A stretch of 64,000 nucleotides of DNA from Escallonia rubra (lineage: Eukaryota > Streptophyta > Magnoliopsida > Escalloniales > Escalloniaceae), in assembly GCA_033065855.1 (NCBI GenBank), contig JAVXUO010003102.1:1-64000 (forward strand), read 5' to 3'. Below, in pieces: positions 1 through 64,000 of the stretch (position 1 is its first letter; each line of letters starts with the position of its first letter). A program made the position numbers and the translations under genes. The notes under the pieces are model-generated. The model was not told where the DNA came from. It saw only the letters and a list, made by a program, of their open reading frames with translations, and made no database searches.

Positions 1-499
1 TATCATGTACAAGTGATTCGAGAGATTCGGATAAATAATGATCATCTCAACGATATCAATGAATGAAGAGTATAACATAAATTTTAGCACCAACTTAACT
101 TGTCAAAAGATAATTTCTCTTTCATTAGACTGAGCGGCTTCAAGGCCCAACAGAACAATATTATTGCCACCTTCTCATGGACAAGACTGACTGACTGACC
201 GACCGACCGACTATGCAAGTGAACGCTAAAACAGGAAATTGAAAAGATAAACATCAACAAAATATAAGTCATTAACATCAAAATAAAATCAAATGCAATG
301 CAACTCAGACACGACAGACTCAGCTCGTGCGCCATACATCATCTTTGCCAGTGATCATATTTCATAGGCCATCCTCTTCATTTTTTATGTACCATTATGT
401 GGGATATTCATCTTAGTCTCAAATAATCAAAAGAGACGTTGTCATCAAGAAGGGAAACCACAAAAGTGTTTGTCCCTAACCGCGTTACAGCTGAAACGA

Positions 500-858
500 C
501 AGGGCTTCATCAACGGGGCGGACTAAGGCAAGATTACTCCACCTTATGTCCTCAACAACACAACTTAAACAAGAAATATCGCGTCAGAAGATCAATCGAT
601 GTTCAAACATAACAACAAGAGTTTAATGTAAACATCATCAACAAGGCAGACTCGGGAAAAGTTTGCCACAAGCCCTCAACAATGTTCTTACATAAGAGAA
701 ATGTTGGTTACCAATACGTGCTGACATTTCACAACAACAACGCCACAATCCTTACAACATCATTATCAACGATGGGGCGGACTCGGGAGAAGTTTAACCA
801 TAAGTCATCCACGGTGTTCTCAAATAGGATGAAACCAATAACATAACCCTAGCGGGGG
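500..858. repeat. ~128-bp diverged tandem repeat
   Basis: The phrase CATCAACGGGGCGGAC recurs in diverged form near 508, 636 and 764, a spacing of about 128 bases, each time followed by an AAG-rich stretch and CCTCAACAA. A fourth copy is at 2401, beyond the insertion candidate at 860-2267. The array probably belongs to the LTR-like fossil that continues to 3836. No coding potential is seen in 1-860. Base 859 is undetermined. Confidence 0.55.
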
Positions 859-859
859 N

Positions 860-2267
860 TGATTAGGATTTTTGAAAATTAATGGGGAATATAAACTAAG
901 CACAATCATAAATCTCAATCAAACCAAGAAATACTTCAATGAAGATTCTAACCAAACAATTAAAGAGCAACAAGTAAAGAGATTGAGTTAGAGATACTTG
1001 ACAATGAGATTTAAATGGTTCGGCTTGAACTACCCTCAAGCTTACATCCACCTCTTCAAGGAAGTCCCTTGCAAGTGCACTAGAATCCACTAGCAACAAT
1101 ATTCTTCCGAGTCAAGATGAAAATCCTTACAACATTTCGTGATATCCCCACACCAAGCACAAGCCTTGAATCCACAAAGCTCACCCAAGACTTGACAAAC
1201 CCAAGCCTTGATCACAATCCTTTTACAAAGATCAATTGTGTACAAAGAAATCCTCTTGAAAGGAAATAAGTGCATATGAAGCTCTAGTACAATAGAGAGA
1301 TGAGAGAATTGATGACTTGAAGGATGCTCACTCTGAATCAAAGAATTGCTCACAAAGATGCTCTCTTTAATGATGTAAAATCATGAAGATGAAGATAGAA
1401 AAGTTTAATATATGAGCCTTGATGTTTCTCTATTGAATGGAGGCTACGAATGTGGTTTCCATGGTGTTTGATGAAGCCCCAAAACATTTATATAGAGAAC
1501 AAATGAAATATAGCCGTTATAGGCAAAATATGGGCAAAACTGCCATTGCAGTCGACTGTATTCCCAATGCAGTCGACTGGGTTCCCTCTAAAATAGCCGT
1601 TGGAGTCTTGTCCTCGAAAATAGCCGTTGGAGCTGAATTTTGACCAATGCAGTCGACTGCATTCCAATGCAGTCGATTGCAGTTGACTGGATTAAATCCC
1701 TACTGCCTATCGGCTGCCTCATGGAACCCCATTTCCTATTTTGGGTATAACTTTCTCTAGAAAAATTGGATTGAGGTGAAGTTTTTTGCGTTGGAAATCT
1801 AATGAAAAGTTTTATCAAGATATGAAAAGATTAGCACCAAAATAGTTTTTGAGAAAATCTGAGTGAGCTCCAAAGTTCACTCATTTTCAAGAACCACACT
1901 TGTGTGAAAGGTTATGAACTCACATGCAATGCACAAGGTGTCCTAAGGTATTTTTAGGTCAGAGTCATCAATCCAAGCATCAAACCAAGACTAGTTACAT
2001 AATTGTAAAGATCAATCAATAATAACTTAGCCTATGCATTCTTTCTTGCTCTTTGACATTGGACTTGATGAAGCTTCCATAGCATGTCACCATAGCTTTA
2101 AGCTTCTTTGTCTTTAATCCATCTATCCAAATTCTCAAATGTGTCTTCATGAGTGTGTTTGTATATACCTACTAAGAATACACTCAAAGCACACATTAGA
2201 ACATAATCAATGTGTAGTTATCATCAAAACAAGATGTAAGCCTAGGTTATCCAACCATAGGGCTAAC
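860..2267 (-). mobile_element. candidate solo LTR fossil (Copia-like), minus orientation
   Basis: The segment begins TGATTAGGA and ends CTAACA, a short inverted repeat of the kind LTRs have, and it interrupts the tandem repeat whose copies lie on both sides. On the minus strand there is a TATA-like CTATATAAATG near 1487-1498. Several copies of the palindrome GCAGTCGACTGC lie at 1545-1690. No target duplication could be confirmed and no internal coding region is present. It is a fossil; family and age are uncertain. Confidence 0.35.
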
Positions 2268-2269
2268 AC

Positions 2270-3836
2270 AGGAGAAATATCGGCTGTCGATAATTGCCGA
2301 AATCTCACAACAACCACACAACAACTTCTACTCAATATCACCCCCAACGTTAGTTATCGAATCATAGCATACTAGGACACGTATTATCCACACTAAATTT
2401 CATCAACGGGACGGACTAAAGGAATTTATTCTATCTTAAGTCCTTAACAACATAATTCAAATAAATGAATACCGATCACAATGACTAGCGTTGTCCAATC
2501 ATAGCAACAAGATTTTAACATCAAGGTCATCAACATGGTATGCTAATCGAAACAATGAATTAGCATATCAGAATTGCATTATCCTTACCTGATTGGCTTA
2601 TAGCCGATGTAACTCGCAACCTCTAATCGCCACAAGCGGCATCACCCAGTCAAATAATACTCTGCTCGTCAGACATCGTTCAACATATACGCACTATTTA
2701 TTCAACCCCTTCCCATTTAACCATTAACATCTTACGATAGCTAGATAATCCAATCCGATAATTGAATCCTTAACATAGCCTTATCGATGCCTCCATAATA
2801 ACCACTCCTATATCTTAAACATATTAACACCATTCCTCACTTTTCACCATTACGGACGCTGAATAATGCGTGTTTCTAAAAATTTGGCGCTAACACGATA
2901 AATTACCAAAATACCCCCTGATGGCCGCTACACCATCACCACCTCAAAACTGCTCTAAATTTGTGACACCTTAGTGCACACTTTTTAAAATTGGACTTTA
3001 GCCCCCAAAGTTTTCAAAATTACGCTTTGACCCCAAACCTACATTAACCCCTTAACACCTAATTATTACCACAATGATGCTACTTAATAAAAATATGCAT
3101 CACGCTCACCATATTTTTTAAAATTGCATTTTTTGCCCCTTAACTTTTCAAAATTACATTTTTAGCCCCCAAGGCTACACTAACCCCTTATTTAACTCCC
3201 TAACACTTAATTATCACCCACGTAAGGCTACTTAATAAAAATAGGCCCCACTTAATTAATCTAATTCATGGTTAGATTAATTAATTAGCATTTTTAGGAT
3301 ATCGCACTACCATCCTTCTTCCATAATCATGAATAAACTTTAAATAAGTTTATCAATGAAAGTTAAAGATAACTTTAAATAATTTGAAAAGAGATCAAAT
3401 GGCTATTTATAGAAATTTTTAGGAAGTGCGAGGTGGAAAGAAACACGACGGGGGGGAGATAAGGCTATGCCACCTATCAAGCACGACAATGCTAACCAAA
3501 GCACGACAAGGTTCGAAGTATAAGGTGGCGAGACAAGGTTTTGCCATCTAGCAAGCACAGCAAGGCTAACCAAAGCACGACAAGACTCGAAGCACGACGT
3601 GTCACGATTGTATAGCGATATGTTACAAGCACGATGTTGACTAGTAGCTCAAGGTGTCGATTAGAGTAGTAATCAACACTAACTCCTCAATAAGCAAGAG
3701 GTATCACAGTGACATGATGACACCTAACAAGCACGACAATGCCAATCCCAACTGTCACAAGAAATCATCATCCTCGTTGCTGGAAAAAACCACTAATTAT
3801 TTTGGACACTGCTAAAAATTCGAGGTGTTATAAACA
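2270..3836 (-). mobile_element. LTR-like fossil (Ty3/gypsy type), minus orientation
   Basis: On the minus strand the right end reads TATAACACCTCGAATTTTTAGC, close to the TGTAACACC(C/T)CGAA start common to plant gypsy LTRs. The body contains many 'TTACCAAAATACCCC' blocks typical of long plant LTRs. The part at 2820-2990 is clearly related to 52610-52760 inside MULE-2's inverted repeat. Diverged short repeats around 'AAGCACGACAA' fill 3430-3740. No protein domain is seen. It directly abuts the LINE fragment at 3837, so it may have inserted into that LINE. Fossil; ends and age not fixed. Confidence 0.4.
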
Positions 3837-5600
3837 GTTTGGACCAAAGTGGCTCGTCTTGCTTTATTTAAACAAATCTTTCGATCATGCATAATTGTTT
3901 TGCAGTTTAATAAGTAGAGTCCTAAAAACTACTTCCTGGTCGTCCCCATGTCAAGGGTGGTGCCTAGGTACTTGCCAAAGGTAGAAAGAGTGGAATTGCC
4001 AAGGTTAATGCACAATAGTCTCATAAGTTACCGGGGCAATTCCGGCTAATCACTAGGTTGGACTTATCCAAGTTGAGCTACTATCCTGGATCCTCGATAT
4101 AATTAAAAAGTAGAAATTTGAGTAATACACGACGTACCAGAGTCACGTGAAAGAATGAGATTGAGTCATCTGCAAAGAGAAGACGTATGAAGCTCTGGGA
4201 CCTGTAATTGAGTCTTATTCTTTAGATTTTAACTAATTTGTTGAATCTGAATAGAGATTTGAGAGTACTTCGGCACAGAGGATGAATAAGACTGGTAAGA
4301 GGGGTCACATTGATGCAGGCCGCGAGAAGGAATGAATGGCTGAGATGGAGTCCCAATAATAAGGATAGATTAAGATGCCATGGTGATGAACTGCATTACA
4401 AATTCCATACTTTGCATCCAAATTATACCAGCACTGTCCAATAAAGTCCTATTGTAATATGTTGTAAGCCTGACTTATTTCCATCTTTAGCGCACCCAGA
4501 ATCTGTTTCCACCTCTGTTGCTTTCGTATCTTGTTTGTTAGCTTTTGTGCAGTAAAGATGTCATCAGATATCAATCGTCCAGAGGTAAAGGCATTTTAGA
4601 AGAATGAGAGGAGGGAAGGCGAGACCTGTTTGATTATATTGTCCAGGACTTTAGATACAATCTTGTGAATGGTATTACAGAGGCCGATGGGTTGGAAGTT
4701 TGAGGGGTAAATAGGTTGCTAGATTTAGGAATGAGTGTAATGTAAGTTCGGTTTGTCTCATTGCATATGTCTGGAATGAAGAAAGGACATGACTGTTGAG
4801 TTGATGGATTGGTTCATAAAGTTACAGCATTTTTGGTACAGCATAGGCGTAATACCATTAGGGCCTGAAGATTTAAGAGGGTCCATCTAGAGTACAACTA
4901 TTTTGATTTCTGAAGTTGCAAATGGAAGGTTGACAGTAGCTCTTTATTCCTGGGAGAGGCTTGTCAAAATCAGTCCCTTTTGTATTGAGGCAGCCTGACG
5001 AGGCTGTTTGATTGTTCAGATTAGGAAGGCAGGGAATGGATATGAAATGAAGGAGGAGATAGTTGCAGACATCCTGATCCTTTGTACAAAGGTTTTCACG
5101 TACGTCTCTAATTGGAGGGAAATAATGTCTGGGGGTTTTGTTGGATATAGATGCGTGGAAGAAATTTGTATTACTCTTACCTAATCTCAACCAATTTTCC
5201 TTCAATCACTGTGCCCAAAACAGATCCTCACTATCTACTAATCGATCTAGGTGTTCGTGTAGTTATTCATGTTGGACTGCATCGGATTCGGACAATAATT
5301 TCTGCCAGTCAACAAGTAGATGTCTAACAGTGGCAACTTGAGTCTTTATTTTGCCAAATTAGTTTGCGTTTCAGTCACACAGACGTTCAACATGAGATGG
5401 CTCCACTTTGGAATTCTAAATAAAGGAGATCCTGCAATTTCGGTGTGCCAAGCTTCTTTGATGATATTAATGCCTTTGGGAAGTTTAGCCACATAGCCTC
5501 AAATCTTTTACCCACTTTCCCCTGCCCCCTGTCTAAGTTAAAGGATTGACTCAAATAAAGGTGGAGCGTGCTCAAAGTTTTGGATCCCAAAATTGGTTAG
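3837..5600 (-). mobile_element. L1-type LINE fragment (ORF2, 5'-truncated)
   Basis: Minus-strand translation gives the region between endonuclease and reverse transcriptase of plant L1 ORF2: 'KENWLRLGKSNTNFFHAS' at 5150-5205 matches the usual WLR.GD.NTKFFH motif, preceded upstream by a 'RFEAMWLNFP' motif near 5480. Reverse-transcriptase signatures follow: 'FKPISLCNTIHKI' near 4680, and the catalytic LLFADDSIS near 4157-4182, then KYLGTTLDMG near 3960. Several stops and frame changes make it a pseudogene. The element is cut at 3837 by LTR-like sequence, so the RNase H end is missing, and it lacks endonuclease and ORF1 at the 5' end, as expected of truncated LINE insertion. Confidence 0.8.
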
Positions 5601-6615
5601 AACCAGCGATATATTGTAATAACCATTGTCATTTTTTTCATAAGTACAATCTCCTCCGAATCGACACTTGTCTAAGTTAAAACAGGTCCTAGCCAGGGGT
5701 GTCTAGAAGTCTTAGAGAGTGGATAACATGTAGTAAATAGTAATAACCTGGATACTTAGGTTGTGTCAAAGACTCTTTTCTTCAGTAGTTAGGACCTGAT
5801 AAAATCCCTTATAAGTAGTAGTCGCCCGACTATTTGTGAGGTCACGGGAAATACAATTCAAAATTCTTTTCTACTTCAAATGACTGTAAAGATTCCCCAC
5901 TTTTTAGGAAAGATTCATAGATCTTCCAAAGATGATCAAGATGAGATGCTTTAAGCTATAGGTAACAATTCCGTGTAGGTGTGCCTGCCAACCTACCTAG
6001 AGACCGCTATTGTAGCTCTCTTTGGGTTGTAAACCTCGTGAACTCCAACAATCCAAGAGAACGGAACTTTCAACCTATGATTGAATGCTTAAATTTTGTC
6101 TTTATTTATTATACACGTACCTTAAAATATTGCAACTTGGTCCTTCTTGTACTTTACGTATGTAATGCATTTTTTTTGTTCTTTGGTTCTTTACAACAGG
6201 TTAGACATGTATAAAAAGGAAATGTGTACTAATAATTTTTTGCACTATTCATGTTTCTAGTGTCGTATTGGTGAGATGAAACCACGAATACAATACATTA
6301 AAATCAGTACCTTTCATATTTGTTTTCTTCCAACAGGACTTCTCATTTGTTATCCTGGAAAGTTATTGTTTGTGAAATGGGTGGAAGAAGTAGTTGGTCA
6401 ATTCGTATTTTGCATAAAAAGTTCGTGTATTAATAAATAACACTAGAAATGAATGGTAACAAGTACCAATTTGAGTAGATTTTGAAATAAAATAGATACA
6501 TTTCTATTTAGTCCTTTGATTAATATCCCTATACAATGTTGTTGACCCTAAAATCTGACGATGTAGTCTTGATTCAGAGGCGCAGTCTCTTTAAAGCAGC
6601 GCTAAGAGATAGCAA
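5601..6615. other. intergenic, no gene recognised
   Basis: AT-rich sequence with scattered short open frames. The longest (5981-6214, plus) encodes an unrecognised hydrophobic peptide with no domain, no intron-exon signals that I can see and no supporting context. I treat it as non-coding. Confidence 0.5.
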
Positions 6616-7100
6616 AAGACAGTGTCATTCGAGGGCCTAATAGTTTAATTCTGAATCGTATGGCACAATCATCTGGAATAGGGTGAGAAGATGGAAAATT
6701 AATGATGACAGTTTGAGGGCTTAACAGCGTGCTCGCAGATAGAATGACATGGTCTTCCATAAATAATGTGAAAAGGTAATAAACATGTGATGTAGATTTG
6801 AGGGCCTGACGGTTTGATCTTGAACAAACGGCATGATCTCCCAGAATTAATGCAAAAAAAGAATGAACTTGTGATGCCAATTCAAGGGCTTTGATGATGT
6901 GGTCGCGAATCAAACTCTCCGAGTTGATAGGAGTAGACAATGAACTTATGATGCCTATTCGAGGGCTTTGTGGCTTGGATACAAATCAAACAGAGTAATC
7001 TATCTTACTTGATGTCGATTTGAGGGTCAGACGACATGATCCTCAATAAGACGGCATGTGTGCGAGATTTTTAGAGAGCAATCACCTTTAAAATCGAAGG
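6616..7100. repeat. 84-bp tandem repeat (about 5-6 diverged copies)
   Basis: The core 'TT(C/T)GAGGGC' appears at 6631, 6715, 6800, 6884, 6961 and 7022, i.e. spaced 84, 85, 84, 77 and 61. Between cores each unit carries a variant of GATGATGTG/GGCATGATC and a TGATG block. Copies are much diverged, so the array is old. The open frame on the minus strand here (6602-6940) follows the repeat and is not taken as a gene. Confidence 0.6.
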
Positions 7101-8330
7101 GTTTGAGCTTCCCTTTGACGTCGAAGGCTTGAGCGAAGAAGTAGTGCCAATGTTTTTTCTCTCGATGTTACAAGTATATGGAATCCAGAAAACAAGCTCC
7201 ACAAACGGTCTCTCGGTTTGATGTAGATGTTGGATGGGGAGTTCTGATAAATATAACTTCTATGTGAGTTACCCTTTGTCTTAAAGATATAATCCTCATT
7301 TTACTCCTTTTACTTATTTGTTTATACCTTTTACTTCTTTGTTTTCTCTGATTAGACAAATGTCAAGTGATAGTGCTCAAAGATAGATAGTTGTTTCTTA
7401 TCGTTTAATTAATTATTAAACACTTGCTGGCTTCCAATTTGACAATTTAAAAAGATACATGCTAACACTTTAAATGACACTTGTCAGTCGCTCACCTGTC
7501 GTAAATATATTTTATGTGTAAACCAACTCAATGTCACGTGGCATCTAAGATTGACTCAAAATTCACTCTTTCACACATGTATGATTGTGAGAGTATTCAT
7601 ACTACAACCATCTATTTAGGCGTCTACTTGGACAAGTATCACATTGATTTCTCCTGGTTTTTGTGAAACATGAAGGAAATGGCTCTCTAGTTAAGAAACT
7701 TGATCTACCCGCATTAAGTTGCATACATAATGAAGTAATGAAAAATCACACAAAAGAATAGAAATTTAGTTCTCCACAAAGCCAAAAATGAATGCAATTT
7801 ATGAGAGGTCAAACCAAATGAGAATATCATTTCAAATCCACATCTATCTATAATACCTATAAGAACAGGGATCCTTCAAAATAATACTGGACACAAGTTC
7901 AAAAATCTACATTACTCTCCTATCTGATGTGCATGTTTATAGAGGCAGGCTACCTTTTCCAACTAGACAATCACTCGATGGTTATCCTGAGAGGGGAATT
8001 TTGGACGAGCAAGGATTCTCATCGGATAAAGGGATATGATGTAATGTCCAATTTTTTTTGAACGTTAATTACAAATATTCAAAGCATCTAACATAACTCC
8101 AAATGTCCAAAAGTCTCACAATTGAGTATTCAAAGCATCCGACATAACTCCCCAAGAAACATCGATAAATGTCACACCGGCTTAACACAGTTACATTGTC
8201 CTCAATTTACTCCTACATGAAGTTCCAAAATAAAATCTAACCAAAAAATCTAACAAAGCCTACTTAGCTGTGTCTCACAATCTATCTAACAATAGATACA
8301 AAACAAAGATACTTCACTAAAAAGCTTCTT
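7101..8330. other. intergenic, no gene recognised
   Basis: AT-rich DNA without recognisable genes or transposon domains. A short direct duplication (ATTCAAAGCATC..ACATAACTCC) is present at about 8077-8100 and 8131-8153. Confidence 0.5.
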
Positions 8331-8489
8331 ACATGTTGTTCCCAACCTATCCGGACTGCACCCCAGGGCCCGGTAAGGGACCCATGTTGCGCGACACATC
8401 ACCCGTTCGTCAGTTGATCATTCAACACCATCAGCAGGTCAAAGTTCTTCGTCCTTCAAACGTTCAGACAGGCAATCCAGTTCCAAGTG

Positions 8490-8605
8490 CAAATCCCCTG
8501 AGGGGGTCGGCCACCTCCCTAAGAAGGGGATCGGCCACCCTCTTTAGAAGGGGATCGGCCACCCTCTTTAAGGGGGGGTCGGCCACCCTTGTCTTTGGGG
8601 GGAGA
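8490..8605 (+). repeat. GC-rich ~28-bp tandem repeat
   Basis: Four consecutive copies of a unit around GGGATCGGCCACCCTCTTTA follow one another, ending in a G-run. They open a GC-rich island (about 8330-10180) that contrasts with the AT-rich flanks. Confidence 0.65.
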
Positions 8606-8948
8606 CTATTGACCCCTCTGGCATCTCACTCGACACACTCTACGGTGCACACTTACCACTAGTGGTTGCATGACGCTCGTTGTCGCCCGTGCGTCGTCGT
8701 CGTGACAACCGTCACTAGCGGCCGCGCATTATCATCTGGATATCGTCTCCATGACAACTATCAACTACATGCTCTTTATCACTCATGCACCACACCACTT
8801 TCATTACGTGCCCCGGCATCAGGTGTTGTCCCGCGACACCTTCCGCCACTCTCGTGCGCAACTTTCATTACGTGCCCAGGCACTAGGTATTGTCTGGCGA
8901 CGATAGTCACCGCGCCCATGTGCCACAATCATGTTGTGCTTCCGAGGG

Positions 8949-9440
8949 GGCTCCGACCCTCGCAGTGGGATGGACTCACAACCTTGAAGTCATCGCCGCC
9001 ATGGGATGGGCTCATAACCTTAAAACCATCACCGTCACAATCACGGGGGGCTCCGGCTCTCGCAGCGGGATGGACTCACAACCTTGAAGTCATCGCCGCC
9101 ACGGGATGGGCTCACAACCTTAAAGCCATTGCCGTCACAATGACGGGGGCTTATGGCCCTAGCAGCGGGATGGACTCACAACCTTGAAGTCATCGCCGCC
9201 ACGGGATGGGCTCACAACCTTAATGTCATCGCCGTCACAATCACGGGGGGCTCCGGCCTTCGCAGTGGGATGGACTCACAACCTTGAAGTCATCACCGCC
9301 ACGGGATGGGCTCACAACCTTAAAGCCATCGTCGTTACAATCACGGGGGGCTCCGGCCCTCATAACCTTGAAGTCGTCGCCGCCATGGGATGGGCTCACA
9401 ACCTTAAAGCCGTCGCCGTCACAATCACGGGGGGCTCCGG
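8949..9440 (+). repeat. 100-bp minisatellite, ~4.8 copies
   Basis: GGATGGACTCACAACCTTGA recurs at about 8970, 9069, 9169 and 9269, a period of 99-100 bases; a last copy from 9358 has lost its first half. Each unit is itself two related halves, one with 'GGACTCACAACCTTGAAGTC' and one with 'GGGCTCACAACCTTAAAGCC'. The long open frames on both strands here arise from the repeat and are not taken as coding. Confidence 0.75.
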
Positions 9441-9879
9441 CATGAGGACCCATCGCCACGGACTCTGAGCACTGAGCTGCGAGCATGTCCACTCATGTTA
9501 CCGCTGATCGTCGACACCACCAGGGCAATGATCCCCGGGTCACTCTTGGATGTGAGTAGGTCCTTGGAGGGCATCGTGCCTAGTCCGCCTGGCAGTTGGC
9601 TACAGGGGCAACCCTCACCGCTGTCAGGATCTCTGCGCGTCTCTTGACGCACCTCGTGGGATTCAGTAAGGGCTTAGACCGATGGCTGGGGCAACGGGCT
9701 ACTCTGATCATGCTACCGCGGTATGGTCAGTCTCCTCAGACAGGTAGAGAGATGCTGCAAGGGCAGGGCAGCACGAACTCGGGGACCGGTAGTCCGACGA
9801 AGAACCAGTATTTGTGGACCTGCGGTGACGTGTCACTCCCAGGGGATGACACGTGTCAGCTGATGACACATGCACACTT

Positions 9880-9990
9880 TTCCCTATAAATAGTGGACTT
9901 TAGAGCTCATTCAAGGACTCTCTCTCATTTGTCATTTTCACTTTGTCTCTGAAAAACCCATTCTCTCTGGAATTATAGTGAGAGAAACAC
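9880..9990 (+). promoter_or_regulatory. TATA-box promoter-like segment, probably of an LTR fossil
   Basis: CCCTATAAATAG (TATA box 9885-9892) is followed about 30 bases on by a pyrimidine-rich leader (CTCTCTCATTTGTC) and by TCTCTCTGGAATTATAGTGAGAG. A TATA box, short leader and GC-rich tail are what plant gypsy LTRs show, and no host coding sequence follows. The element's ends could not be found, so the whole island 8330-10180 may be one LTR fossil, but this is inference. Confidence 0.35.
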
Positions 9991-10179
9991 ACTTGGACTT
10001 CTGACATCGGACCCTTGACGTTGCACCCCTGACTTGGACCTTGACTTGGACTGTCGGCCCTGTTCGTCGCCGCCCTGCCTGCGCGGCGCTGCCAGCCCTC
10101 GCGACCTGTCTGGGGAGCCTTGCTCTCAGCCCTTACTCCATCCTTGATGTCTCCCACTTTGCCTACTTGGAAGCTGATT

Positions 10180-12290
10180 CAGGCTGCATCCTTTGTGGGA
10201 CCTCCACATAGACGCAGACCCCCTTTTATTGGCATCACATGCCTTGTAATCTTTTGCACAACTTCGAACAATGGCCGATAACTTGAAAGTAAAGGGGTGA
10301 GCACAAAGACCAGTAAATGGAGTTGATAAAATTCGATACCAAGGTGCATGGCGAATATCAAAACCAATGCACTAACTTTCAATTGAAAAAATAGACTAGC
10401 AACAAAATCAACTAGCTTGTACCAGCGAACAATACGATGTCGAAGCAATGAACTCCCATAATAACTACATTTGCAGTTGGTCAAAAGGTTTCAATATATT
10501 CAAAACAATACAACTTTAAGTTCGAAACGATTCCGCTAGTTCAGATAACAATATTTTTTATTTAAAAAAGACTCCAGTAATCTCAATAATAAATCACACA
10601 AGTTAAAAAATGTCTTTAAAAAAACAGATAATAAAATCTAAATAGTTAGTTAGTACAAAGATGGAAAACAAGGGAGCCATTCATAAATGTGCTACACGTG
10701 CCATAACTGACATGTGAGACGAGATTCATATTTTAATATCATCATCTCTAGCTCATCCCGCTGAACTAGCCCACATTATAATCCACGTGGGTAAGTCGAA
10801 AATAGATAAGTCACATACAATGTGACATTACTCACTAGATTATAGAAACATATATCCAATTAATCTAATAAACACCAAACTAAGCATTCTCGTTCACATG
10901 ATTCCACACAAAATAGTTATATTCAAGGGCAACTTCAACAAATGGATGTACGGATTCCTTGAAAACCGAAAACATAAAAGTTGAAGAATATTTGTTACAG
11001 CTTTCATAATGTCTAAGATCATCATAAACTAATAAGAAATAGATAACATAGAGCAAGTCAAACTAAGCTGATTTGGAGTGTCAAGATAGCAAAATCTACA
11101 TTGACCAATAACTTTCAAGCTAAATTTTGATCAAAATGATCGATTCTGGTAAAACATAAAAGTAAGAACTTAAATCATAAAAAAAAAACCAATGAGAAAT
11201 AAGGGAGATAGAGCAAATCAAAGTGGGCCGATTTATAATGTCAAAAACAAAAAAGTCTGCACTAACCAATAAATTTCAAAATCAAATTTGACCAAGAACT
11301 AGAAATATTATGATAAAATCTTAAACTAAAAATTTGAATAAGTCTCTTAAAGGATTTCAGAATATCTAAGATCTTAAAAAATTAATGAGAATGAATAAGA
11401 TATACTACATCGAAGTTAGCTGACTTGAATTGGCAAAAATATAAGCATAAAAATGTTCAGGTCTAACTTTGAAAATTAATCGGGTAGATTTTGGAAAAAA
11501 TCAAACTATAAAGTTGTAGTAGACTCTTTGAGGTTTTCAAAAAGTTTAAGAACATAGAAATTGGACAAATAACAAAGAAGATACGAACTCTTGAAATTAC
11601 TACAAAATTAGTAACAACATATCGCGAATCAAAGTCAATAATAAATTTAGCATAACGATCGAGAGTGCAATAATCATTCTGTGAATCCCTTTCAAACAAT
11701 GAATAAATTGAATAAAAGATCGTACTTAGATTTCAAATGGTAAATGCGTGAGAAAGCCTTTACCTCAAAAAGTAGCCAATTTAGGCAGATTAATCACAAA
11801 CTTATCCATGAAACCCAAAACCCTTTTTTAATTTTTCTTCTTCTCTGTGTCTCATATAATATCTCAAGACCTCAACATCTTCCTCATTCTTATATACTTC
11901 CTTATGTAAATAATACAACTCAAAGTCCTAATCCAAGTCAAAATGTGTTTTAATGTCTAATCTGATTACATTAGAAACTACATAATCAAATATTAAGTTC
12001 GTCACCAATATTACTTCCAAACAATTCTCTAAATCCCACCATTTGATTCAAAGTCATAATACCATTCCAATTAGAATTTAAACAAGTAGTCCAATAAAAA
12101 TAAAAAATCTGGGTTACATATGAGGTGGACCAAAATAGATGTCTGATCTAAATAAAAGTGGTCACAACAATAACGTGGCCTCTGCATGATTTGCGTCACC
12201 CCAAGAGTGGGCACACTATTCTTTCCCGTATCACTGCGTTAAGATATGTGCATCGTAATTATTGGCTCCGAGCAGCAAGGCCTTATATTA
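10180..12290. other. AT-rich intergenic, no gene recognised
   Basis: Low-complexity AT-rich sequence with runs of A and no recognisable domain. A 101-codon minus-strand open frame at 10179-10484 encodes a hydrophobic peptide with stretches like LLVFVLTPLLS; I cannot assign it and see no exon context. Confidence 0.5.
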
Positions 12291-12296
12291 GTATAT

Positions 12297-12585
12297 GCAT
12301 GATATACACTGTTGAGATCATTCTCTAATAGCTTGAGCTTTTAGAACAAATGGTAGCTTTACGTGGTGTTAGAGCTTTGGTTTGGTAAGGTAATGGGTTC
12401 GATTCTATTCGTTTGCATAATTGGTCCTCTTTTATTATAGTTTACACTTTGTTTATTTTTGTACTTAGTGGTGGTGTATCTTGATTTGTCTCTCTATGTG
12501 CAACTGGAAGTTTGCATGTGTTAAAACATGATATACATTGTGGCATCCATTGTGTAATAGCTTGAGCTTTGAGAAAATTTTCCAA
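12297..12585 (+). repeat. Copia/TRIM-like relic with PBS-like motif
   Basis: A segment of about 50 bases starting CATGATATACA(C/T)TGT and ending TAATAGCTTGAGCTTT is repeated directly at about 12298 and 12532. Between the copies, TGGTGTTAGAGC near 12374 resembles the initiator-tRNA primer-binding site TGGTATCAGAGC of Copia and TRIM elements. No coding sequence lies between. It is a small fossil; a SINE relic is an alternative. Confidence 0.35.
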
Positions 12586-12620
12586 CATCCACAATAGTAT
12601 TAAAGCCATGGAACTGAATT

Positions 12621-12920
12621 CACTACAAGAAAAACAAATTTTAGCGACAAAGAAGTGCCTTTTATCGATGGATCCGGTCGTTGATAAAAGTCCACTGCAA
12701 AAGACCTTTAGCGACGGATATTTCGTCTTTCTGTCAGTAAAGGTCTTATAGCGATGGACTTTTACTGATGGAAAATATGTCGCTAATTGTGATTTTTGAA
12801 TTTTTCCTTTTTTTTTTCTTTTTCGAGAAAGTATCTAAATTGGTCTTTAGCAACATACATTTAACAACGGCCAAGAATCGGTCGCTAAAGGTTATTAAAA
12901 TGGAAAACCCTACCCTTTTC
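12621..12920 (+). repeat. CACTA left end with sub-terminal repeats
   Basis: Starting at the terminal CACTACAAG, motifs TTTTAGCGAC, TTTAGCGACGGA, TAGCGATGGACTTTTA, TATGTCGCTAA and GGTCGCTAAAG occur in both orientations within 270 bases. Such short, mixed-orientation sub-terminal repeats are where the family's transposase subunit binds. A CT-rich run follows at 12,940-12,958. Confidence 0.75.
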
Positions 12921-14839
12921 TTTCTTCTCTCCCCGAGACTCTCTCTCTCTCGCTCTCTGTGTAACGATCCGAAAATTCGAAACTCCATCGCCTCAAACCC
13001 CCCGGAGCTTTAACCTATAACATCACCACATATCATAACACCTGACATAATTTCAGATCTTCCAAAGCAACATAACCCTAAGTTCTTCCAACAACTTACA
13101 ATTTCACAAAAGGAATTCCAAGCTTAAGCTGTTAAAAACTTACACATAAGCTCTTAACTAAACACACTAACTGTACAGGCCCACGCAGGGGTCCTATTTA
13201 CACATAATAGGATAACTGTCTCAAATCTTACACAAACTCTGACTCTTCCTCGCGCGATCTACTGTTGGTCGCTACCTACAGAATATAACAAACAAGGGTG
13301 AGCTTTTGAGAGCTCAGTAAGGTCGTTCAAGGGTAATCCCTGAAGGAGTTACAACGATTCAAAGACAAGCTGCTAAGGGATTTCAGAATAGTCACATCAA
13401 TTTGACAAGAACGGGGAAAAGAGTTTTTAATCAATCCCTTTTGATAAGATATCCAAACAATTATTCTCAATCATTTTTAAAACGATCAATTCAGATACGA
13501 TACAAATAAATTTCGAAGATATTGACCATGGGCAGCTGCAATGCCATACATGCAATGCTCAATATAATGTACACATGCATGATGTAGGAATACTAGTCCA
13601 TTTAGGTACTAGCCTACGTTCCACGCAGGATTCAGACCAGCCTTATAACACCCGCCACAGTACAGATCCCCATGTCAGTATACATATGACATATATCATA
13701 GAATCAGTACACAGTTCAATGCTCAACATGCAATAAAAGGTGAGCACCGATAAGAGTTCAAATAATTGAATCAGGTTCAATATCAGGGTTTACTTGACAC
13801 TAACATATCGATATCAATGCATACTCAGAGTTCAACAACAGACACAAGCAAATGAGAGAACAATTGCGAACGCAAACTGATGGTTTAAGGTTCGGGTAGA
13901 AACCCTTGTTTGGATCCACAGCTAAGATATCCTAACCGAATAATCATTTGCTTTAACCTAAATGGAACAGTCCAATGATTAGAATACAGTTTACATTACA
14001 ACATTATAACTCACTATTGACTCACGCACATTCCCAAAACGACATTCTCATTGGATATATAAAATTACCAAAACGCGCCTTATATGTAAAGTTATAAAAA
14101 ACACCCCTCTCAGCCTTAAATCGCCAAAACATCGTAAGTAAAATCACTCAAATAACCTTATTGTAAGTGAATTTACTCAAAAGTATCTTTTATAGGTAAA
14201 ATTACCAAAATACCCCTTCGGGGTGGAGAATTACCAAAACACCCCCTCAGGGTTTTCTATACCGAAACAAATTCAAAATATCTTAAAACACTATTTTAGG
14301 TATCCTGAAATTATTTTTGGGTTAAAAAGTATTTTAGAAAATTTTTGCCTGAAAATCTTGAACCGATGTCCAGATCGCGCTCAAAAGTTGTTTAAGCTAA
14401 AAATAGCTATCGACCTTGGAATGACATGGAATTTAAAATAATAGAACATATCAATAAATAAGATTCTCATAAAATTTTCAGATTAAAATAACTTAATTTG
14501 CTATGCCAAATAATTCAAGAATTTTCTTTAATCAGTACTCTAATTTAGTGCTCTTCGCGAACATTGAAAATTTCCTAAAAATTCCAGAACGTACGTCTCG
14601 TAAAAATATCGGGGTTACTGTTTTGCACTATACCAACTTTTGTCCTTGCTATTTATAAAAAAATGAATTAAAAACTGCCTAATTGATTTTCTATCATTAG
14701 CGACACTTACACTTACTATTCAAATCAATACACGCACTAAAACATCTTGGACTCACACACTTGTCTTCCACCTTCAACTTTCGCAACACCTGGGCACACA
14801 CTACTAACACACACTCACTGATTCATCACCAAACACTCT

Positions 14840-15256
14840 TGATATGGGAAAAATACCATTGCATAAGATGAAGACACGTGTCTTCATCCGAGAAGAACAA
14901 AATTGTTCTCTAGAATCAATAGAACAACTTTAATCCCATTATTTCTGGTAACTCCCTACTAAATGGTACTAAACTACCCATTAAGTAGTTTAATACTCCA
15001 CTTACTGGAGTAACCTCCTTATCAAGAGAAAATAATTAACGTATTAAAAGAAGTACTATATAAAGAGAAAGGGAGACATGGACAAAGGTAAGATCACCAT
15101 TGATAAATTAGATAGACTCACTTTGATACGATATTCTGACTTAAGCATCGGAGTTTTCCTCGCCGAAAACTCTTCCGGCGAGTCACTGGTGTTGACTATG
15201 TTGTGAAGGTCTATTCATAAGGAAGTCAAGTTACGTCCCGGATTTCATCTGCAACA
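14840..15256 (+). repeat. Tat element 5' LTR
   Basis: Begins TGATATGGG and ends CTGCAACA. A TATA box (CTATATAAAG) lies near 15,057. It pairs with the 3' LTR at the same length with about 18 mismatches. Confidence 0.93.
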
Positions 15257-15258
15257 TT

Positions 15259-15278
15259 TTGGCGCCATCCGTGGGACC
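15259..15278 (+). other. Tat element primer-binding site
   Basis: TTGGCGCCATCCGTGGGAC lies three bases after the 5' LTR. TGGCGCC... is the usual PBS start in Tat/Athila relatives; I do not assign the tRNA. Confidence 0.75.
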
Positions 15279-15295
15279 GATCTTGTGAATAGACA

Positions 15296-17000
15296 ATGGC
15301 CAAAAATCCAAACCCTCCTCCAGTAAATCAAGATGGTGCGCTTGCTTCTAGTTCATCATCTTCTTCTGAGATCCGTAACTTGGTTCGCGGTGGAACCACT
15401 TCGCAAATACGTCCTGATAGAGGTAAAGGGGTTGCCAATACTCCAATACCCACCACGATGCCAATCTCACCTCCGACAAACCTTGGAGCTACTCTCCTGT
15501 TGTCATTCCCATTGCCATTCGCTGGCCCATCAGGACCTCCGACTCTCAGAGAAACGACGGCAGCTGCCACTTACACGACACCAGCTCCCGGGAGCACTCA
15601 AGTTGATCTTTTGGCTGTCATTTCTACAATGCAAAAATCCATTGAGAAGCTGCAAGCGGCAATTGAACAACGGTCTGAACCACATTTGGACCCACATCTT
15701 AAAGCCATGCACACCACCAATGCACAAAAGCATATGATTCGTAATCGCCTCATATCTTCTCAAGATGAGAGGCACGAAGGTGCAACTATGTACACGCACG
15801 ACCCGAATCAGCATTTCCTCCACATCGATGATGAGCAGTCAGATGATGAGCGGCGTAATCCTCGACATAGGAGGCAAGAAGACTCTTATGAAGTCCATTC
15901 TAGGAGAGATACATCTAGGCGACCGTAGGTAAACTATCATGAAGCTCCATCCACTCGAAGGACGGTGCTTATCCGTTCTAAAGAAAACCGACCTGAATTC
16001 TATACGAATGCGCCTGTCATAATTGGACGTCCATTCACGGAAGACATAGAATTCTTTCCGACTCCAACAAATTTCAAAATGCCCCAGTGTGATACATATG
16101 ACGGCACAGGAGATCCAATGGAGCACTTAGCCCGCTTCACATCATGCATGAACTTGCACCTTGTCCCATATCAAATAATGTGCCGAGATTTTCCTGTTAC
16201 ATTAAAAGGAGCCGCACATGCCTGGTTCCAACATTTAGCACCTCGCTCCATATCCTGTTGGGCACAGTTGGCTGAATATTTCCGTGGAAATTTTCTGACG
16301 AGTCGGATTCAGAGGAAAAACTCCTCAGCTCTTTTCCGTATAGTACAAGGGCCTAAAGAATCCTTGAAGTCCTATTATGCACATTTTAACGCAGAAAAAC
16401 TCCTTATTGATCATCTTGATTCGGGAGTAACCTTTGCGGCTATGGCCAGAGGACTACGACCAGGAACGCCCTTACGTTTTTCACTAAACAAGCGATCTCT
16501 GGAGAATATGACTGATTTTCTAGATAGAATAGAAAAATACCTCCGAGCTGAAGAGGACTCAGCGCACCCCCAGGAAGAGCCAAATTCTAACCAGAAGCGG
16601 CGAGATAGAGTTGATAGCCGTAATCCAGATAGCGAGTCAAAGCGGCCACGAGTCACGATGCCAAGACCTTTTACGCCTCTTACTGCCTCCCGAGAGCACA
16701 TCCTTAATCAAGTCAAATGACAAAACATTCTCAAATTGCCCAAACCTATGAGAATGCCGGCTGACAAAAGAGATGAAAAGTTGTACTGCCACTTTCATAA
16801 GGATCACGGTCATACTACTGAGGAATGCAAGGTCCTCCAGCGTGAGATCGAGAGTCTCATTAATAAAGGGCATCTCAAGCAATTTTTCAAAACAAATAAT
16901 CGACAAGGACACAGGGGAAATCAAAGAAGACCAGAAGAAGCACAACCGAAGGACCCTCCTGTGATCAACACAATTTCTGAAGGATCAAGCGCATGAGGAC
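15296..17000 (+). pseudogene. Tat element gag region (fossil)
   Basis: Capsid/nucleocapsid precursor region. A Ser/Pro-rich leader is followed by the retrotransposon gag domain (MPQCDTYDGTGDPMEHL and the WFQHL motif near 16,220) and by a YCHFHKDHGHTTEEC zinc-knuckle-like motif near 16,780-16,825. Broken. Confidence 0.85.
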
Positions 17001-17084
17001 TAACCAACTCTTCTCGCAAAGCTTACGCTCGACAGGTTAATCTAACTCAGGGTCCTACTAAGCGGCTGAGAGCTTCAACATGGT

Positions 17085-17345
17085 TGGAATTTAATGATTC
17101 CGATCTTGAAGGAGTGATTTGTCCTCACGACGATGCCCTTGTCATCACTTTGCAGGTGGATGCGTACAGTGTTAAACGCATTCTAGTCGACACTGGAAGC
17201 TCAGCGGACATTATCTTTGAAGAAGCCTTCTCACAGATGGGAATCTTTAAAGAAAGGGTAAAACCCATCTTTTCACCCTTATATGGTTTTACAGGAGCAT
17301 CTGCCCCTGTCGAAGGCATCATTCCACTAACAGTCATTGCTGGAA
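17085..17345 (+). pseudogene. Tat element aspartic protease (fossil)
   Basis: The retropepsin active-site motif VDTGSSADI lies near 17,188-17,214, with a flap-like GFTGASAPVEG segment after it. It sits between gag and reverse transcriptase as usual for Ty3/gypsy. Confidence 0.85.
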
Positions 17346-17639
17346 CCGCACCTCTTTAGAATATTCAGACCATCGAATTTCTTGTGGTCAAAGTCAAGTC
17401 GTCGTATAACGGAATTTTAGGACAAACAGGTCTTAATAAGTTGGGAGCAATTGCTTCCACTTATCACCTTGCAATGAAATTCCCCACGCCACAAGGGGTT
17501 GGGGTAGTAAAAAGAGATCAAGCGGCGGCCCGAAAATGTTATATAGCATCATGCAAAGTAGAGACGTTCAACATAGACGATCAACATGATGAACAGATGA
17601 TGAAGCGCGCTACCCCTATCGAAAAGCTGGTGTCCATAC

Positions 17640-19045
17640 CACTGAAGGACGGAGACGATGAACGTCTATTACGAATAGGATCTACCTTGGAACCCACCAT
17701 CCGAGATCAGCTGATCAATTTTCTTCGCTCTAATACAGATATCTTCACATGGAATGCAGCAGATATGCCAGGAATTGATCCATATGTGATCACTCATCGT
17801 CTCTCGATCGATCCTAAGCATAAACCAGTTCGGTAGAAGAAGCACCCCTTTGCTCCTGAAAGACAGGCCATAATCAAACAAGAAGTAGACAAGCTCCTGA
17901 TGGCCGGCTTCATCACAGAAATTGACTATCCAGAATGGATAGCCAATGTGGTCATGGTACCAAAGGCAGGCACTGGCAAATGGCGCATCTGCATCGATTA
18001 CACAGACTTAAACAAGGCATGTCCCAAGGATAGCTATCCTTTGCCACGTATCGATACTTTAATCGATGCCACATCTGGACATGAACTCTTGAGTTTCATG
18101 GACGCCTTCTCCGGGTACAACCAGATCCGGATGCAGGAGGAAGACGTGGCCAAAACAGCCTTTATCACGGATCAAGGCCTCTTTTGCTACAAGGTCATGC
18201 CATTTGGATTGAAGAACGCTGGAACTACTTACCAGCGATTAGTTGACAAAGTTTTCAAGCCCTTGGGGGGCAAGAATATTGAAGTTTACGTGGACGACAT
18301 GCTCGTCAAAAGCTTGCGAGCAACAGATCATATCTCAGATTTGGAAGAATGCTTTGCTCTATTACGCAGGTATCGCATGCGCCTCAACCCGGCAAAGTGT
18401 GCTTTTGGGGTATCCTCTGGAAATTTTTTGGGCTTCATGGTTTCTCACAGGGGTATAGAAGCTAATCCAGAAAAAATCAAAGCTATTCAAGATATGGCAG
18501 CACCACGAAAAGTAAAGGAAATTCAAGTGTTGACGGGTCGTATCGCCGCCCTAAACCGTTTCCTTTCCAGATCGGCTGAATGGTGCCTCCCATTCTTTAA
18601 TGCCCTCAAAAACATCAAAAATTTTGAGTGGACAGCTGAGTACCAGGCATCCTTTGAAGCGTTGAAGGAATATTTGGCATCCCCACCTCTTCTCTCCAAG
18701 CCGATTGCAGGAGAAATGCTCTTCCTTTATCTAGCAGTAACTGATTTTGCCGTCAGTGTGGTACTCGTCCGAGAACAGGATAACAAGCAATTCCCCATCT
18801 ATTATGTGAGCAAAGTACTTCAAGGAGCCGAATTGCGCTATCCCACTACAAAAAAGCTCGCTTTTGCCCTTCTCATGGCCGCGAGGAAGCTCCGTCCATA
18901 CTTTCAGTCACATACAATAATGGTGCTTACAAACAAACCACTCAGACGGATATTACACAAGCTTGACTTATCCGTACGTCTGGTTCCATGGTCAGTTGAA
19001 TTGGGAGAGTTCGACATACAATACAAGCCTCGTCCTTCTATTAAA
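17640..19045 (+). pseudogene. Tat element reverse transcriptase and RNase H (fossil)
   Basis: Reverse-transcriptase blocks: WRICIDYTDLNKACP, the SFMDAFSGYNQI block, MPFGLKNAGTTYQR and the catalytic YVDDM near 18,286. The following region (PIYYVSKVL, ELRYPTTKKLA) is the gypsy RNase H. Block sequences are Tat-like. The region is part of a broken polyprotein. Confidence 0.92.
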
Positions 19046-19119
19046 GGTTAAGCATTAGCTGATTTTATTGTCGAATGTACTTCCAATTGATGAAGTTGAA
19101 TCACACGTCGCCCAACCAG

Positions 19120-19500
19120 AAGTGTTTGCATGGACGCTTTACGTCGATGGTTCATCAAATACTATGGGCAGTGGAGCAGGACTTATTCTCAAAGGACCAG
19201 ATGGACTCACTGTTGAATATGCCCTTCGTTTTAATTTTCAGGCATCCAACAACGAATCTGAATATGAGGCTTTGATAGCAGGAATGCATCTAGCTCATGC
19301 CATAAGAGCACAAACACTCTATGCTTATAACGACTCTCAGCTTATCGTGAAACAACTGTCAGGCGAATATGAAGCCCGCGACCCAAAGATGGCTGGTTAT
19401 CTTCGTAAAGCAAAAGAACTTGCAACATCCTTTGCACAGTTCCGCATTACTCAAATCAGCCGGGTAGACAATGTATGAGCTGATGCACTTTCTCGTCTAG
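19120..19500 (+). pseudogene. Tat element second (archaeal-type) RNase H (fossil)
   Basis: A second RNase H follows the first: LYVDGSSNTMGSGAGLIL, SNNESEYEALIAG and YNDSQLIVKQLSGEYE near 19,140-19,370. This additional archaeal-type RNase H domain is diagnostic of the Tat clade. Confidence 0.9.
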
Positions 19501-19789
19501 CTTCGCTTGACCCGTCAGGTTTTGGTCGTACAGTCCATTTGGAGCTACTACATGAACCGAGCATCGTTGAGGGTGAAACTTTGCAAATTATGCAGGAATC
19601 ATCTTGGATTGATCCAATCAAAGATTACCTTCACAACGGTACCCTGTCTATTGACCAAAAGGAAGCCAGAAGAATCATTTCGCGCTCAGCTCACTATGCG
19701 GTAGTTGAAAATGTACTTTACAATCGATCGTTCACTCTCCCTTACCTTTGGTGCCTCACCCCAACGGAGGCAGATTACGCTCTTCGTGA

Positions 19790-20640
19790 AGTCCATGAAG
19801 GTATTTGTGGCTAGCACCTAGGGGGACGAGCCTTGGCTCACAAAGTTCCTCGGCAAGGGTATTATTGGCCGACCATGCAGCATGATGCCTTAGAATATAC
19901 AAAGAAATGTGATGCATGTCAGCGCTTTGCCTCTATTCCTAAACAAGCGCCCAATCCTCTAACCATGATGAAAAGCCCAATACCTTTCGCAATGTGGGGA
20001 ATGGACATATTAGGCCCTTTTCCCCCGGCCTCTGCCCAAAGTAAATTTGTAGTTGTTGCAATTGATTACTTTACCAAATGGGTAGAAGCTGAGCCATTGG
20101 GTACAATCACAAAAAAAAAAGCGTGAGGATTTCTTTTGGCGCGCTGTTATCTGTCATTTTGGCATCCCACGTGTGCTCATCACTGATAATGGGAAACAGT
20201 TCGACAATACAACATTTCGCACATTTTGTGCTAATTTAACTATCAAAAATCGTTTCACCTCAGTGGCACATCCGCAAATGAACGGACAGACAGAGGTTAC
20301 CAACCGTACTCTTCTACAAGGACTCAAGAAAAAACTTGATGGAGCAAAGGGGTTGTGGGTGGATGATCTGCCTAAAATTCTTTGGGCATACCATACAACG
20401 ACACGCACCGCCACAGGTGAAACTCCATTCAACTTGGCATTTGGAACAGAGGCTCTCATTCCTCTCGAGATAGGTTTGCCATCAGTTCGGCTCATAACAT
20501 ACAATCCCGACACCAATGATGATGGCCTACGAGGAAATCTAGACCTCCTTGATGAAAAACGTGATCAAAATGCCATGCGCCTTGCTGCTTACCAGCATAG
20601 AGTGGCTAAGTTCTTTGATAAACGAGTCTGATCCCGTGCT
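19790..20640 (+). pseudogene. Tat element integrase (fossil)
   Basis: Shows the zinc-binding HHCC region (GYYWPTM then CDACQRFA), then the DDE core: MDILGPFPPA, ITDNGKQFD near 20,175 and NGQTEVTNRTL near 20,285. It ends the sense coding region. Broken. Confidence 0.9.
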
Positions 20641-21115
20641 TTTCGCGTTGGTGACCTGGTTTTATGTCGAATGGACGTTTCCGTTCCATGGGATGCCATT
20701 GGAAAGCTCTCAGGAAATTGGGAAGGTCCGTACAGGGTGATTAAATTGGGTGGCCCAAGGTCCTATCATTTGGAAACTTTGGATGGCAAAGCAATTCCCC
20801 GAACGTGGAATGCCAGGATTTTGCGACGATATTACTCATGAACAAGACCAAAGTTGGGGGCCACCTACACCTACTCCTACATATTCTGCATCTTGTTCAT
20901 GACCGTTCAAATTAAATTTATGTTCTTCGGCCTATGCCCAATTTCCTTTTTAATCGCCTCATTGTATTAATCTTCATTTCAATCGGCTCATTATGGCCTA
21001 GAATTTTAAATGCAGTTGAGATGAAATGAAACTCTTGCAAAAGGAGACCTTAATTCCATTAATATAATGTTTACATAGAATTCTCTAGTCTCAAGGCCAA
21101 TTACAAAGTAAGATC

Positions 21116-23200
21116 CTACTCAGTAGCTTCATGTGATGCGTCCTTCTCAGTATCTTGAGGTAGCCCAGTTTCTATCTCCATGTGCTGAGGAACTGTCACC
21201 ACTGCTGAAGCAGCACCAGACATCCCAAGACTTCGACTAGTTGAAGGACTAGGGTTAGCAGTAGCCTGGGAGATCACACGAGCTTCGGCCTCCTCTCTCC
21301 GATTGCTCTCATCAGCAGCAACTTCACGAGCATATTTATGCTCGTAAATACTCAGGTCCATATCGGAATAGTCTTTCAGGATGTCCTTCTTGCAAGTATT
21401 ATAACCGTAAACCAAGGCTCTCTTGGAATCATGCAGACGCTGGTCAGTGTAAGCCTTAGACCTCTTGAAACTCTGAATGGCATTTAGTCCAATTTTTGTC
21501 TTCTCAGCCTCGAGTTGTTCAACACGTGCCGCGAGAGAAGCTTCAGAAAGTTTCACCTTTTGCAACGCTCTAGTCAAATCTTCCACTTTCTTTTCTGCTT
21601 CTCGATGAAAGTTGTTTTCCACATGAACAAGCTTCCTCTCTTCGTCCAGTACCTACTCAGCAGTAATCAACTTCTCCGCCCCAATCTGCACTTGGGCTAG
21701 TGCCTGCAGAAAAGAGAGAATTTAAAAAATTAAAAAAAGAGAGGAAGAAAAAAGAAAACTTTCAGCACAATTTTACCTGCGAGGTCAGTTGAACCATCCC
21801 ATTAGCTGTGTGGCTAATATCATAACCAGAAAGCGTAACTCGATCCATGGGAATAATCCCCTTGCTTGACCATTCCTAAGCCATGCGGGAACTCTTAAAG
21901 ACAGACTCCTCAATCGATAAGTTCCAGTCAGATCTATGGGGAGTATCAGACCTAGCAGAGGATGAGGTACCAGCCCTAAGAGGCACTCTCTTCCTTTTAG
22001 ATTGCTCCTTCCCCTTGTCTTTACTCGTCAGCCCAAGAACAATCTCGTCAGTCATTGGCTTCTTTGGTTGAGGTTCCGCTGTCAAAGCATCAAAATCCAA
22101 GTCCTGGATTCCTTCGTCCATACCATGAACAGATGCCAATTCGTCTAGAATTATTTCTCCTAACACCCCTTGGGTATTAAAAATAGGGGAATCCACATGG
22201 CTACCACTAGCACTTCCACGAGTACCTTTTGAAGACATGGTTTTTGCAAAAAATAAATGATGAGATCATGACAAACCATGACAAATTATGACACTCACGC
22301 ATAAGTACATTACCAGGATCGTTCTCACCCTCCTCTTCTTCATTCGAATCCTCCTCGAGTGAAAAGATGATTCCACACTCACGAAGTTGATCGTTACTTA
22401 AAGGGTACTTTGACTCTAAGGGTTCAGCCGCTTGGAGCTTCTCAATATGATCTAGGTCAGTTTCATTCAGATTCTTCTCTTTCAATATATTACACGTCCT
22501 AGTATCACATTCTGGATGCCATACATTATTCACCACTCCTCTTTGAGACTTTGGAGTTTCACGAATAAAAATCTATCTTTCCAGTTGTGATTAGACGATG
22601 GAGGATGAGGGAACAAGTTGGCATTAGCCTTTGAGCGCCGAGTTAAAAATACCATCCAACTTGTCTGGTAATAGTGCAAATAGTGAAAAACCACCTAAAC
22701 ACCCTCAATCTAGGTCGCAGGCCAAGCCTATGACACTGGTATATAAAGAAAGATATAAAGCACCAAGCATGAGGGTAAAGTTGGTCGGGCGCCAAACCAT
22801 ATGCATTCAACACCCTAATAAAAAAAGGATGTATTGGTACCCTAAACCCATTAACAAATGTGTCATAGTAACTCCTATCTCATTTAAGGTAGTCATATTT
22901 GTCGCTTTGTCGTCACTAGGCAACCTCAACTTTACACTTGGTGGAATTTCACATTTGTCCCTCAATATTTTGAGGTCGTAACTACTCAACCTGCTCCTTA
23001 ATGTATGAGCGTCAAAAGGCTTAGGACTCTGAGCCTTGTCGGCAAGAATTTCTTTAGCAGGAAGTCCCCTTGGCTCCTGATAAGGAATTAAAGGAACACC
23101 TACTTCTAGGAACAAAGGATCGAAGGTAGGTTCAACCCTAACAGATGCAGTGTCTCTACTTAATTCAGAAACACGTTCATCTTCTTGTCTAGACATGTTT
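21116..23200 (-). pseudogene. Tat element antisense extra ORF region (fossil)
   Basis: Between integrase and the 3' repeats, a coding-like region lies on the opposite strand. Its first part (starting near 23,196) reads SRQEDERVSELSRD... with LSSYDLKILRDKCEIP, resembling the 'putative gypsy type transposon' domain. The last part has a long coiled-coil-like segment (AEKKVEDLTRALQKVK). Extra antisense ORFs in this position are known for Tat elements such as Grande and Retand; their role is unknown. Broken. Confidence 0.75.
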
Positions 23201-23362
23201 TCCGGATCTTCAACAAGGAATTCAAAAGAAAATAAAATCTGAGGCTTACTTGAAGAAAGAGAAGACCTTCAAACACAAGAACTCAAAAATTTCCTCCGAC
23301 GAACTCTCGAAAACACCCGCTTCTTCTCTCATTGAAAGTGAAAAGTGAAAGTGAAAGAGTCC

Positions 23363-23380
23363 CTCTATTATATAGAGAAT
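23363..23380 (-). promoter_or_regulatory. TATA box for the antisense ORF of the Tat element
   Basis: On the minus strand TTCTCTATATAATAGAGG lies about 170 bases upstream of the antisense start near 23,196, with a GA/CT-rich leader between. Position and sequence suit a separate Pol II promoter for the antisense unit. Confidence 0.5.
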
Positions 23381-23489
23381 TCGTCCTGGACAGATGGATA
23401 AGATCCCAAGGTAAAGAACAGACACATTGCGCCCATCGGTTAATTAGTAAAAAGGTCAAGTTTACTTTTATATCCCCCGAAATTAACCA

Positions 23490-24350
23490 CGCCTCTACTC
23501 GCCAGGCCGAGTAGATGAGCTGCCTTACAAGCCTCGTGCCTCTACTTGGCAGGACAAGTAGACGAGATGCTTAACAAGGCTCACGTCTCTACTTGCCAGG
23601 CCGAGTAGACGAGCTGCCTTGCAAGGCTCACGCCTCTACTCGCCAGGCCGAGTAGATAAGCAGCCTTACAAGCCTTATGCCTCTACTTGCCAGGCCGAGT
23701 AGACGAGCTGCCTTACAAGGCTCACGCCTCTATTCGCCAACCAAGCTCTCTACTCGTCTGGCCGAGTAGAGGAGTTGCCTTCATGCCTTGGCTCTCTACT
23801 CATCTGGCCGAGTAGATGAGCAGCTTAGAAGGACCTTGGCTCTCTACTCGCCTGGCCGAGTAGACGAGCAGCTTAGAAGGACCAAGCTCTCTACTCGTCT
23901 GGCCGAGTAGAGGAGCTACCTTCATGCCTTGGCTCTCTACTTATCTAGCTGAGTAGATGAGCAGCTTAGAAGGACCAAGCTCTCTACTCGTCTAGCCAAG
24001 TTGAGGAGCTGCCTTCATGCCTTGGCTCTCTACTCGTCTGGCCGAGTAGACGAGCAGCTTAGAAAGACCAAGCTCTCTACTCGTCTGGCCGAGCAGACGA
24101 GCAGCTTAGAAGGACCAAGCTCTCTACTCGTCTGGCCGAGTAGAGGAGCTGCCTTAATGCCTTTGCTCTCTACTCGTCTGGCCGAGTAGACGAGCTGCCT
24201 TCATGCCTTGGCTCTCTACTCGTCTTGCCGAGTAGACGAGCAGCCAAGCTCTCTACTCGTCTGGCTGAGTAGAGAACCTGCCTTCATGCCTTGGTTCTTC
24301 TCTACTCGTCTGGTCGAGTAGAGAAGCTGCCTTCAAGGCCTTAGTCCTCT
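23490..24350 (+). repeat. 47-bp tandem hairpin array in the Tat 3' region
   Basis: About 18 copies of a 46-47-base unit. Each carries CTACTCG, a short spacer and CGAGTAG, so every unit can form a hairpin with a 7-bp stem. Two subtypes follow each other: an early type with GCCTCTACT(C/T)GCCAGG and a later type with CTCTCTACTCGTCTGG and GCCTTCATGCCTTGG. Tandem repeats in the 3' untranslated part are a known habit of Tat/Ogre elements. Confidence 0.88.
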
Positions 24351-24501
24351 ACTTAGTCAAGAAGGGGCACCTCCCCCGAAACTTCTCTGCTCGACCTAGC
24401 CAAGCAGACTGAGATGATGTTTTTGAACCGAGTAGACAAGACTTGCAAAATTGAATTAAACGCTTCGATGCTAAAATCCCACACTCGCTCACGAGTATAG
24501 G

Positions 24502-24514
24502 ATTAGGGGGCAAA
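24502..24514 (+). other. Tat element polypurine tract
   Basis: ATTAGGGGGCAAA directly precedes the 3' LTR (starting TGATATGG), the expected site for plus-strand priming. Confidence 0.75.
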
Positions 24515-24931
24515 TGATATGGGAAAAATACCATTGCATAAGATGAAGACACATGTCTTCATCCGAGAAGAACAAAATTGTTCTCTAGAATCAATATAAC
24601 AGCTTTAATTCCATTATTTCTGGTAACTCCCTACTAAATGGTACTAAACTACCCATTAAGTAGTTTAATACTCCACTTACTGGAATAACCCCCTCATCAA
24701 GTTAAAATAATTAACGTATTAAAAGAAGTACTATATAAAGAGAAAGGGAGACATGGACAAAGGTAAGATCACCATTGATAAATTAAATAGACTCACTTTG
24801 ATACGATTTTCTGACTTAAGCATCGAAGTTTTCCTCGCCGAAAACTCTTCCGGCGAGTCACCGGTGTTGACTGTGTTGTGCAGGTCTATTCACAAGGAAG
24901 TCAAGTTACGTCTCGGTTTTCATCTGCAACA
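24515..24931 (+). repeat. Tat element 3' LTR
   Basis: Same 417-bp length and same TG...CA ends as the 5' LTR, followed by the ACTCT target duplication. Confidence 0.93.
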
Positions 24932-25793
24932 ACTCTAAATCACTTAAAACACATTACAACACACTTATAGTCACATAATCACACATCTACATCCAGAATC
25001 ACACACACACACACACCAACATGCTACTCACGAACACATGCACTGCCCTCCCCAACACACACAATTACACACTGAAAACTCTTCCTATCTCTCCTCAGTT
25101 TCACATATACACACCCTTATACACAATTCACCATTTGCTACCCACAAAACCCATTCTGACCACTGAAACACTATATACGCACACACACTTGCACACAGCA
25201 AAGCTGCTGCTGTGTTTCCCCCCCTTCCCCTTCGTCCCTTTGCATGCACAGACACATAAACTACACCCTAATGCACCTCACCCCACTCAAACACACACAA
25301 TCACACTGAAAATACACCTACAGTCATCCACCCGAAGTGATCAACCCCCAACACTCACTTATACACACGATGAACAGCACGCGCGCGCACACACACACAC
25401 ACTAGCATAAAAGAGATGGATTACCCTTGAGGAAAATCCCTCAACCTTTCCTTCTTTCTCTGATTTTTAGCTGTCGAAGCCCTCTTTTTTTTTCCTCTTT
25501 GTTTTTCCTCTCTCTGTTTCTCTTCTGTTTTTCTTGCTTTGGCTTGCTTTATATTTTTTTCCTATCTTTTCTTTTCCTTTACCTGATTGTTTTAACTTAG
25601 TCATTAAACTTAAGTAGGAGGTGTCACTAGGTCATAAAATATTTCAAAAAATTTTTACACACTTCCAACCCTAGTCTAGCCTATTTTTCCCAAAATTACA
25701 CAAATAACCCCACACTTTACATATTCACAAAAAAGGTCTCCATAACTTTTAAAAATTATAATTTAACACCCCCAAAACCCTTCTAATGTTACA

Positions 25794-27898
25794 TAGTCCA
25801 AAAATTCCCGAATAGCGAGCCATGTCATCGCTTCACTATTATTTTCGGGCACCCAATTATTATTGTCGTTTATATTTTTTTTATTTCTAATGCACTTGAA
25901 AAAAATGCTAGGTATTCTCTCTCTCTCTCTCTCTCTTACCCACAGTACCCACCTTTGTCGCCTACCTCCCAAAACCCTTATTTAAAAGGATAAACATGAA
26001 CACATTTTCCATCAATTTGTTTTGAATTTGGATATGGCAAGCTCTGTATTGAAGCTATCTACGTCCCTAAAAATGAGTACCATATTTCTAGTCTCCTCAA
26101 ACTTGATTGAGCAGTAAATTATAGTTCATTTTCCTGAGAATTATAGTATAGTCATGAATCGTGTACATTCTTCTTTTCTCTTCATGAGGTATGGATTCTA
26201 GGAAGTATATAGTTTTCAGATGGAGTATTCCAACTTAATGCTTGGTAGGTGGCTACAATTTATGTGTATACCTGGAGGCGTGTTTATTGTACTTGTTCAT
26301 ATGTATGTTATTTTGCATTTATTAAACTAGCACACTATGATGGAGATAATTTTTCTCACATTTGTATGCAAGCGTCATCTACAGTTTCTTTCTTCTAGAC
26401 TTCACAAATGACAGAATTTTCACTAACCTAGTTTCGTACGACACCTTGGCGTACATGAAGTGTCCATGCTTTCATCTATTTTAGCGAATTAAGTTAAAGG
26501 CTTCTTTCATAGACTCATCATTTTTTATCTTTCATTTTTTTGAACTAATGAGAGAAGCAGACTACATAAATAATTAAAATTTGAGGACTGTTAGTCAACA
26601 ATGAAAGTTACCAAATCAAGCCTCTAGTTCATCTGGAGCTATATTTCTTTCTGAAGTAATCCATTTCCAATCTATTTTTGTCAACCTTCATTTTTCTACT
26701 TTGTAACATGTCACGACTAACAAAAAACTTGTTTCATGCATTTTTAGATTGTCTTGATTATCCATTGTTACTGTTAGTTAGTTGCTAAAATAAAGCATAT
26801 GTGAATCTATTGATAGGGTACACATCGCTTCAAAACAAATTACACCACATACCTCTTTCCCTTTTTACATCTCTTTCATGCCATTTTCTAGGATGAATAG
26901 CTCCTAAGATTGTGTATTACCCAGAAGGGACAAGTGAGGATTACTTTTGACATTAACCAATAACAATTCAAAACGCTTCCACTTTTATATTTGAAAATTT
27001 AAAGCAATGTAGAGAGTAATAATGAGCTCTTAGTGGAGAAACTAAGGGAAGTTATTTTGGAGAATGGACACTACTTGGTTGATGCGTTGAATCCTTGAGT
27101 TTTGCTGCTCTTCCAGATATGGTATGTGTTATTTTCATAAAGAAGAAGTTTGATTCAGTTAACGCCCTCGAGCAAAGCTTTTGCAGGATGACTCTATGTA
27201 TGTTGCAATTTTTTATTCCTACTTTTTTGTTTTCACCTTTGGCAAAAATGCGCTTGACATGACTTACTTTGCTGATCGAAATCATTTAGGTTAAAGGAAT
27301 ATTCTATACGGGGTTTCCTAAGGATCCTGTCAAGATTATTGATCCTTTAGTCATTGCAAAGGTTCAGCTCCCTAATCTAGTAAGAAACCTGCTTCATGTC
27401 CACCTTTACGTTTGCTTGACCCCATTCTCAAAAGAAATGAAGAGATCTAAAATAATACATGTATTTTGTGTAGGAGTGGAAAAAATGTTTGCACTCGACC
27501 GATTGCAATGAGATTGAAGTGAGACTGAGTTTGTAGAGTTTTCCCCCTCCTCTTAGATATTTTAGCCGCCTACCTTCCGGTTCCGTTTGATGACTTTGAA
27601 TTTATTATGCATTCGTCCGCTCGGTTGGAAAACCGTAGATGGATTGATTAGGGTTAATTGTCAATGGATTGGCTGATTAGAGTTAATTACCGATCGATGA
27701 TAAACTGATTACATTTAATTGTCAATGGATTGGTTGATTAGAGTTGAAAGTGGATGGATCAAATTGGTGTGAATTGAATTTCAGGAAATATGCTTGGATT
27801 TTAAAATAAAATATATCTTTACTTATGGACTTTTTGTGACGGAATCCGTTGCTAAAAGTCTTCAGTGACAGGAATGAGTGATAGTTAAAGTCATTCAC
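25794..27898. other. CACTA interior, no gene recognised
   Basis: A (CT)n tract lies at 25,917-25,936. Beyond it the DNA is AT-rich. At 27,294-27,380 an exon-like stretch on the plus strand reads GFPKDPVKIIDPLVIAKVQL, which I do not recognise; it might be a captured host exon. At 27,640-27,750 the phrase TTAATTGTCAATGGATTGG recurs. From 27,830 the sequence turns into CACTA sub-terminal motifs (GTGACGGAATCCGTTGCTAAAAG). Confidence 0.4.
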
Positions 27899-28370
27899 AA
27901 GTGCTTTGCCATGCACCAACGAATGGAGACAGCGTAAAAACGTGGAATTCTCTCTCCTCTCTCCTAACCCAAAAAAAATGCCTACCACTCTATTTTTCCT
28001 CTTATATTCTCTCTCACTCATGACTATCTATCATCATGATCCTCTGGCAACACCTTTTTCATGAATACTCAGGTTTCCTTACTTATGTCTTTTATTCCTA
28101 TTCCCATAATAGTAACCTGCTTGGCCACCCAAAATAGATCTTTAGTGTACCTCCGAACAAATCGTCTGGTGACACCTCAAAGCTGCCCTCCACTTTTCTT
28201 TGCCTCTCAATCAACTCATGTTGTTCCCTCCTTTAAGCCTTACCTACTTTCCTTTACTCCCAGTGTACAATCTTCAGTCCATAGAACCGACAATTTAGTT
28301 GGGACCACGAGACTTGTACTTCAACCACTATAATCTACTTTCCTCTTTACATTGTCGAATCCTCCAAAAT

Positions 28371-29171
28371 ATGGCCAACCCTGCCACCCATGATGGCAAC
28401 GCCTGCCTAGATAATTTCCTTGACCTTCACACTGTCCTACTCCCATCTGATGAACAATTGACCCGAAATGAACGCGTCGGAAAGGAATGTATTCTAGTGG
28501 GTAAATTCTTGGATGAATGTACCTTCTCTCAGAACAAAGTTCAACAGCGTGTCTCTAAATGTTGGCTCTTCCAGGAACCTGTGGTCATCCATAAATTGCC
28601 CAATGTTTTCATCTTCCATATTTCAATTGTTGTTGAAGCCTCTCTAGTCCTTGCCAATGGTTCATGGAATCTGTTCGGAGCCCTTCTCATTCTCAAACCA
28701 TGGGCTCCTCGTATGATATATATTACAATTCGCTTCCATGCGGTAGATTTGTGGATGCAAGTTTCCAACATTCCAAGTGATTGCTATCACCTTTACCTTG
28801 CCTGAAGATTGGATATGCTGCTAGAACCTTACTTGAGGTTGATTGGTCCGATGTTCGTGTACAAAAGAAGAACTATTTTCGGCTTAAAATTCGTGTCCTG
28901 ATAGATGATATGTTGTTTTTGGTGGTTCTCGTGACTCTGCTTGATGGAATGGGGAATCATCTACTTCGTAGTACCTATGAAAGGGTTTTCATTGCTTGAT
29001 ATCGGTGCAGAAAAATTGGACATGACAACATCCATTGCCACACATCTTTGATAGAGGTTGCAGAATCGCTTTCCCGAAGAGCCGCCCATCTCCCTGGCCC
29101 AAATCTTTATGAAGTGCGCTTCTTCCAAGGCATTCCAATGTTTGCACACTCGTTACAAGCACTGCTAAACT
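28371..29171 (+). pseudogene. LINE ORF1, N-terminal part (DUF4283 RNA-binding)
   Basis: The start chosen is ATGGCCAACCC at 28,371, the first start followed by a family-like N-terminus. Residues VGKFLDECTFSQNKVQ, CWLFQEPVV, NGSWNLFGALLILKPW and DLWMQVSNIP match the DUF4283 fold found in ORF1 proteins of plant L1 elements, which coat the LINE RNA. A zinc-knuckle-like YRCRKIGHDNIHC follows near 29,000-29,040. The frame is lost after 28,805, and the gene is cut by the hAT insertion at 29,171. The remainder continues at 32,473. Confidence 0.8.
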
Positions 29172-29437
29172 TAGAGATGTCAATGGGCCGAGCTTGAGCG
29201 GGGCCAGCCCAGGCCCATCGGGCCAGAGGAGAAAACAGGCCACACCGAGCTTCAGGCCGTGGAGAACCAGGCCGGGCCCACTGGAGAATATTAGGGCCCA
29301 ATCTAAATCCAAGACCTAGGCCCTAACTTTAGGGCCAGGCTTAAGACAGGCCCGGACCTAAATAAAAAAATATTTCTTTTTAAATTATTTTTATTTATGT
29401 TTTATGTTGCGAAAAAATTTAAATTTAAGATAAATAT

Positions 29438-29454
29438 GTGTGTGTGTGTGTGTG

Positions 29455-29525
<71 letters not shown>
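29438..29525. repeat. (TG)n(TA)n microsatellite
   Basis: About 12 TG units followed by about 30 TA units, inside the 3' part of the hAT element. No MULE end is attached to this TA tract. Confidence 0.95.
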
Positions 29526-29527
<2 letters not shown>

Positions 29528-29689
29528 CTTATAACTAGCCACATTCGCATGTGCATTATTTACTTAAATACACTTAATTTGTTTGAAATTAACCTGCCGT
29601 GAAAATGTAAAATATATTTTGAGAAATAATTTATTCTAAAAACTTGAGAAAAGGAAAAGAAAAGGAAATTACCTAATCATCTCGAAGAT

Positions 29690-31860
29690 CTCCAACGCTC
29701 GAACTATGGCTCCTCCTATCATTAACCGGTTTATCTTGCTCCCAGTATTTTGCATCAAGATAATCCTTCCAACATATACATAACTCGAGTTACTCGGGGT
29801 TAAGACGACTCCTCCTATCATCCAACACCCTCATGCTCGCTGAAAATGCCAACTCTGAAGCAATCGTGGAGGCTTACACCGGTAGTACAAAATTATATAA
29901 AAAATTTCATTTTGTTTACAAAAAGTTAACAAATTTGATCTATTTTTACATTGGTAAAGAAGAATAATGATTAGTATTTGCATGTAAATCAATTTCATTA
30001 AAGAGGAAAAAAATAGACAAACCTGTAGAACTAGAAGTATCTTTTACTGGTGTTTGTTTTGTCACTAGATGTTCAAAGCCCTTAAGATATGACCCATAAT
30101 CTATTTCACTGCTCAACGATATAGATCGCACGTGCATGTCAGCGAAATTTCGATATAGGTTATATAGATCTTCAAATGTCTTTCTCACTTTCTTTGTAAG
30201 ATCGGTTATGGCGTCATCCGCGTAGCACATTTGTCTAGATATTTCTACTATCGAGACATCCACGCCATGTAACTTTAACCTAGGATCCAAACAAGTGGCG
30301 ACAGCAAAAACAACAGGCAATTCCACCCAATATTTATTAAACTTAATGTCTATTTAATCTACTATTTCTTGAAAGGGTTCTATATACCTCCATTTCGTTA
30401 AAATTGTAGCAATTTTTAGAATTTCTACTATAGTGATAGGGGAGGTAGGATAGTACGTACCAGACAATAAATTGGTAGACGTGTAATATACCTCCAAAAA
30501 TTCGAATATGTGTGCAACCATCTGCCATTCTTCGCGACTTGTCAAGCCTTGTAGGGACAAGCTTGGTAGGCAGTGCATATACACTTCTTTGTATACGAAA
30601 ACATGTAAAAGCATATGACATGTGGAGTTCCACCTATGCACGACATCTGTAAATGATCTCCTATGAAAACATGTAAAAGCATATGACATGTGGAGTTCCA
30701 CCTATGCACGACATCTGTAAGTGGTCTCCTATGAGACAAACCATATTGAACATACAAAGCTTTAAATTACTGTATTCTCGGGCTCAAACTACTAATATAC
30801 GATGTCATACCCCTCATTTTGTGAAGAATATCTCCTGCAACAGCTAAACCATCTTGAACAATTAGATTAATTATATGACAAACACATGGAACATGAAATA
30901 AATTTACCATCAAATATAGGTCGAAGGCTCGTGTTTAAGACTTCAACTGCAGCTATATTGTTATAAACATTATCAAAACTGATACTCATAATCTTTTCCT
31001 TTATTTTAAATATGTTGCATGTACATATTATAATATTAACAACGTTAACTGCATCATGCAGATAGGGAAAGAGTTCAAAACCGATGATTCTCTTGTTCAT
31101 AGTCCAATCAAAATCAATCCAATGGGTCGTCACACAAGCATAATTAACTAGAGTAAAAGGAGATTTTCAGACATTAGAAGTAAGGCTAATTCTACCATCA
31201 AATTTATCAAAATAATCAATCAAGTGTGCTTTAGCAACATTACATTGTCTAAGTGCATCAGACCTCGCTGTGTTTCTATGAACCTTTTTATACAAATGTT
31301 GTACGTAAGTGTTCATATATCTAGAGTGCTTAGCATTATCAGCAAAACTAAAAGCTTGCCATCGTGAATAACAAATTCAGTAAGACCGTCTATTTGGTCT
31401 CGCTGATTATAAGTAAATAACTTATCGTCAAAATATAATTGTGTTTGGGTAGAATCGACATGGCCTTGAATAGATGCACGCATCAGGTAATGCCTATTAA
31501 GATGTCCATTAACACTACAACATGAAAATAATTTATCATAATACTTATACATTGAGCTCTTTTTTTTTCCTTTTGGAATTCTGGCAAACTAGTGGCAGGA
31601 TTGCTCGGTCCTTCATCATGATGACCACTCATCGGGATAAAATTCTACCCTAGAGTAGTAGTGTCGTCAACCGAGCTGCGTTCTTGACTAAAACGTTGGG
31701 TATCTTGTGAAGGTGTACACTCAAATTCTGAAATTTTTTGGTTAAACTACCAATTGGCTTGGGAATCCATACCCATTACTGGGAGATCTTGAAAATCTAG
31801 TGCTTGTGGTGGTGCTGGACGTTTGTGGCTACGTGATCTAAGTAATCAAGACATATTTGA
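29690..31860 (-). pseudogene. hAT transposase (RICESLEEPER-like), decayed
   Basis: Minus-strand translation shows, in order, RISLTSN and 'THWIDFDWTMNKRIIGFE' near 31,080-31,140 (the usual TaHWID..W.L.KRIL.F), 'SISFDNVYNNIAAVEVL' near 30,960, 'AVATCLDPRLKLHGVD' near 30,250-30,310, and the C-terminal dimerisation region with ELAFSASMRVLDDRRSRL near 29,800-29,860 followed by WKDYLDAKYWE. This is the standard order of hAT transposases. An N-terminal BED finger is not evident. Several stops and frame changes occur. A 68-bp tandem duplication (30,597-30,664 and 30,665-30,732) repeats part of the frame. Confidence 0.82.
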
Positions 31861-32472
31861 CGCTAAAATTGTTTGACAAGAATGAAAAATAAAACTAGTA
31901 AGAGTAATTAACGGAAAGGAATAAAATACTAAATAATACTTGTAATTGAAAATTGGAGAGGGTTAGTACTTGGTACTAAGAATGGTAGGAAAGCTTGTAG
32001 AATTTCGATAAGAGAGTGAGGAGATTAGTGTGAAAAATGTGAAGAAGATGGGGTGAATTTATAGATTTTCTTCACAAAAGATCAAAATAACCCTGAAAAC
32101 TAGCTGTTATAGTTGTTGGGAAAGGTAAAAGTGCAAAAGTGCATAAAAGAGTTGTTAGAACCTTGTTGGACGAAAATAGCCCACAAACTAGTCGTTATAT
32201 AGTTCTTGGGGGAGTAAAAGTGAAATTTTTTAAAAAATCTGGCCGTTGGAAGGAATATTACCGTTGGAGAGGGAAAAATTGAAAATTTGGGTCGCATTAC
32301 GGCATCATTTTCGGGTCAGGCCATTTTTTAGGGCCAAGCCAGGCCGTGCTTTTTCCACAATTCTTCTGCCTGGCCCTTGGCCCTATGGACCAAGACCGTC
32401 ACTGTTCGTGTTTAGGGCCATGTCAGGCTGGCCCAAGGGTGGCCCGGCCCTTTTGATATCTCTAGCCGAACT

Positions 32473-34200
32473 CTGAATGGAACTGTACGTCCCGCTTGTC
32501 AACCTATGTGGATGTTCATGGTCTACACTTACATCATCTCTACGATGCCTTTTCCCTTGAACCCTATCTGGTTTTGAGTGCCACAATCTCCTTTGAGTCT
32601 GCCAATGGCACTTTTACTTCGAATATCTCAGACATTGACTCTCTACAATATTTCTCCCAGAATAATGAGTCCATAGCTCCAATTGACATTGGCGGTGACA
32701 TGCCAGTAGTTGTGGAACAAGATGATGATGATTTGCATCATAATCTTGAAGTGGTTCCTCATCTCAAAAATCATATTCAAGATCAACTCAACCTGGACAA
32801 TCTTGAAATCATGGAGGACATGAGCATTAACGAGCTCTCCGAAGACTTTAGCCACAAATTTAAGGTGTTCGATGCTACCCTGCCGGATATCATTTCTGTT
32901 CATGATAACTCTAATGACGGTAAACCGCCAAGCCTATCAGACAGTGACAATCCAACGTCCCCACCGCCGGCAGAAGAAGTTCCTATACCCAACCCACCAT
33001 CGCCTCCCACTCGAGTGGCAATCGCTGCCCTAATCCTTCCTCCAGATTTTGTCCCCCCTCACGTGCTTAACCTGGCGTGCATCAATCCCTATCTGGTTTC
33101 CACATCTCCAGCAAATCTTAGCCCAATGATAACCGAACAAGTTGACATGCTCTCCATATCTCTCTCCTAGATTTCATATGATCACAACCCGAATTCTTCT
33201 TATCCTCTGATTGTTTACTCATTTAGCCTAAATATGACATTTAAGATAGGTCAATTCTCCCAAGTCACTCAACCTGCTATGCCGAATCTGGGCAAAGGGC
33301 ACATCACTAATCTGGCCCAAGCCACTAATGACGAGCCTACCTTATTGCACTTGGATATACCCAAATTTCTAGCTGGCTTCTCCCAAATTGGACTCAACCT
33401 CTTGATGGGGTCGAACCTTCCCTTACTTCCCTTAGATCAACCTAACTCATTGTTGGCCACCCCATGCCAATCCAACTACATCCTCTTCATGACCCAAGCC
33501 CTCCTGAGCACCTGAATCATCTGACCCCATCCCTTTATCCCAACTCTAGTATGTTCTATTGACCTTTGCCACTTCTTACAACTGGCCCGTTTAATCCACA
33601 TGAATCCTCTTCTTATGCCATAGAACTTGCTGTCTATGGTCACTTCACTTCACCAATTCTTGAAGGTGCATGCTAGTCAACATGTTTTGTTATCCATTGA
33701 ATTTTCTCCTGATCCCATCCAAGCAAAACTGGCTCAGATCCAAAGAGATCTAGAACTGGCTGTTGAACCCTATGAAGCCTTAGAGAAATCCCTCTATCTA
33801 GAAGTCCTCTAGGCCAAGGACCTTTTCGCCATTGTGCTGCAACTCAATGAAGAGAACCGTTCGCTCTTAACAGTCACCCAGGGCACGTGCTTTACTGTGC
33901 CATCCTTTGATGATGGCTCTGATGAAAATACTAATGATTGTGCTAGAAAACTCAACAGCCCTCACAGCTCGGAAGGCTCTTATTCTAATCCTCACAACGA
34001 CACCCTTAGTCATGATGGTAGGAAAAAGCATCACCTGCAGGACATCCCACTTCCCAGTCACACTAGTCCTACCAAGAAGATCAAATTACAATGGATGATC
34101 CCCCTCATCTGCCCCCCCGGTGCGGTAACGAAACTTACTCTTGCTTACATTCTCCACTGCGATGCTTTACTATACCGTGCAGTGTTTACTTTATCATAGT
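32473..34200 (+). pseudogene. LINE ORF1, C-terminal part
   Basis: Continuation of LINE ORF1 beyond the hAT insertion. It is open from 32,496 to 33,170 with an acidic, Ser/Pro-rich sequence (DSDNPTSPPPAEEVPIPNPP), then several shorter frames to 34,199. Such long low-complexity tails after the zinc knuckle are usual in plant L1 ORF1 proteins. No enzymatic domain is seen. Sequence type and position between hAT and the MULE pair support this reading; it is broken by several stops. Confidence 0.6.
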
Positions 34201-34235
34201 CCATGCCAATCTTTGAAAAACTACACCAAAAAAAT

Positions 34236-34236
<1 letters not shown>

Positions 34237-34288
<52 letters not shown>
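34237..34288. repeat. (TA)n tract at MULE-1 left end
   Basis: About 26 TA units immediately precede the MULE-1 terminus GGAGCTGATCC. It is the target tract of the MULE insertion, so a target duplication cannot be told from the repeat itself. Confidence 0.95.
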
Positions 34289-34290
<2 letters not shown>

Positions 34291-34660
34291 AGCTGATCCG
34301 TTGAGAACGCTAGCAAAATAGTCTATTTTGCAAGCGTGATCTGACCGTCCATCCTGAAAGATGGACGGCCCAGATCTTATCTTTTTCGAAAACTGTTAGT
34401 CATCCGCGACATAGTGTCGCGGACAGCGTTTTTTACCTTTTTGCCCCTCCTCCCCTGTCCGCTACACTGTACGGCGGACGACTTTCAACTCCTGACATAT
34501 GTCAAGAAAAAGACATCTGCTACACAGTGTAGCGGACGTCCTCTAGGCTGACACATGTCAGGACCTGTCTCGTCGCCCGCCATGAAAGTCTTCTGTCAGG
34601 TCTTTATTTCTACACGTGTCAGAGTGTTGGCTATAATGTCCGCTATACAGTATCGCGGAC
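34289..34660 (+). repeat. MULE-1 left terminal inverted repeat with hairpin sites
   Basis: The first ~285 bases mirror the right end. GTCCGC...GCGGAC palindromes lie at 34,403-34,423, 34,457-34,479, 34,515-34,537 and 34,638-34,660. A further inverted repeat (CCGTCCATC..GATGGACGG) is at about 34,348-34,371. Confidence 0.88.
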
Positions 34661-35276
34661 ATTATTGCCCCTATACCCAAAAGTTCCCTAATTCTCAGCT
34701 CTTTCGGCAAAATTTTCTTCTCCTTCAGATTCACTTGCTTCCATTTTCGGCTCCCCTCAAGCGTCGAGTAACACTTGCTTCAAGCTTCACTCAAGCAAGG
34801 TAAGTTTGTGGTACAACACAAGTTTTCTGGGTGGATTGACTGATAAAGTATAATTTTTTTTTGGACAAAAAGTATAGATTTTTTGGTGATGTTCTAGAAA
34901 TTTGTCACTCTATTCATCAACTTGTGATGTTCTAGAAATTCATTTGTTAACTTTAAACAAGTTTATTGTAGTTAATTTTGATTTTATTTAGGTTCGCTAA
35001 CTTCGGCACATGTATCCTATTTAAATTCGAATTTTTTGAGATACGTCAGTTTTATTTTGGCATGATGAATTTGTCTATTTATCTTAGTAATTTTAATTTG
35101 TTATGTTCAATAAATCTATAATTAGCAAAATGGGAGACTTTTGAGATTATGTATATGGTATATTTGTCATCCTAAATTGGTCTATTCGCCAAGATAATTT
35201 TTAGGTAATATTTTCAGTTGAAAATGTCATTTGATTGTTAAGCGTAGTCTATTTCTACATAGGTCTTGTTTCACAA

Positions 35277-37572
35277 TGTCTGATTTCGTGTCGAGCTCCA
35301 ACACCCCCGTAGATGCTAGTGATCCGTAGCTAGGATGAACCTTTCAAACATTGGAAGAAGCTGGAGAATGTTTCCGAGCGTATTCATTGAGGGTTGGTTT
35401 TGGCATTAGAATAAAGACTACAAGAACAAGCAACGTAACGAAAAAGATATGCTCTCGCTTATAAGAGTGTCATAGGGGAAGAAACCCAATGCAAAATGAG
35501 ACACGCGTAGGCAACGATGACAGTGATGACGAAATAGGATATTCGCGTAGAAGACGGGAATGCTTTGCGCGCACGAATTGTCAGGTCAAGATGTTCGTAA
35601 GCTATAAACCCAAGCAAGATCATTGGCTTATTACCAGCCTGGAACTGGCACACAATCACCCGTTAGTAACCCCTTCTAAGGTGAGTCAGATGCATCAACA
35701 CAAGAAGATGGGTGAGGTCGCGAGGAGCCTGATTCAGACAATGAGCGATGCGCGGCTAGGACCTACCGACATGATTAATGTTCTTGCTGAACAGGCTGGG
35801 AGAATTCAAAATTTAAACTTTAACACGACAAACGTTCGTAACGCGGTCCGAACCCATAGACGAGCCGCGTATGACCTCAATGATGTTCAATCCACAATGA
35901 ACCTATTGAAACGGATGCAGATGGAGGACCCGCAGTTTACCTTCGATTATAAACTTGACGACGAGCATCGAGTTAGCACAATTTTTTGGGTCGACGGTCG
36001 TTCGAGGCTTGCTTATAAGCATTTTAGAGATGTCGTGACTTTCAACACCGCATACCGTACCAACAAGTACTCGATGCCGTTCACCCCTTTCACGGGGGTC
36101 AATCATCATTATCACTCCATCATGTTCGGGTTCGCCTTGTTAAGGGACGAGAGCGAGAGTTCTTTTGAATGGTTGTTTAGGGCGTGGCTGGAAGCCATGA
36201 ACAACAAAGCACCGAAAGTTATCATCACCGATCAAGATTTGGCAATGAAGAAGGCTATTGCCACCGTCTTCCCTGATACTCGACACAACTTGTTCACTTG
36301 GCACATAAGCAACAAATACCCTGAACGCTTGCATCACGTGTATGCAAAGTTTCCAGACTTTAAACAGGATCGTGACAAGTGCGTTAACAAGTTGTTAACG
36401 ATTGAGGAATTTGAGGAGAGGTGGAAAAAGCTTGTTGAGGATTACTCATTGCAAAACAACGAGTGGCTCCAGCACTTGTACGAGCTCAAAGAGCAATGGA
36501 TTGGCGTTTACACGAGGAGGCATTTTTCTGCGGGCATGAAAACGACGGGCAGGAGTGAATCTATGAATGCCACGTTCGATAGTTACGTGGGTACAGCTAC
36601 TAATTTGAAGAGTTTCGTCACATCCGCACAAAAAGCGGTTGCGTCGTTATCCATGAAAGAAAGGGCTGCAGACTTTGCAACCACGTACAAACAAAGGAGA
36701 ATGTTGCTTGAGACCCCGCTGGAGCTGAACGGTGCCAAAGTTTATACGAAAGAGATCTTCATGCTATACCAAGTAGAGCTGTGAAAATCGGGACGATACT
36801 GTATAAACAAGGTGGTAGAAAATTCTATGCGTGAGTACAAGGTTTATTCACTCGTGAATGACCTCGTCCCTGAGATGGTGTGCAGAATGTATACGGTGAG
36901 CCACGACACATTGACGGACTCGGTGACATGACATATGTTTGCAAGAAGTTTGAGTTCCATGGCATCCTATGTAGACACATTCTGCGGTTTTTCACCCAGA
37001 AGAATATCAGGACAATCCCCGATAAATACGTCTTACCACGGTGGACGAAAGGTGCAAACAGGTTGCACGGTACCATTGCCTTTCCGGAGCACCCGTATAC
37101 TGACTTTGAAGAATCAGAGACGTTGCTGTATAATCATCTGGTGACGATGTTCACCCATTTGTCCGTAAAGGGTGCTGCTACAATGGTCGGATATAAACAT
37201 CTACTCGAGGTAGCTCAGCAGCAAGAGCCCATCGTCGATCAATTGGAAGCAGATTCAGTCACAAATGCGGTTGACACCGAGCCTACGACAGGATCAGAAG
37301 ATGACAAGCCGGGGGAGGAAGATGAAAATGATATCCGGCCTTTGGATCCAATTATATAGCAAACGAAAGGCCGCAAGAGATCTACGCGGATGAAAAGCTC
37401 TATTAAAACGGCAACTCAACCTAAAAAGCTGAGAAGGTGTGCATTGTGCAACAAAATGACCGACAACGACAAGCGAAACCATTACAAGGCACTGGGGATA
37501 AGTCCAGGGGGTTTGCAAGACGAGGAAGAAGATGACGCCGAAGATGAGGACGAACAAGCTGCAGTGGAATAA
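35277..37572 (+). pseudogene. MULE-1 FAR1-like transposase, decayed
   Basis: Start ATGTCTGATTTCG at 35,277 lines up with the intact MULE-2 protein. Segments in order: FAR1 zinc-finger DNA-binding domain (ECFARTNCQVKMFVSYKP then LELAHNHPL, about 35,540-35,660); MULE/DDE core (VVTFNTAYRTNKYSMPFT near 36,030, with the first catalytic Asp replaced by Asn; VIITDQDLAMKKA near 36,220; GRSESMNATFD near 36,550); SWIM zinc finger (CKKFEFHGILCRHIL near 36,940); a basic/acidic tail with zinc-knuckle-like CALCNKMTDNDKRNH (37,438-37,482). Stops occur near 35,327, 36,782 and 37,357, and the frame shifts between 36,784 and 36,880. Function when whole: cut-and-paste transposition in the nucleus. A host FAR1/FHY3 gene is excluded by the flanking element. 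Confidence 0.88.
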
Positions 37573-37723
37573 TTTTTGTACAAGCCATCAAGTCTGTTTG
37601 ACATTTGTAATAATTTTTTATAATTTGTTTTTAATAATTTTTCGACCGAATACTGGATTTTTTTTTCCTGATGGACCTATGAGAGCCATCAAATCTAAGT
37701 TTAAGTTTTTTTTTATTAGCCCC

Positions 37724-37998
37724 GTCCGCTGCATAGTATAGCGGCCGCCTCTGCAGAGTCTTAAAATTCCAACACTAGAAAGAAAATTTTGACCTTCTTT
37801 TAAGTCTGCTATACAATGTAGCAGACGTCTCTACAGAAAGAAAATTTTGACATTCTTTTAAGTCCGCTATACAATGTAGCGGACGTCTCTGCAGAAAACA
37901 ACTTTTGACCTTCCTTTCATCCGCCACACAATGTAGCGGACGACATCGCAGAAAAAGACTTTTGGGTTTCTTTTGGTCCGCTTTACAATGTAGCTGAT
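37724..37998 (+). repeat. tandem array of five 23-bp palindromes upstream of the B3 gene
   Basis: Palindromes at 37,724-37,746, 37,804-37,826, 37,862-37,884, 37,919-37,941 and 37,976-37,998; the last four are spaced 57-58 bases and are embedded in a repeated unit with GACGTCTCTGCAGAAA and TTTTGACCTTC. Each palindrome is a variant of the stem GTCCGCTACA facing its complement across three bases. Confidence 0.85.
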
Positions 37999-38011
37999 GA
38001 CTCTACCCTGT

Positions 38012-38019
38012 TATATATT
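38012..38019 (+). promoter_or_regulatory. TATA box of the B3 gene in MULE-1
   Basis: TTATATATTAATC lies about 200 bases upstream of the B3 start codon and directly after the palindrome array. A C-rich leader follows. Confidence 0.5.
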
Positions 38020-38215
38020 AATCAGATCGGCCAATCATCTTATCACTCCGTTCGTTTCTCTATCTGTCTCAAACATCTCACCCAGCCGTTACCCCATCTA
38101 CGGCGACCCACATCTCCGGCGACACCACCGTCCTCCCCCTGACGCAGCGCCGCCTCCGGCGACAACCCCGTCCTCCCCTCAACGCCGCGGCGCCACCAGC
38201 GACATCCCTGTCGTG

Positions 38216-38674
38216 ATGGCTTCTGATTCCTCGAGCAACGAATTTGTAGGCAACATGCACCTTGTAGGCAGACACTTTTTCAAGGTCATGATGCCTCGTT
38301 TTGATACAGAACTTGTAGGCCATCCCTCTTTCTCTGTGTTTTCGTGTTTGTTAAAAGTTTGATCTTTGGTTAAAAACTTACCCTTTTTTGTATTATGAAT
38401 ATGTAAGGACATACCGGTAGCCTTTTCCGATTGGCTTACCACAATTTATTTCGATTCAACTTTAACCAGCCGCAAGGGGTCATGGCATGTTAGAATCAAG
38501 ATGAAGCGCGGCCAAGGTCAAATTTGTTTTGCAGAGGGTTGGAACGAATTCGTGCAGCAGCATGACCTCGAACTCGGGGACTTTGTAGTGTTTGAACACA
38601 CGGGGAAGTGGAAATTTTAAGTGACGGTGTTTGATCGGAGCACTTGTGAAAAAACTTATTTCCCCCAACGTTGA
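38216..38674 (+). pseudogene. B3 DNA-binding-domain (REM-like) gene carried in MULE-1
   Basis: Two exons are inferred: 38,216-38,314 (33 codons, MASDSSSNEFVGN... HFFKVMMPRFDTEL) and 38,408-38,674, joined across a GT..AG intron (38,315-38,407). The product reads as a single B3 domain: HFFKVMMP.F at the N-terminus, DIPVAFSDWL, SWHVRIKMKRGQGQICF, EGWNEFVQQHDLELGDF and VFEH, followed by VTVFDRSTCEKTYF. B3 domains bind DNA in plant transcription factors (REM, ARF, RAV, ABI3). A TAA at 38,618-38,620 comes just before the last strand of the domain, so the product would lack its final ~18 residues. The leader is GC-rich and host-like (CGCCGCCTCCGGCGAC). Likely a captured host gene; not a usual part of MULEs. 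Confidence 0.72.
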
Positions 38675-39039
38675 ACCGTAAATTCTGTTATGAATAAATT
38701 TATGTTAATGTTAATTATTTTTCCAAATTTTAGGTTCTTAATTGTGCCGTTTGAGATTCCGTCGATATTGAGATTGTTGATTGTTAATCGTACATTTTTT
38801 TATTATTAATCGATATTGAGATTGTTGATTTCGTCGCTAAAATAAGTCTTCGGTCGCCAATTTATTAAAACAAAATTATCGACGTCCGCTACAATGTCTA
38901 GCGGACGGCGCAGCAGAAATTCCTAACACTTGAAAAATTGAAAGACGGGGTTCTCTTATTAGAATGGCATGTGGATAAGTGCTAGTTGGAATGAAATCCT
39001 AACATACAGTAGGAAGATATATATATATATATATATATA

Positions 39040-39173
39040 GGGAGCTGATCCGTTGCTAGCGCTAGCACCGTCCGCTATATAATGTAGCGGACGGTGAATT
39101 ATCGTCCGCTACATTATATAGCCGACGGCAAAACAGCGCTAGCAACGTGCTAGCGCTAGCAATGGATCACAAC

Positions 39174-39175
<2 letters not shown>
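39040..39175. mobile_element. 136-bp MITE with MULE-1-type ends, in a (TA)n tract
   Basis: Left end GGGAGCTGATCCGTTGCTAG, right end CTAGCAATGGATCACAACCC, flanked by (TA)n on both sides (39,018-39,039 and 39,176-39,220). Its body is little more than two palindromes of the MULE-1 type (39,070-39,092 and 39,104-39,126) and GCTAGCGCTAGC repeats. It has no coding capacity and would need transposase from a MULE-1-like element. It resembles in habit the Micron MITEs of rice, which also sit in (TA)n. Confidence 0.8.
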
Positions 39176-39230
<55 letters not shown>

Positions 39231-39231
<1 letters not shown>

Positions 39232-39575
39232 TACTCTTCATTTGACATATACTCATCAGATAAGTACTGATCATTGGTTAAAATATTGTTTCTCTCGTTT
39301 GAATTGAGGTGCCTCCCACTAGCCTCGGCCATTTCTTCCGCAAGTTGAAGCATGTAAAATCGTTTTCTACGCAGCAACATCCGGTTATTCTCCATACGAA
39401 TTCGGCACACAACTTTCTTACACTGCTTAACATTACGCCTCGACATACTAAGTGAACGACGTTGCGGCACATATGCTCTCAGCGTGGTGAGATCTTGGTG
39501 TAGTGCTTCTAATTCCTTAACTCGATATGCCCATTACGCCTCGACATACTAAGTGAACGACGTTGCGGCACACTT
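39231..39575 (-). other. unassigned minus-strand frame with 41-bp duplication
   Basis: A 79-codon basic/acidic frame (39,231-39,470) encodes RRKRFYMLQLAEEMAEASG and ends in acidic EYMSNEE. It may be the tail of the PMD-Ulp1 gene or of another gene; I cannot tell. CATTACGCCTCGACATACTA and the 21 bases after it are repeated exactly at 39,431 and 39,532 (offset 101). Confidence 0.4.
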
Positions 39576-39764
39576 TGTTTCCCACCGTTCAAAGCAAATT
39601 ACAGATCAGTTAATGAGCCAAAATGCTATCTCTGACCACAAATCAAACACTCAACTGAATTCAACACAACGATATCGGTCAATCAAATCAACTGATGTCA
39701 ACACAAATCAAATCAATCGCATTCAATATATGTTTATTAAAATAGTGAATATAATGTTACAATG

Positions 39765-42700
39765 TCAATTGGGGCCCTCATCTCCTGCGGGATCCTCGTC
39801 ATTACACGGATTTACAATAAACCTAATAGCTCTAGGCCGGCCATTCATAATTTGCCAAGCCATCATATACCTAAAGCCTTGTATGCATTCTTAGCTCCAG
39901 ACGGTCTTCTTGAGGCTCTCAGACCGACAAATGTAATCCATGTACATGCAGACGAAGAAGCCGCAGTCCGAGGAATTATGTTACTTGGGCTTACGCCTCT
40001 TCAATCGGAAAATGAGCTTCGGCCTGCGCGGTACCCTCTCGTCACGCCTACCATTGACTAAGGCAACAAATAGATTCTGCGAGAAACATAATAAGCGTTA
40101 AACATTAAACATAGAAAACATAATAAGATTAATCAGTTTTACAATATGCAAGTTACAAGAAGAAGTAAACAAGATCTTACCATGGCATACAACTGGCCTA
40201 TGCCTTTGTACATGCTAATCACAGGCATCCCGGGGGTATCATCGTAGAGACTGTCGATGACTGATACCGTCTTCTCTATTGGTTCATAGCAAACCAAGTA
40301 CCAGTGGGCATTCCCTAAAAATGGGATTAGAAACACGTCGGCAACACTTGCGCTCACTGGACGATCCCTAGCAAGATATGCTTGTAGGTTAGCGGACGGT
40401 CTCCACTGGGCCAGGGTTCTCCCCTTCCTTGAATTGACCCAGTCGTGCCACTCTTGTACTAGGATGCCATGAAAAAAAACATCCAAGATAAAAATGCGCG
40501 GACCAAAGTTTGGCTGCTCCCGACCCCTTTGCCTCAGAATTTGCACGTAGTGCGAGATGACATCGTTGTCTAACCAAGCTCCCGGCGGCAGCGAGGCCAA
40601 TTCTAACCACGAACAATTGTAATCCAAGCCCTCCAGGTGGTCCACGTCATACGACGCTCCGTCTTGGGGGGGTCCGCTAAAATAACAGGCTCGAATTAAC
40701 TCGCATGTACGCGACTTTAGGGGCCTGGCTGGATGCCCTTTCGGATATTGCCCTCGGGGGTCGACCGGGGGATATTACCCTCCTTCATGGGGGTCAACCG
40801 ACAAATCTCGCCCTCCGCCGGGGGGCAAGAGCAAGGGATATTGGACTCTAATTCCTGGTTCAGCCGGCTGATAATGTCCTTCGGGGACCCCGGCCGGCTG
40901 ATATTGCTCTCCGGCCATTTCTTCCGCCGGCTGATATTGGCCTTCGGGGAGGTCAAACGGGGGATATTGCCCTCCGGGGGTGCCAAGTGGTCCCGCCCAC
41001 GGGACAATGGGCAGTGCCTCGGAGAAACCGTAGTTTCTGAAAGGTCAGTCTTGCGTGACTTGACTCTGAGATAGGGGTTGGGGTTCCAGGAACAAATTGA
41101 AGGAGGGGCCGCTGTAATCGCCCCACGACTCTTGAGCCTGTCCCATCCCCGCTACAGAGGGACCACCAACTCCCTGGCTCACCCCTGAAGCCTGTCCCGA
41201 TGGATCACCGTATCCCTGGCTGATGCCCGTATAACCCATTCCTGGGCTAACGACCGAAGACTATCCCGATGCTTGGCGCAAAAAATTCCCACAGCCTAAA
41301 GCCAATGCAGCAGTCTGTAGGCGAAGATCCTCACTCATTGCGCTCACCAGATCCTTCCGCTCACTCAACTTCTGGAAGAATGCAAGCGAGGCATTAACCT
41401 ACATCCTAAGAGATAAAAAATAAGTAACTTCAATCAGACATTTATATTCATCAAATTCAATTACGACAGACTTGTTGGGAAACTTACGAGATTGTATGCC
41501 ATACGCTCATCGATCTGACCCCTATGCGCATACCTCTCCCCCCGTTCAAAGTTTACTGGAGTTACTCTCCTCCGCGTGATGCGGTAGTACCACTCATCGT
41601 ACTGTTCGATGCTGATAACGGGGTCAGGCTACGAGATGATGGCCGCCAGTGTGTCCTGCCAAGAACTCCAAAGCTCTATTTTGGCCGCGCACAATTCATG
41701 CGCATTGGCCTTGCCAAACCGTCCGACACCCGGTGGGTTCCTGTTAACCCTCATATCTGGGGCATCGGCTGGCAAACCCTGCTCCAACTCAAAATGGCGC
41801 ATTGCTCAGTCTGGCAGCTGCCACTCTGCGACCTCGAAGTGGATCAGGGGTGTGCGCTGCAACCCGAAGAGCGTGAAGACGAACGACTCTCCCACCTGTC
41901 GCACCAAACGTATGTACGGTGCCCAATGTATTTGGCTCGGAGATAGACGGTCGAACTCCCCTCGATAGTACGTAATGTTGTGATGGGGATCGACTCTCCT
42001 CTGGTAGTGGCTATCCCTCCGCCTGTACTCCCAAGCACACAACCGAGGCCACACTTTATCGGTTCCATCCATACACGTTGGTGCACCGGGAGCAAGGTGT
42101 TCATAAGACCACACCTGAGAACATGGGCAAATTATATTTATATTGTCGATTCAACAAAAAAAAAACAATAACGAAGACATGATTTATATGATATTCCTTC
42201 AATAGCGAGAGACATGCACATATGGCTTTGGAGTCGGGCCTCGTTGCCTTGTGCAATGCTCGGTACAGATACGAAAGGATCGCTGCACCCCAGGCATAAT
42301 CCCCAACCTCCCGCAGGTTACACAACAACGGTAAATATTTCACGCTGACCGTGTTCTTCGACGTCGCTGGGAATAAAATTGCCTCCCATCACCCACAAGA
42401 GGAAGGCTTGTGTGTACAGCACAAGCATACGGCCCGTATAGTTTTCCGACAAAACCCCGTAGGTATCTACCAACCACTTCAATTTTATACCACCACTGCT
42501 AAATTGATCATGGGGTATCGAAGTGAAGAAGTCCCTAGCGGTTCTCTTATTTGTTGCTTCTGACGGAGGAGCAATTACCGCCGCCCCGTCACCGGTAACC
42601 TTAAGATGAACCCTACATCTTCTAGGGTAATTGTCATCTCTCCGAGCGGGAAGTGAAAAGTATTTGTTTCACTTCTCCACCTCTCAACAAGGGCACCTAT

Positions 42701-43010
42701 CAAGGCCCGGTCAAGCTATTGAAAGATTTGCCCATGCGTGAAAATCCCAAACCCAATTCCACGTAGTATCTTTTTCTGGGACTTGTTCAATTTCCATGCT
42801 GTGAACTCGTGAGATACTTCTACGGTGGTGAGAAGTTCTCTTTCCTACGAATTAATAAATACAATTTAAGCAAAACAGGTATATAACGTTCGTAAGAATA
42901 AGAAAGTTGATAAATAATGTATCTTACTCCACCATCCCATATGAGCGTACTGATATGGTTGGCTTGGTCGTATAACAGGATGGATCTTCTGGTCCAGGGT
43001 TAAATTCCAT
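39765..43010 (-). pseudogene. MULE-1 PMD-Ulp1 fusion gene (plant mobile domain + C48 protease)
   Basis: Read on the minus strand from ATG at 43,010 (MEFNPGPEDPS). The PMD (aminotransferase-like plant mobile domain) shows LIGALVERWRSETNTFHFPL, GEMTITLEDVGFIL near 42,620-42,690, YLYRALHKATRPDSKAI near 42,230, then after an intron VWSYEHLAPGAPT, RRVDPHHNITYYRGEFD and RTPLIHFEVAEWQLPD (to 41,806). A Gln/Tyr/Pro/Gly-rich linker (about 40,720-41,240) has many EGQYQPA and GQYPP repeats. The Ulp1/C48 domain gives WLDNDVISHYVQILRQR, GNAHWYLVCYEP (His), VIDSLYDD (Asp) and NSSDCGFFVCMYMDYI (Cys) near 39,930-39,990. The catalytic triad is therefore present, but several stops interrupt the gene. Ulp1 proteases cut SUMO from proteins; PMD function is poorly known. 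Compare the better-kept copy in MULE-2. Confidence 0.82.
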
Positions 43011-43488
43011 TTTTTACAACTGAAATTATGGAAAAACCTTCTCAGTTTGGATTTTACGGTTTGGATTTTGATAATCGCTCGCAAAAATACTACGCTAGCA
43101 CATGCATAATACATATAACGCAAGCACGTGCATAATACATACAATGTTAACATATATGATTTTATGTATAATAGATATATATACATATACGGAATCGGAT
43201 TTTACAAACGCTAGCACATGAACAAATACATACATATATAAATTTTCATCGCTAGCACATGCTCAATGCATAATCAAAACCACGCATAAAATGCAATATT
43301 CATCACAACTATATATTACAAACATGTAAAGGATTGATTTTGTGAACTTACGTGATCTATTAGGGTATTAAAGCTGCTCTTAAGAAGAAATTGCACAGAT
43401 CTGCTTGCCAACGCCGCTGGGAATATTTGTGAGTAGGAAGAATGGAGAAGAGTGTCGTAGTTAGGATTTTTTTGAATATATATTAAAC

Positions 43489-43912
43489 GTCCGCTACACA
43501 GTGTAGTAGACAGTTTTAGGACGTCCGTTTCACTATATCGCGGACTATTGCGTCTGCCACACTGTGTAGCGGACACTGTTGACGTGACAGATAAGGACAA
43601 GATAACCGTCGTGGGCGTAAAGGACTGACGGGACAGGTCTTGACACGTGTCAGCCTAGAAGACGTCCGCGACATAGTGTAGCGGACATCTTTTTCCTGAC
43701 ACATGTCAGGACTTGAAAGTCGTCCGCCGTACAGTGTAGCGGACAGGGGAGGAGGGGCAAAAAGGTAAAAATCTCTGTCCGCGACACTATGTCGCGGACG
43801 ACTGACAGTTTTTGAAAAAGACAAGATCTGGGGCGTCCATCTTTCAGGATGGACGGCCAGATCGCGCTTGCAAAATAGGCTATTTTGCTAGCGCTCTCAA
43901 CGGATCAGCTCC
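43489..43912 (-). repeat. MULE-1 right terminal inverted repeat with hairpin sites
   Basis: The last ~285 bases mirror the left end. Palindromes lie at 43,489-43,511, 43,523-43,545, 43,552-43,574, 43,664-43,686, 43,722-43,744 and 43,777-43,799. Confidence 0.88.
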
Positions 43913-43939
43913 ATATATATATATATATATATATATATA
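43913..43939. repeat. (TA)n spacer between MULE-1 and MULE-2
   Basis: Only a 27-base AT repeat separates the right end of MULE-1 (..CAGCTCC) from the left end of MULE-2 (GGGAACTG..), so both occupy one TA tract. Confidence 0.95.
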
Positions 43940-46738
43940 GGGAACTGATCCACACCCACCGGTGGATAAAAAAATTTTCTCCACCCAACCGCATGTAAGA
44001 GAAGCGGTTGGGTAGGATTTCTTTTGGTCGTGGGCCCCACCACAAAAAAGCACTCCTTTTTTTTTTAGCCCAACCGCATGTAAGAGAAGCGGTTGCGTAT
44101 GATTATCTTTTTGACGTGGGCCCCACCACAAAAAACCACTCCACCCAACCGCTTCTCTTATACGCGGTTGGGACAATTTTTTTTTTTAACATTTTGCCCG
44201 GCCGCTTCTCTTAGAAGCGGTTGGTAAGCACTTTTTTTTTTAACAATTTTTTTGCCCACCAACCGCATATAAGAGAAGCGGTTGGTGGCTTTTGCGTAAC
44301 TTTTTTTTGGGTGGCTCCCACACAAAAAATTTCAGATTTTTTGGTTGGCTCCCACAAAAAAAAAAATCGAGCACAAGCCTGCCACGTGGCGTCCCCCACG
44401 ACTGCCACGTGGCCCAACCGCGTGAAGGGGCGCCGGTTGGTTGATGGCCCCGCCACGTGGCCTCCCCCGCGCCTGCCACGTTGCCCAACCGCGTGAAGGG
44501 GCGCCGGTTGGGGCGATGGCCCTGCCATGTGGCCTCCCCCGCGTCTGCCACGTGGCCCACCGCGTGAAGGGGCCCCGCGGCTTGCCCTTCCCCCCCTGCC
44601 ACGTGGCGCCCCCCCCCCACGCGCGTCCTTCCCTCCCCCGTGACTGTCCTTCCAAATTTTTTTTTGCAGCCTATTCGGGCACTTTGCAGAGACCACTCAC
44701 GGGTATTTTTTTCCCTCTTTTTTCTTCTCTCTTCCTCACTTTTCTCTCTTTATAATCCCCTCCCCCCAACCCTTCTTCTCCACACTTCTTCTCCACAAAC
44801 CAAAAAATTTTAGCGCTAGAAGATCGGTGGATAATCGCTAGAAGATCGGTAGATTTTTCTTCAAATACATCAAGTCACAACAAGTATTTTGAATTTCCTT
44901 ATAATTCAATGTTAGGATTATACAAATCAGCGTATTACATTTAGCGTATTACATTTATAGCGATTCAAAATAGCGTATTACATTTATAGCGATTCAAAAT
45001 AGCGTATTACATTTATAGTCAGTTTTTCATGAATTTATAAAAAATAACTAGAGCGAGATTTTGCCAAAGTGAAAAAAAGAGACCCTAGTTATTCTGAAAG
45101 GATCTGTATCAGGTAAAAATTTCAGATTTTTCCAAAGACTGTAAAGGGGCTAACTGATACGGGGAACCGTGTACCTTCGCAGTCTAATTTAAAATACCAA
45201 GCTAGCGCGATTTCGCGCGAAACTTTTACGAGAACCCTAGGATGTTGGGAAGTTCCATTCCCCAGGATTTCGCGCCATTCCGGAGCCGTTAGCTATTTTT
45301 TTGGCCGAACGGCCCTTTCAGCGCTCGCCCTTTAATTAGACAGTTTTTTCACGGATTTATAAAAAATATCTAGAGCGTGATTTGGCCAAAGTGCAAAACA
45401 GAGACCCTAGTTATTCTGAAAGGATCTGTATCAGCTAAAAATTTCAGATTTTTTCAAAGACTGTAAAGGGGCTAACTGATACGGGGAACCGTGTACCTTC
45501 GTAGTCTAATTTAAAATACCAAGCTAGCGCGATTTCGTGCAAAACTTTTACGAGAACCCTAGGATGTTGGGAAGTTCCGTTCCCCAGGATTTCGCGCCAT
45601 TCCGGAGCCGTTAGCTATTTTTTTGGCCGAACGGCCCTTTCAGCGCTCGCCCTTTAATTAGACAGTTTTTTCACGGATTTATAAAAAATATCTAGAGCGT
45701 GATTTGGCCAAAGTGCAAAACAGAGACCCTAGTTATTCTGAAAGGACATGTATCAGGTAAAAATTTCAGATTTTTCCAAAGACTGTAAAGGGGCTAACTG
45801 ATACGGGGAACCGTGTACCTTCGCAGTCTAATTTAAAATACCAAGCTAGCGCGATTTCGCGCGAAACTTTTACGAGAACCCTAGGATGTTGGGAAGTTCC
45901 ATTCCCCAGGATTTCGCGCCATTTCGGAGCCGTTAGCTATTTTTTTGGCCGACCGGCCCTTTCAGCGCTCGATCCGGACACCGGTTCGCGATTTTTGCGC
46001 GAAAAATCCGTAAAGTACTTTTTAGGCCAATGATGAACTCACGAAGCGTAAAGTAGCATTTCGAGGCACCTTTGAGATTTTTTCTGATGCCATGGGCATT
46101 TTGGTAATTTGCCACCCCGCGAGGGGTGTTTCGGTAATTTTCCCGCGCCAAGTTTTTAATTAGACAGTTTTAGTCCAGGAATGTAATCACAGAACCTGAA
46201 ATGTTGTTTTGAAGCTGGTTCGGGGGCGTTGGGGTGATAGTGAACCCCCGGGGGCATTTCGGTAATTTACCGCTCATCGGGGACTATTTTGCTAGGAAGG
46301 ATCCAGCTTAAAGGGCCATACCTTAAAATAACTTTTAGTTCAGCAAAGGGTGTCAGACACCCGAAAACTTTTATTGTTCCGGGTGAATTCAGGAACTTGT
46401 GACGCACCGGCGATGACTGCCAGGGGGTATTTTGCATAACTAGCGGGTGTTTTGGTAACTTTCCCCCTTTAAAATTTTTCCTGATATATTTGGTATATAA
46501 TTGACGTAATACATTTAAAAACTTGACTTCAAAGCGGTTTTGAGGTCTTGGGGGTGTAGGGGCCATCGGGGGGTATATTGCTATATAACCACGTTGGCGC
46601 TAAATTCAGTGAGAACTACCGTAATTAAGCGTTCGGAGTGGTGGGAAGTGAGGATTTGTTTTAATACATTGAAATAATGACTATTGCTAATGTGTTGGTA
46701 AGTTAGGTTAAAGATCCAGGAATGTAGTTTTGGAATGT
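43940..46738 (+). repeat. MULE-2 left terminal inverted repeat (~2.8 kb)
   Basis: Zones from the end inward: (1) 43,980-44,520 has seven hairpins, arms CCCAACCGC/GCGGTTGGG, e.g. 43,984-44,012, 44,069-44,097, 44,144-44,172, 44,197-44,224, 44,259-44,285, 44,413-44,440 and 44,484-44,512; (2) 44,390-44,640 is GC-rich with five exact GCCACGTGGC palindromes; (3) 44,700-44,860 is pyrimidine-rich with TTTATAATCCCC, a possible core promoter for the gene inside; (4) 44,937-45,015 is a 29-bp tandem repeat; (5) 45,010-45,970 has three 322-bp units; (6) 46,000-46,738 is LTR-like sequence. Confidence 0.88.
45010..45970 (+). repeat. 322-bp tandem repeat, 3 units (left TIR)
   Basis: TTAGCTATTTTTTTGGCCGA recurs at about 45,288, 45,610 and 45,932 (period 322). 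The mirrored array in the right repeat has four units. Confidence 0.9.
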
Positions 46739-46789
46739 AAATATTATGGACGCTAAGTTGGTTTACGATTATAGTTTGTTCTTAGAGAT

Positions 46790-49582
46790 ATGGATTTCAA
46801 CCCCGGACCTCATGATACATCAATCCTATACGATGACGATGACCACGTCGCGAGGCACGTATTTGACGGTGTCGATAGGGGTGTTTTGGAAACAATTCAA
46901 ACCACAAGAGGAATTGAAGAGTGGGTACTAAACGAGGAACAAAAAGCCCTTATACACGGTCAAAATTGAAGCCTGTTCACCGATTACGGGAAATGGTATC
47001 GACACGACGATTGCCTTCTATCCGCTCTAGTTGAACGATAGAGGAGCGAGACGAACTCATTTCATTTCCGGTTTGGTGAAATGACTGTTACGTTAGAGGA
47101 CGTCGGATATATACTTGGAATCCCATGTCATGGCAGACCCGTTACTCTGAGCGTGCCGTCTGCATCCGTAGCGAATATGGCTAGGCATTATTTTTCGGGA
47201 ATTCCAAGGGCAGCTCTTACAACAAACGGCGTCAAGCTTAAATGGCTAAGAGAGCAGTATGGCGTGCTACCGGATGAATACACTCGTCATGATTTCGTGA
47301 CGTATACGAGGGCATACCTTCTGTATATTATTGGAGCCATATTACTTCTGACGCATTCGAAAAACACGGTGCATCCGAAGTATATGGTGTTATTGGAGGA
47401 TCTTGACGAGGTATACTCGTATTCGTGGGGTTAAGCTGTCCTTGCGCACCTATATCGAGCACTACATAAGGCTACGAGAAACGGTGCCAAGTCCATTGCC
47501 GCCTGCCTGACTCTATTACAGGTATGAGCATTTATTTTCTTATCCGGATCCTTAGTCAATATATTCGGGATTCATTACTAATTCCATATAATGTTTGCGT
47601 TCACAGGTTTGGTCTTACGAGAGGCTACCCACGGGTCGTCCACAACCGTTGGTAGATTCCGATGAGACGTGGCCTAGGGTGTGGGCCTGGGGGCCTCCGA
47701 CCAACCGGAGGAGGAGACGGGTAGACCCTCACAACCATCTACAGTTCTATCGGGGGGAACTAGAGATGCTGGATGCATACCAGGTGGCGTGGCAGCCATA
47801 TGACAAGGTGATGCATCTGTTGGATGAGTTGTGTTGGCAACTTCCGGTGTCGTACGTGCTTGCAGGTTTGGTTCGGGTGCCGCTCATTCACTTCGAAGAA
47901 TGTGAGTTTCAGATGCCCGATCGAGCTATGAAGCAAGCTGGCTGTCCACAAGGGATTCTGAAACCCGCTGTAGACATGCGGCCATACAGGGGTGGTCGAG
48001 GGCCGAACTTCGAGGTGGCTAATGCCTTGACTGTGTTGGGTGACGAGGTGCAACAATGGAATTCCTGGCAGGAAACGTATGACAACCTTGTATCGCTGAA
48101 GCACGACGGCATCAGTACTGAGGACTACTTACAGTGGTTTCTCAGGGTGACGCGCACGAGGGTGAATCGCCCTTCCCAGGTGAAGGAGACATCGTATGCG
48201 CCACGTGAGGTCTATGACCAGTTCTGGGCATTGGCCATTGTAAGTCATGCTAGTGTTGTTTGATAATTTATTTGCGCACGCGTATCGACCATCAAATGAA
48301 ATGATTAGCCATATTTTCTATGCATGTTTTTTAGGTTGACCAGGCCACTGACGTGTTCAAGCAGCTGGAGTCGTTTGACTGGTTTGTCGCGCAGGCTCCT
48401 GACAATATCCAGAGGTCCATTGAGAGGTACAAGACTGATGTTCAAAACTTTAGTCTTGCGTACCGGGGTTACCAAGGGGAGCCGTCTAGTCGCCCTCCTC
48501 CTGACGCTTACGACTATCAGCCCCAGAGTCAGGTGTGGGAGCCGTCTAGTCGCCCTCCTCCTGACGCGTACGACTACGGAACCTCGAGTCAGGTGTGGGA
48601 GCCGTATAGTCGCCCTCCTCCTGATGCATACGACTCTCAGTGCCAGAGTCAGGTTCCCCAAGTAGAAATACATGCCTCGCGCCCAAGATTCCGATCGAAC
48701 AAAGGACAAGCGACGAAGCCATTGAGGCCGGAGAAGATGGGTTGGATCGACCGGCACTACTTCGGGCATGAGCCTGTCAATTCAACAGACTTCCCTCTTG
48801 GGACACTCCTAGGTCATTCGGATATCAGAATGTTGGCGCCGGAGACAGATCTTTCAAATTTTGTCATCAACGCTTACATAGATCTGCTCCGGATTAGAGA
48901 GCATCAATTTAACCGTTCTGAATACTGTAAGCTTAACATATATCCCACTCATTTTATGGAATTAGCGATCCGGGAATTCCATGAATGGAGGCAAGGGGGC
49001 AACAGGAGTAATTGGAAACCAGGTCGAAACGTGTTATGCATGATGAACGCAGAGTATCAATGTCCTGCTGCTGATGCGAACCTTATCATGATACCTTGTC
49101 TTCATGGGCACCACTGGTTCCTATTAGTTCTCCATCCAGCGTTCAGAACGGTTCACATATACGATAGCCTAAGGGAGGACGAGCCTGGACAACTGCTGGC
49201 ACAGATGTACAACGACTACATCACTTTAGTGGTTAGTTTTTATTTTTTGACCTTGGCTCATAGTATATTGTTGTTGTTTCATAGGCTTGATTCTCGATTT
49301 TATTGTTGGATGCAGACTACTGTCCTCTCGCTAGCGTGCGGACGGCCACGGGGGGAGCCTTGGACGGTCGTGATGATAAAGGACCGACCAAAGCAATATA
49401 ACGGTAACGATTGCGGGATTTACGTCCTCAAGTACATGGACTACATTGCTCGCTCGGAAGTGCTCAAACACTTCTCGTGGACTAGGAAGGATGCCTTGAC
49501 GTTTAGGTATAGGATAGCCTGGGAACTGAAAAAGAATGAAGCCAGACGACTTCATTACCATTATCCTGACGTGCATGGCTAG
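46790..49582 (+). pseudogene. MULE-2 PMD-Ulp1 fusion gene, nearly intact
   Basis: Four exons are inferred: 46,790-47,521, 47,607-48,239, 48,335-49,228 and 49,316-49,582, all with GT..AG borders in matching frame, 842 codons including the stop. Exons 1-2 encode the PMD (MDFNPGPHD; YRHDDCLLSALVER, GEMTVTLEDVGYILGIP, VWSYERLPTGRPQ, RRVDPHNHLQFYRGELE, PLIHFEECEFQMPD). Exon 3 starts VDQATDVFKQLESF, then three 20-residue repeats of SSRPPPDAYDY...SQVWEP (48,481-48,660), then the Ulp1/C48 domain with GHHWFLLVLHP (His), HIYDSLRED (Asp) and, in exon 4, QYNGNDCGIYVLKYMD (Gln and Cys). The catalytic triad is complete. Two nonsense codons in exon 1 (TGA at 46,967, TAG at 47,039; the latter stands where relatives have Trp, TGG) break an otherwise open gene. 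Ulp1 proteases remove SUMO; here the target is unknown. Nuclear role in transposition is inference. Confidence 0.85.
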
Positions 49583-50042
49583 CTGCTGTGATGTTACAAA
49601 AAACTGTACCAAAAAGAAATATACATAATTTTTTGCATGCTATGAATTTGGCGCTAAAATGTGGGCGAATATACAGTTCATATGACACATTCGAAAAAAT
49701 AACGTGTCTCGTTGTTCGCCGAAATACATAAGAATGGGCTAACTAGCGCGCCTCATGTGCAATGAGCGAAAAAAAAGTGACAAAAAAATTTACAAGATTT
49801 TTCGAACGTTATGAATTGGCCCCTAAAGCATGACTAAAGTGCAATGAACAAAACAAATTACAAGATTTTTCAGGAAGCTATGAATTGGGCGCTAAAGCGT
49901 GCGCGAATATGCCATTCAAAAAATTTCAATAATCCACAAACCAAAGCACAAATTAAAGATTCAACAAATCAAATCACAAATTTAAACATTATAAAAGTTA
50001 TTCGTTATACAACTGAAACATTAACCCTAACACTCTTCTTCC
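49583..50042. other. junction between convergent MULE-2 genes
   Basis: Non-coding AT-rich stretch with three diverged copies of CTATGAATTGGGCGCTAAAG (near 49,640, 49,810 and 49,880), each next to an ACAAGATTTTT or similar block. Probably holds the two 3' ends. Confidence 0.5.
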
Positions 50043-51986
50043 TCATCGTCCTCCTCGACCATAAATGTACCCATCAAATGTTGACGCTGCATCCATTGAT
50101 AAACCGTGCATGATGTTACAAAGATGATTATATCGCAGCGCCTCAGATTGCCTGAAATCAACTGAAACACTGGGCACGTAAGGAATGTGACCGTGGACTC
50201 TATTGGCTTCCTTCGTCCACCGTTCCAAGATATACTGTGGAGGGATTTGAGTTGCATTCTTGGCGCTCAAAACCCTCAACGCATGTCGACAAAGTATACC
50301 TTTATGCTCAAAGAGTTGACAGTTGCAATTTACCAACCCGGTGTCCATACATTTAGCTACGGTAAAATGTCTTCTGTTCCTCGGAGCCGACGAAGAGTAC
50401 GGATTGGCATAATTCGTCACATTTGTCAAAGCATAAACCTTGAGATCTCTGGTGGAAAACTCGTGCAACTTTGTCATGCCATATTGATTCGACTTTAATA
50501 GTTCCTCTTGAAACTGTCGAAACATTTCCTTCGTATAGACTTGAGCCGCATGAGCCTCCAAAGGTGAACAAAGTAGTATGGCTCTTTCTCTGTAAACTGT
50601 AGCCGCGTCGGCTTCTCTCTCACGGTACAATTGCCTCTCAAGGGCTTTCTGCATCTCTAGTACAAACTCCGCTATACTTGAAGACTGGCCTACGTACCCA
50701 TCAAAGAATGAATTCATAGCTTCGCTTCTCGATGTCGTAGTCATTCCGGCTGCAAAAAACTTCTTGGTGTAGGCACCGACCCACTGTGTCTTGAGCTCAT
50801 ACAACGATTGTAACCATCCATGATTGTGCAAACCGTAGTCATCCATTAATGTGGCCCACCTCTCCTCGAACACGTCTACCGTCAACGATTTCTTCACACA
50901 TGTATTAAAGTCAGTCCTGAATGACGGATGGTTTGCATATACATTGTGAAGCCGTTCGGGATATTTGTTGCTTATGTGCCATGTGCACAGGCCATGGTGA
51001 GTATTTTGAAGGACCTTAGCGATTGCATTTTTCATTGCCAGATCTTGGTCGGTGATGATGGTCTTTGGAGGAATATGGTACATTGCTTTAAGCCACGTTT
51101 CAAATAACCACGTAAATGACTCCTCCGTCTCATCCCTAAGCAGGGCAAAGCCAAATGAGATTGACTGATAGTGGTGGTTCACCCCGGTGAACGGAGCAAA
51201 AGGCATAGAGTACTTATTGGTGCGGTATGTGGTGTCAAACGTCACAACATCCCCAAAAATTTGGTAAGCAGCTCTAGAACGGGGGTCCGCCCAAAATATA
51301 GTACTAATGCGGTCCTCATCATCCACTTGGAGACTGTAGAAAAATACAGAATTCTCACTCTGAAGGCACCTGAAGATATCAAGTGTAGATTGAGAATCGA
51401 TCTGACCGAAATACTCTCTCCTCTGAGCACGGAGTTCATTTCGAAGGTCAACTTCGTTGAAAGTCAACTTGTCAATCCCCCCAGCCTGGCTTGAGAAAAC
51501 CCCCATCATCTTAGAAGGTGGAATTTTAGCGTCGGCCATTGTTGAAATCAGTTGTCTGTGTGCCGCGCTTATTTCTCGGTGTTGATGAATTTGACCAATC
51601 ATACTAGGGGTGCAAAACTGATGATTATGGCTCAACTCCACACCCGTCACAACCCAATGGTTTTCATTTTTCCGGTGTACTGCATACACATGGGCTTTGC
51701 AGCCGGTACCCGGAAATGTGTCCCGTTTTCTTTGTCTTGTTGTCCCTTCGTCACTGATCTGAACGACCGGAGGTACATGCGGTGCTCCTCTATGACACTC
51801 AAATAACCTTGCACCAATTTGATCGGTATTCACCCGTTTTCTAGTCGTCTTAGTTCTAATACCGAAACCCATCGTTTTCGAATATGCTCTGTAGTATGCT
51901 TCGACTTCGTCCAGTGTTTGAAAAACTTGACCCAAGTAAGGTGGATCAGAACCTTCACAAAAAATATTTCCTCCAGTTGCATCCAT
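50043..51986 (-). CDS. MULE-2 FAR1-like transposase, intact 647 aa
   Basis: One uninterrupted frame on the minus strand. Domains: FAR1 zinc-finger DNA-binding domain about residues 25-125 (ligand candidates C64, C96, H120, H122); MULE transposase core about 225-430 with likely catalytic D251 (FDTTYRTNKY), D313 (ITDQDLAMKN) and E422 (TSRSEAMN), and the C/H motif CTWHISNKYPERL at 334-346; SWIM zinc finger with C554, C556, C566 and H568. Length and order fit FAR1-related MULE transposases such as Jittery. It would bind the element ends and carry out cut-and-paste transposition in the nucleus. No C-terminal zinc knuckle like that of MULE-1 is present. The start is the first Met in frame and gives a family-like N-terminus (VFQTLDEVEAYYRAYSKTMG). 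The gene reads inward from the right repeat and converges on the PMD-Ulp1 gene. A domesticated host FAR1 gene is the alternative, made unlikely by the surrounding inverted repeats. Confidence 0.92.
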   Translation of the reverse strand: MDATGGNIFCEGSDPPYLGQVFQTLDEVEAYYRAYSKTMGFGIRTKTTRKRVNTDQIGARLFECHRGAPHVPPVVQISDEGTTRQRKRDTFPGTGCKAHVYAVHRKNENHWVVTGVELSHNHQFCTPSMIGQIHQHREISAAHRQLISTMADAKIPPSKMMGVFSSQAGGIDKLTFNEVDLRNELRAQRREYFGQIDSQSTLDIFRCLQSENSVFFYSLQVDDEDRISTIFWADPRSRAAYQIFGDVVTFDTTYRTNKYSMPFAPFTGVNHHYQSISFGFALLRDETEESFTWLFETWLKAMYHIPPKTIITDQDLAMKNAIAKVLQNTHHGLCTWHISNKYPERLHNVYANHPSFRTDFNTCVKKSLTVDVFEERWATLMDDYGLHNHGWLQSLYELKTQWVGAYTKKFFAAGMTTTSRSEAMNSFFDGYVGQSSSIAEFVLEMQKALERQLYREREADAATVYRERAILLCSPLEAHAAQVYTKEMFRQFQEELLKSNQYGMTKLHEFSTRDLKVYALTNVTNYANPYSSSAPRNRRHFTVAKCMDTGLVNCNCQLFEHKGILCRHALRVLSAKNATQIPPQYILERWTKEANRVHGHIPYVPSVSVDFRQSEALRYNHLCNIMHGLSMDAASTFDGYIYGRGGR

Positions 51987-52039
51987 ATTTATACTGAAAT
52001 CTAAAAAATAAAAACCAATACGATTATCAACAAGTCATA

Positions 52040-52529
52040 GAATTAAATAAAAGAAGAATAAAAATTATTTAAACGTAATTGCTGGAAAAATTCGTATAAT
52101 GTAAAATTATCAAAATAGCCCCCCACGAGCGGCAAATTAGCAAAATGTCCCCGGGGAGTTCATTATCACCCTAACGTCCCAAATCAGCTTGAAAACAACA
52201 TTTCAGGTGCTTTGCTTACATTTCTGGACTAAGAAGTCCTTTAAAAAACTTAACGCTGCAAAATTACGAAAATACCCCCCTCGGGGCTGCGAATTACCAA
52301 AAAATGCCTCCTGGCATCAAAAAATCGTTCGGAGTGCTTTGAAACGGGATTTTAAGCTTCCTGAATTCATCCGGGACAAAATAAGTTTTCGGGTGTCTGA
52401 CACCCTTTGCTGAACTAAAAGTTATTTTAAGGTATGGCCCTTTAAGCTGGATCCTTCCTAACAAAATAGCCCCCGATGAGCGGCAAATTACCGAAATGCC
52501 CCTGGGGGTTCACTATCAGGTTCTGTGAT
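52040..52529. repeat. extra LTR-like unit inside the right TIR
   Basis: 52,100-52,330 is a diverged duplicate of 52,980-53,180 (CAAAATAGCC...GAGCGGCAAATTA, then ACATTTCAGGT...GGACTAA). It has no counterpart in the left half, so it lies just inside the right inverted repeat. Confidence 0.65.
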
Positions 52530-55500
52530 TACATTCCAAAACTACATTCCTGGATCTTTAACCTAGCTTACCAACACATTAGCAATAGTCATTATTTCAT
52601 TGTATTAAAACAAATCCTCACTTCCCACCACTCCGAACGCTTAATTACGGTAGTTCTCACTGAATTTAGCGCCAACGTGGTTATATAGCAATATACCCCC
52701 CGATGGCCCCTACACCCCCAAGACCTCAACACCGCTTTGAAGTCAAGTTTTTAAATGTATTACGTCAATTATATACCAAATATATCAGGAAAAATTTTAA
52801 AGGGGGAAAGTTACCAAAACACCCGCTACTTATGCAAAATACCCCCTGGCAGTCATCGCCGGTGCGTCACAAGTTCCTGAATTCACCCGGAACAATAAAA
52901 GTTTTCGGGTGTCTGACACCCTTTGCTGAACTAAAAGTTATTTTAAGGTATGGCCCTTTAAGCTGGATCCTTCCTAGCAAAATAGTCCCCGATGAGCGGC
53001 AAATTACCGAAATGCCCCCGGGGGTTCACTATCACCCCAACGCCCCCGAACCAGCTTCAAAACAACATTTCAGGTTCTGTGATTACATTCCTGGACTAAA
53101 ACTGTCTAATTAAAAACTTGGCGCGGGAAAATTACCGAAACACCCCTCGCGGGGTGGCAAATTACCAAAATGCCCCTGGCATCAGGAAAAATCTCAAAGG
53201 TGCCTCGAAATGCTACTTTACGCTTCGTGAGTTCATCATTGGCCTAAAAAGTACTTTACGGATTTTTCGCGCAAAAATCGTGAACCGGTGTCCAGATCGA
53301 CGCTGAAAGGGCCGGTCGGCCAAAAAAATAGCTAACGGCTCCGGAATGGCGCGAAATCCTGGGGAATGGAACTTCCCAACATCCTAGGATTCTCGTAAAA
53401 GTTTCGCGTGAAATCGTGCTAGCTTGGTATTTTAAATTAGACTGCGAAGGTACACGGTTCCCCGTATCAGTTAGCCCCTTTACAGTCTTTGGAAGAATCT
53501 GAAATTTTTACCTGATATAGATCCTTTCAGAATAACTAGGGTCTCTGTTTTGCACTTTGGCCAAATCACGCTCTAGCTATTGTTTATAAATCCGTGAAAA
53601 AACTGTCTAATTAAAGGCGCGAGCGCTGAAAGGGCCGCTCGGCCAAAAAAATAGCTAACGGCTCCGGAATGGCGCGAAATCCTGGGGAATGGAACTTCCC
53701 AACATCCTAGGGTTCTCGTAAAAGTTTTGCGCGAAATCGCGCTAGCTTGGCATTTTAAATTAGACTGCGAAGGTACACGGTTCCCCGTATCAGTTAGCCC
53801 CTTTACAGTCTTTGGAAAAATCTGAAATATTTACCTGATACAGATCCTTTCAGAATAACTAGGGTCTTTGTTTCGCACTTTGGCCAAATCACGCTCTAGC
53901 TATTTTTTATAAATCCGTGAAAAAACTGTCTAATTAAATGACGAGGGGTGAAAGGGCCGTTCGGCCAAAAAAATAGCTAACGGCTCCGGAATGGCGCGAA
54001 ATCCTGGGGAATGGAACTTCCCAACATCCTAGGGTTCTCGTAAAAGTTTCGCGCGAAATCGCGCTAGCTTGGTATTTTAAATTAGACTGCGAAGGTACAC
54101 GGTTCCCCGTATCAGTTAGCCCCTTTACAGTCTTTGGAAAAATCTGAAATATTTACCTGATACAGATCCTTTCAGAATAACTAGGGTCTCTGTTTTGCAC
54201 TTTGGCCAAATCACGCTCTAGCTATTTTTTATAAATCCGTGAAAAAACTGTCTAATTAAAGGGCGAGGGCTGAAAGGGCCGTTCGGCCAAAAAAATAGCT
54301 AACGGCTCCGGAATGGCGCGAAATCCTGGGGAATGGAACTTCCCAACATCCTAGGGTTCTCGTAAAAGTTTCGCGCGAAATCGCGCTAGCTTGGTATTTT
54401 AAATTAGACAACGAAGGTACACGGTTCCCCGTATCAGTTAGCCCCTTTACAGTCTTTGGAAAAATCTGAAATTTTTACCTGATACAGATCCTTTCAGAAT
54501 AACTAGGGTCTCTTTTTTGTACTTTGGCAAAATCTCGCTCTAGTTAGTTTTTATAAATTCGTGAAAACTGTCTATAAATGTAATACGCTATTTTGAATCG
54601 CTATAAATGTAATACGCTAAATGTAATACGCTGATTTGTATAAACCTAACATTGAATTATAAGGAAATTCAAAATACTTACTTGTTGTGACTTGATGTAT
54701 TTGAAGAAAAATCTACCGATCTTCTAGCGATTATCCACCGATCTTCTAACGCTAAAAATTTTTGGTTTGTGGAGAAGAAGTGTGGAGAAGAAGGGTTGGG
54801 GGGAGGGGATTATAAAGAGAGAAAAGTGAGGAAGAGAGAAGAAAAAAGAGGGAAAAAAAATACACGTGAGTGGTCTCTGCAAAGTGCCCGAATAGGCTGC
54901 AAAAAAAAATTTGGAAGGACAGTCACAGGGGAGGGAAGGACGCGCGTGGGGGGGGGGGGGCGCCACGTGGTAGGGCCGGGGGGGGGGGGAAGGGCAAGCC
55001 GCGGGGCCCTTCACGCGGTGGGCCACGTGGCAGGCGCGGGGAGGCCACGTGGCAAGGCCATCGCCCCAACCGGCGCCCCTTCACGCGGTTGGGCCAAGTG
55101 GCAGGCGCGGGGGAGGCCACGTGGCAGGGCCATCGCCCCAACCGGCGCCCCTTCACGCGGTTGGGCCACGTGGCAGGCGCGGGGGAGGCCACGTGGCAGG
55201 GCCATCATCCAACCGGCGCCCCTTCACGCGGTTGGGCCACGTGGTAGTCGTGGGGGACGCCACGTGGCAGGCTTGTGCTCGAATTTTTTTTTTTTTTTGT
55301 GGGAGCCAACCAAAAAATCTGAAATTTTTTGTGTGGGAGCCACCCAAAAAAAAGTTACGCAAAAGCCACCAACCGCTTCTCTTATATGCGGTTGGTGGGC
55401 AAAAAAATTGTTAAAAAAAAAAGTGCTTACCAACCGCTTCTAAGAGAAGCGGTCGGGCAAAATGTTAAAAAAAAAATTGTCCCAACCGCGTATAAGAGAG

Positions 55501-55710
55501 GCGGTTGGGTGGAGTGGTTTTTTGTGGTGGGGCCCACGTCAAAAAGATAATCATACGCAACCGCTTCTCTTACATGCGGTTGGGCTAAAAAAAAAAGGAG
55601 TGCTTTTTTGTGGTGGGGCCACGACAAAAAGAAATCCTACCCAACCGCTTCTCTTACATGCGGTTGGGTGGAGAAAATTTTTTTATCCACCGGTGGGTGT
55701 GGATCGGTTC

Positions 55711-55712
<2 letters not shown>
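52530..55712 (-). repeat. MULE-2 right terminal inverted repeat (~3.2 kb)
   Basis: Mirror of 43,940-46,738 with the same zones in reverse: LTR-like 52,530-53,310, four 322-bp units (53,310-54,580), 29-bp repeat, pyrimidine/purine block with the mirrored TATA-like motif near 54,803, G-box-rich GC block (54,950-55,270), hairpins (55,060-55,670). It is about 380 bases longer than the left repeat, mostly one extra 322-bp unit. Confidence 0.9.
53310..54580 (-). repeat. 322-bp tandem repeat, 4 units (right TIR)
   Basis: AAAATAGCTAACGGCTCCGG recurs near 53,329, 53,650, 53,970 and 54,294 (spacings about 321, 320 and 324). Confidence 0.9.

Positions 55713-55750
<38 letters not shown>
55713..55750. 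repeat. (TA)n tract at MULE-2 right end
   Basis: Nineteen AT units directly after ..GGTTCCC. LINE sequence resumes at about 55,751. Confidence 0.95.
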
Positions 55751-55753
<3 letters not shown>

Positions 55754-56162
55754 GATGTGTTGTCGGGTCTGAATCCCCTGCGGTGAATAAAGTACTAAAA
55801 CGGACTACATCAGTCTCCCCAATATTGATCCAAGGAGATCTTCTGGTTGCTTACCTGAGACCTGGCCCTTGAGGCATATATCTCTGCACAGTCTGTATTA
55901 CTATGACTATAAATCATCTATGCCTGGGCCGCCACATTTTAAATCCCAACTTAATAGATGTAGAAAAACCTTAGATGGCCTTTGCAGTTTCCGGTCACTT
56001 TGGAATGAGAGAATTTAGATAAATTTTCTTCAACTTCAACCTTCAGTTTCAAAGGTAAGAAACGTCCCTTAGCTGGGATGGATAATCCTTTTCTCAACCA
56101 TACAGAGGTATTGAACATACATGGGATTTCGGGTGTTGGCCCCCATCAACCCTTTCAATCAC

Positions 56163-57060
56163 CATGAAGTTCTTAAGCTTGAACTATTGTGGGTTTGGGC
56201 AAACAGCGATAGTTCACGCAGCTCTAAAGCTTGCCCGGTGAATCACCTCTGCATTTTCCTCCAAGAAATAAAATGTTTGGTCTTAGTAGTGAGTGCTAAG
56301 ATGGCAAAACTCAGATTCCATAATACAACAGGAATAGACACATCCGGGGTGCTAGGCACGAAATGAGGTCTTTGGATTGGATGGAAGGATGAAGTTGACA
56401 GAGTGGTACTATATAAGGATAAAAATCTCATCCTTATTCAATGGACCTTCATGGGTCACCCTCCACGGCTAGCTTGATTCCTTTATGGCAACACGAACGT
56501 GGCTAAAGGAGATTGAACTTAGCGCAAGATTTCAACCATTATTGAGCAGTGGCCCTTGCCTCTTATCTTATTGGGTGACTTTAATCAAGTCCTATCACCT
56601 TCAGATAAGATAGGCCTACTCTATATATATGTCTACCTCTAGACATATGTCTACCCCTAGACATATGTCTACCCCTAGACATAATCTTCTTCGAGATTTC
56701 CTTCAAGCACTGCATCTCTTGGATATTAAGTGGGTAGGGCCGTTGTTCACTTGGACCAATAATCGATCTGACCAGGTCTGCACCTATGAGCGGTTGGATC
56801 GTGGGTTATGAACTTACCTTGGGCCCTCACGTTCTAATGCTCTTATTACTAATCTTGGCATCCAGGTGTCCTATCATGCACTTCTATTACTTACTTAATA
56901 CATCTACTTTGGCCCCCTTTCTTCCATGTCCAAGGCAATTTAAAGCAATGTGGCTAAATCATCCCCGGAGTAGTGACATCATTTCCAATGCCTGGTCAAT
57001 TCCAATGGATGGTTCTCCACTGTTCAAAATGGTAGCTTGGGGAAAAATTATGATGACTTG
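56163..57060 (+). pseudogene. LINE ORF2, endonuclease region
   Basis: The ATG at 56,163 begins MKFLSLNYCGFGQ, the decayed form of the usual MKILSWNCRGLG start of L1 endonuclease. Later blocks are LLGDFNQVLSPSDK near 56,570-56,610, FLQALHLLDIKWVGPLFTWT near 56,700-56,760 and 'FKAMWLNHP' near 56,940. The endonuclease nicks target DNA to prime reverse transcription. The frame shifts more than once. An 18-bp unit (ATGTCTACCCCTAGACAT) is repeated three times at about 56,628-56,682. Confidence 0.8.
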
Positions 57061-57079
57061 ACTACACTGTTGGAATAAG

Positions 57080-58753
57080 GATCATTTTGGGCAACTGGAA
57101 CCCCAAATTGCAGATGCCCAAGCCCAAGTTCTCCATTTTCAGAGTCTCTTTCGTCACCCTGATTCCCAAGTCTTAGAGCATTCAACTCTGAAAAAACTTG
57201 ACTGACTATTTAACTGTGAGGAAATTTTGTGGGCCCAAAAAGCTAAGGTATGATGGTTACAATTAGGCGATCAAAATACCAATTTTTTTTCACGCCTCAA
57301 TTGTTACTTGTCCTTGTACAAGCACAATCGGATCCCTCATAACCCCAATGAGTACCCTCTCTCGCCCATTCACATGAAGATTTATCCTCTTGTCTCTTAG
57401 ATCACTTCAAATCTATTTTATGCCCCGCAAATCTGAATTGCACAAATAATACCTTCCATTGCTGAGATTTATGGAGCATATTATGTCGCTTGAACAATCT
57501 AATTCTTTGGTCCAACCTTTCACCGCTTTGGAAATTAAAGAGGCCCTATTCCAAATTAAGCCCCTCAAAGCCCCCGGTCTGGATGGTATCCCAGCTATGG
57601 TTTACCAAAAGTTTTGGAGTATCTTGGAATACCCCATCACGGCTGCGGCCCTATCATTTTTGCGCTCTAGCTATATAATGCATGAAATCAACAAATCCTT
57701 CTTAATCCTTATTCCCAAATATGACAACCCTCAACCCAGGAGACTTTAGACCAATCAGTCTATGCAATACCATGTATAAAATCATTTCGAAAACCCTGGC
57801 CAATCGCATTAAGGCAGTCTTACCTAATCTTATCTCGTAGTATCAGAATGCCTTTGTTGCCGGAAGATCCATTACGGATAATATTATGCTTGCTCAGGAA
57901 TTGTCTCACAAAATCCAGCTGAATCGATGCCCTAAAAGAATTTTGGGAGCCATTATATTGGACATGAGTAAGGCATTGATCACATTAACGGGCAATTCTT
58001 TGAAGCCATCCTCTGGAAACTCAACTTTTCAAAAACTATAATCCAGCTTATCTTACAATGTATCTCGACGGTCTCCTATGAAATTTTTTGTGAATGGTTT
58101 CCCAACGCACCGTTTTCACCCCTCTAGTGGCCTGAGACAAGGGGATCCTCTTCCGCCTTATTTGATTATTGTCTACTCTGAAACCCTGTCAGCGGCATTA
58201 TGCACTGTCCAAATCTCAAAACAAATACCAGGAATTCAAGCTGGCTTGAGAAATCCACCGATTAATCGCCTATTTTTTGCAGATGACTCCATTATCTTTA
58301 CTAAGATCACCATTGAATCATGTTTGGCCCTAAAACAAAGCTTGGGTACATTGCTGCTGCCTGGAATCTAGTCAACATATTAACTTTCAAAAATCATCCA
58401 TCACCCTTAGCTCCAATATGGGATCAGATGTAGCAATGTATGTCTCGTTACAACTGGGTATTGCTTCTTCCGAAAACTTCGGACCGTATCTGAGCGGTAC
58501 TTTAGACATTCTTATTGGAAGGAAGCCATTCTTTCAACTTTTGGTTGATATAGTTATCTCTAGGTGCACTCTATGGAAAAACATCCTCCTTAATAAGACA
58601 GGTAGGGCTACACTTATCAAATCAGTTCTTTCCTTTCTCCTCATATACCATATGCAGGTATATCTTTTTCCCCGAGCTATTTGTCAAAAATTAAATTCCG
58701 TAACAAGCATGTTCCGGTGGAAAGGGGATAGTCAGAGACAAGAAGTTCATTAA
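57080..58753 (+). pseudogene. LINE ORF2, reverse transcriptase region
   Basis: Blocks in order: NFFSRLNCYL near 57,280, TALEIKEALFQIKPLKAPGL with DG following near 57,520, SFLILIPK, 'FRPISLCNT' (57,746 onward), NAFVAGRSITDNIMLAQE near 57,850, GLRQGDPLPPYL (58,127-58,163), the catalytic FFADDSIIFTK (58,272-58,305), and KTGRATLIKSVLS near 58,600. This is the standard L1 reverse transcriptase. Several stops and frame changes are present. Confidence 0.88.
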
Positions 58754-59179
58754 ATCAATTGGTATGCCCTATGTGGTCCAACGGGTGAAAGAGGCCTAGG
58801 TTTCAAGGACATATGAGTGCTTAATTAATCCCTCCTGACAAAAATGAACTGGAAAATGTTGGCTGACCCATCTGCCTTAGTAATCAAAGTGATGACCGGT
58901 AGATATTGTAATCGACACAGTTTCCTTTCATCACCACAAAAAGGCACCTTTTCGTGGGGTCGGAGGGGTATCCTCATAGGACGCCAAGTACTACAATAAG
59001 GCCTCCACTTGCAAGTTGGCAACGGATAGGAGATATCTATTTGTCAGGATAAGTGGATTTCGCAACTCAAAGGGATACCCGAAGCAAGGGACTCCAATAT
59101 CAATAGGACTATACAACGAGTTCGTGACCTCATCTAGGACGGAGACTGAAATGCACCGCTAATTAACAATCTCTTACAC

Positions 59180-60200
59180 CCAGCAATTGCTAACAAGATA
59201 TTATCAATACATGTCTCTGGTTATGGTAGTGACAACGATCAACTGGTGTGGGAGGCCCCACCAGATGGCATGTTCACTGTTGAGGTAGCATATGACATTA
59301 TCTATCATCGTGCATTCCAAGACTCGACCCCGCAATTTACTCCCCTGGGTCATTTAGGTCGTCCCCTTTCCCGCAAGGCTTGGAACCGACTTTGGGCCTT
59401 ATCGCTCCTTCCAAAAATACTCTTTCGGATCTGGCAAGCTTTTTGGAATAAGTTGCCTCTGCATTCAGATCTCCACCGCTTACACATAAAAAAAATAACA
59501 TATGCTCCAATGCCCGTATGTCCAACCAATTTGGTTTACTTTACGTGCGGGCTGTTGTTTGATAATGTGCTCTGCACCTTTATTGAATGGCTTATTGCTT
59601 GGCTACTACAACCTAAGAACCTTACCCTACATCCAAATGTGACTATCTATATTTTTTCCACTTGCTGGTGTATTTGGATTAATAGTAAGAATCTCATTCT
59701 CATCAGGCAAACCCCCAATCAACCCTATCTTTATCATTCAAGAGATCAACACCTCTGGCCTCATTCCTAACAAACTATAAAAAATGTACGTCACCTTCCT
59801 TTATAGGAATCCATATCACTTACGCGGCATCTTAAAATTCAAATACCCATTATTCTTCATGCATAGCACTATGCTTGTGCCATAGCTAGCCCGATTCGTA
59901 TTAATATTGCTTTTAATTTCTATGCGACAAGTCACAATGGGGATTGGGCTTTCCTTGCTATATTGGGGACTCTATCCGCTGTGGATCAGCCCCAAATTTG
60001 GCCTTGGCCACGGACTGTCCTACTGCGTGGTCCAAAGGCTTCCTGGTTGCCCTACAATTGGCAGTCAAACATAATATGACCCATTTCATCTTATGTACTG
60101 ACTCTATTTTTTGCTCTCTCAGATGTCGGGACATGAGGACATTGTTGACACTATGACACCCATCCTTTTTTACTTTTGCTATCTACTAGATTACTCTCAC
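59180..60200 (+). pseudogene. LINE ORF2, zinc-binding and RNase H C-terminus
   Basis: WEAPPDGMFTVEVAYDIIY, WNRLWALSLLPKILFRIWQ and KLPLHSDLHRLHI match the reverse-transcriptase zinc-binding (zf-RVT) domain of plant LINEs (59,246-59,500). An RNase H-like stretch (FYATSHNGDWAFLAILG, then LCTDSIF) follows near 59,920-60,110. Decayed. The A-rich tail is at about 60,530-60,551. Confidence 0.75.
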
Positions 60201-60689
60201 TTTTGTAGTATTGAAAGGCCCTTGCAGAAACAAATGAAGGAGGCCCGGCGCGCTCGCTTGCACATTATGTCAGTCGTGCCCAAATCCAGGTGTACCAGGA
60301 TTGGGTTCGTGACGGGTATGCCACCACTGGTTTCTCCTCTTCCTTGGTTCTACAGTAGTTTACTAAATAAATTCCCTAGGAGTTTGATACTTTTGGATTG
60401 CTGTCATTATCTAATTTTTACTTGTATCTGAGTCATATATGGACTATGTCATGACTTATAATATGTTATGTATTATAGGGCATCCAAATGTCCAACCTTG
60501 TAAACCGGTTTTATATCAGTTTTATTCTCGTATTATCAGAAAAAATTAAAAAAGTACTTTGCCACAAAGGCTTGCTCGTGCGGAATTCTTTGATGAGATG
60601 AATAAATCTTCAAAGCGGGGCCGCGTACCTTAACTAAAAAAGGCAGGTTGGATCCGACGGAATCAATCAGTAGCATTCCAATTCGTAAA

Positions 60690-60945
60690 TGCGATGGACT
60701 TTAGGAATCAAACCGCCGCCTCTTAAGACTTTTAGAGATGGTCAGTATGTCGCTAAATTAAAATCCTTTAGCGACGGACAATGCAGTGCTAAAAGTTTTT
60801 TTTCCCCCCCAAAAGACATAAGATAGAGAAATTATTGAAAGTACCATTTTCTATTTCATCGGAAGTCTTTTAGCGACGAGGTTTTTCCTCACAAACTTTT
60901 ACCAATGGAAATTCCGTCGGTAAAGGTACCATTTTTGTTGTAGTC
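60690..60945 (-). repeat. CACTA right end with sub-terminal repeats
   Basis: TATGTCGCTAAATTAAAATC, TTTAGCGACGGACAATG, TTTTAGCGACGAGG and ATTCCGTCGGTAAAGG lead to the terminal TTTTTGTTGTAGT. With 27,830-27,898 this forms one sub-terminal zone interrupted by the LINE. Confidence 0.72.
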
Positions 60946-60948
60946 ATT

Positions 60949-61900
60949 GGGTGAAGTTTATAGTTGCATTTGCTACATCAAAGAATCGACCACTATAGCT
61001 CTCCCTTCAACCCACCATGTGCCTAGGGCCGAGCTGAGTGAATTGACATGGCTGCACTGATTACAGCACAATCCATTGTGTTGCGCTCACAATTGGTACT
61101 TTGTTGAGCATTTTTCTGTTGAACTGGTACTAGAACTTGTGTTACAAGATGTTTGACTTAATGCTTCCTCAACATCAATGTGCACCCTTGAGTTCATGAG
61201 CAAGTCTGCTTCTGTCACTTTTGGCAAAAGGCCATCGAGGACTCTAATGCTACTGGCATCAGTATCTGTATTTGCAAAGCCATTGGATCACTTCAAGGCA
61301 ATGCACATGTACCTGGGCAGCATATGACCTCGGACTCGGTCCTCTGCTTTCATAAAAATTATCGCTAAATATATTGCAGCGATAAAATATTGTCACTATA
61401 AAGTATATCAGCAGCGACAAAACACTTTTATTGAAAATCTTTTCTCACTAAAAATGTTACAGCAGATATACGTGACCATGGCATTTGTGCAATTTCCAAA
61501 TAAATTTGGTGAGTTGTTAAGAATAATTAATGTGCAGTAACTAACCATATTATTATCTCCGGTTTAGAGGGAGGAGATAGACATGGTCTTCGTTCTTATG
61601 TGAAGCTAGAATGACTTTTTGCTCAAAATGTATTGAGTAAATAAGTCAGAATGACACGGTCTTTGTTCTTTTTGTAAACCCTAAACTATTTAGAAGAAAG
61701 CAGGAAAATGAGCACCTTATTTGCCAATAAAAAGGCGTTTGCCAATGAAATTAGGCAGATTAATTTTTCATGAGATGATAAGGAGAGAATGTAGCAATAA
61801 AAGGTGTGAAATATACCAGTCCAAGTGAGATACAAACACAAGTCATATAACACTTCCTTTGTTTCATTCACAGATCAGTGCGGGATTCCTCATCGCTTTT
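60949..61900. other. region upstream of the transporter gene
   Basis: No gene recognised. A minus-strand open stretch at about 61,110-61,290 reads LLPKVTEADLLMNSRVHIDV and is Ser/Thr-rich afterwards; I do not recognise it. At 61,360-61,450, motifs like ATCGCTAAATATATTGCAGC and CAGCGACAAAACAC suggest a further decayed CACTA-type fragment. Confidence 0.4.
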
Positions 61901-61905
61901 GCAGG

Positions 61906-61913
61906 TATAAATA
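61906..61913 (+). promoter_or_regulatory. TATA box of the amino acid transporter gene
   Basis: GCAGGTATAAATACAAGCC is followed about 25-30 bases on by a CT-rich start region (CCCCTTCTTCTCCTCC), as in many plant promoters. It is 673 bases upstream of the start codon, implying a long leader. Confidence 0.6.
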
Positions 61914-62189
61914 CAAGCCTCACCCCTTCTTCTCCTCCTTTTAGGGTTTGTTCATATGCAATGCTCCAATCACAAGATTCGGATCAAAACCCTAGCACGG
62001 GGAATGATTGATCGTTTCTAGTAATTTTCTGTCCATTCTCAGAATATTAGCATTGTATGTTGAGTATTGTCCACCTTTCAGTCTCGTGACATAAGGTTTC
62101 ATGCAACATATTCATGCGTTTGTCTGTGTATGTGTGTTAAGTGTAGAGTTTATGGGGGGTGTTTGCTCATGTTGTCGGGTGCTGTGTCT

Positions 62190-62240
62190 CTGAGAGTGTG
62201 CGTGTGTGTGCGTGTGGGGGGTGGGGGGTGGGGGTTGTAT
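62190..62240 (+). repeat. GT/G-rich low-complexity tract in the 5' leader
   Basis: GTGTGCGTGTGTGTGCGTGT is followed by G-runs (GGGGGGTGGGGGGTGGGGG) able to form a G-quadruplex on the sense strand. It probably lies in the leader or its intron. Confidence 0.7.
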
Positions 62241-62366
62241 TTGCTCGTGTTCTTTTATTGAAGGAAACAGATCCAACAACTCATATTCTCTTCACTCTTT
62301 CTTTCTTTCCCGGAAAATTAAGAGTCATCACGGAAATTATGTGATTTGATAGTGATTTTAGACTAA

Positions 62367-62579
62367 GTGAGTTCCTTTTGAGGACATACGAAAACTGAAG
62401 GAATTGCATCTTATAGAAGAACCTGTACAGATATGACATGCAATTACCCCAAGTTGACTACCTTCTTGGGCTAGTGCGTCTGCAACTAGCAATGCCTTGG
62501 TCTAGTTTGGCATTCTTAATGGCTGCGATGATGGGCTTATGTTAAGATCTTCGATAAGCCAATCTCATATTTTTGGCAG
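62367..62579 (+). other. candidate 5'UTR intron of the transporter gene
   Basis: A donor GTGAGT at 62,367 and an acceptor TATTTTTGGCAG ending at 62,579 flank a T-rich stretch; the start codon is 7 bases after the acceptor. The acceptor is convincing; the donor is the best local match but an earlier one (AAG|GTTTCA at 62,094) is possible. Confidence 0.45.
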
Positions 62580-62585
62580 GCAAAA

Positions 62586-64000
62586 ATGGTGGGAGGTAAT
62601 GGCGATGGTGATGGCCAAAGCAATACGATCAAGAAGCGAAGTTGTGGATGCAACAAACAAGATTTCTTGCCAGAAGAGTCATTTCAGAGCTGGGCAAGCT
62701 ATGGTAAGGCGTTATGCGACACCAAAACCCGGCTAAAAGATCGTCTTTTCGCGCGATCACTAGATCACCTAGAGCTCCATGAGATGCGTGCTCGTAGCCA
62801 ACACGAAATGAAGAGGAGCTTGAATTGGTTTGACTTAATCTGGTTTGGAGTCGGAGGTGTGATGGGCGCTGGAGTCTTCGTCCTAACGGGGGAAGCTGCA
62901 AGGAATGAGGCTGGTCCTGCTGTCCTACTATCGTACCTTATATCCGGCATTTCGGCTTTGCTTTCTGTCTTATGTTACACCGAATTTTCTGTTGAACTCC
63001 CAGTTGCTGGAGGCTCTTTTGCGTATTTACGCGTGGAGCTTGGTGACTTCATGGCTTTCATTGCGGCTGGAAATATACTTTTCGAGTACATTGTAGCCGG
63101 GGCTAGCGTGGCACGTTCATGGACTTCGTACTTTGCAACCTTGTTCAACCACCAACCTGATGAATTTCGTGTAAATGTTGGGTTCCTTGCTGAAGGATAC
63201 AACCATTTGGATCCAATAGCTATTGTTGTATCCATAGCCATTTGTGTTGGCGCGTCTTTGAGCATCAAGGGCTCATCACGGTTCAATATGGTTGCAACCG
63301 TAGTGCACATTGTGGTCATTGTATTCGTCTTGGTTGCGGGTCTTACTAAGGCTGATCCGTCTAATTATACAACCTTCACCCCCTTTGGGATTCGTGGTGT
63401 TTTGAAAGCTGCGGCGATGCTTTTTTTTGCTTATGTAGGGTTTGATGGTGTAGTGACGTTGGGAGAGGAGATTAAGAACCCTGGCCGGGACATCCCTATT
63501 GGCCTAATTGGCTCTATGTTGATTATCATAACAACTTATTGCCTTCTGGCAATAACACTGTGCCTAATGCAACCATATAATCAAGTTGATGTTGATGCGC
63601 CATTCACGATTGCATTCCAAGCAGTGGGAATGAATTGGGCGAAGTACATAGTCGCCTTAGGCGCATTAAAGGGGATGACAACGGTTTTGCTGGCAAACAT
63701 CATCAGTCAAGCTAGGTATTTCACGCACATTGCGCGAACGCACATGGCTCCTCCGATCCTTGCAGTCATAAGTGAGACAACGGGGACACCGGTGAATGCC
63801 GCCGTCGTCATGACCGTGGCAAACTCCATTGTTGCGTTCTTCACTGGCCTTGACATTTTGTCCAACCTCCTCTCCATTGCTACCTTGTTTATATTCACAC
63901 AAGTTGCCATCGCCCTACTAGTTAGAAGGTATTATGCTTCTCAGGAGACCTCGGTTACCGATAGAAACAAGTTCATTCTGTTGTTGGCGTTGATCATAAT
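62586..64000 (+). CDS. cationic amino acid transporter, CAT1/CAT5/CAT8 type (5' part)
   Basis: An open frame of 471 codons runs from ATG at 62,586 to the window edge without a stop. It is a plasma-membrane-type APC-superfamily permease for Lys/Arg and related amino acids. The N-terminus has the family motif CGCNKQDFLPEESFQSW (residues 20-36) and ELHEMRARSQHEMKRSLNW (64-81), then the first membrane helix with GAGVFVLTG (94-102). Later hallmarks are YTEFSVELPVAGGSFAYLRV, NPGRDIPIGLIGSM, CLMQPY, GMNWAKYIVALGALKGMTT, THIARTHMAPP, VRRYY and DRNKF. Family members are about 590-600 residues, so roughly the last 125 (final helices and tail) lie outside. Residues differ from the family norm in places (LTGEAARNEAG for LTGLEARN.(A/S)G; FDGVVTLGEE for FDAVSTMAEE), suggesting a diverged paralogue. 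The start was chosen because it gives the family N-terminus. No intron interrupts the visible coding part. Confidence 0.95.
   Translation, partial: MVGGNGDGDGQSNTIKKRSCGCNKQDFLPEESFQSWASYGKALCDTKTRLKDRLFARSLDHLELHEMRARSQHEMKRSLNWFDLIWFGVGGVMGAGVFVLTGEAARNEAGPAVLLSYLISGISALLSVLCYTEFSVELPVAGGSFAYLRVELGDFMAFIAAGNILFEYIVAGASVARSWTSYFATLFNHQPDEFRVNVGFLAEGYNHLDPIAIVVSIAICVGASLSIKGSSRFNMVATVVHIVVIVFVLVAGLTKADPSNYTTFTPFGIRGVLKAAAMLFFAYVGFDGVVTLGEEIKNPGRDIPIGLIGSMLIIITTYCLLAITLCLMQPYNQVDVDAPFTIAFQAVGMNWAKYIVALGALKGMTTVLLANIISQARYFTHIARTHMAPPILAVISETTGTPVNAAVVMTVANSIVAFFTGLDILSNLLSIATLFIFTQVAIALLVRRYYASQETSVTDRNKFILLLALII

Follow-up and report, generated by a model that had tools for sequence, protein, structure and literature searches.

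Two FAR1-type Mutator-like elements of Escallonia rubra, each with a convergent gene joining a plant mobile domain to a C48 protease domain

The window analyzed here, a stretch of 64,000 nucleotides from Escallonia rubra, was found to contain two distinct FAR1-type Mutator-like elements (MULEs), designated A and B. In both, the transposase gene faces a second gene that encodes a plant mobile domain (PMD), a linker, and a C48 (Ulp1) protease domain. The PMD-C48 protein may act to counter silencing, the best supported of the functions considered. Both window copies are broken. They are decayed members of high-copy, recently amplified families with many better copies elsewhere in the same genome. 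The coordinates of all features are collected in Table 1.

Table 1. Features of elements A and B and of their flanks (positions in the window)
Feature	Position	Strand	Details
(TA)25 microsatellite	34239..34288	.	Left flank of A
Element A	34289..43912	.	FAR1-type MULE, decayed, internally rearranged; 286-nt inverted arms (92%), (TA)n on each side, alignment with the complete sister element at C2249
A transposase remains	35465..37359	+	FAR1-MULE 35465-36784, SWIM part 36874-37359, differing frames; from Pfam
A second gene	39798..43010	-	PMD, repeat-rich linker, C48; decayed, split; ATG at 43010, low end approximate
(AT)13.5 run	43913..43939	.	Sole sequence separating A from B
Element B	43940..55712	.	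FAR1-type MULE, decayed; long terminal inverted repeats
71-bp tandem repeats	44378..44577	.	Left terminal repeat of B
322-bp tandem repeats	45016..45971	.	3.0 units, left terminal repeat of B
B second gene	46790..49582	+	PMD, linker, C48; four exons: 46790-47521, 47607-48239, 48335-49230, 49316-49582
60-nt (20-residue) tandem repeat	48477..48654	+	3.0 units, linker-coding, between PMD and C48
B transposase	50043..52034	-	FAR1-MULE-SWIM, 663-codon open frame, without the C-terminal part of the family
322-bp tandem repeats	53302..54574	.	4.0 units, right terminal repeat of B
72-bp tandem repeats	55007..55271	.	Right terminal repeat of B
(AT)19 run	55713..55750	.	Right flank of B

The assignment to Mutator-like elements is supported by the terminal inverted repeats, which for B comprise 43940-46740 and 52529-55712, with identities of 88-99% in the B pieces among the matches listed. 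The element ends lie inside (TA)n, so that an 8-11 bp target site duplication is unreadable there. A division of A into two units, suggested by a (TA)n run and a terminal-repeat match at 39148-39231, was ruled out by alignment to the sister element at C2249, in which an inverted segment and a small (TA)n-flanked insert were found to lie within a single element.

The A transposase matched the MULE (6e-28) and FAR1 (1e-6) models of Pfam and, in a second frame, SWIM (9.7e-4, just under the cut-off). It is split across frames, and the first Asp presumed to be catalytic is replaced by Asn, while the four sister copies of the A family that were read all had an open transposase frame of 764-765 codons. 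The B transposase gave matches to MULE (6.5e-31), FAR1 (7.2e-14), and SWIM (1.8e-7) and leaves the reading frame shared by its family near residue 642 (of 763). An N-terminal FAR1 domain, a MULE core, and a SWIM zinc finger, the last just under the cut-off in A, constitute the Jittery/FAR1-type layout; the label Jittery-like refers to this layout (per Table 1 of PMC6446971) and not to a tree.

The second gene of B matched PMD twice (4.7e-25 and 5.6e-15) and C48 once (3.1e-15), with three in-frame stops in PMD exon 1, and that of A matched PMD (3.1e-12) and C48 (4e-5). The convergent order of the two genes was the same in A and B. The earlier note had described a FAR1-like transposase facing a PMD-C48 gene in both elements, and this was borne out by the Pfam matches and the gene order. 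Its His-Asp-Cys triad was likewise readable in both window copies. The intron that it placed in the gene (48240-48334) was retained in the model of B, but as one of three introns rather than the only one; the third donor has a 3-nt ambiguity. The two elements had been read as a lineage and not as two recent copies, in agreement with identities of about 52% between the transposases and about 45% between the PMDs. The introns match between the two families. In the A family, none of the three copies read had a single open frame through the linker, and an intact A-type second protein is therefore putative.

When the C48 domain was compared with solved chains in the PDB, using the L025 sequence as the query, the nearest were SENP2 (3.3e-8) and SENP1 (about 1e-6), and the alignment paired His, Asp, Gln, and Cys. 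These four residues, which we take to be catalytic, were retained in 12 of the 13 open B copies and in L037; in the open copy L012, the His is replaced by Tyr. C48 may be regarded as a candidate deSUMOylase, the presence of catalytic residues being no proof of SUMO activity. The length of the linker among the open B copies varied in steps of 20 residues, the tandem-peptide unit number differing between copies. In three spliced proteins, the PMD also scored with DUF1985 (5.1e-7, 9.3e-6, and 0.15, weakest in family A), although none of the three reached the curated cut-off (35.1 bits).

The pairing of the two genes was then assessed across the plant's own genome (566 Mb). A convergent PMD was found within 10 kb at 59 of the 67 scored B transposases (that of the window included), with no other layouts and eight places with none among the matches listed; 54 of the 67 were without a stop in the matched stretch. 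For family A, in which 90 of 96 scored transposase pieces were stop-free, at least 38 of the 96 places had a convergent PMD, a lower bound because 150 of 2796 PMD candidates were scored; in two, another PMD lay 11-12 kb upstream in the same orientation, and 56 had none among the matches listed. Since the layout recurs at this frequency in both families, its occurrence in A and B is not due to chance. The proposal that PMD plus C48 forms a standard second protein in this lineage is thus upheld, and the association of its gene with FAR1-type MULEs, whose absence was to have counted against that proposal, was found in this genome. C48 genes are themselves widespread, with at least 284 matches when 150 of 2352 candidates were scored.

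Individual loci gave the same picture. A convergent second gene was present in 19 of the 20 B-family loci read and was open and spliced across four exons in 13 of them; the loci were chosen among stop-free transposases, and the open fractions are therefore not those of a random sample. All four A loci read contained a second gene, at least C48 with part of the PMD. Of two loci anchored on the PMD, L037 had an open, spliced second gene and a convergent B-type transposase, and L038 consists of N from position 4502 on, which hides the transposase region. Viral contigs scanned with the B transposase and with a piece of the PMD yielded no relative.

Codon comparisons reveal past constraint on both the transposase and the second protein. 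With L037 compared to L012 and L025, dN/dS (codon-bootstrap ranges in parentheses) was 0.36 for FAR1 (0.20-0.68 and 0.22-0.62, respectively), 0.41 (0.29-0.57) and 0.38 (0.28-0.55) for the PMD, and 0.59 (0.39-0.85) and 0.65 (0.42-0.98) for C48. For the linker, the upper bound was 1.00 in one pair only (L037 versus B), and some close pairs exceeded 1 on the basis of few changes. A faster evolution of the second gene was considered, but this interpretation is weakened because dS in L037 was also raised (0.24-0.33 for PMD and C48 versus 0.09-0.11 for the transposase), pointing to mosaic elements. The fast divergence of the L037 second gene was accordingly attributed in part to recombination between lineages.

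The insertion preference was evident from the flanks. Of the exact A-type ends, which number more than 1000 in the genome, 657 on the reverse strand were counted, and 593 of these had (TA)4 within 6 bp outside. Four B-type ends were found outside the window, in three loci, and three abut (TA)n. Flanking (TA)n thus accompanies the copies much more often than chance would give, as in microsatellite-targeting MULEs. The non-coding 167-bp and 322-bp repeats differ in unit number between copies; the 167-bp array was undetected in window B, L014, L017, and L028, and the 322-bp array in L017 and in the complete element at C2140. Absent from the earlier note were the preference for (TA)n, the tandem peptides of the linker, and the abundance of copies.

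The closest parallel was found in the anti-silencing gene VANC/Kaonashi (KIU) of the VANDAL MULEs of Arabidopsis, likewise a MULE second gene, with the DUF1985 (PMC5735166) that the PMD here matches weakly and below the cut-off. VANC has a variable region with tandem peptide repeats and targets repeats in non-coding parts (PMC5735166), comparable to the 20-residue units of varying number in B and to the varying 167-bp and 322-bp arrays. Some VANDAL VANC genes carry Ulp1 (PMC13317346), as C48 is carried here, and half of the VANDAL group has PMD and/or a DUF (PMC6446971 Table 1). However, VANDAL and Jittery are separate survey groups (45 and 36) (PMC6446971), and the carrier here, judged by its layout, is of the FAR1 and not the VANDAL kind. 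The (TA)n targeting also differs from VANDAL, and sequence-specific hypomethylation of its own family is a mark of VANC, whereas the protein here is known from its sequence.

Other parts of the system were also matched in print. AutoMuTAnT, which has a Jittery-like transposase, and SaTar/Micron share the (TA)n flanks, terminal inverted repeats, many short non-autonomous relatives, and side-by-side arrays (PMC4486113, PMC5907723), but AutoMuTAnT has a single ORF in 4.9 kb (PMC4486113), unlike the two-gene elements here. The guayule/rice paper on microsatellite-targeting MULEs makes no mention of FAR1, a protease, or a mobile domain. In melon and grapevine, a ULP sequence lies downstream of a Jittery-like transposase, as here, and ULP in MULEs generally occurs in either orientation; PMD, linker repeats, and a fusion gene are unmentioned in the available text (PMC2528002). 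In MULEs with a PMD (MUDR, MDR, MuDR-9_OS, and other groups), the PMD frequently runs antisense relative to the transposase gene (PMC6446971 Table 1; PMC5418596), and transposases fused to PMD-C occur in grasses and Amborella (PMC5418596). The Jittery group of Table 1 in PMC6446971 has one ORF without PMD, unlike the elements here, and that survey does not mention "Ulp1" or "peptidase." The suggestion that the system was undescribed therefore did not hold for its components, since ULP in Jittery-like MULEs, antisense PMD in MULEs, and VANC with Ulp1 were already in print (PMC2528002, PMC6446971, PMC13317346). A non-exhaustive literature search found no published FAR1-type element with PMD and C48 fused in a single gene. 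Each part has precedent, and the combination is a new variation on a known type of system.

Several other roles for the second gene were weighed. The fixed pairing of both genes in one element and the SENP-like catalytic residues would both be expected if the PMD-C48 protein served the FAR1 transposase, removing SUMO or a similar modifier from it or cutting it and so affecting its stability, nuclear location, or activity. This role is considered unlikely, and it leaves the PMD, the variable peptide repeats, and the likeness to DUF1985 and VANC unexplained. A PMD that mimics or competes with the host MAIN/MAIL1-PP7L silencing complexes, with C48 secondary, would be consistent with the constraint on the PMD and with reports that MAIN and MAIL1, themselves PMD proteins, act in transposon silencing and that transposon-encoded PMDs may counter it (PMC5418596, PMC8616336). 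We hold this to be quite doubtful; C48 is constrained too, with its catalytic residues kept in nearly all open copies, and the four PMD genes that scored best in the genome were just 22-26% identical to the element PMDs, with no MAIL-type host gene identified.

MuDR (mudrA/mudrB) likewise has two genes in an element with terminal inverted repeats, and these are convergent; to our knowledge, its second protein (mudrB) is unrelated to the PMD-C48 protein. The two-ORF layout of MuDR (PMC4486113) would suit a second gene that aids insertion or (TA)n targeting in the manner of mudrB, a role deemed improbable. AutoMuTAnT, Jittery-like and in (TA)n, has a single ORF (PMC4486113), and (TA)n targeting therefore needs no second gene. 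ULP sequences in several transposon types have been interpreted as repeated capture (PMC2528002), and two captures of PMD by MULEs have been proposed (PMC5418596), which would allow the PMD-C48 gene to be captured host sequence, a Pack-MULE-like passenger that does nothing for the element. The absence of constraint and the irregular presence typical of such passengers were not observed. Instead, the second gene recurred in nearly all B and all A loci read and was open in most of the B loci (chosen for stop-free transposases), dN/dS of PMD and C48 was below 1 between L037 and B, and two families whose PMDs are about 45% identical have matching introns. This co-occurrence and constraint make a passenger very improbable.

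Since its closest parallel is the VANC/Kaonashi gene, we propose, with the balance of chances about even, that the second protein is a VANC-like anti-silencing factor on (TA)n-targeting FAR1/Jittery-type MULEs and that its specificity shifts through repeat changes. The transposase would bind the terminal repeats and move the element by cut-and-paste into (TA)n, while the PMD and the fast-changing linker would bring the second protein to repeats of its own family. There, C48 would act on silencing or chromatin proteins, stripping them of SUMO or some other small modifier, whereupon family members would lose silencing and the transposase would be expressed. As the peptide repeats and the non-coding repeats of the element grow and shrink, families could change their specificity. 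The sign of the PMD effect is not given by homology because the PMD is also tied to the host silencing factors MAIN/MAIL1, and the Kaonashi proteases were judged by one review to be unlikely to act on SUMO (PMC6117577). The fullest version, put forward tentatively as something short of likely, is that VANC-type sequence-specific anti-silencing acts outside VANDAL on (TA)n-landing FAR1/Jittery MULEs, with the PMD as the parent of DUF1985, the peptide repeats setting the target, and C48 stripping SUMO from silencing factors, and that it drove the amplification to over 1000 exact A-type ends.

The idea is directly testable because the genome holds many near-identical copies with open genes. If the second protein does counter silencing, plant transposons would use anti-silencing factors more widely than VANDAL by itself indicates. 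Three separate threads would also be tied together: the part that PMD proteins play in silencing, the Ulp1 genes that transposons carry, and the MULEs that land in TA microsatellites.

The earlier note had claimed that two FAR1-type Mutator-like elements (MULEs) in the window each hold a transposase convergent with a gene joining a plant mobile domain (PMD) to a C48/Ulp1 protease. Judged by the genes it contains, the window is plant DNA. FAR1, MULE and SWIM were found in the transposases of elements A and B (Pfam), with the SWIM of A slightly below its cut-off, and PMD and C48 were found in both second genes (Pfam); given these domains and the convergent gene order, the observation was therefore right. 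An (AT)13.5 run is the sole sequence between the two elements, A being preceded on the left by (TA)25 and B followed on the right by (AT)19. Both window copies are decayed. In A, the transposase and the second gene are both broken, while in B the transposase parts from the reading frame shared by the family at around residue 642 of 763 and exon 1 of the second gene contains three stops.

Coordinates of the features, in the window unless a contig is named
Feature	Position	Basis or content
Element A	34289-43912	inverted-repeat search and direct reading
Element B	43940-55712	inverted-repeat search and direct reading
Small insert inside an inverted segment of element A	39031-39222	(AT)28 at its end; one end resembles A's terminal repeat
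Tandem array	44942-45018	29-bp unit containing GTATTAC
Retrotransposon remains	15929-20631	gag, reverse transcriptase, RNase H, weak integrase match
Minisatellite array	8946-9441	units of about 100 bp
Minisatellite array	23488-24335	units of 46-47 bp
L037, PMD-anchored locus with a convergent B-type transposase	C1738:258000-265999	
L001-L004, tandem PMD genes	C922:1276726-1298317	uninterrupted; open frames of 643-689 codons

Both families were surveyed in the window's own assembly (566 Mb, 3222 contigs). With the B transposase as query, 67 places were scored from 4324 candidates, their identity ranging over 94-100%. The matched stretch was free of stops in 54 of these, and a PMD exon lay convergent within 10 kb in 59, the window copy included; these two counts carry the main point. 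The two genes were separated by 658-3775 bp in the 59 cases, and a PMD in any non-convergent layout was observed near none of the 67 scored transposases. The remaining eight had no listed PMD within 10 kb, and these included L023, where the exon is diverged, and L024. Counted from the PMD side, at least 59 of 150 had a B transposase among the 67 that were scored. With the A transposase piece as query, 96 places were scored, 90 of them free of stops; identity was 92-95% for all but the piece itself. With the best 150 of 2796 PMD candidates scored, at least 38 of the 96 had a convergent PMD, two had a same-strand PMD 11-12 kb upstream, and 56 had none among the matches listed. By chance, about 0.006 of 150 randomly placed PMD places would be expected within 12 kb of a transposase. 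At L023 (contig C984), PMD exon 2 was just 61% identical to B and most of exon 1 about 95%, which may reflect an exon swap or local decay.

Twenty of the 67 B loci, chosen for contig room, and four of the 96 A loci were read, together with element ends and two PMD-anchored loci. Since all 24 loci were chosen to be stop-free in the transposase match, the frame from Met spanned 763-765 codons in every one. A convergent second gene was present in 19 of the 20 B loci and in all four A loci, where it comprised at least C48 with part of the PMD. In the B exception, L024, the match to a complete element ends just beyond the C48 end. Complete sister elements were found for both families: an A-family element of 11.9 kb (C2249), whose arms of about 315 bp match at 97% and whose (TA)n flanks are long on the left and short on the right, and a B-family element of 11.1 kb (C2140), whose 2.26-kb arms match at 98% and which is flanked by (TA)n at either end. 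Amplification was recent, because the transposases of L025, L026 and L027 were identical across the 658 codons compared.

The B second gene comprises four exons bounded by GT-AG sites; it was open in 13 of the 20 B loci read, themselves chosen for stop-free transposases, and in L037. Stops or frame losses were observed in L010, L011, L014, L016, L022 (which also runs off its contig) and L023. The PMD-linker intron, read by eye, occupies the same place and phase in A-family and B copies despite PMDs only about 45% identical, which supports PMD, linker and C48 forming one spliced gene. None of three A copies read kept a single frame through the linker, so an intact A protein is not demonstrated. 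The spliced B protein matched PMD at 4.6e-66 and C48 at 1.7e-13 (Pfam), and its PMD part was also matched by DUF7745 and, below its cut-off, DUF1985. For the C48 part the nearest solved chain was SENP2 (3.3e-8), then SENP1, and the catalytic His, Asp, Gln and Cys align. All four were kept in 12 of the 13 open B copies, a Tyr replacing the His in L012.

Constraint was observed in both genes. For L037 against B copies, dN/dS was 0.36-0.39 in the transposase part (396 codons), 0.38-0.41 in the PMD and 0.59-0.65 in C48, and for A-family PMD exon 2 it was 0.32-0.33. Bootstrap ranges for L037 against L012 and L025 were below 1, except for the linker in one pair, which reached 1.00. Close pairs were noisy: a PMD pair of B and two C48-end pairs of A gave values above 1 from very few changes. 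The dS of L037 against B was 0.09-0.11 for the transposase and 0.24-0.33 for PMD and C48, and because the latter is higher the elements look like mosaics. Against window B, L037 was 93% identical in the transposase part, 81-83% in the PMD and 66-76% in C48; the lower identity and higher dS of the second gene suggest module exchange between lineages.

Six spliced A and B PMDs were 44-47% identical across families and 22-26% identical to the four best-scoring PMD genes of the genome, L001-L004, which are 53-76% identical among themselves in the PMD and are likely host genes. Two further PMD families, with many equal-scoring copies, the PMD in two stretches and frames open over 596 and 685 codons, could be of retrotransposon type.

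The exact A-type end motif occurred 1298 times genome-wide, compared to 0 for a reversed-pattern control. Among the first 100 A-type ends listed were 24 inward-facing pairs, spaced at 274 bp (one), 1.0-2.2 kb (16), 11.2-12.4 kb (six) and 19.6 kb (one), which looks like a non-autonomous class at 1.0-2.2 kb plus an autonomous class. (TA)4 lay within 6 bp outside 593 of 657 reverse-strand ends, the strand on which listed ends appear once each, forward counts duplicating ends. Three of the four B-type ends observed outside the window adjoin (TA)n, the exception being the right end in L017. Clusters of microsatellite-associated MULEs and MITEs have been described (PMC5907723, PMC8449440), as has AutoMuTAnT, with one ORF and (TA)n (PMC4486113).

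The PMD-C48 linker is a tandem peptide of 20-residue units, its length varying among open B copies by 20-residue steps (2.7-6.7 nucleotide units where detected). A non-coding 167-bp repeat between the two gene ends of B had 1.8-6.9 units where found and was undetected in window B, L014, L017 and L028. A 322-bp repeat in the terminal repeats had 2.0-5.2 units where found, some arrays being cut by stretch ends, and was undetected in L017 and C2140. Tandem arrays of 56 bp and 76-78 bp were found in A. In its pairing of variable peptide repeats with non-coding tandem repeats, B resembles VANDAL elements, whose anti-silencing protein VANC has variable peptide repeats and whose non-coding target has tandem repeats (PMC5735166). 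The GTATTAC of the 29-bp unit resembles the published VANC21 motif YAGTATTAY (PMC5735166) without matching it fully, a likeness that may be due to chance.

Components of this anatomy have been reported. In melon and grape, Jittery-like MULEs carry ULP (PMC2528002), Jittery and TED are treated in PMC9569675, some genic PMDs are fusions with protease domains (PMC7156037), and PMD-C occurs in MULEs with a proposed anti-silencing role (PMC5418596), counter-silencing being likewise proposed for TE-made PMD (PMC8616336). Table 1 of PMC6446971 gives the Jittery group one ORF and no PMD, other MULE groups a PMD in antisense, and half of VANDAL a PMD and/or DUF; the last both helps a VANC-like reading and lessens its distance from print. 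VANC genes with Ulp1 are reported (PMC13317346), and for KIU, the Ulp1-bearing kind, action on SUMO was considered unlikely (PMC6117577). In the accessible parts of the open-licence literature, no description of PMD-C48 on a FAR1-type element was found.

From the element's parts taken together, the second gene is most likely a VANC-like anti-silencing gene on a transposase stock different from that of VANDAL. We hypothesize that the PMD and linker would recognise DNA or chromatin, that a SUMO-like modifier would be removed there, that silencing would be lost after this removal, and that the element would then be cut and pasted into (TA)n.
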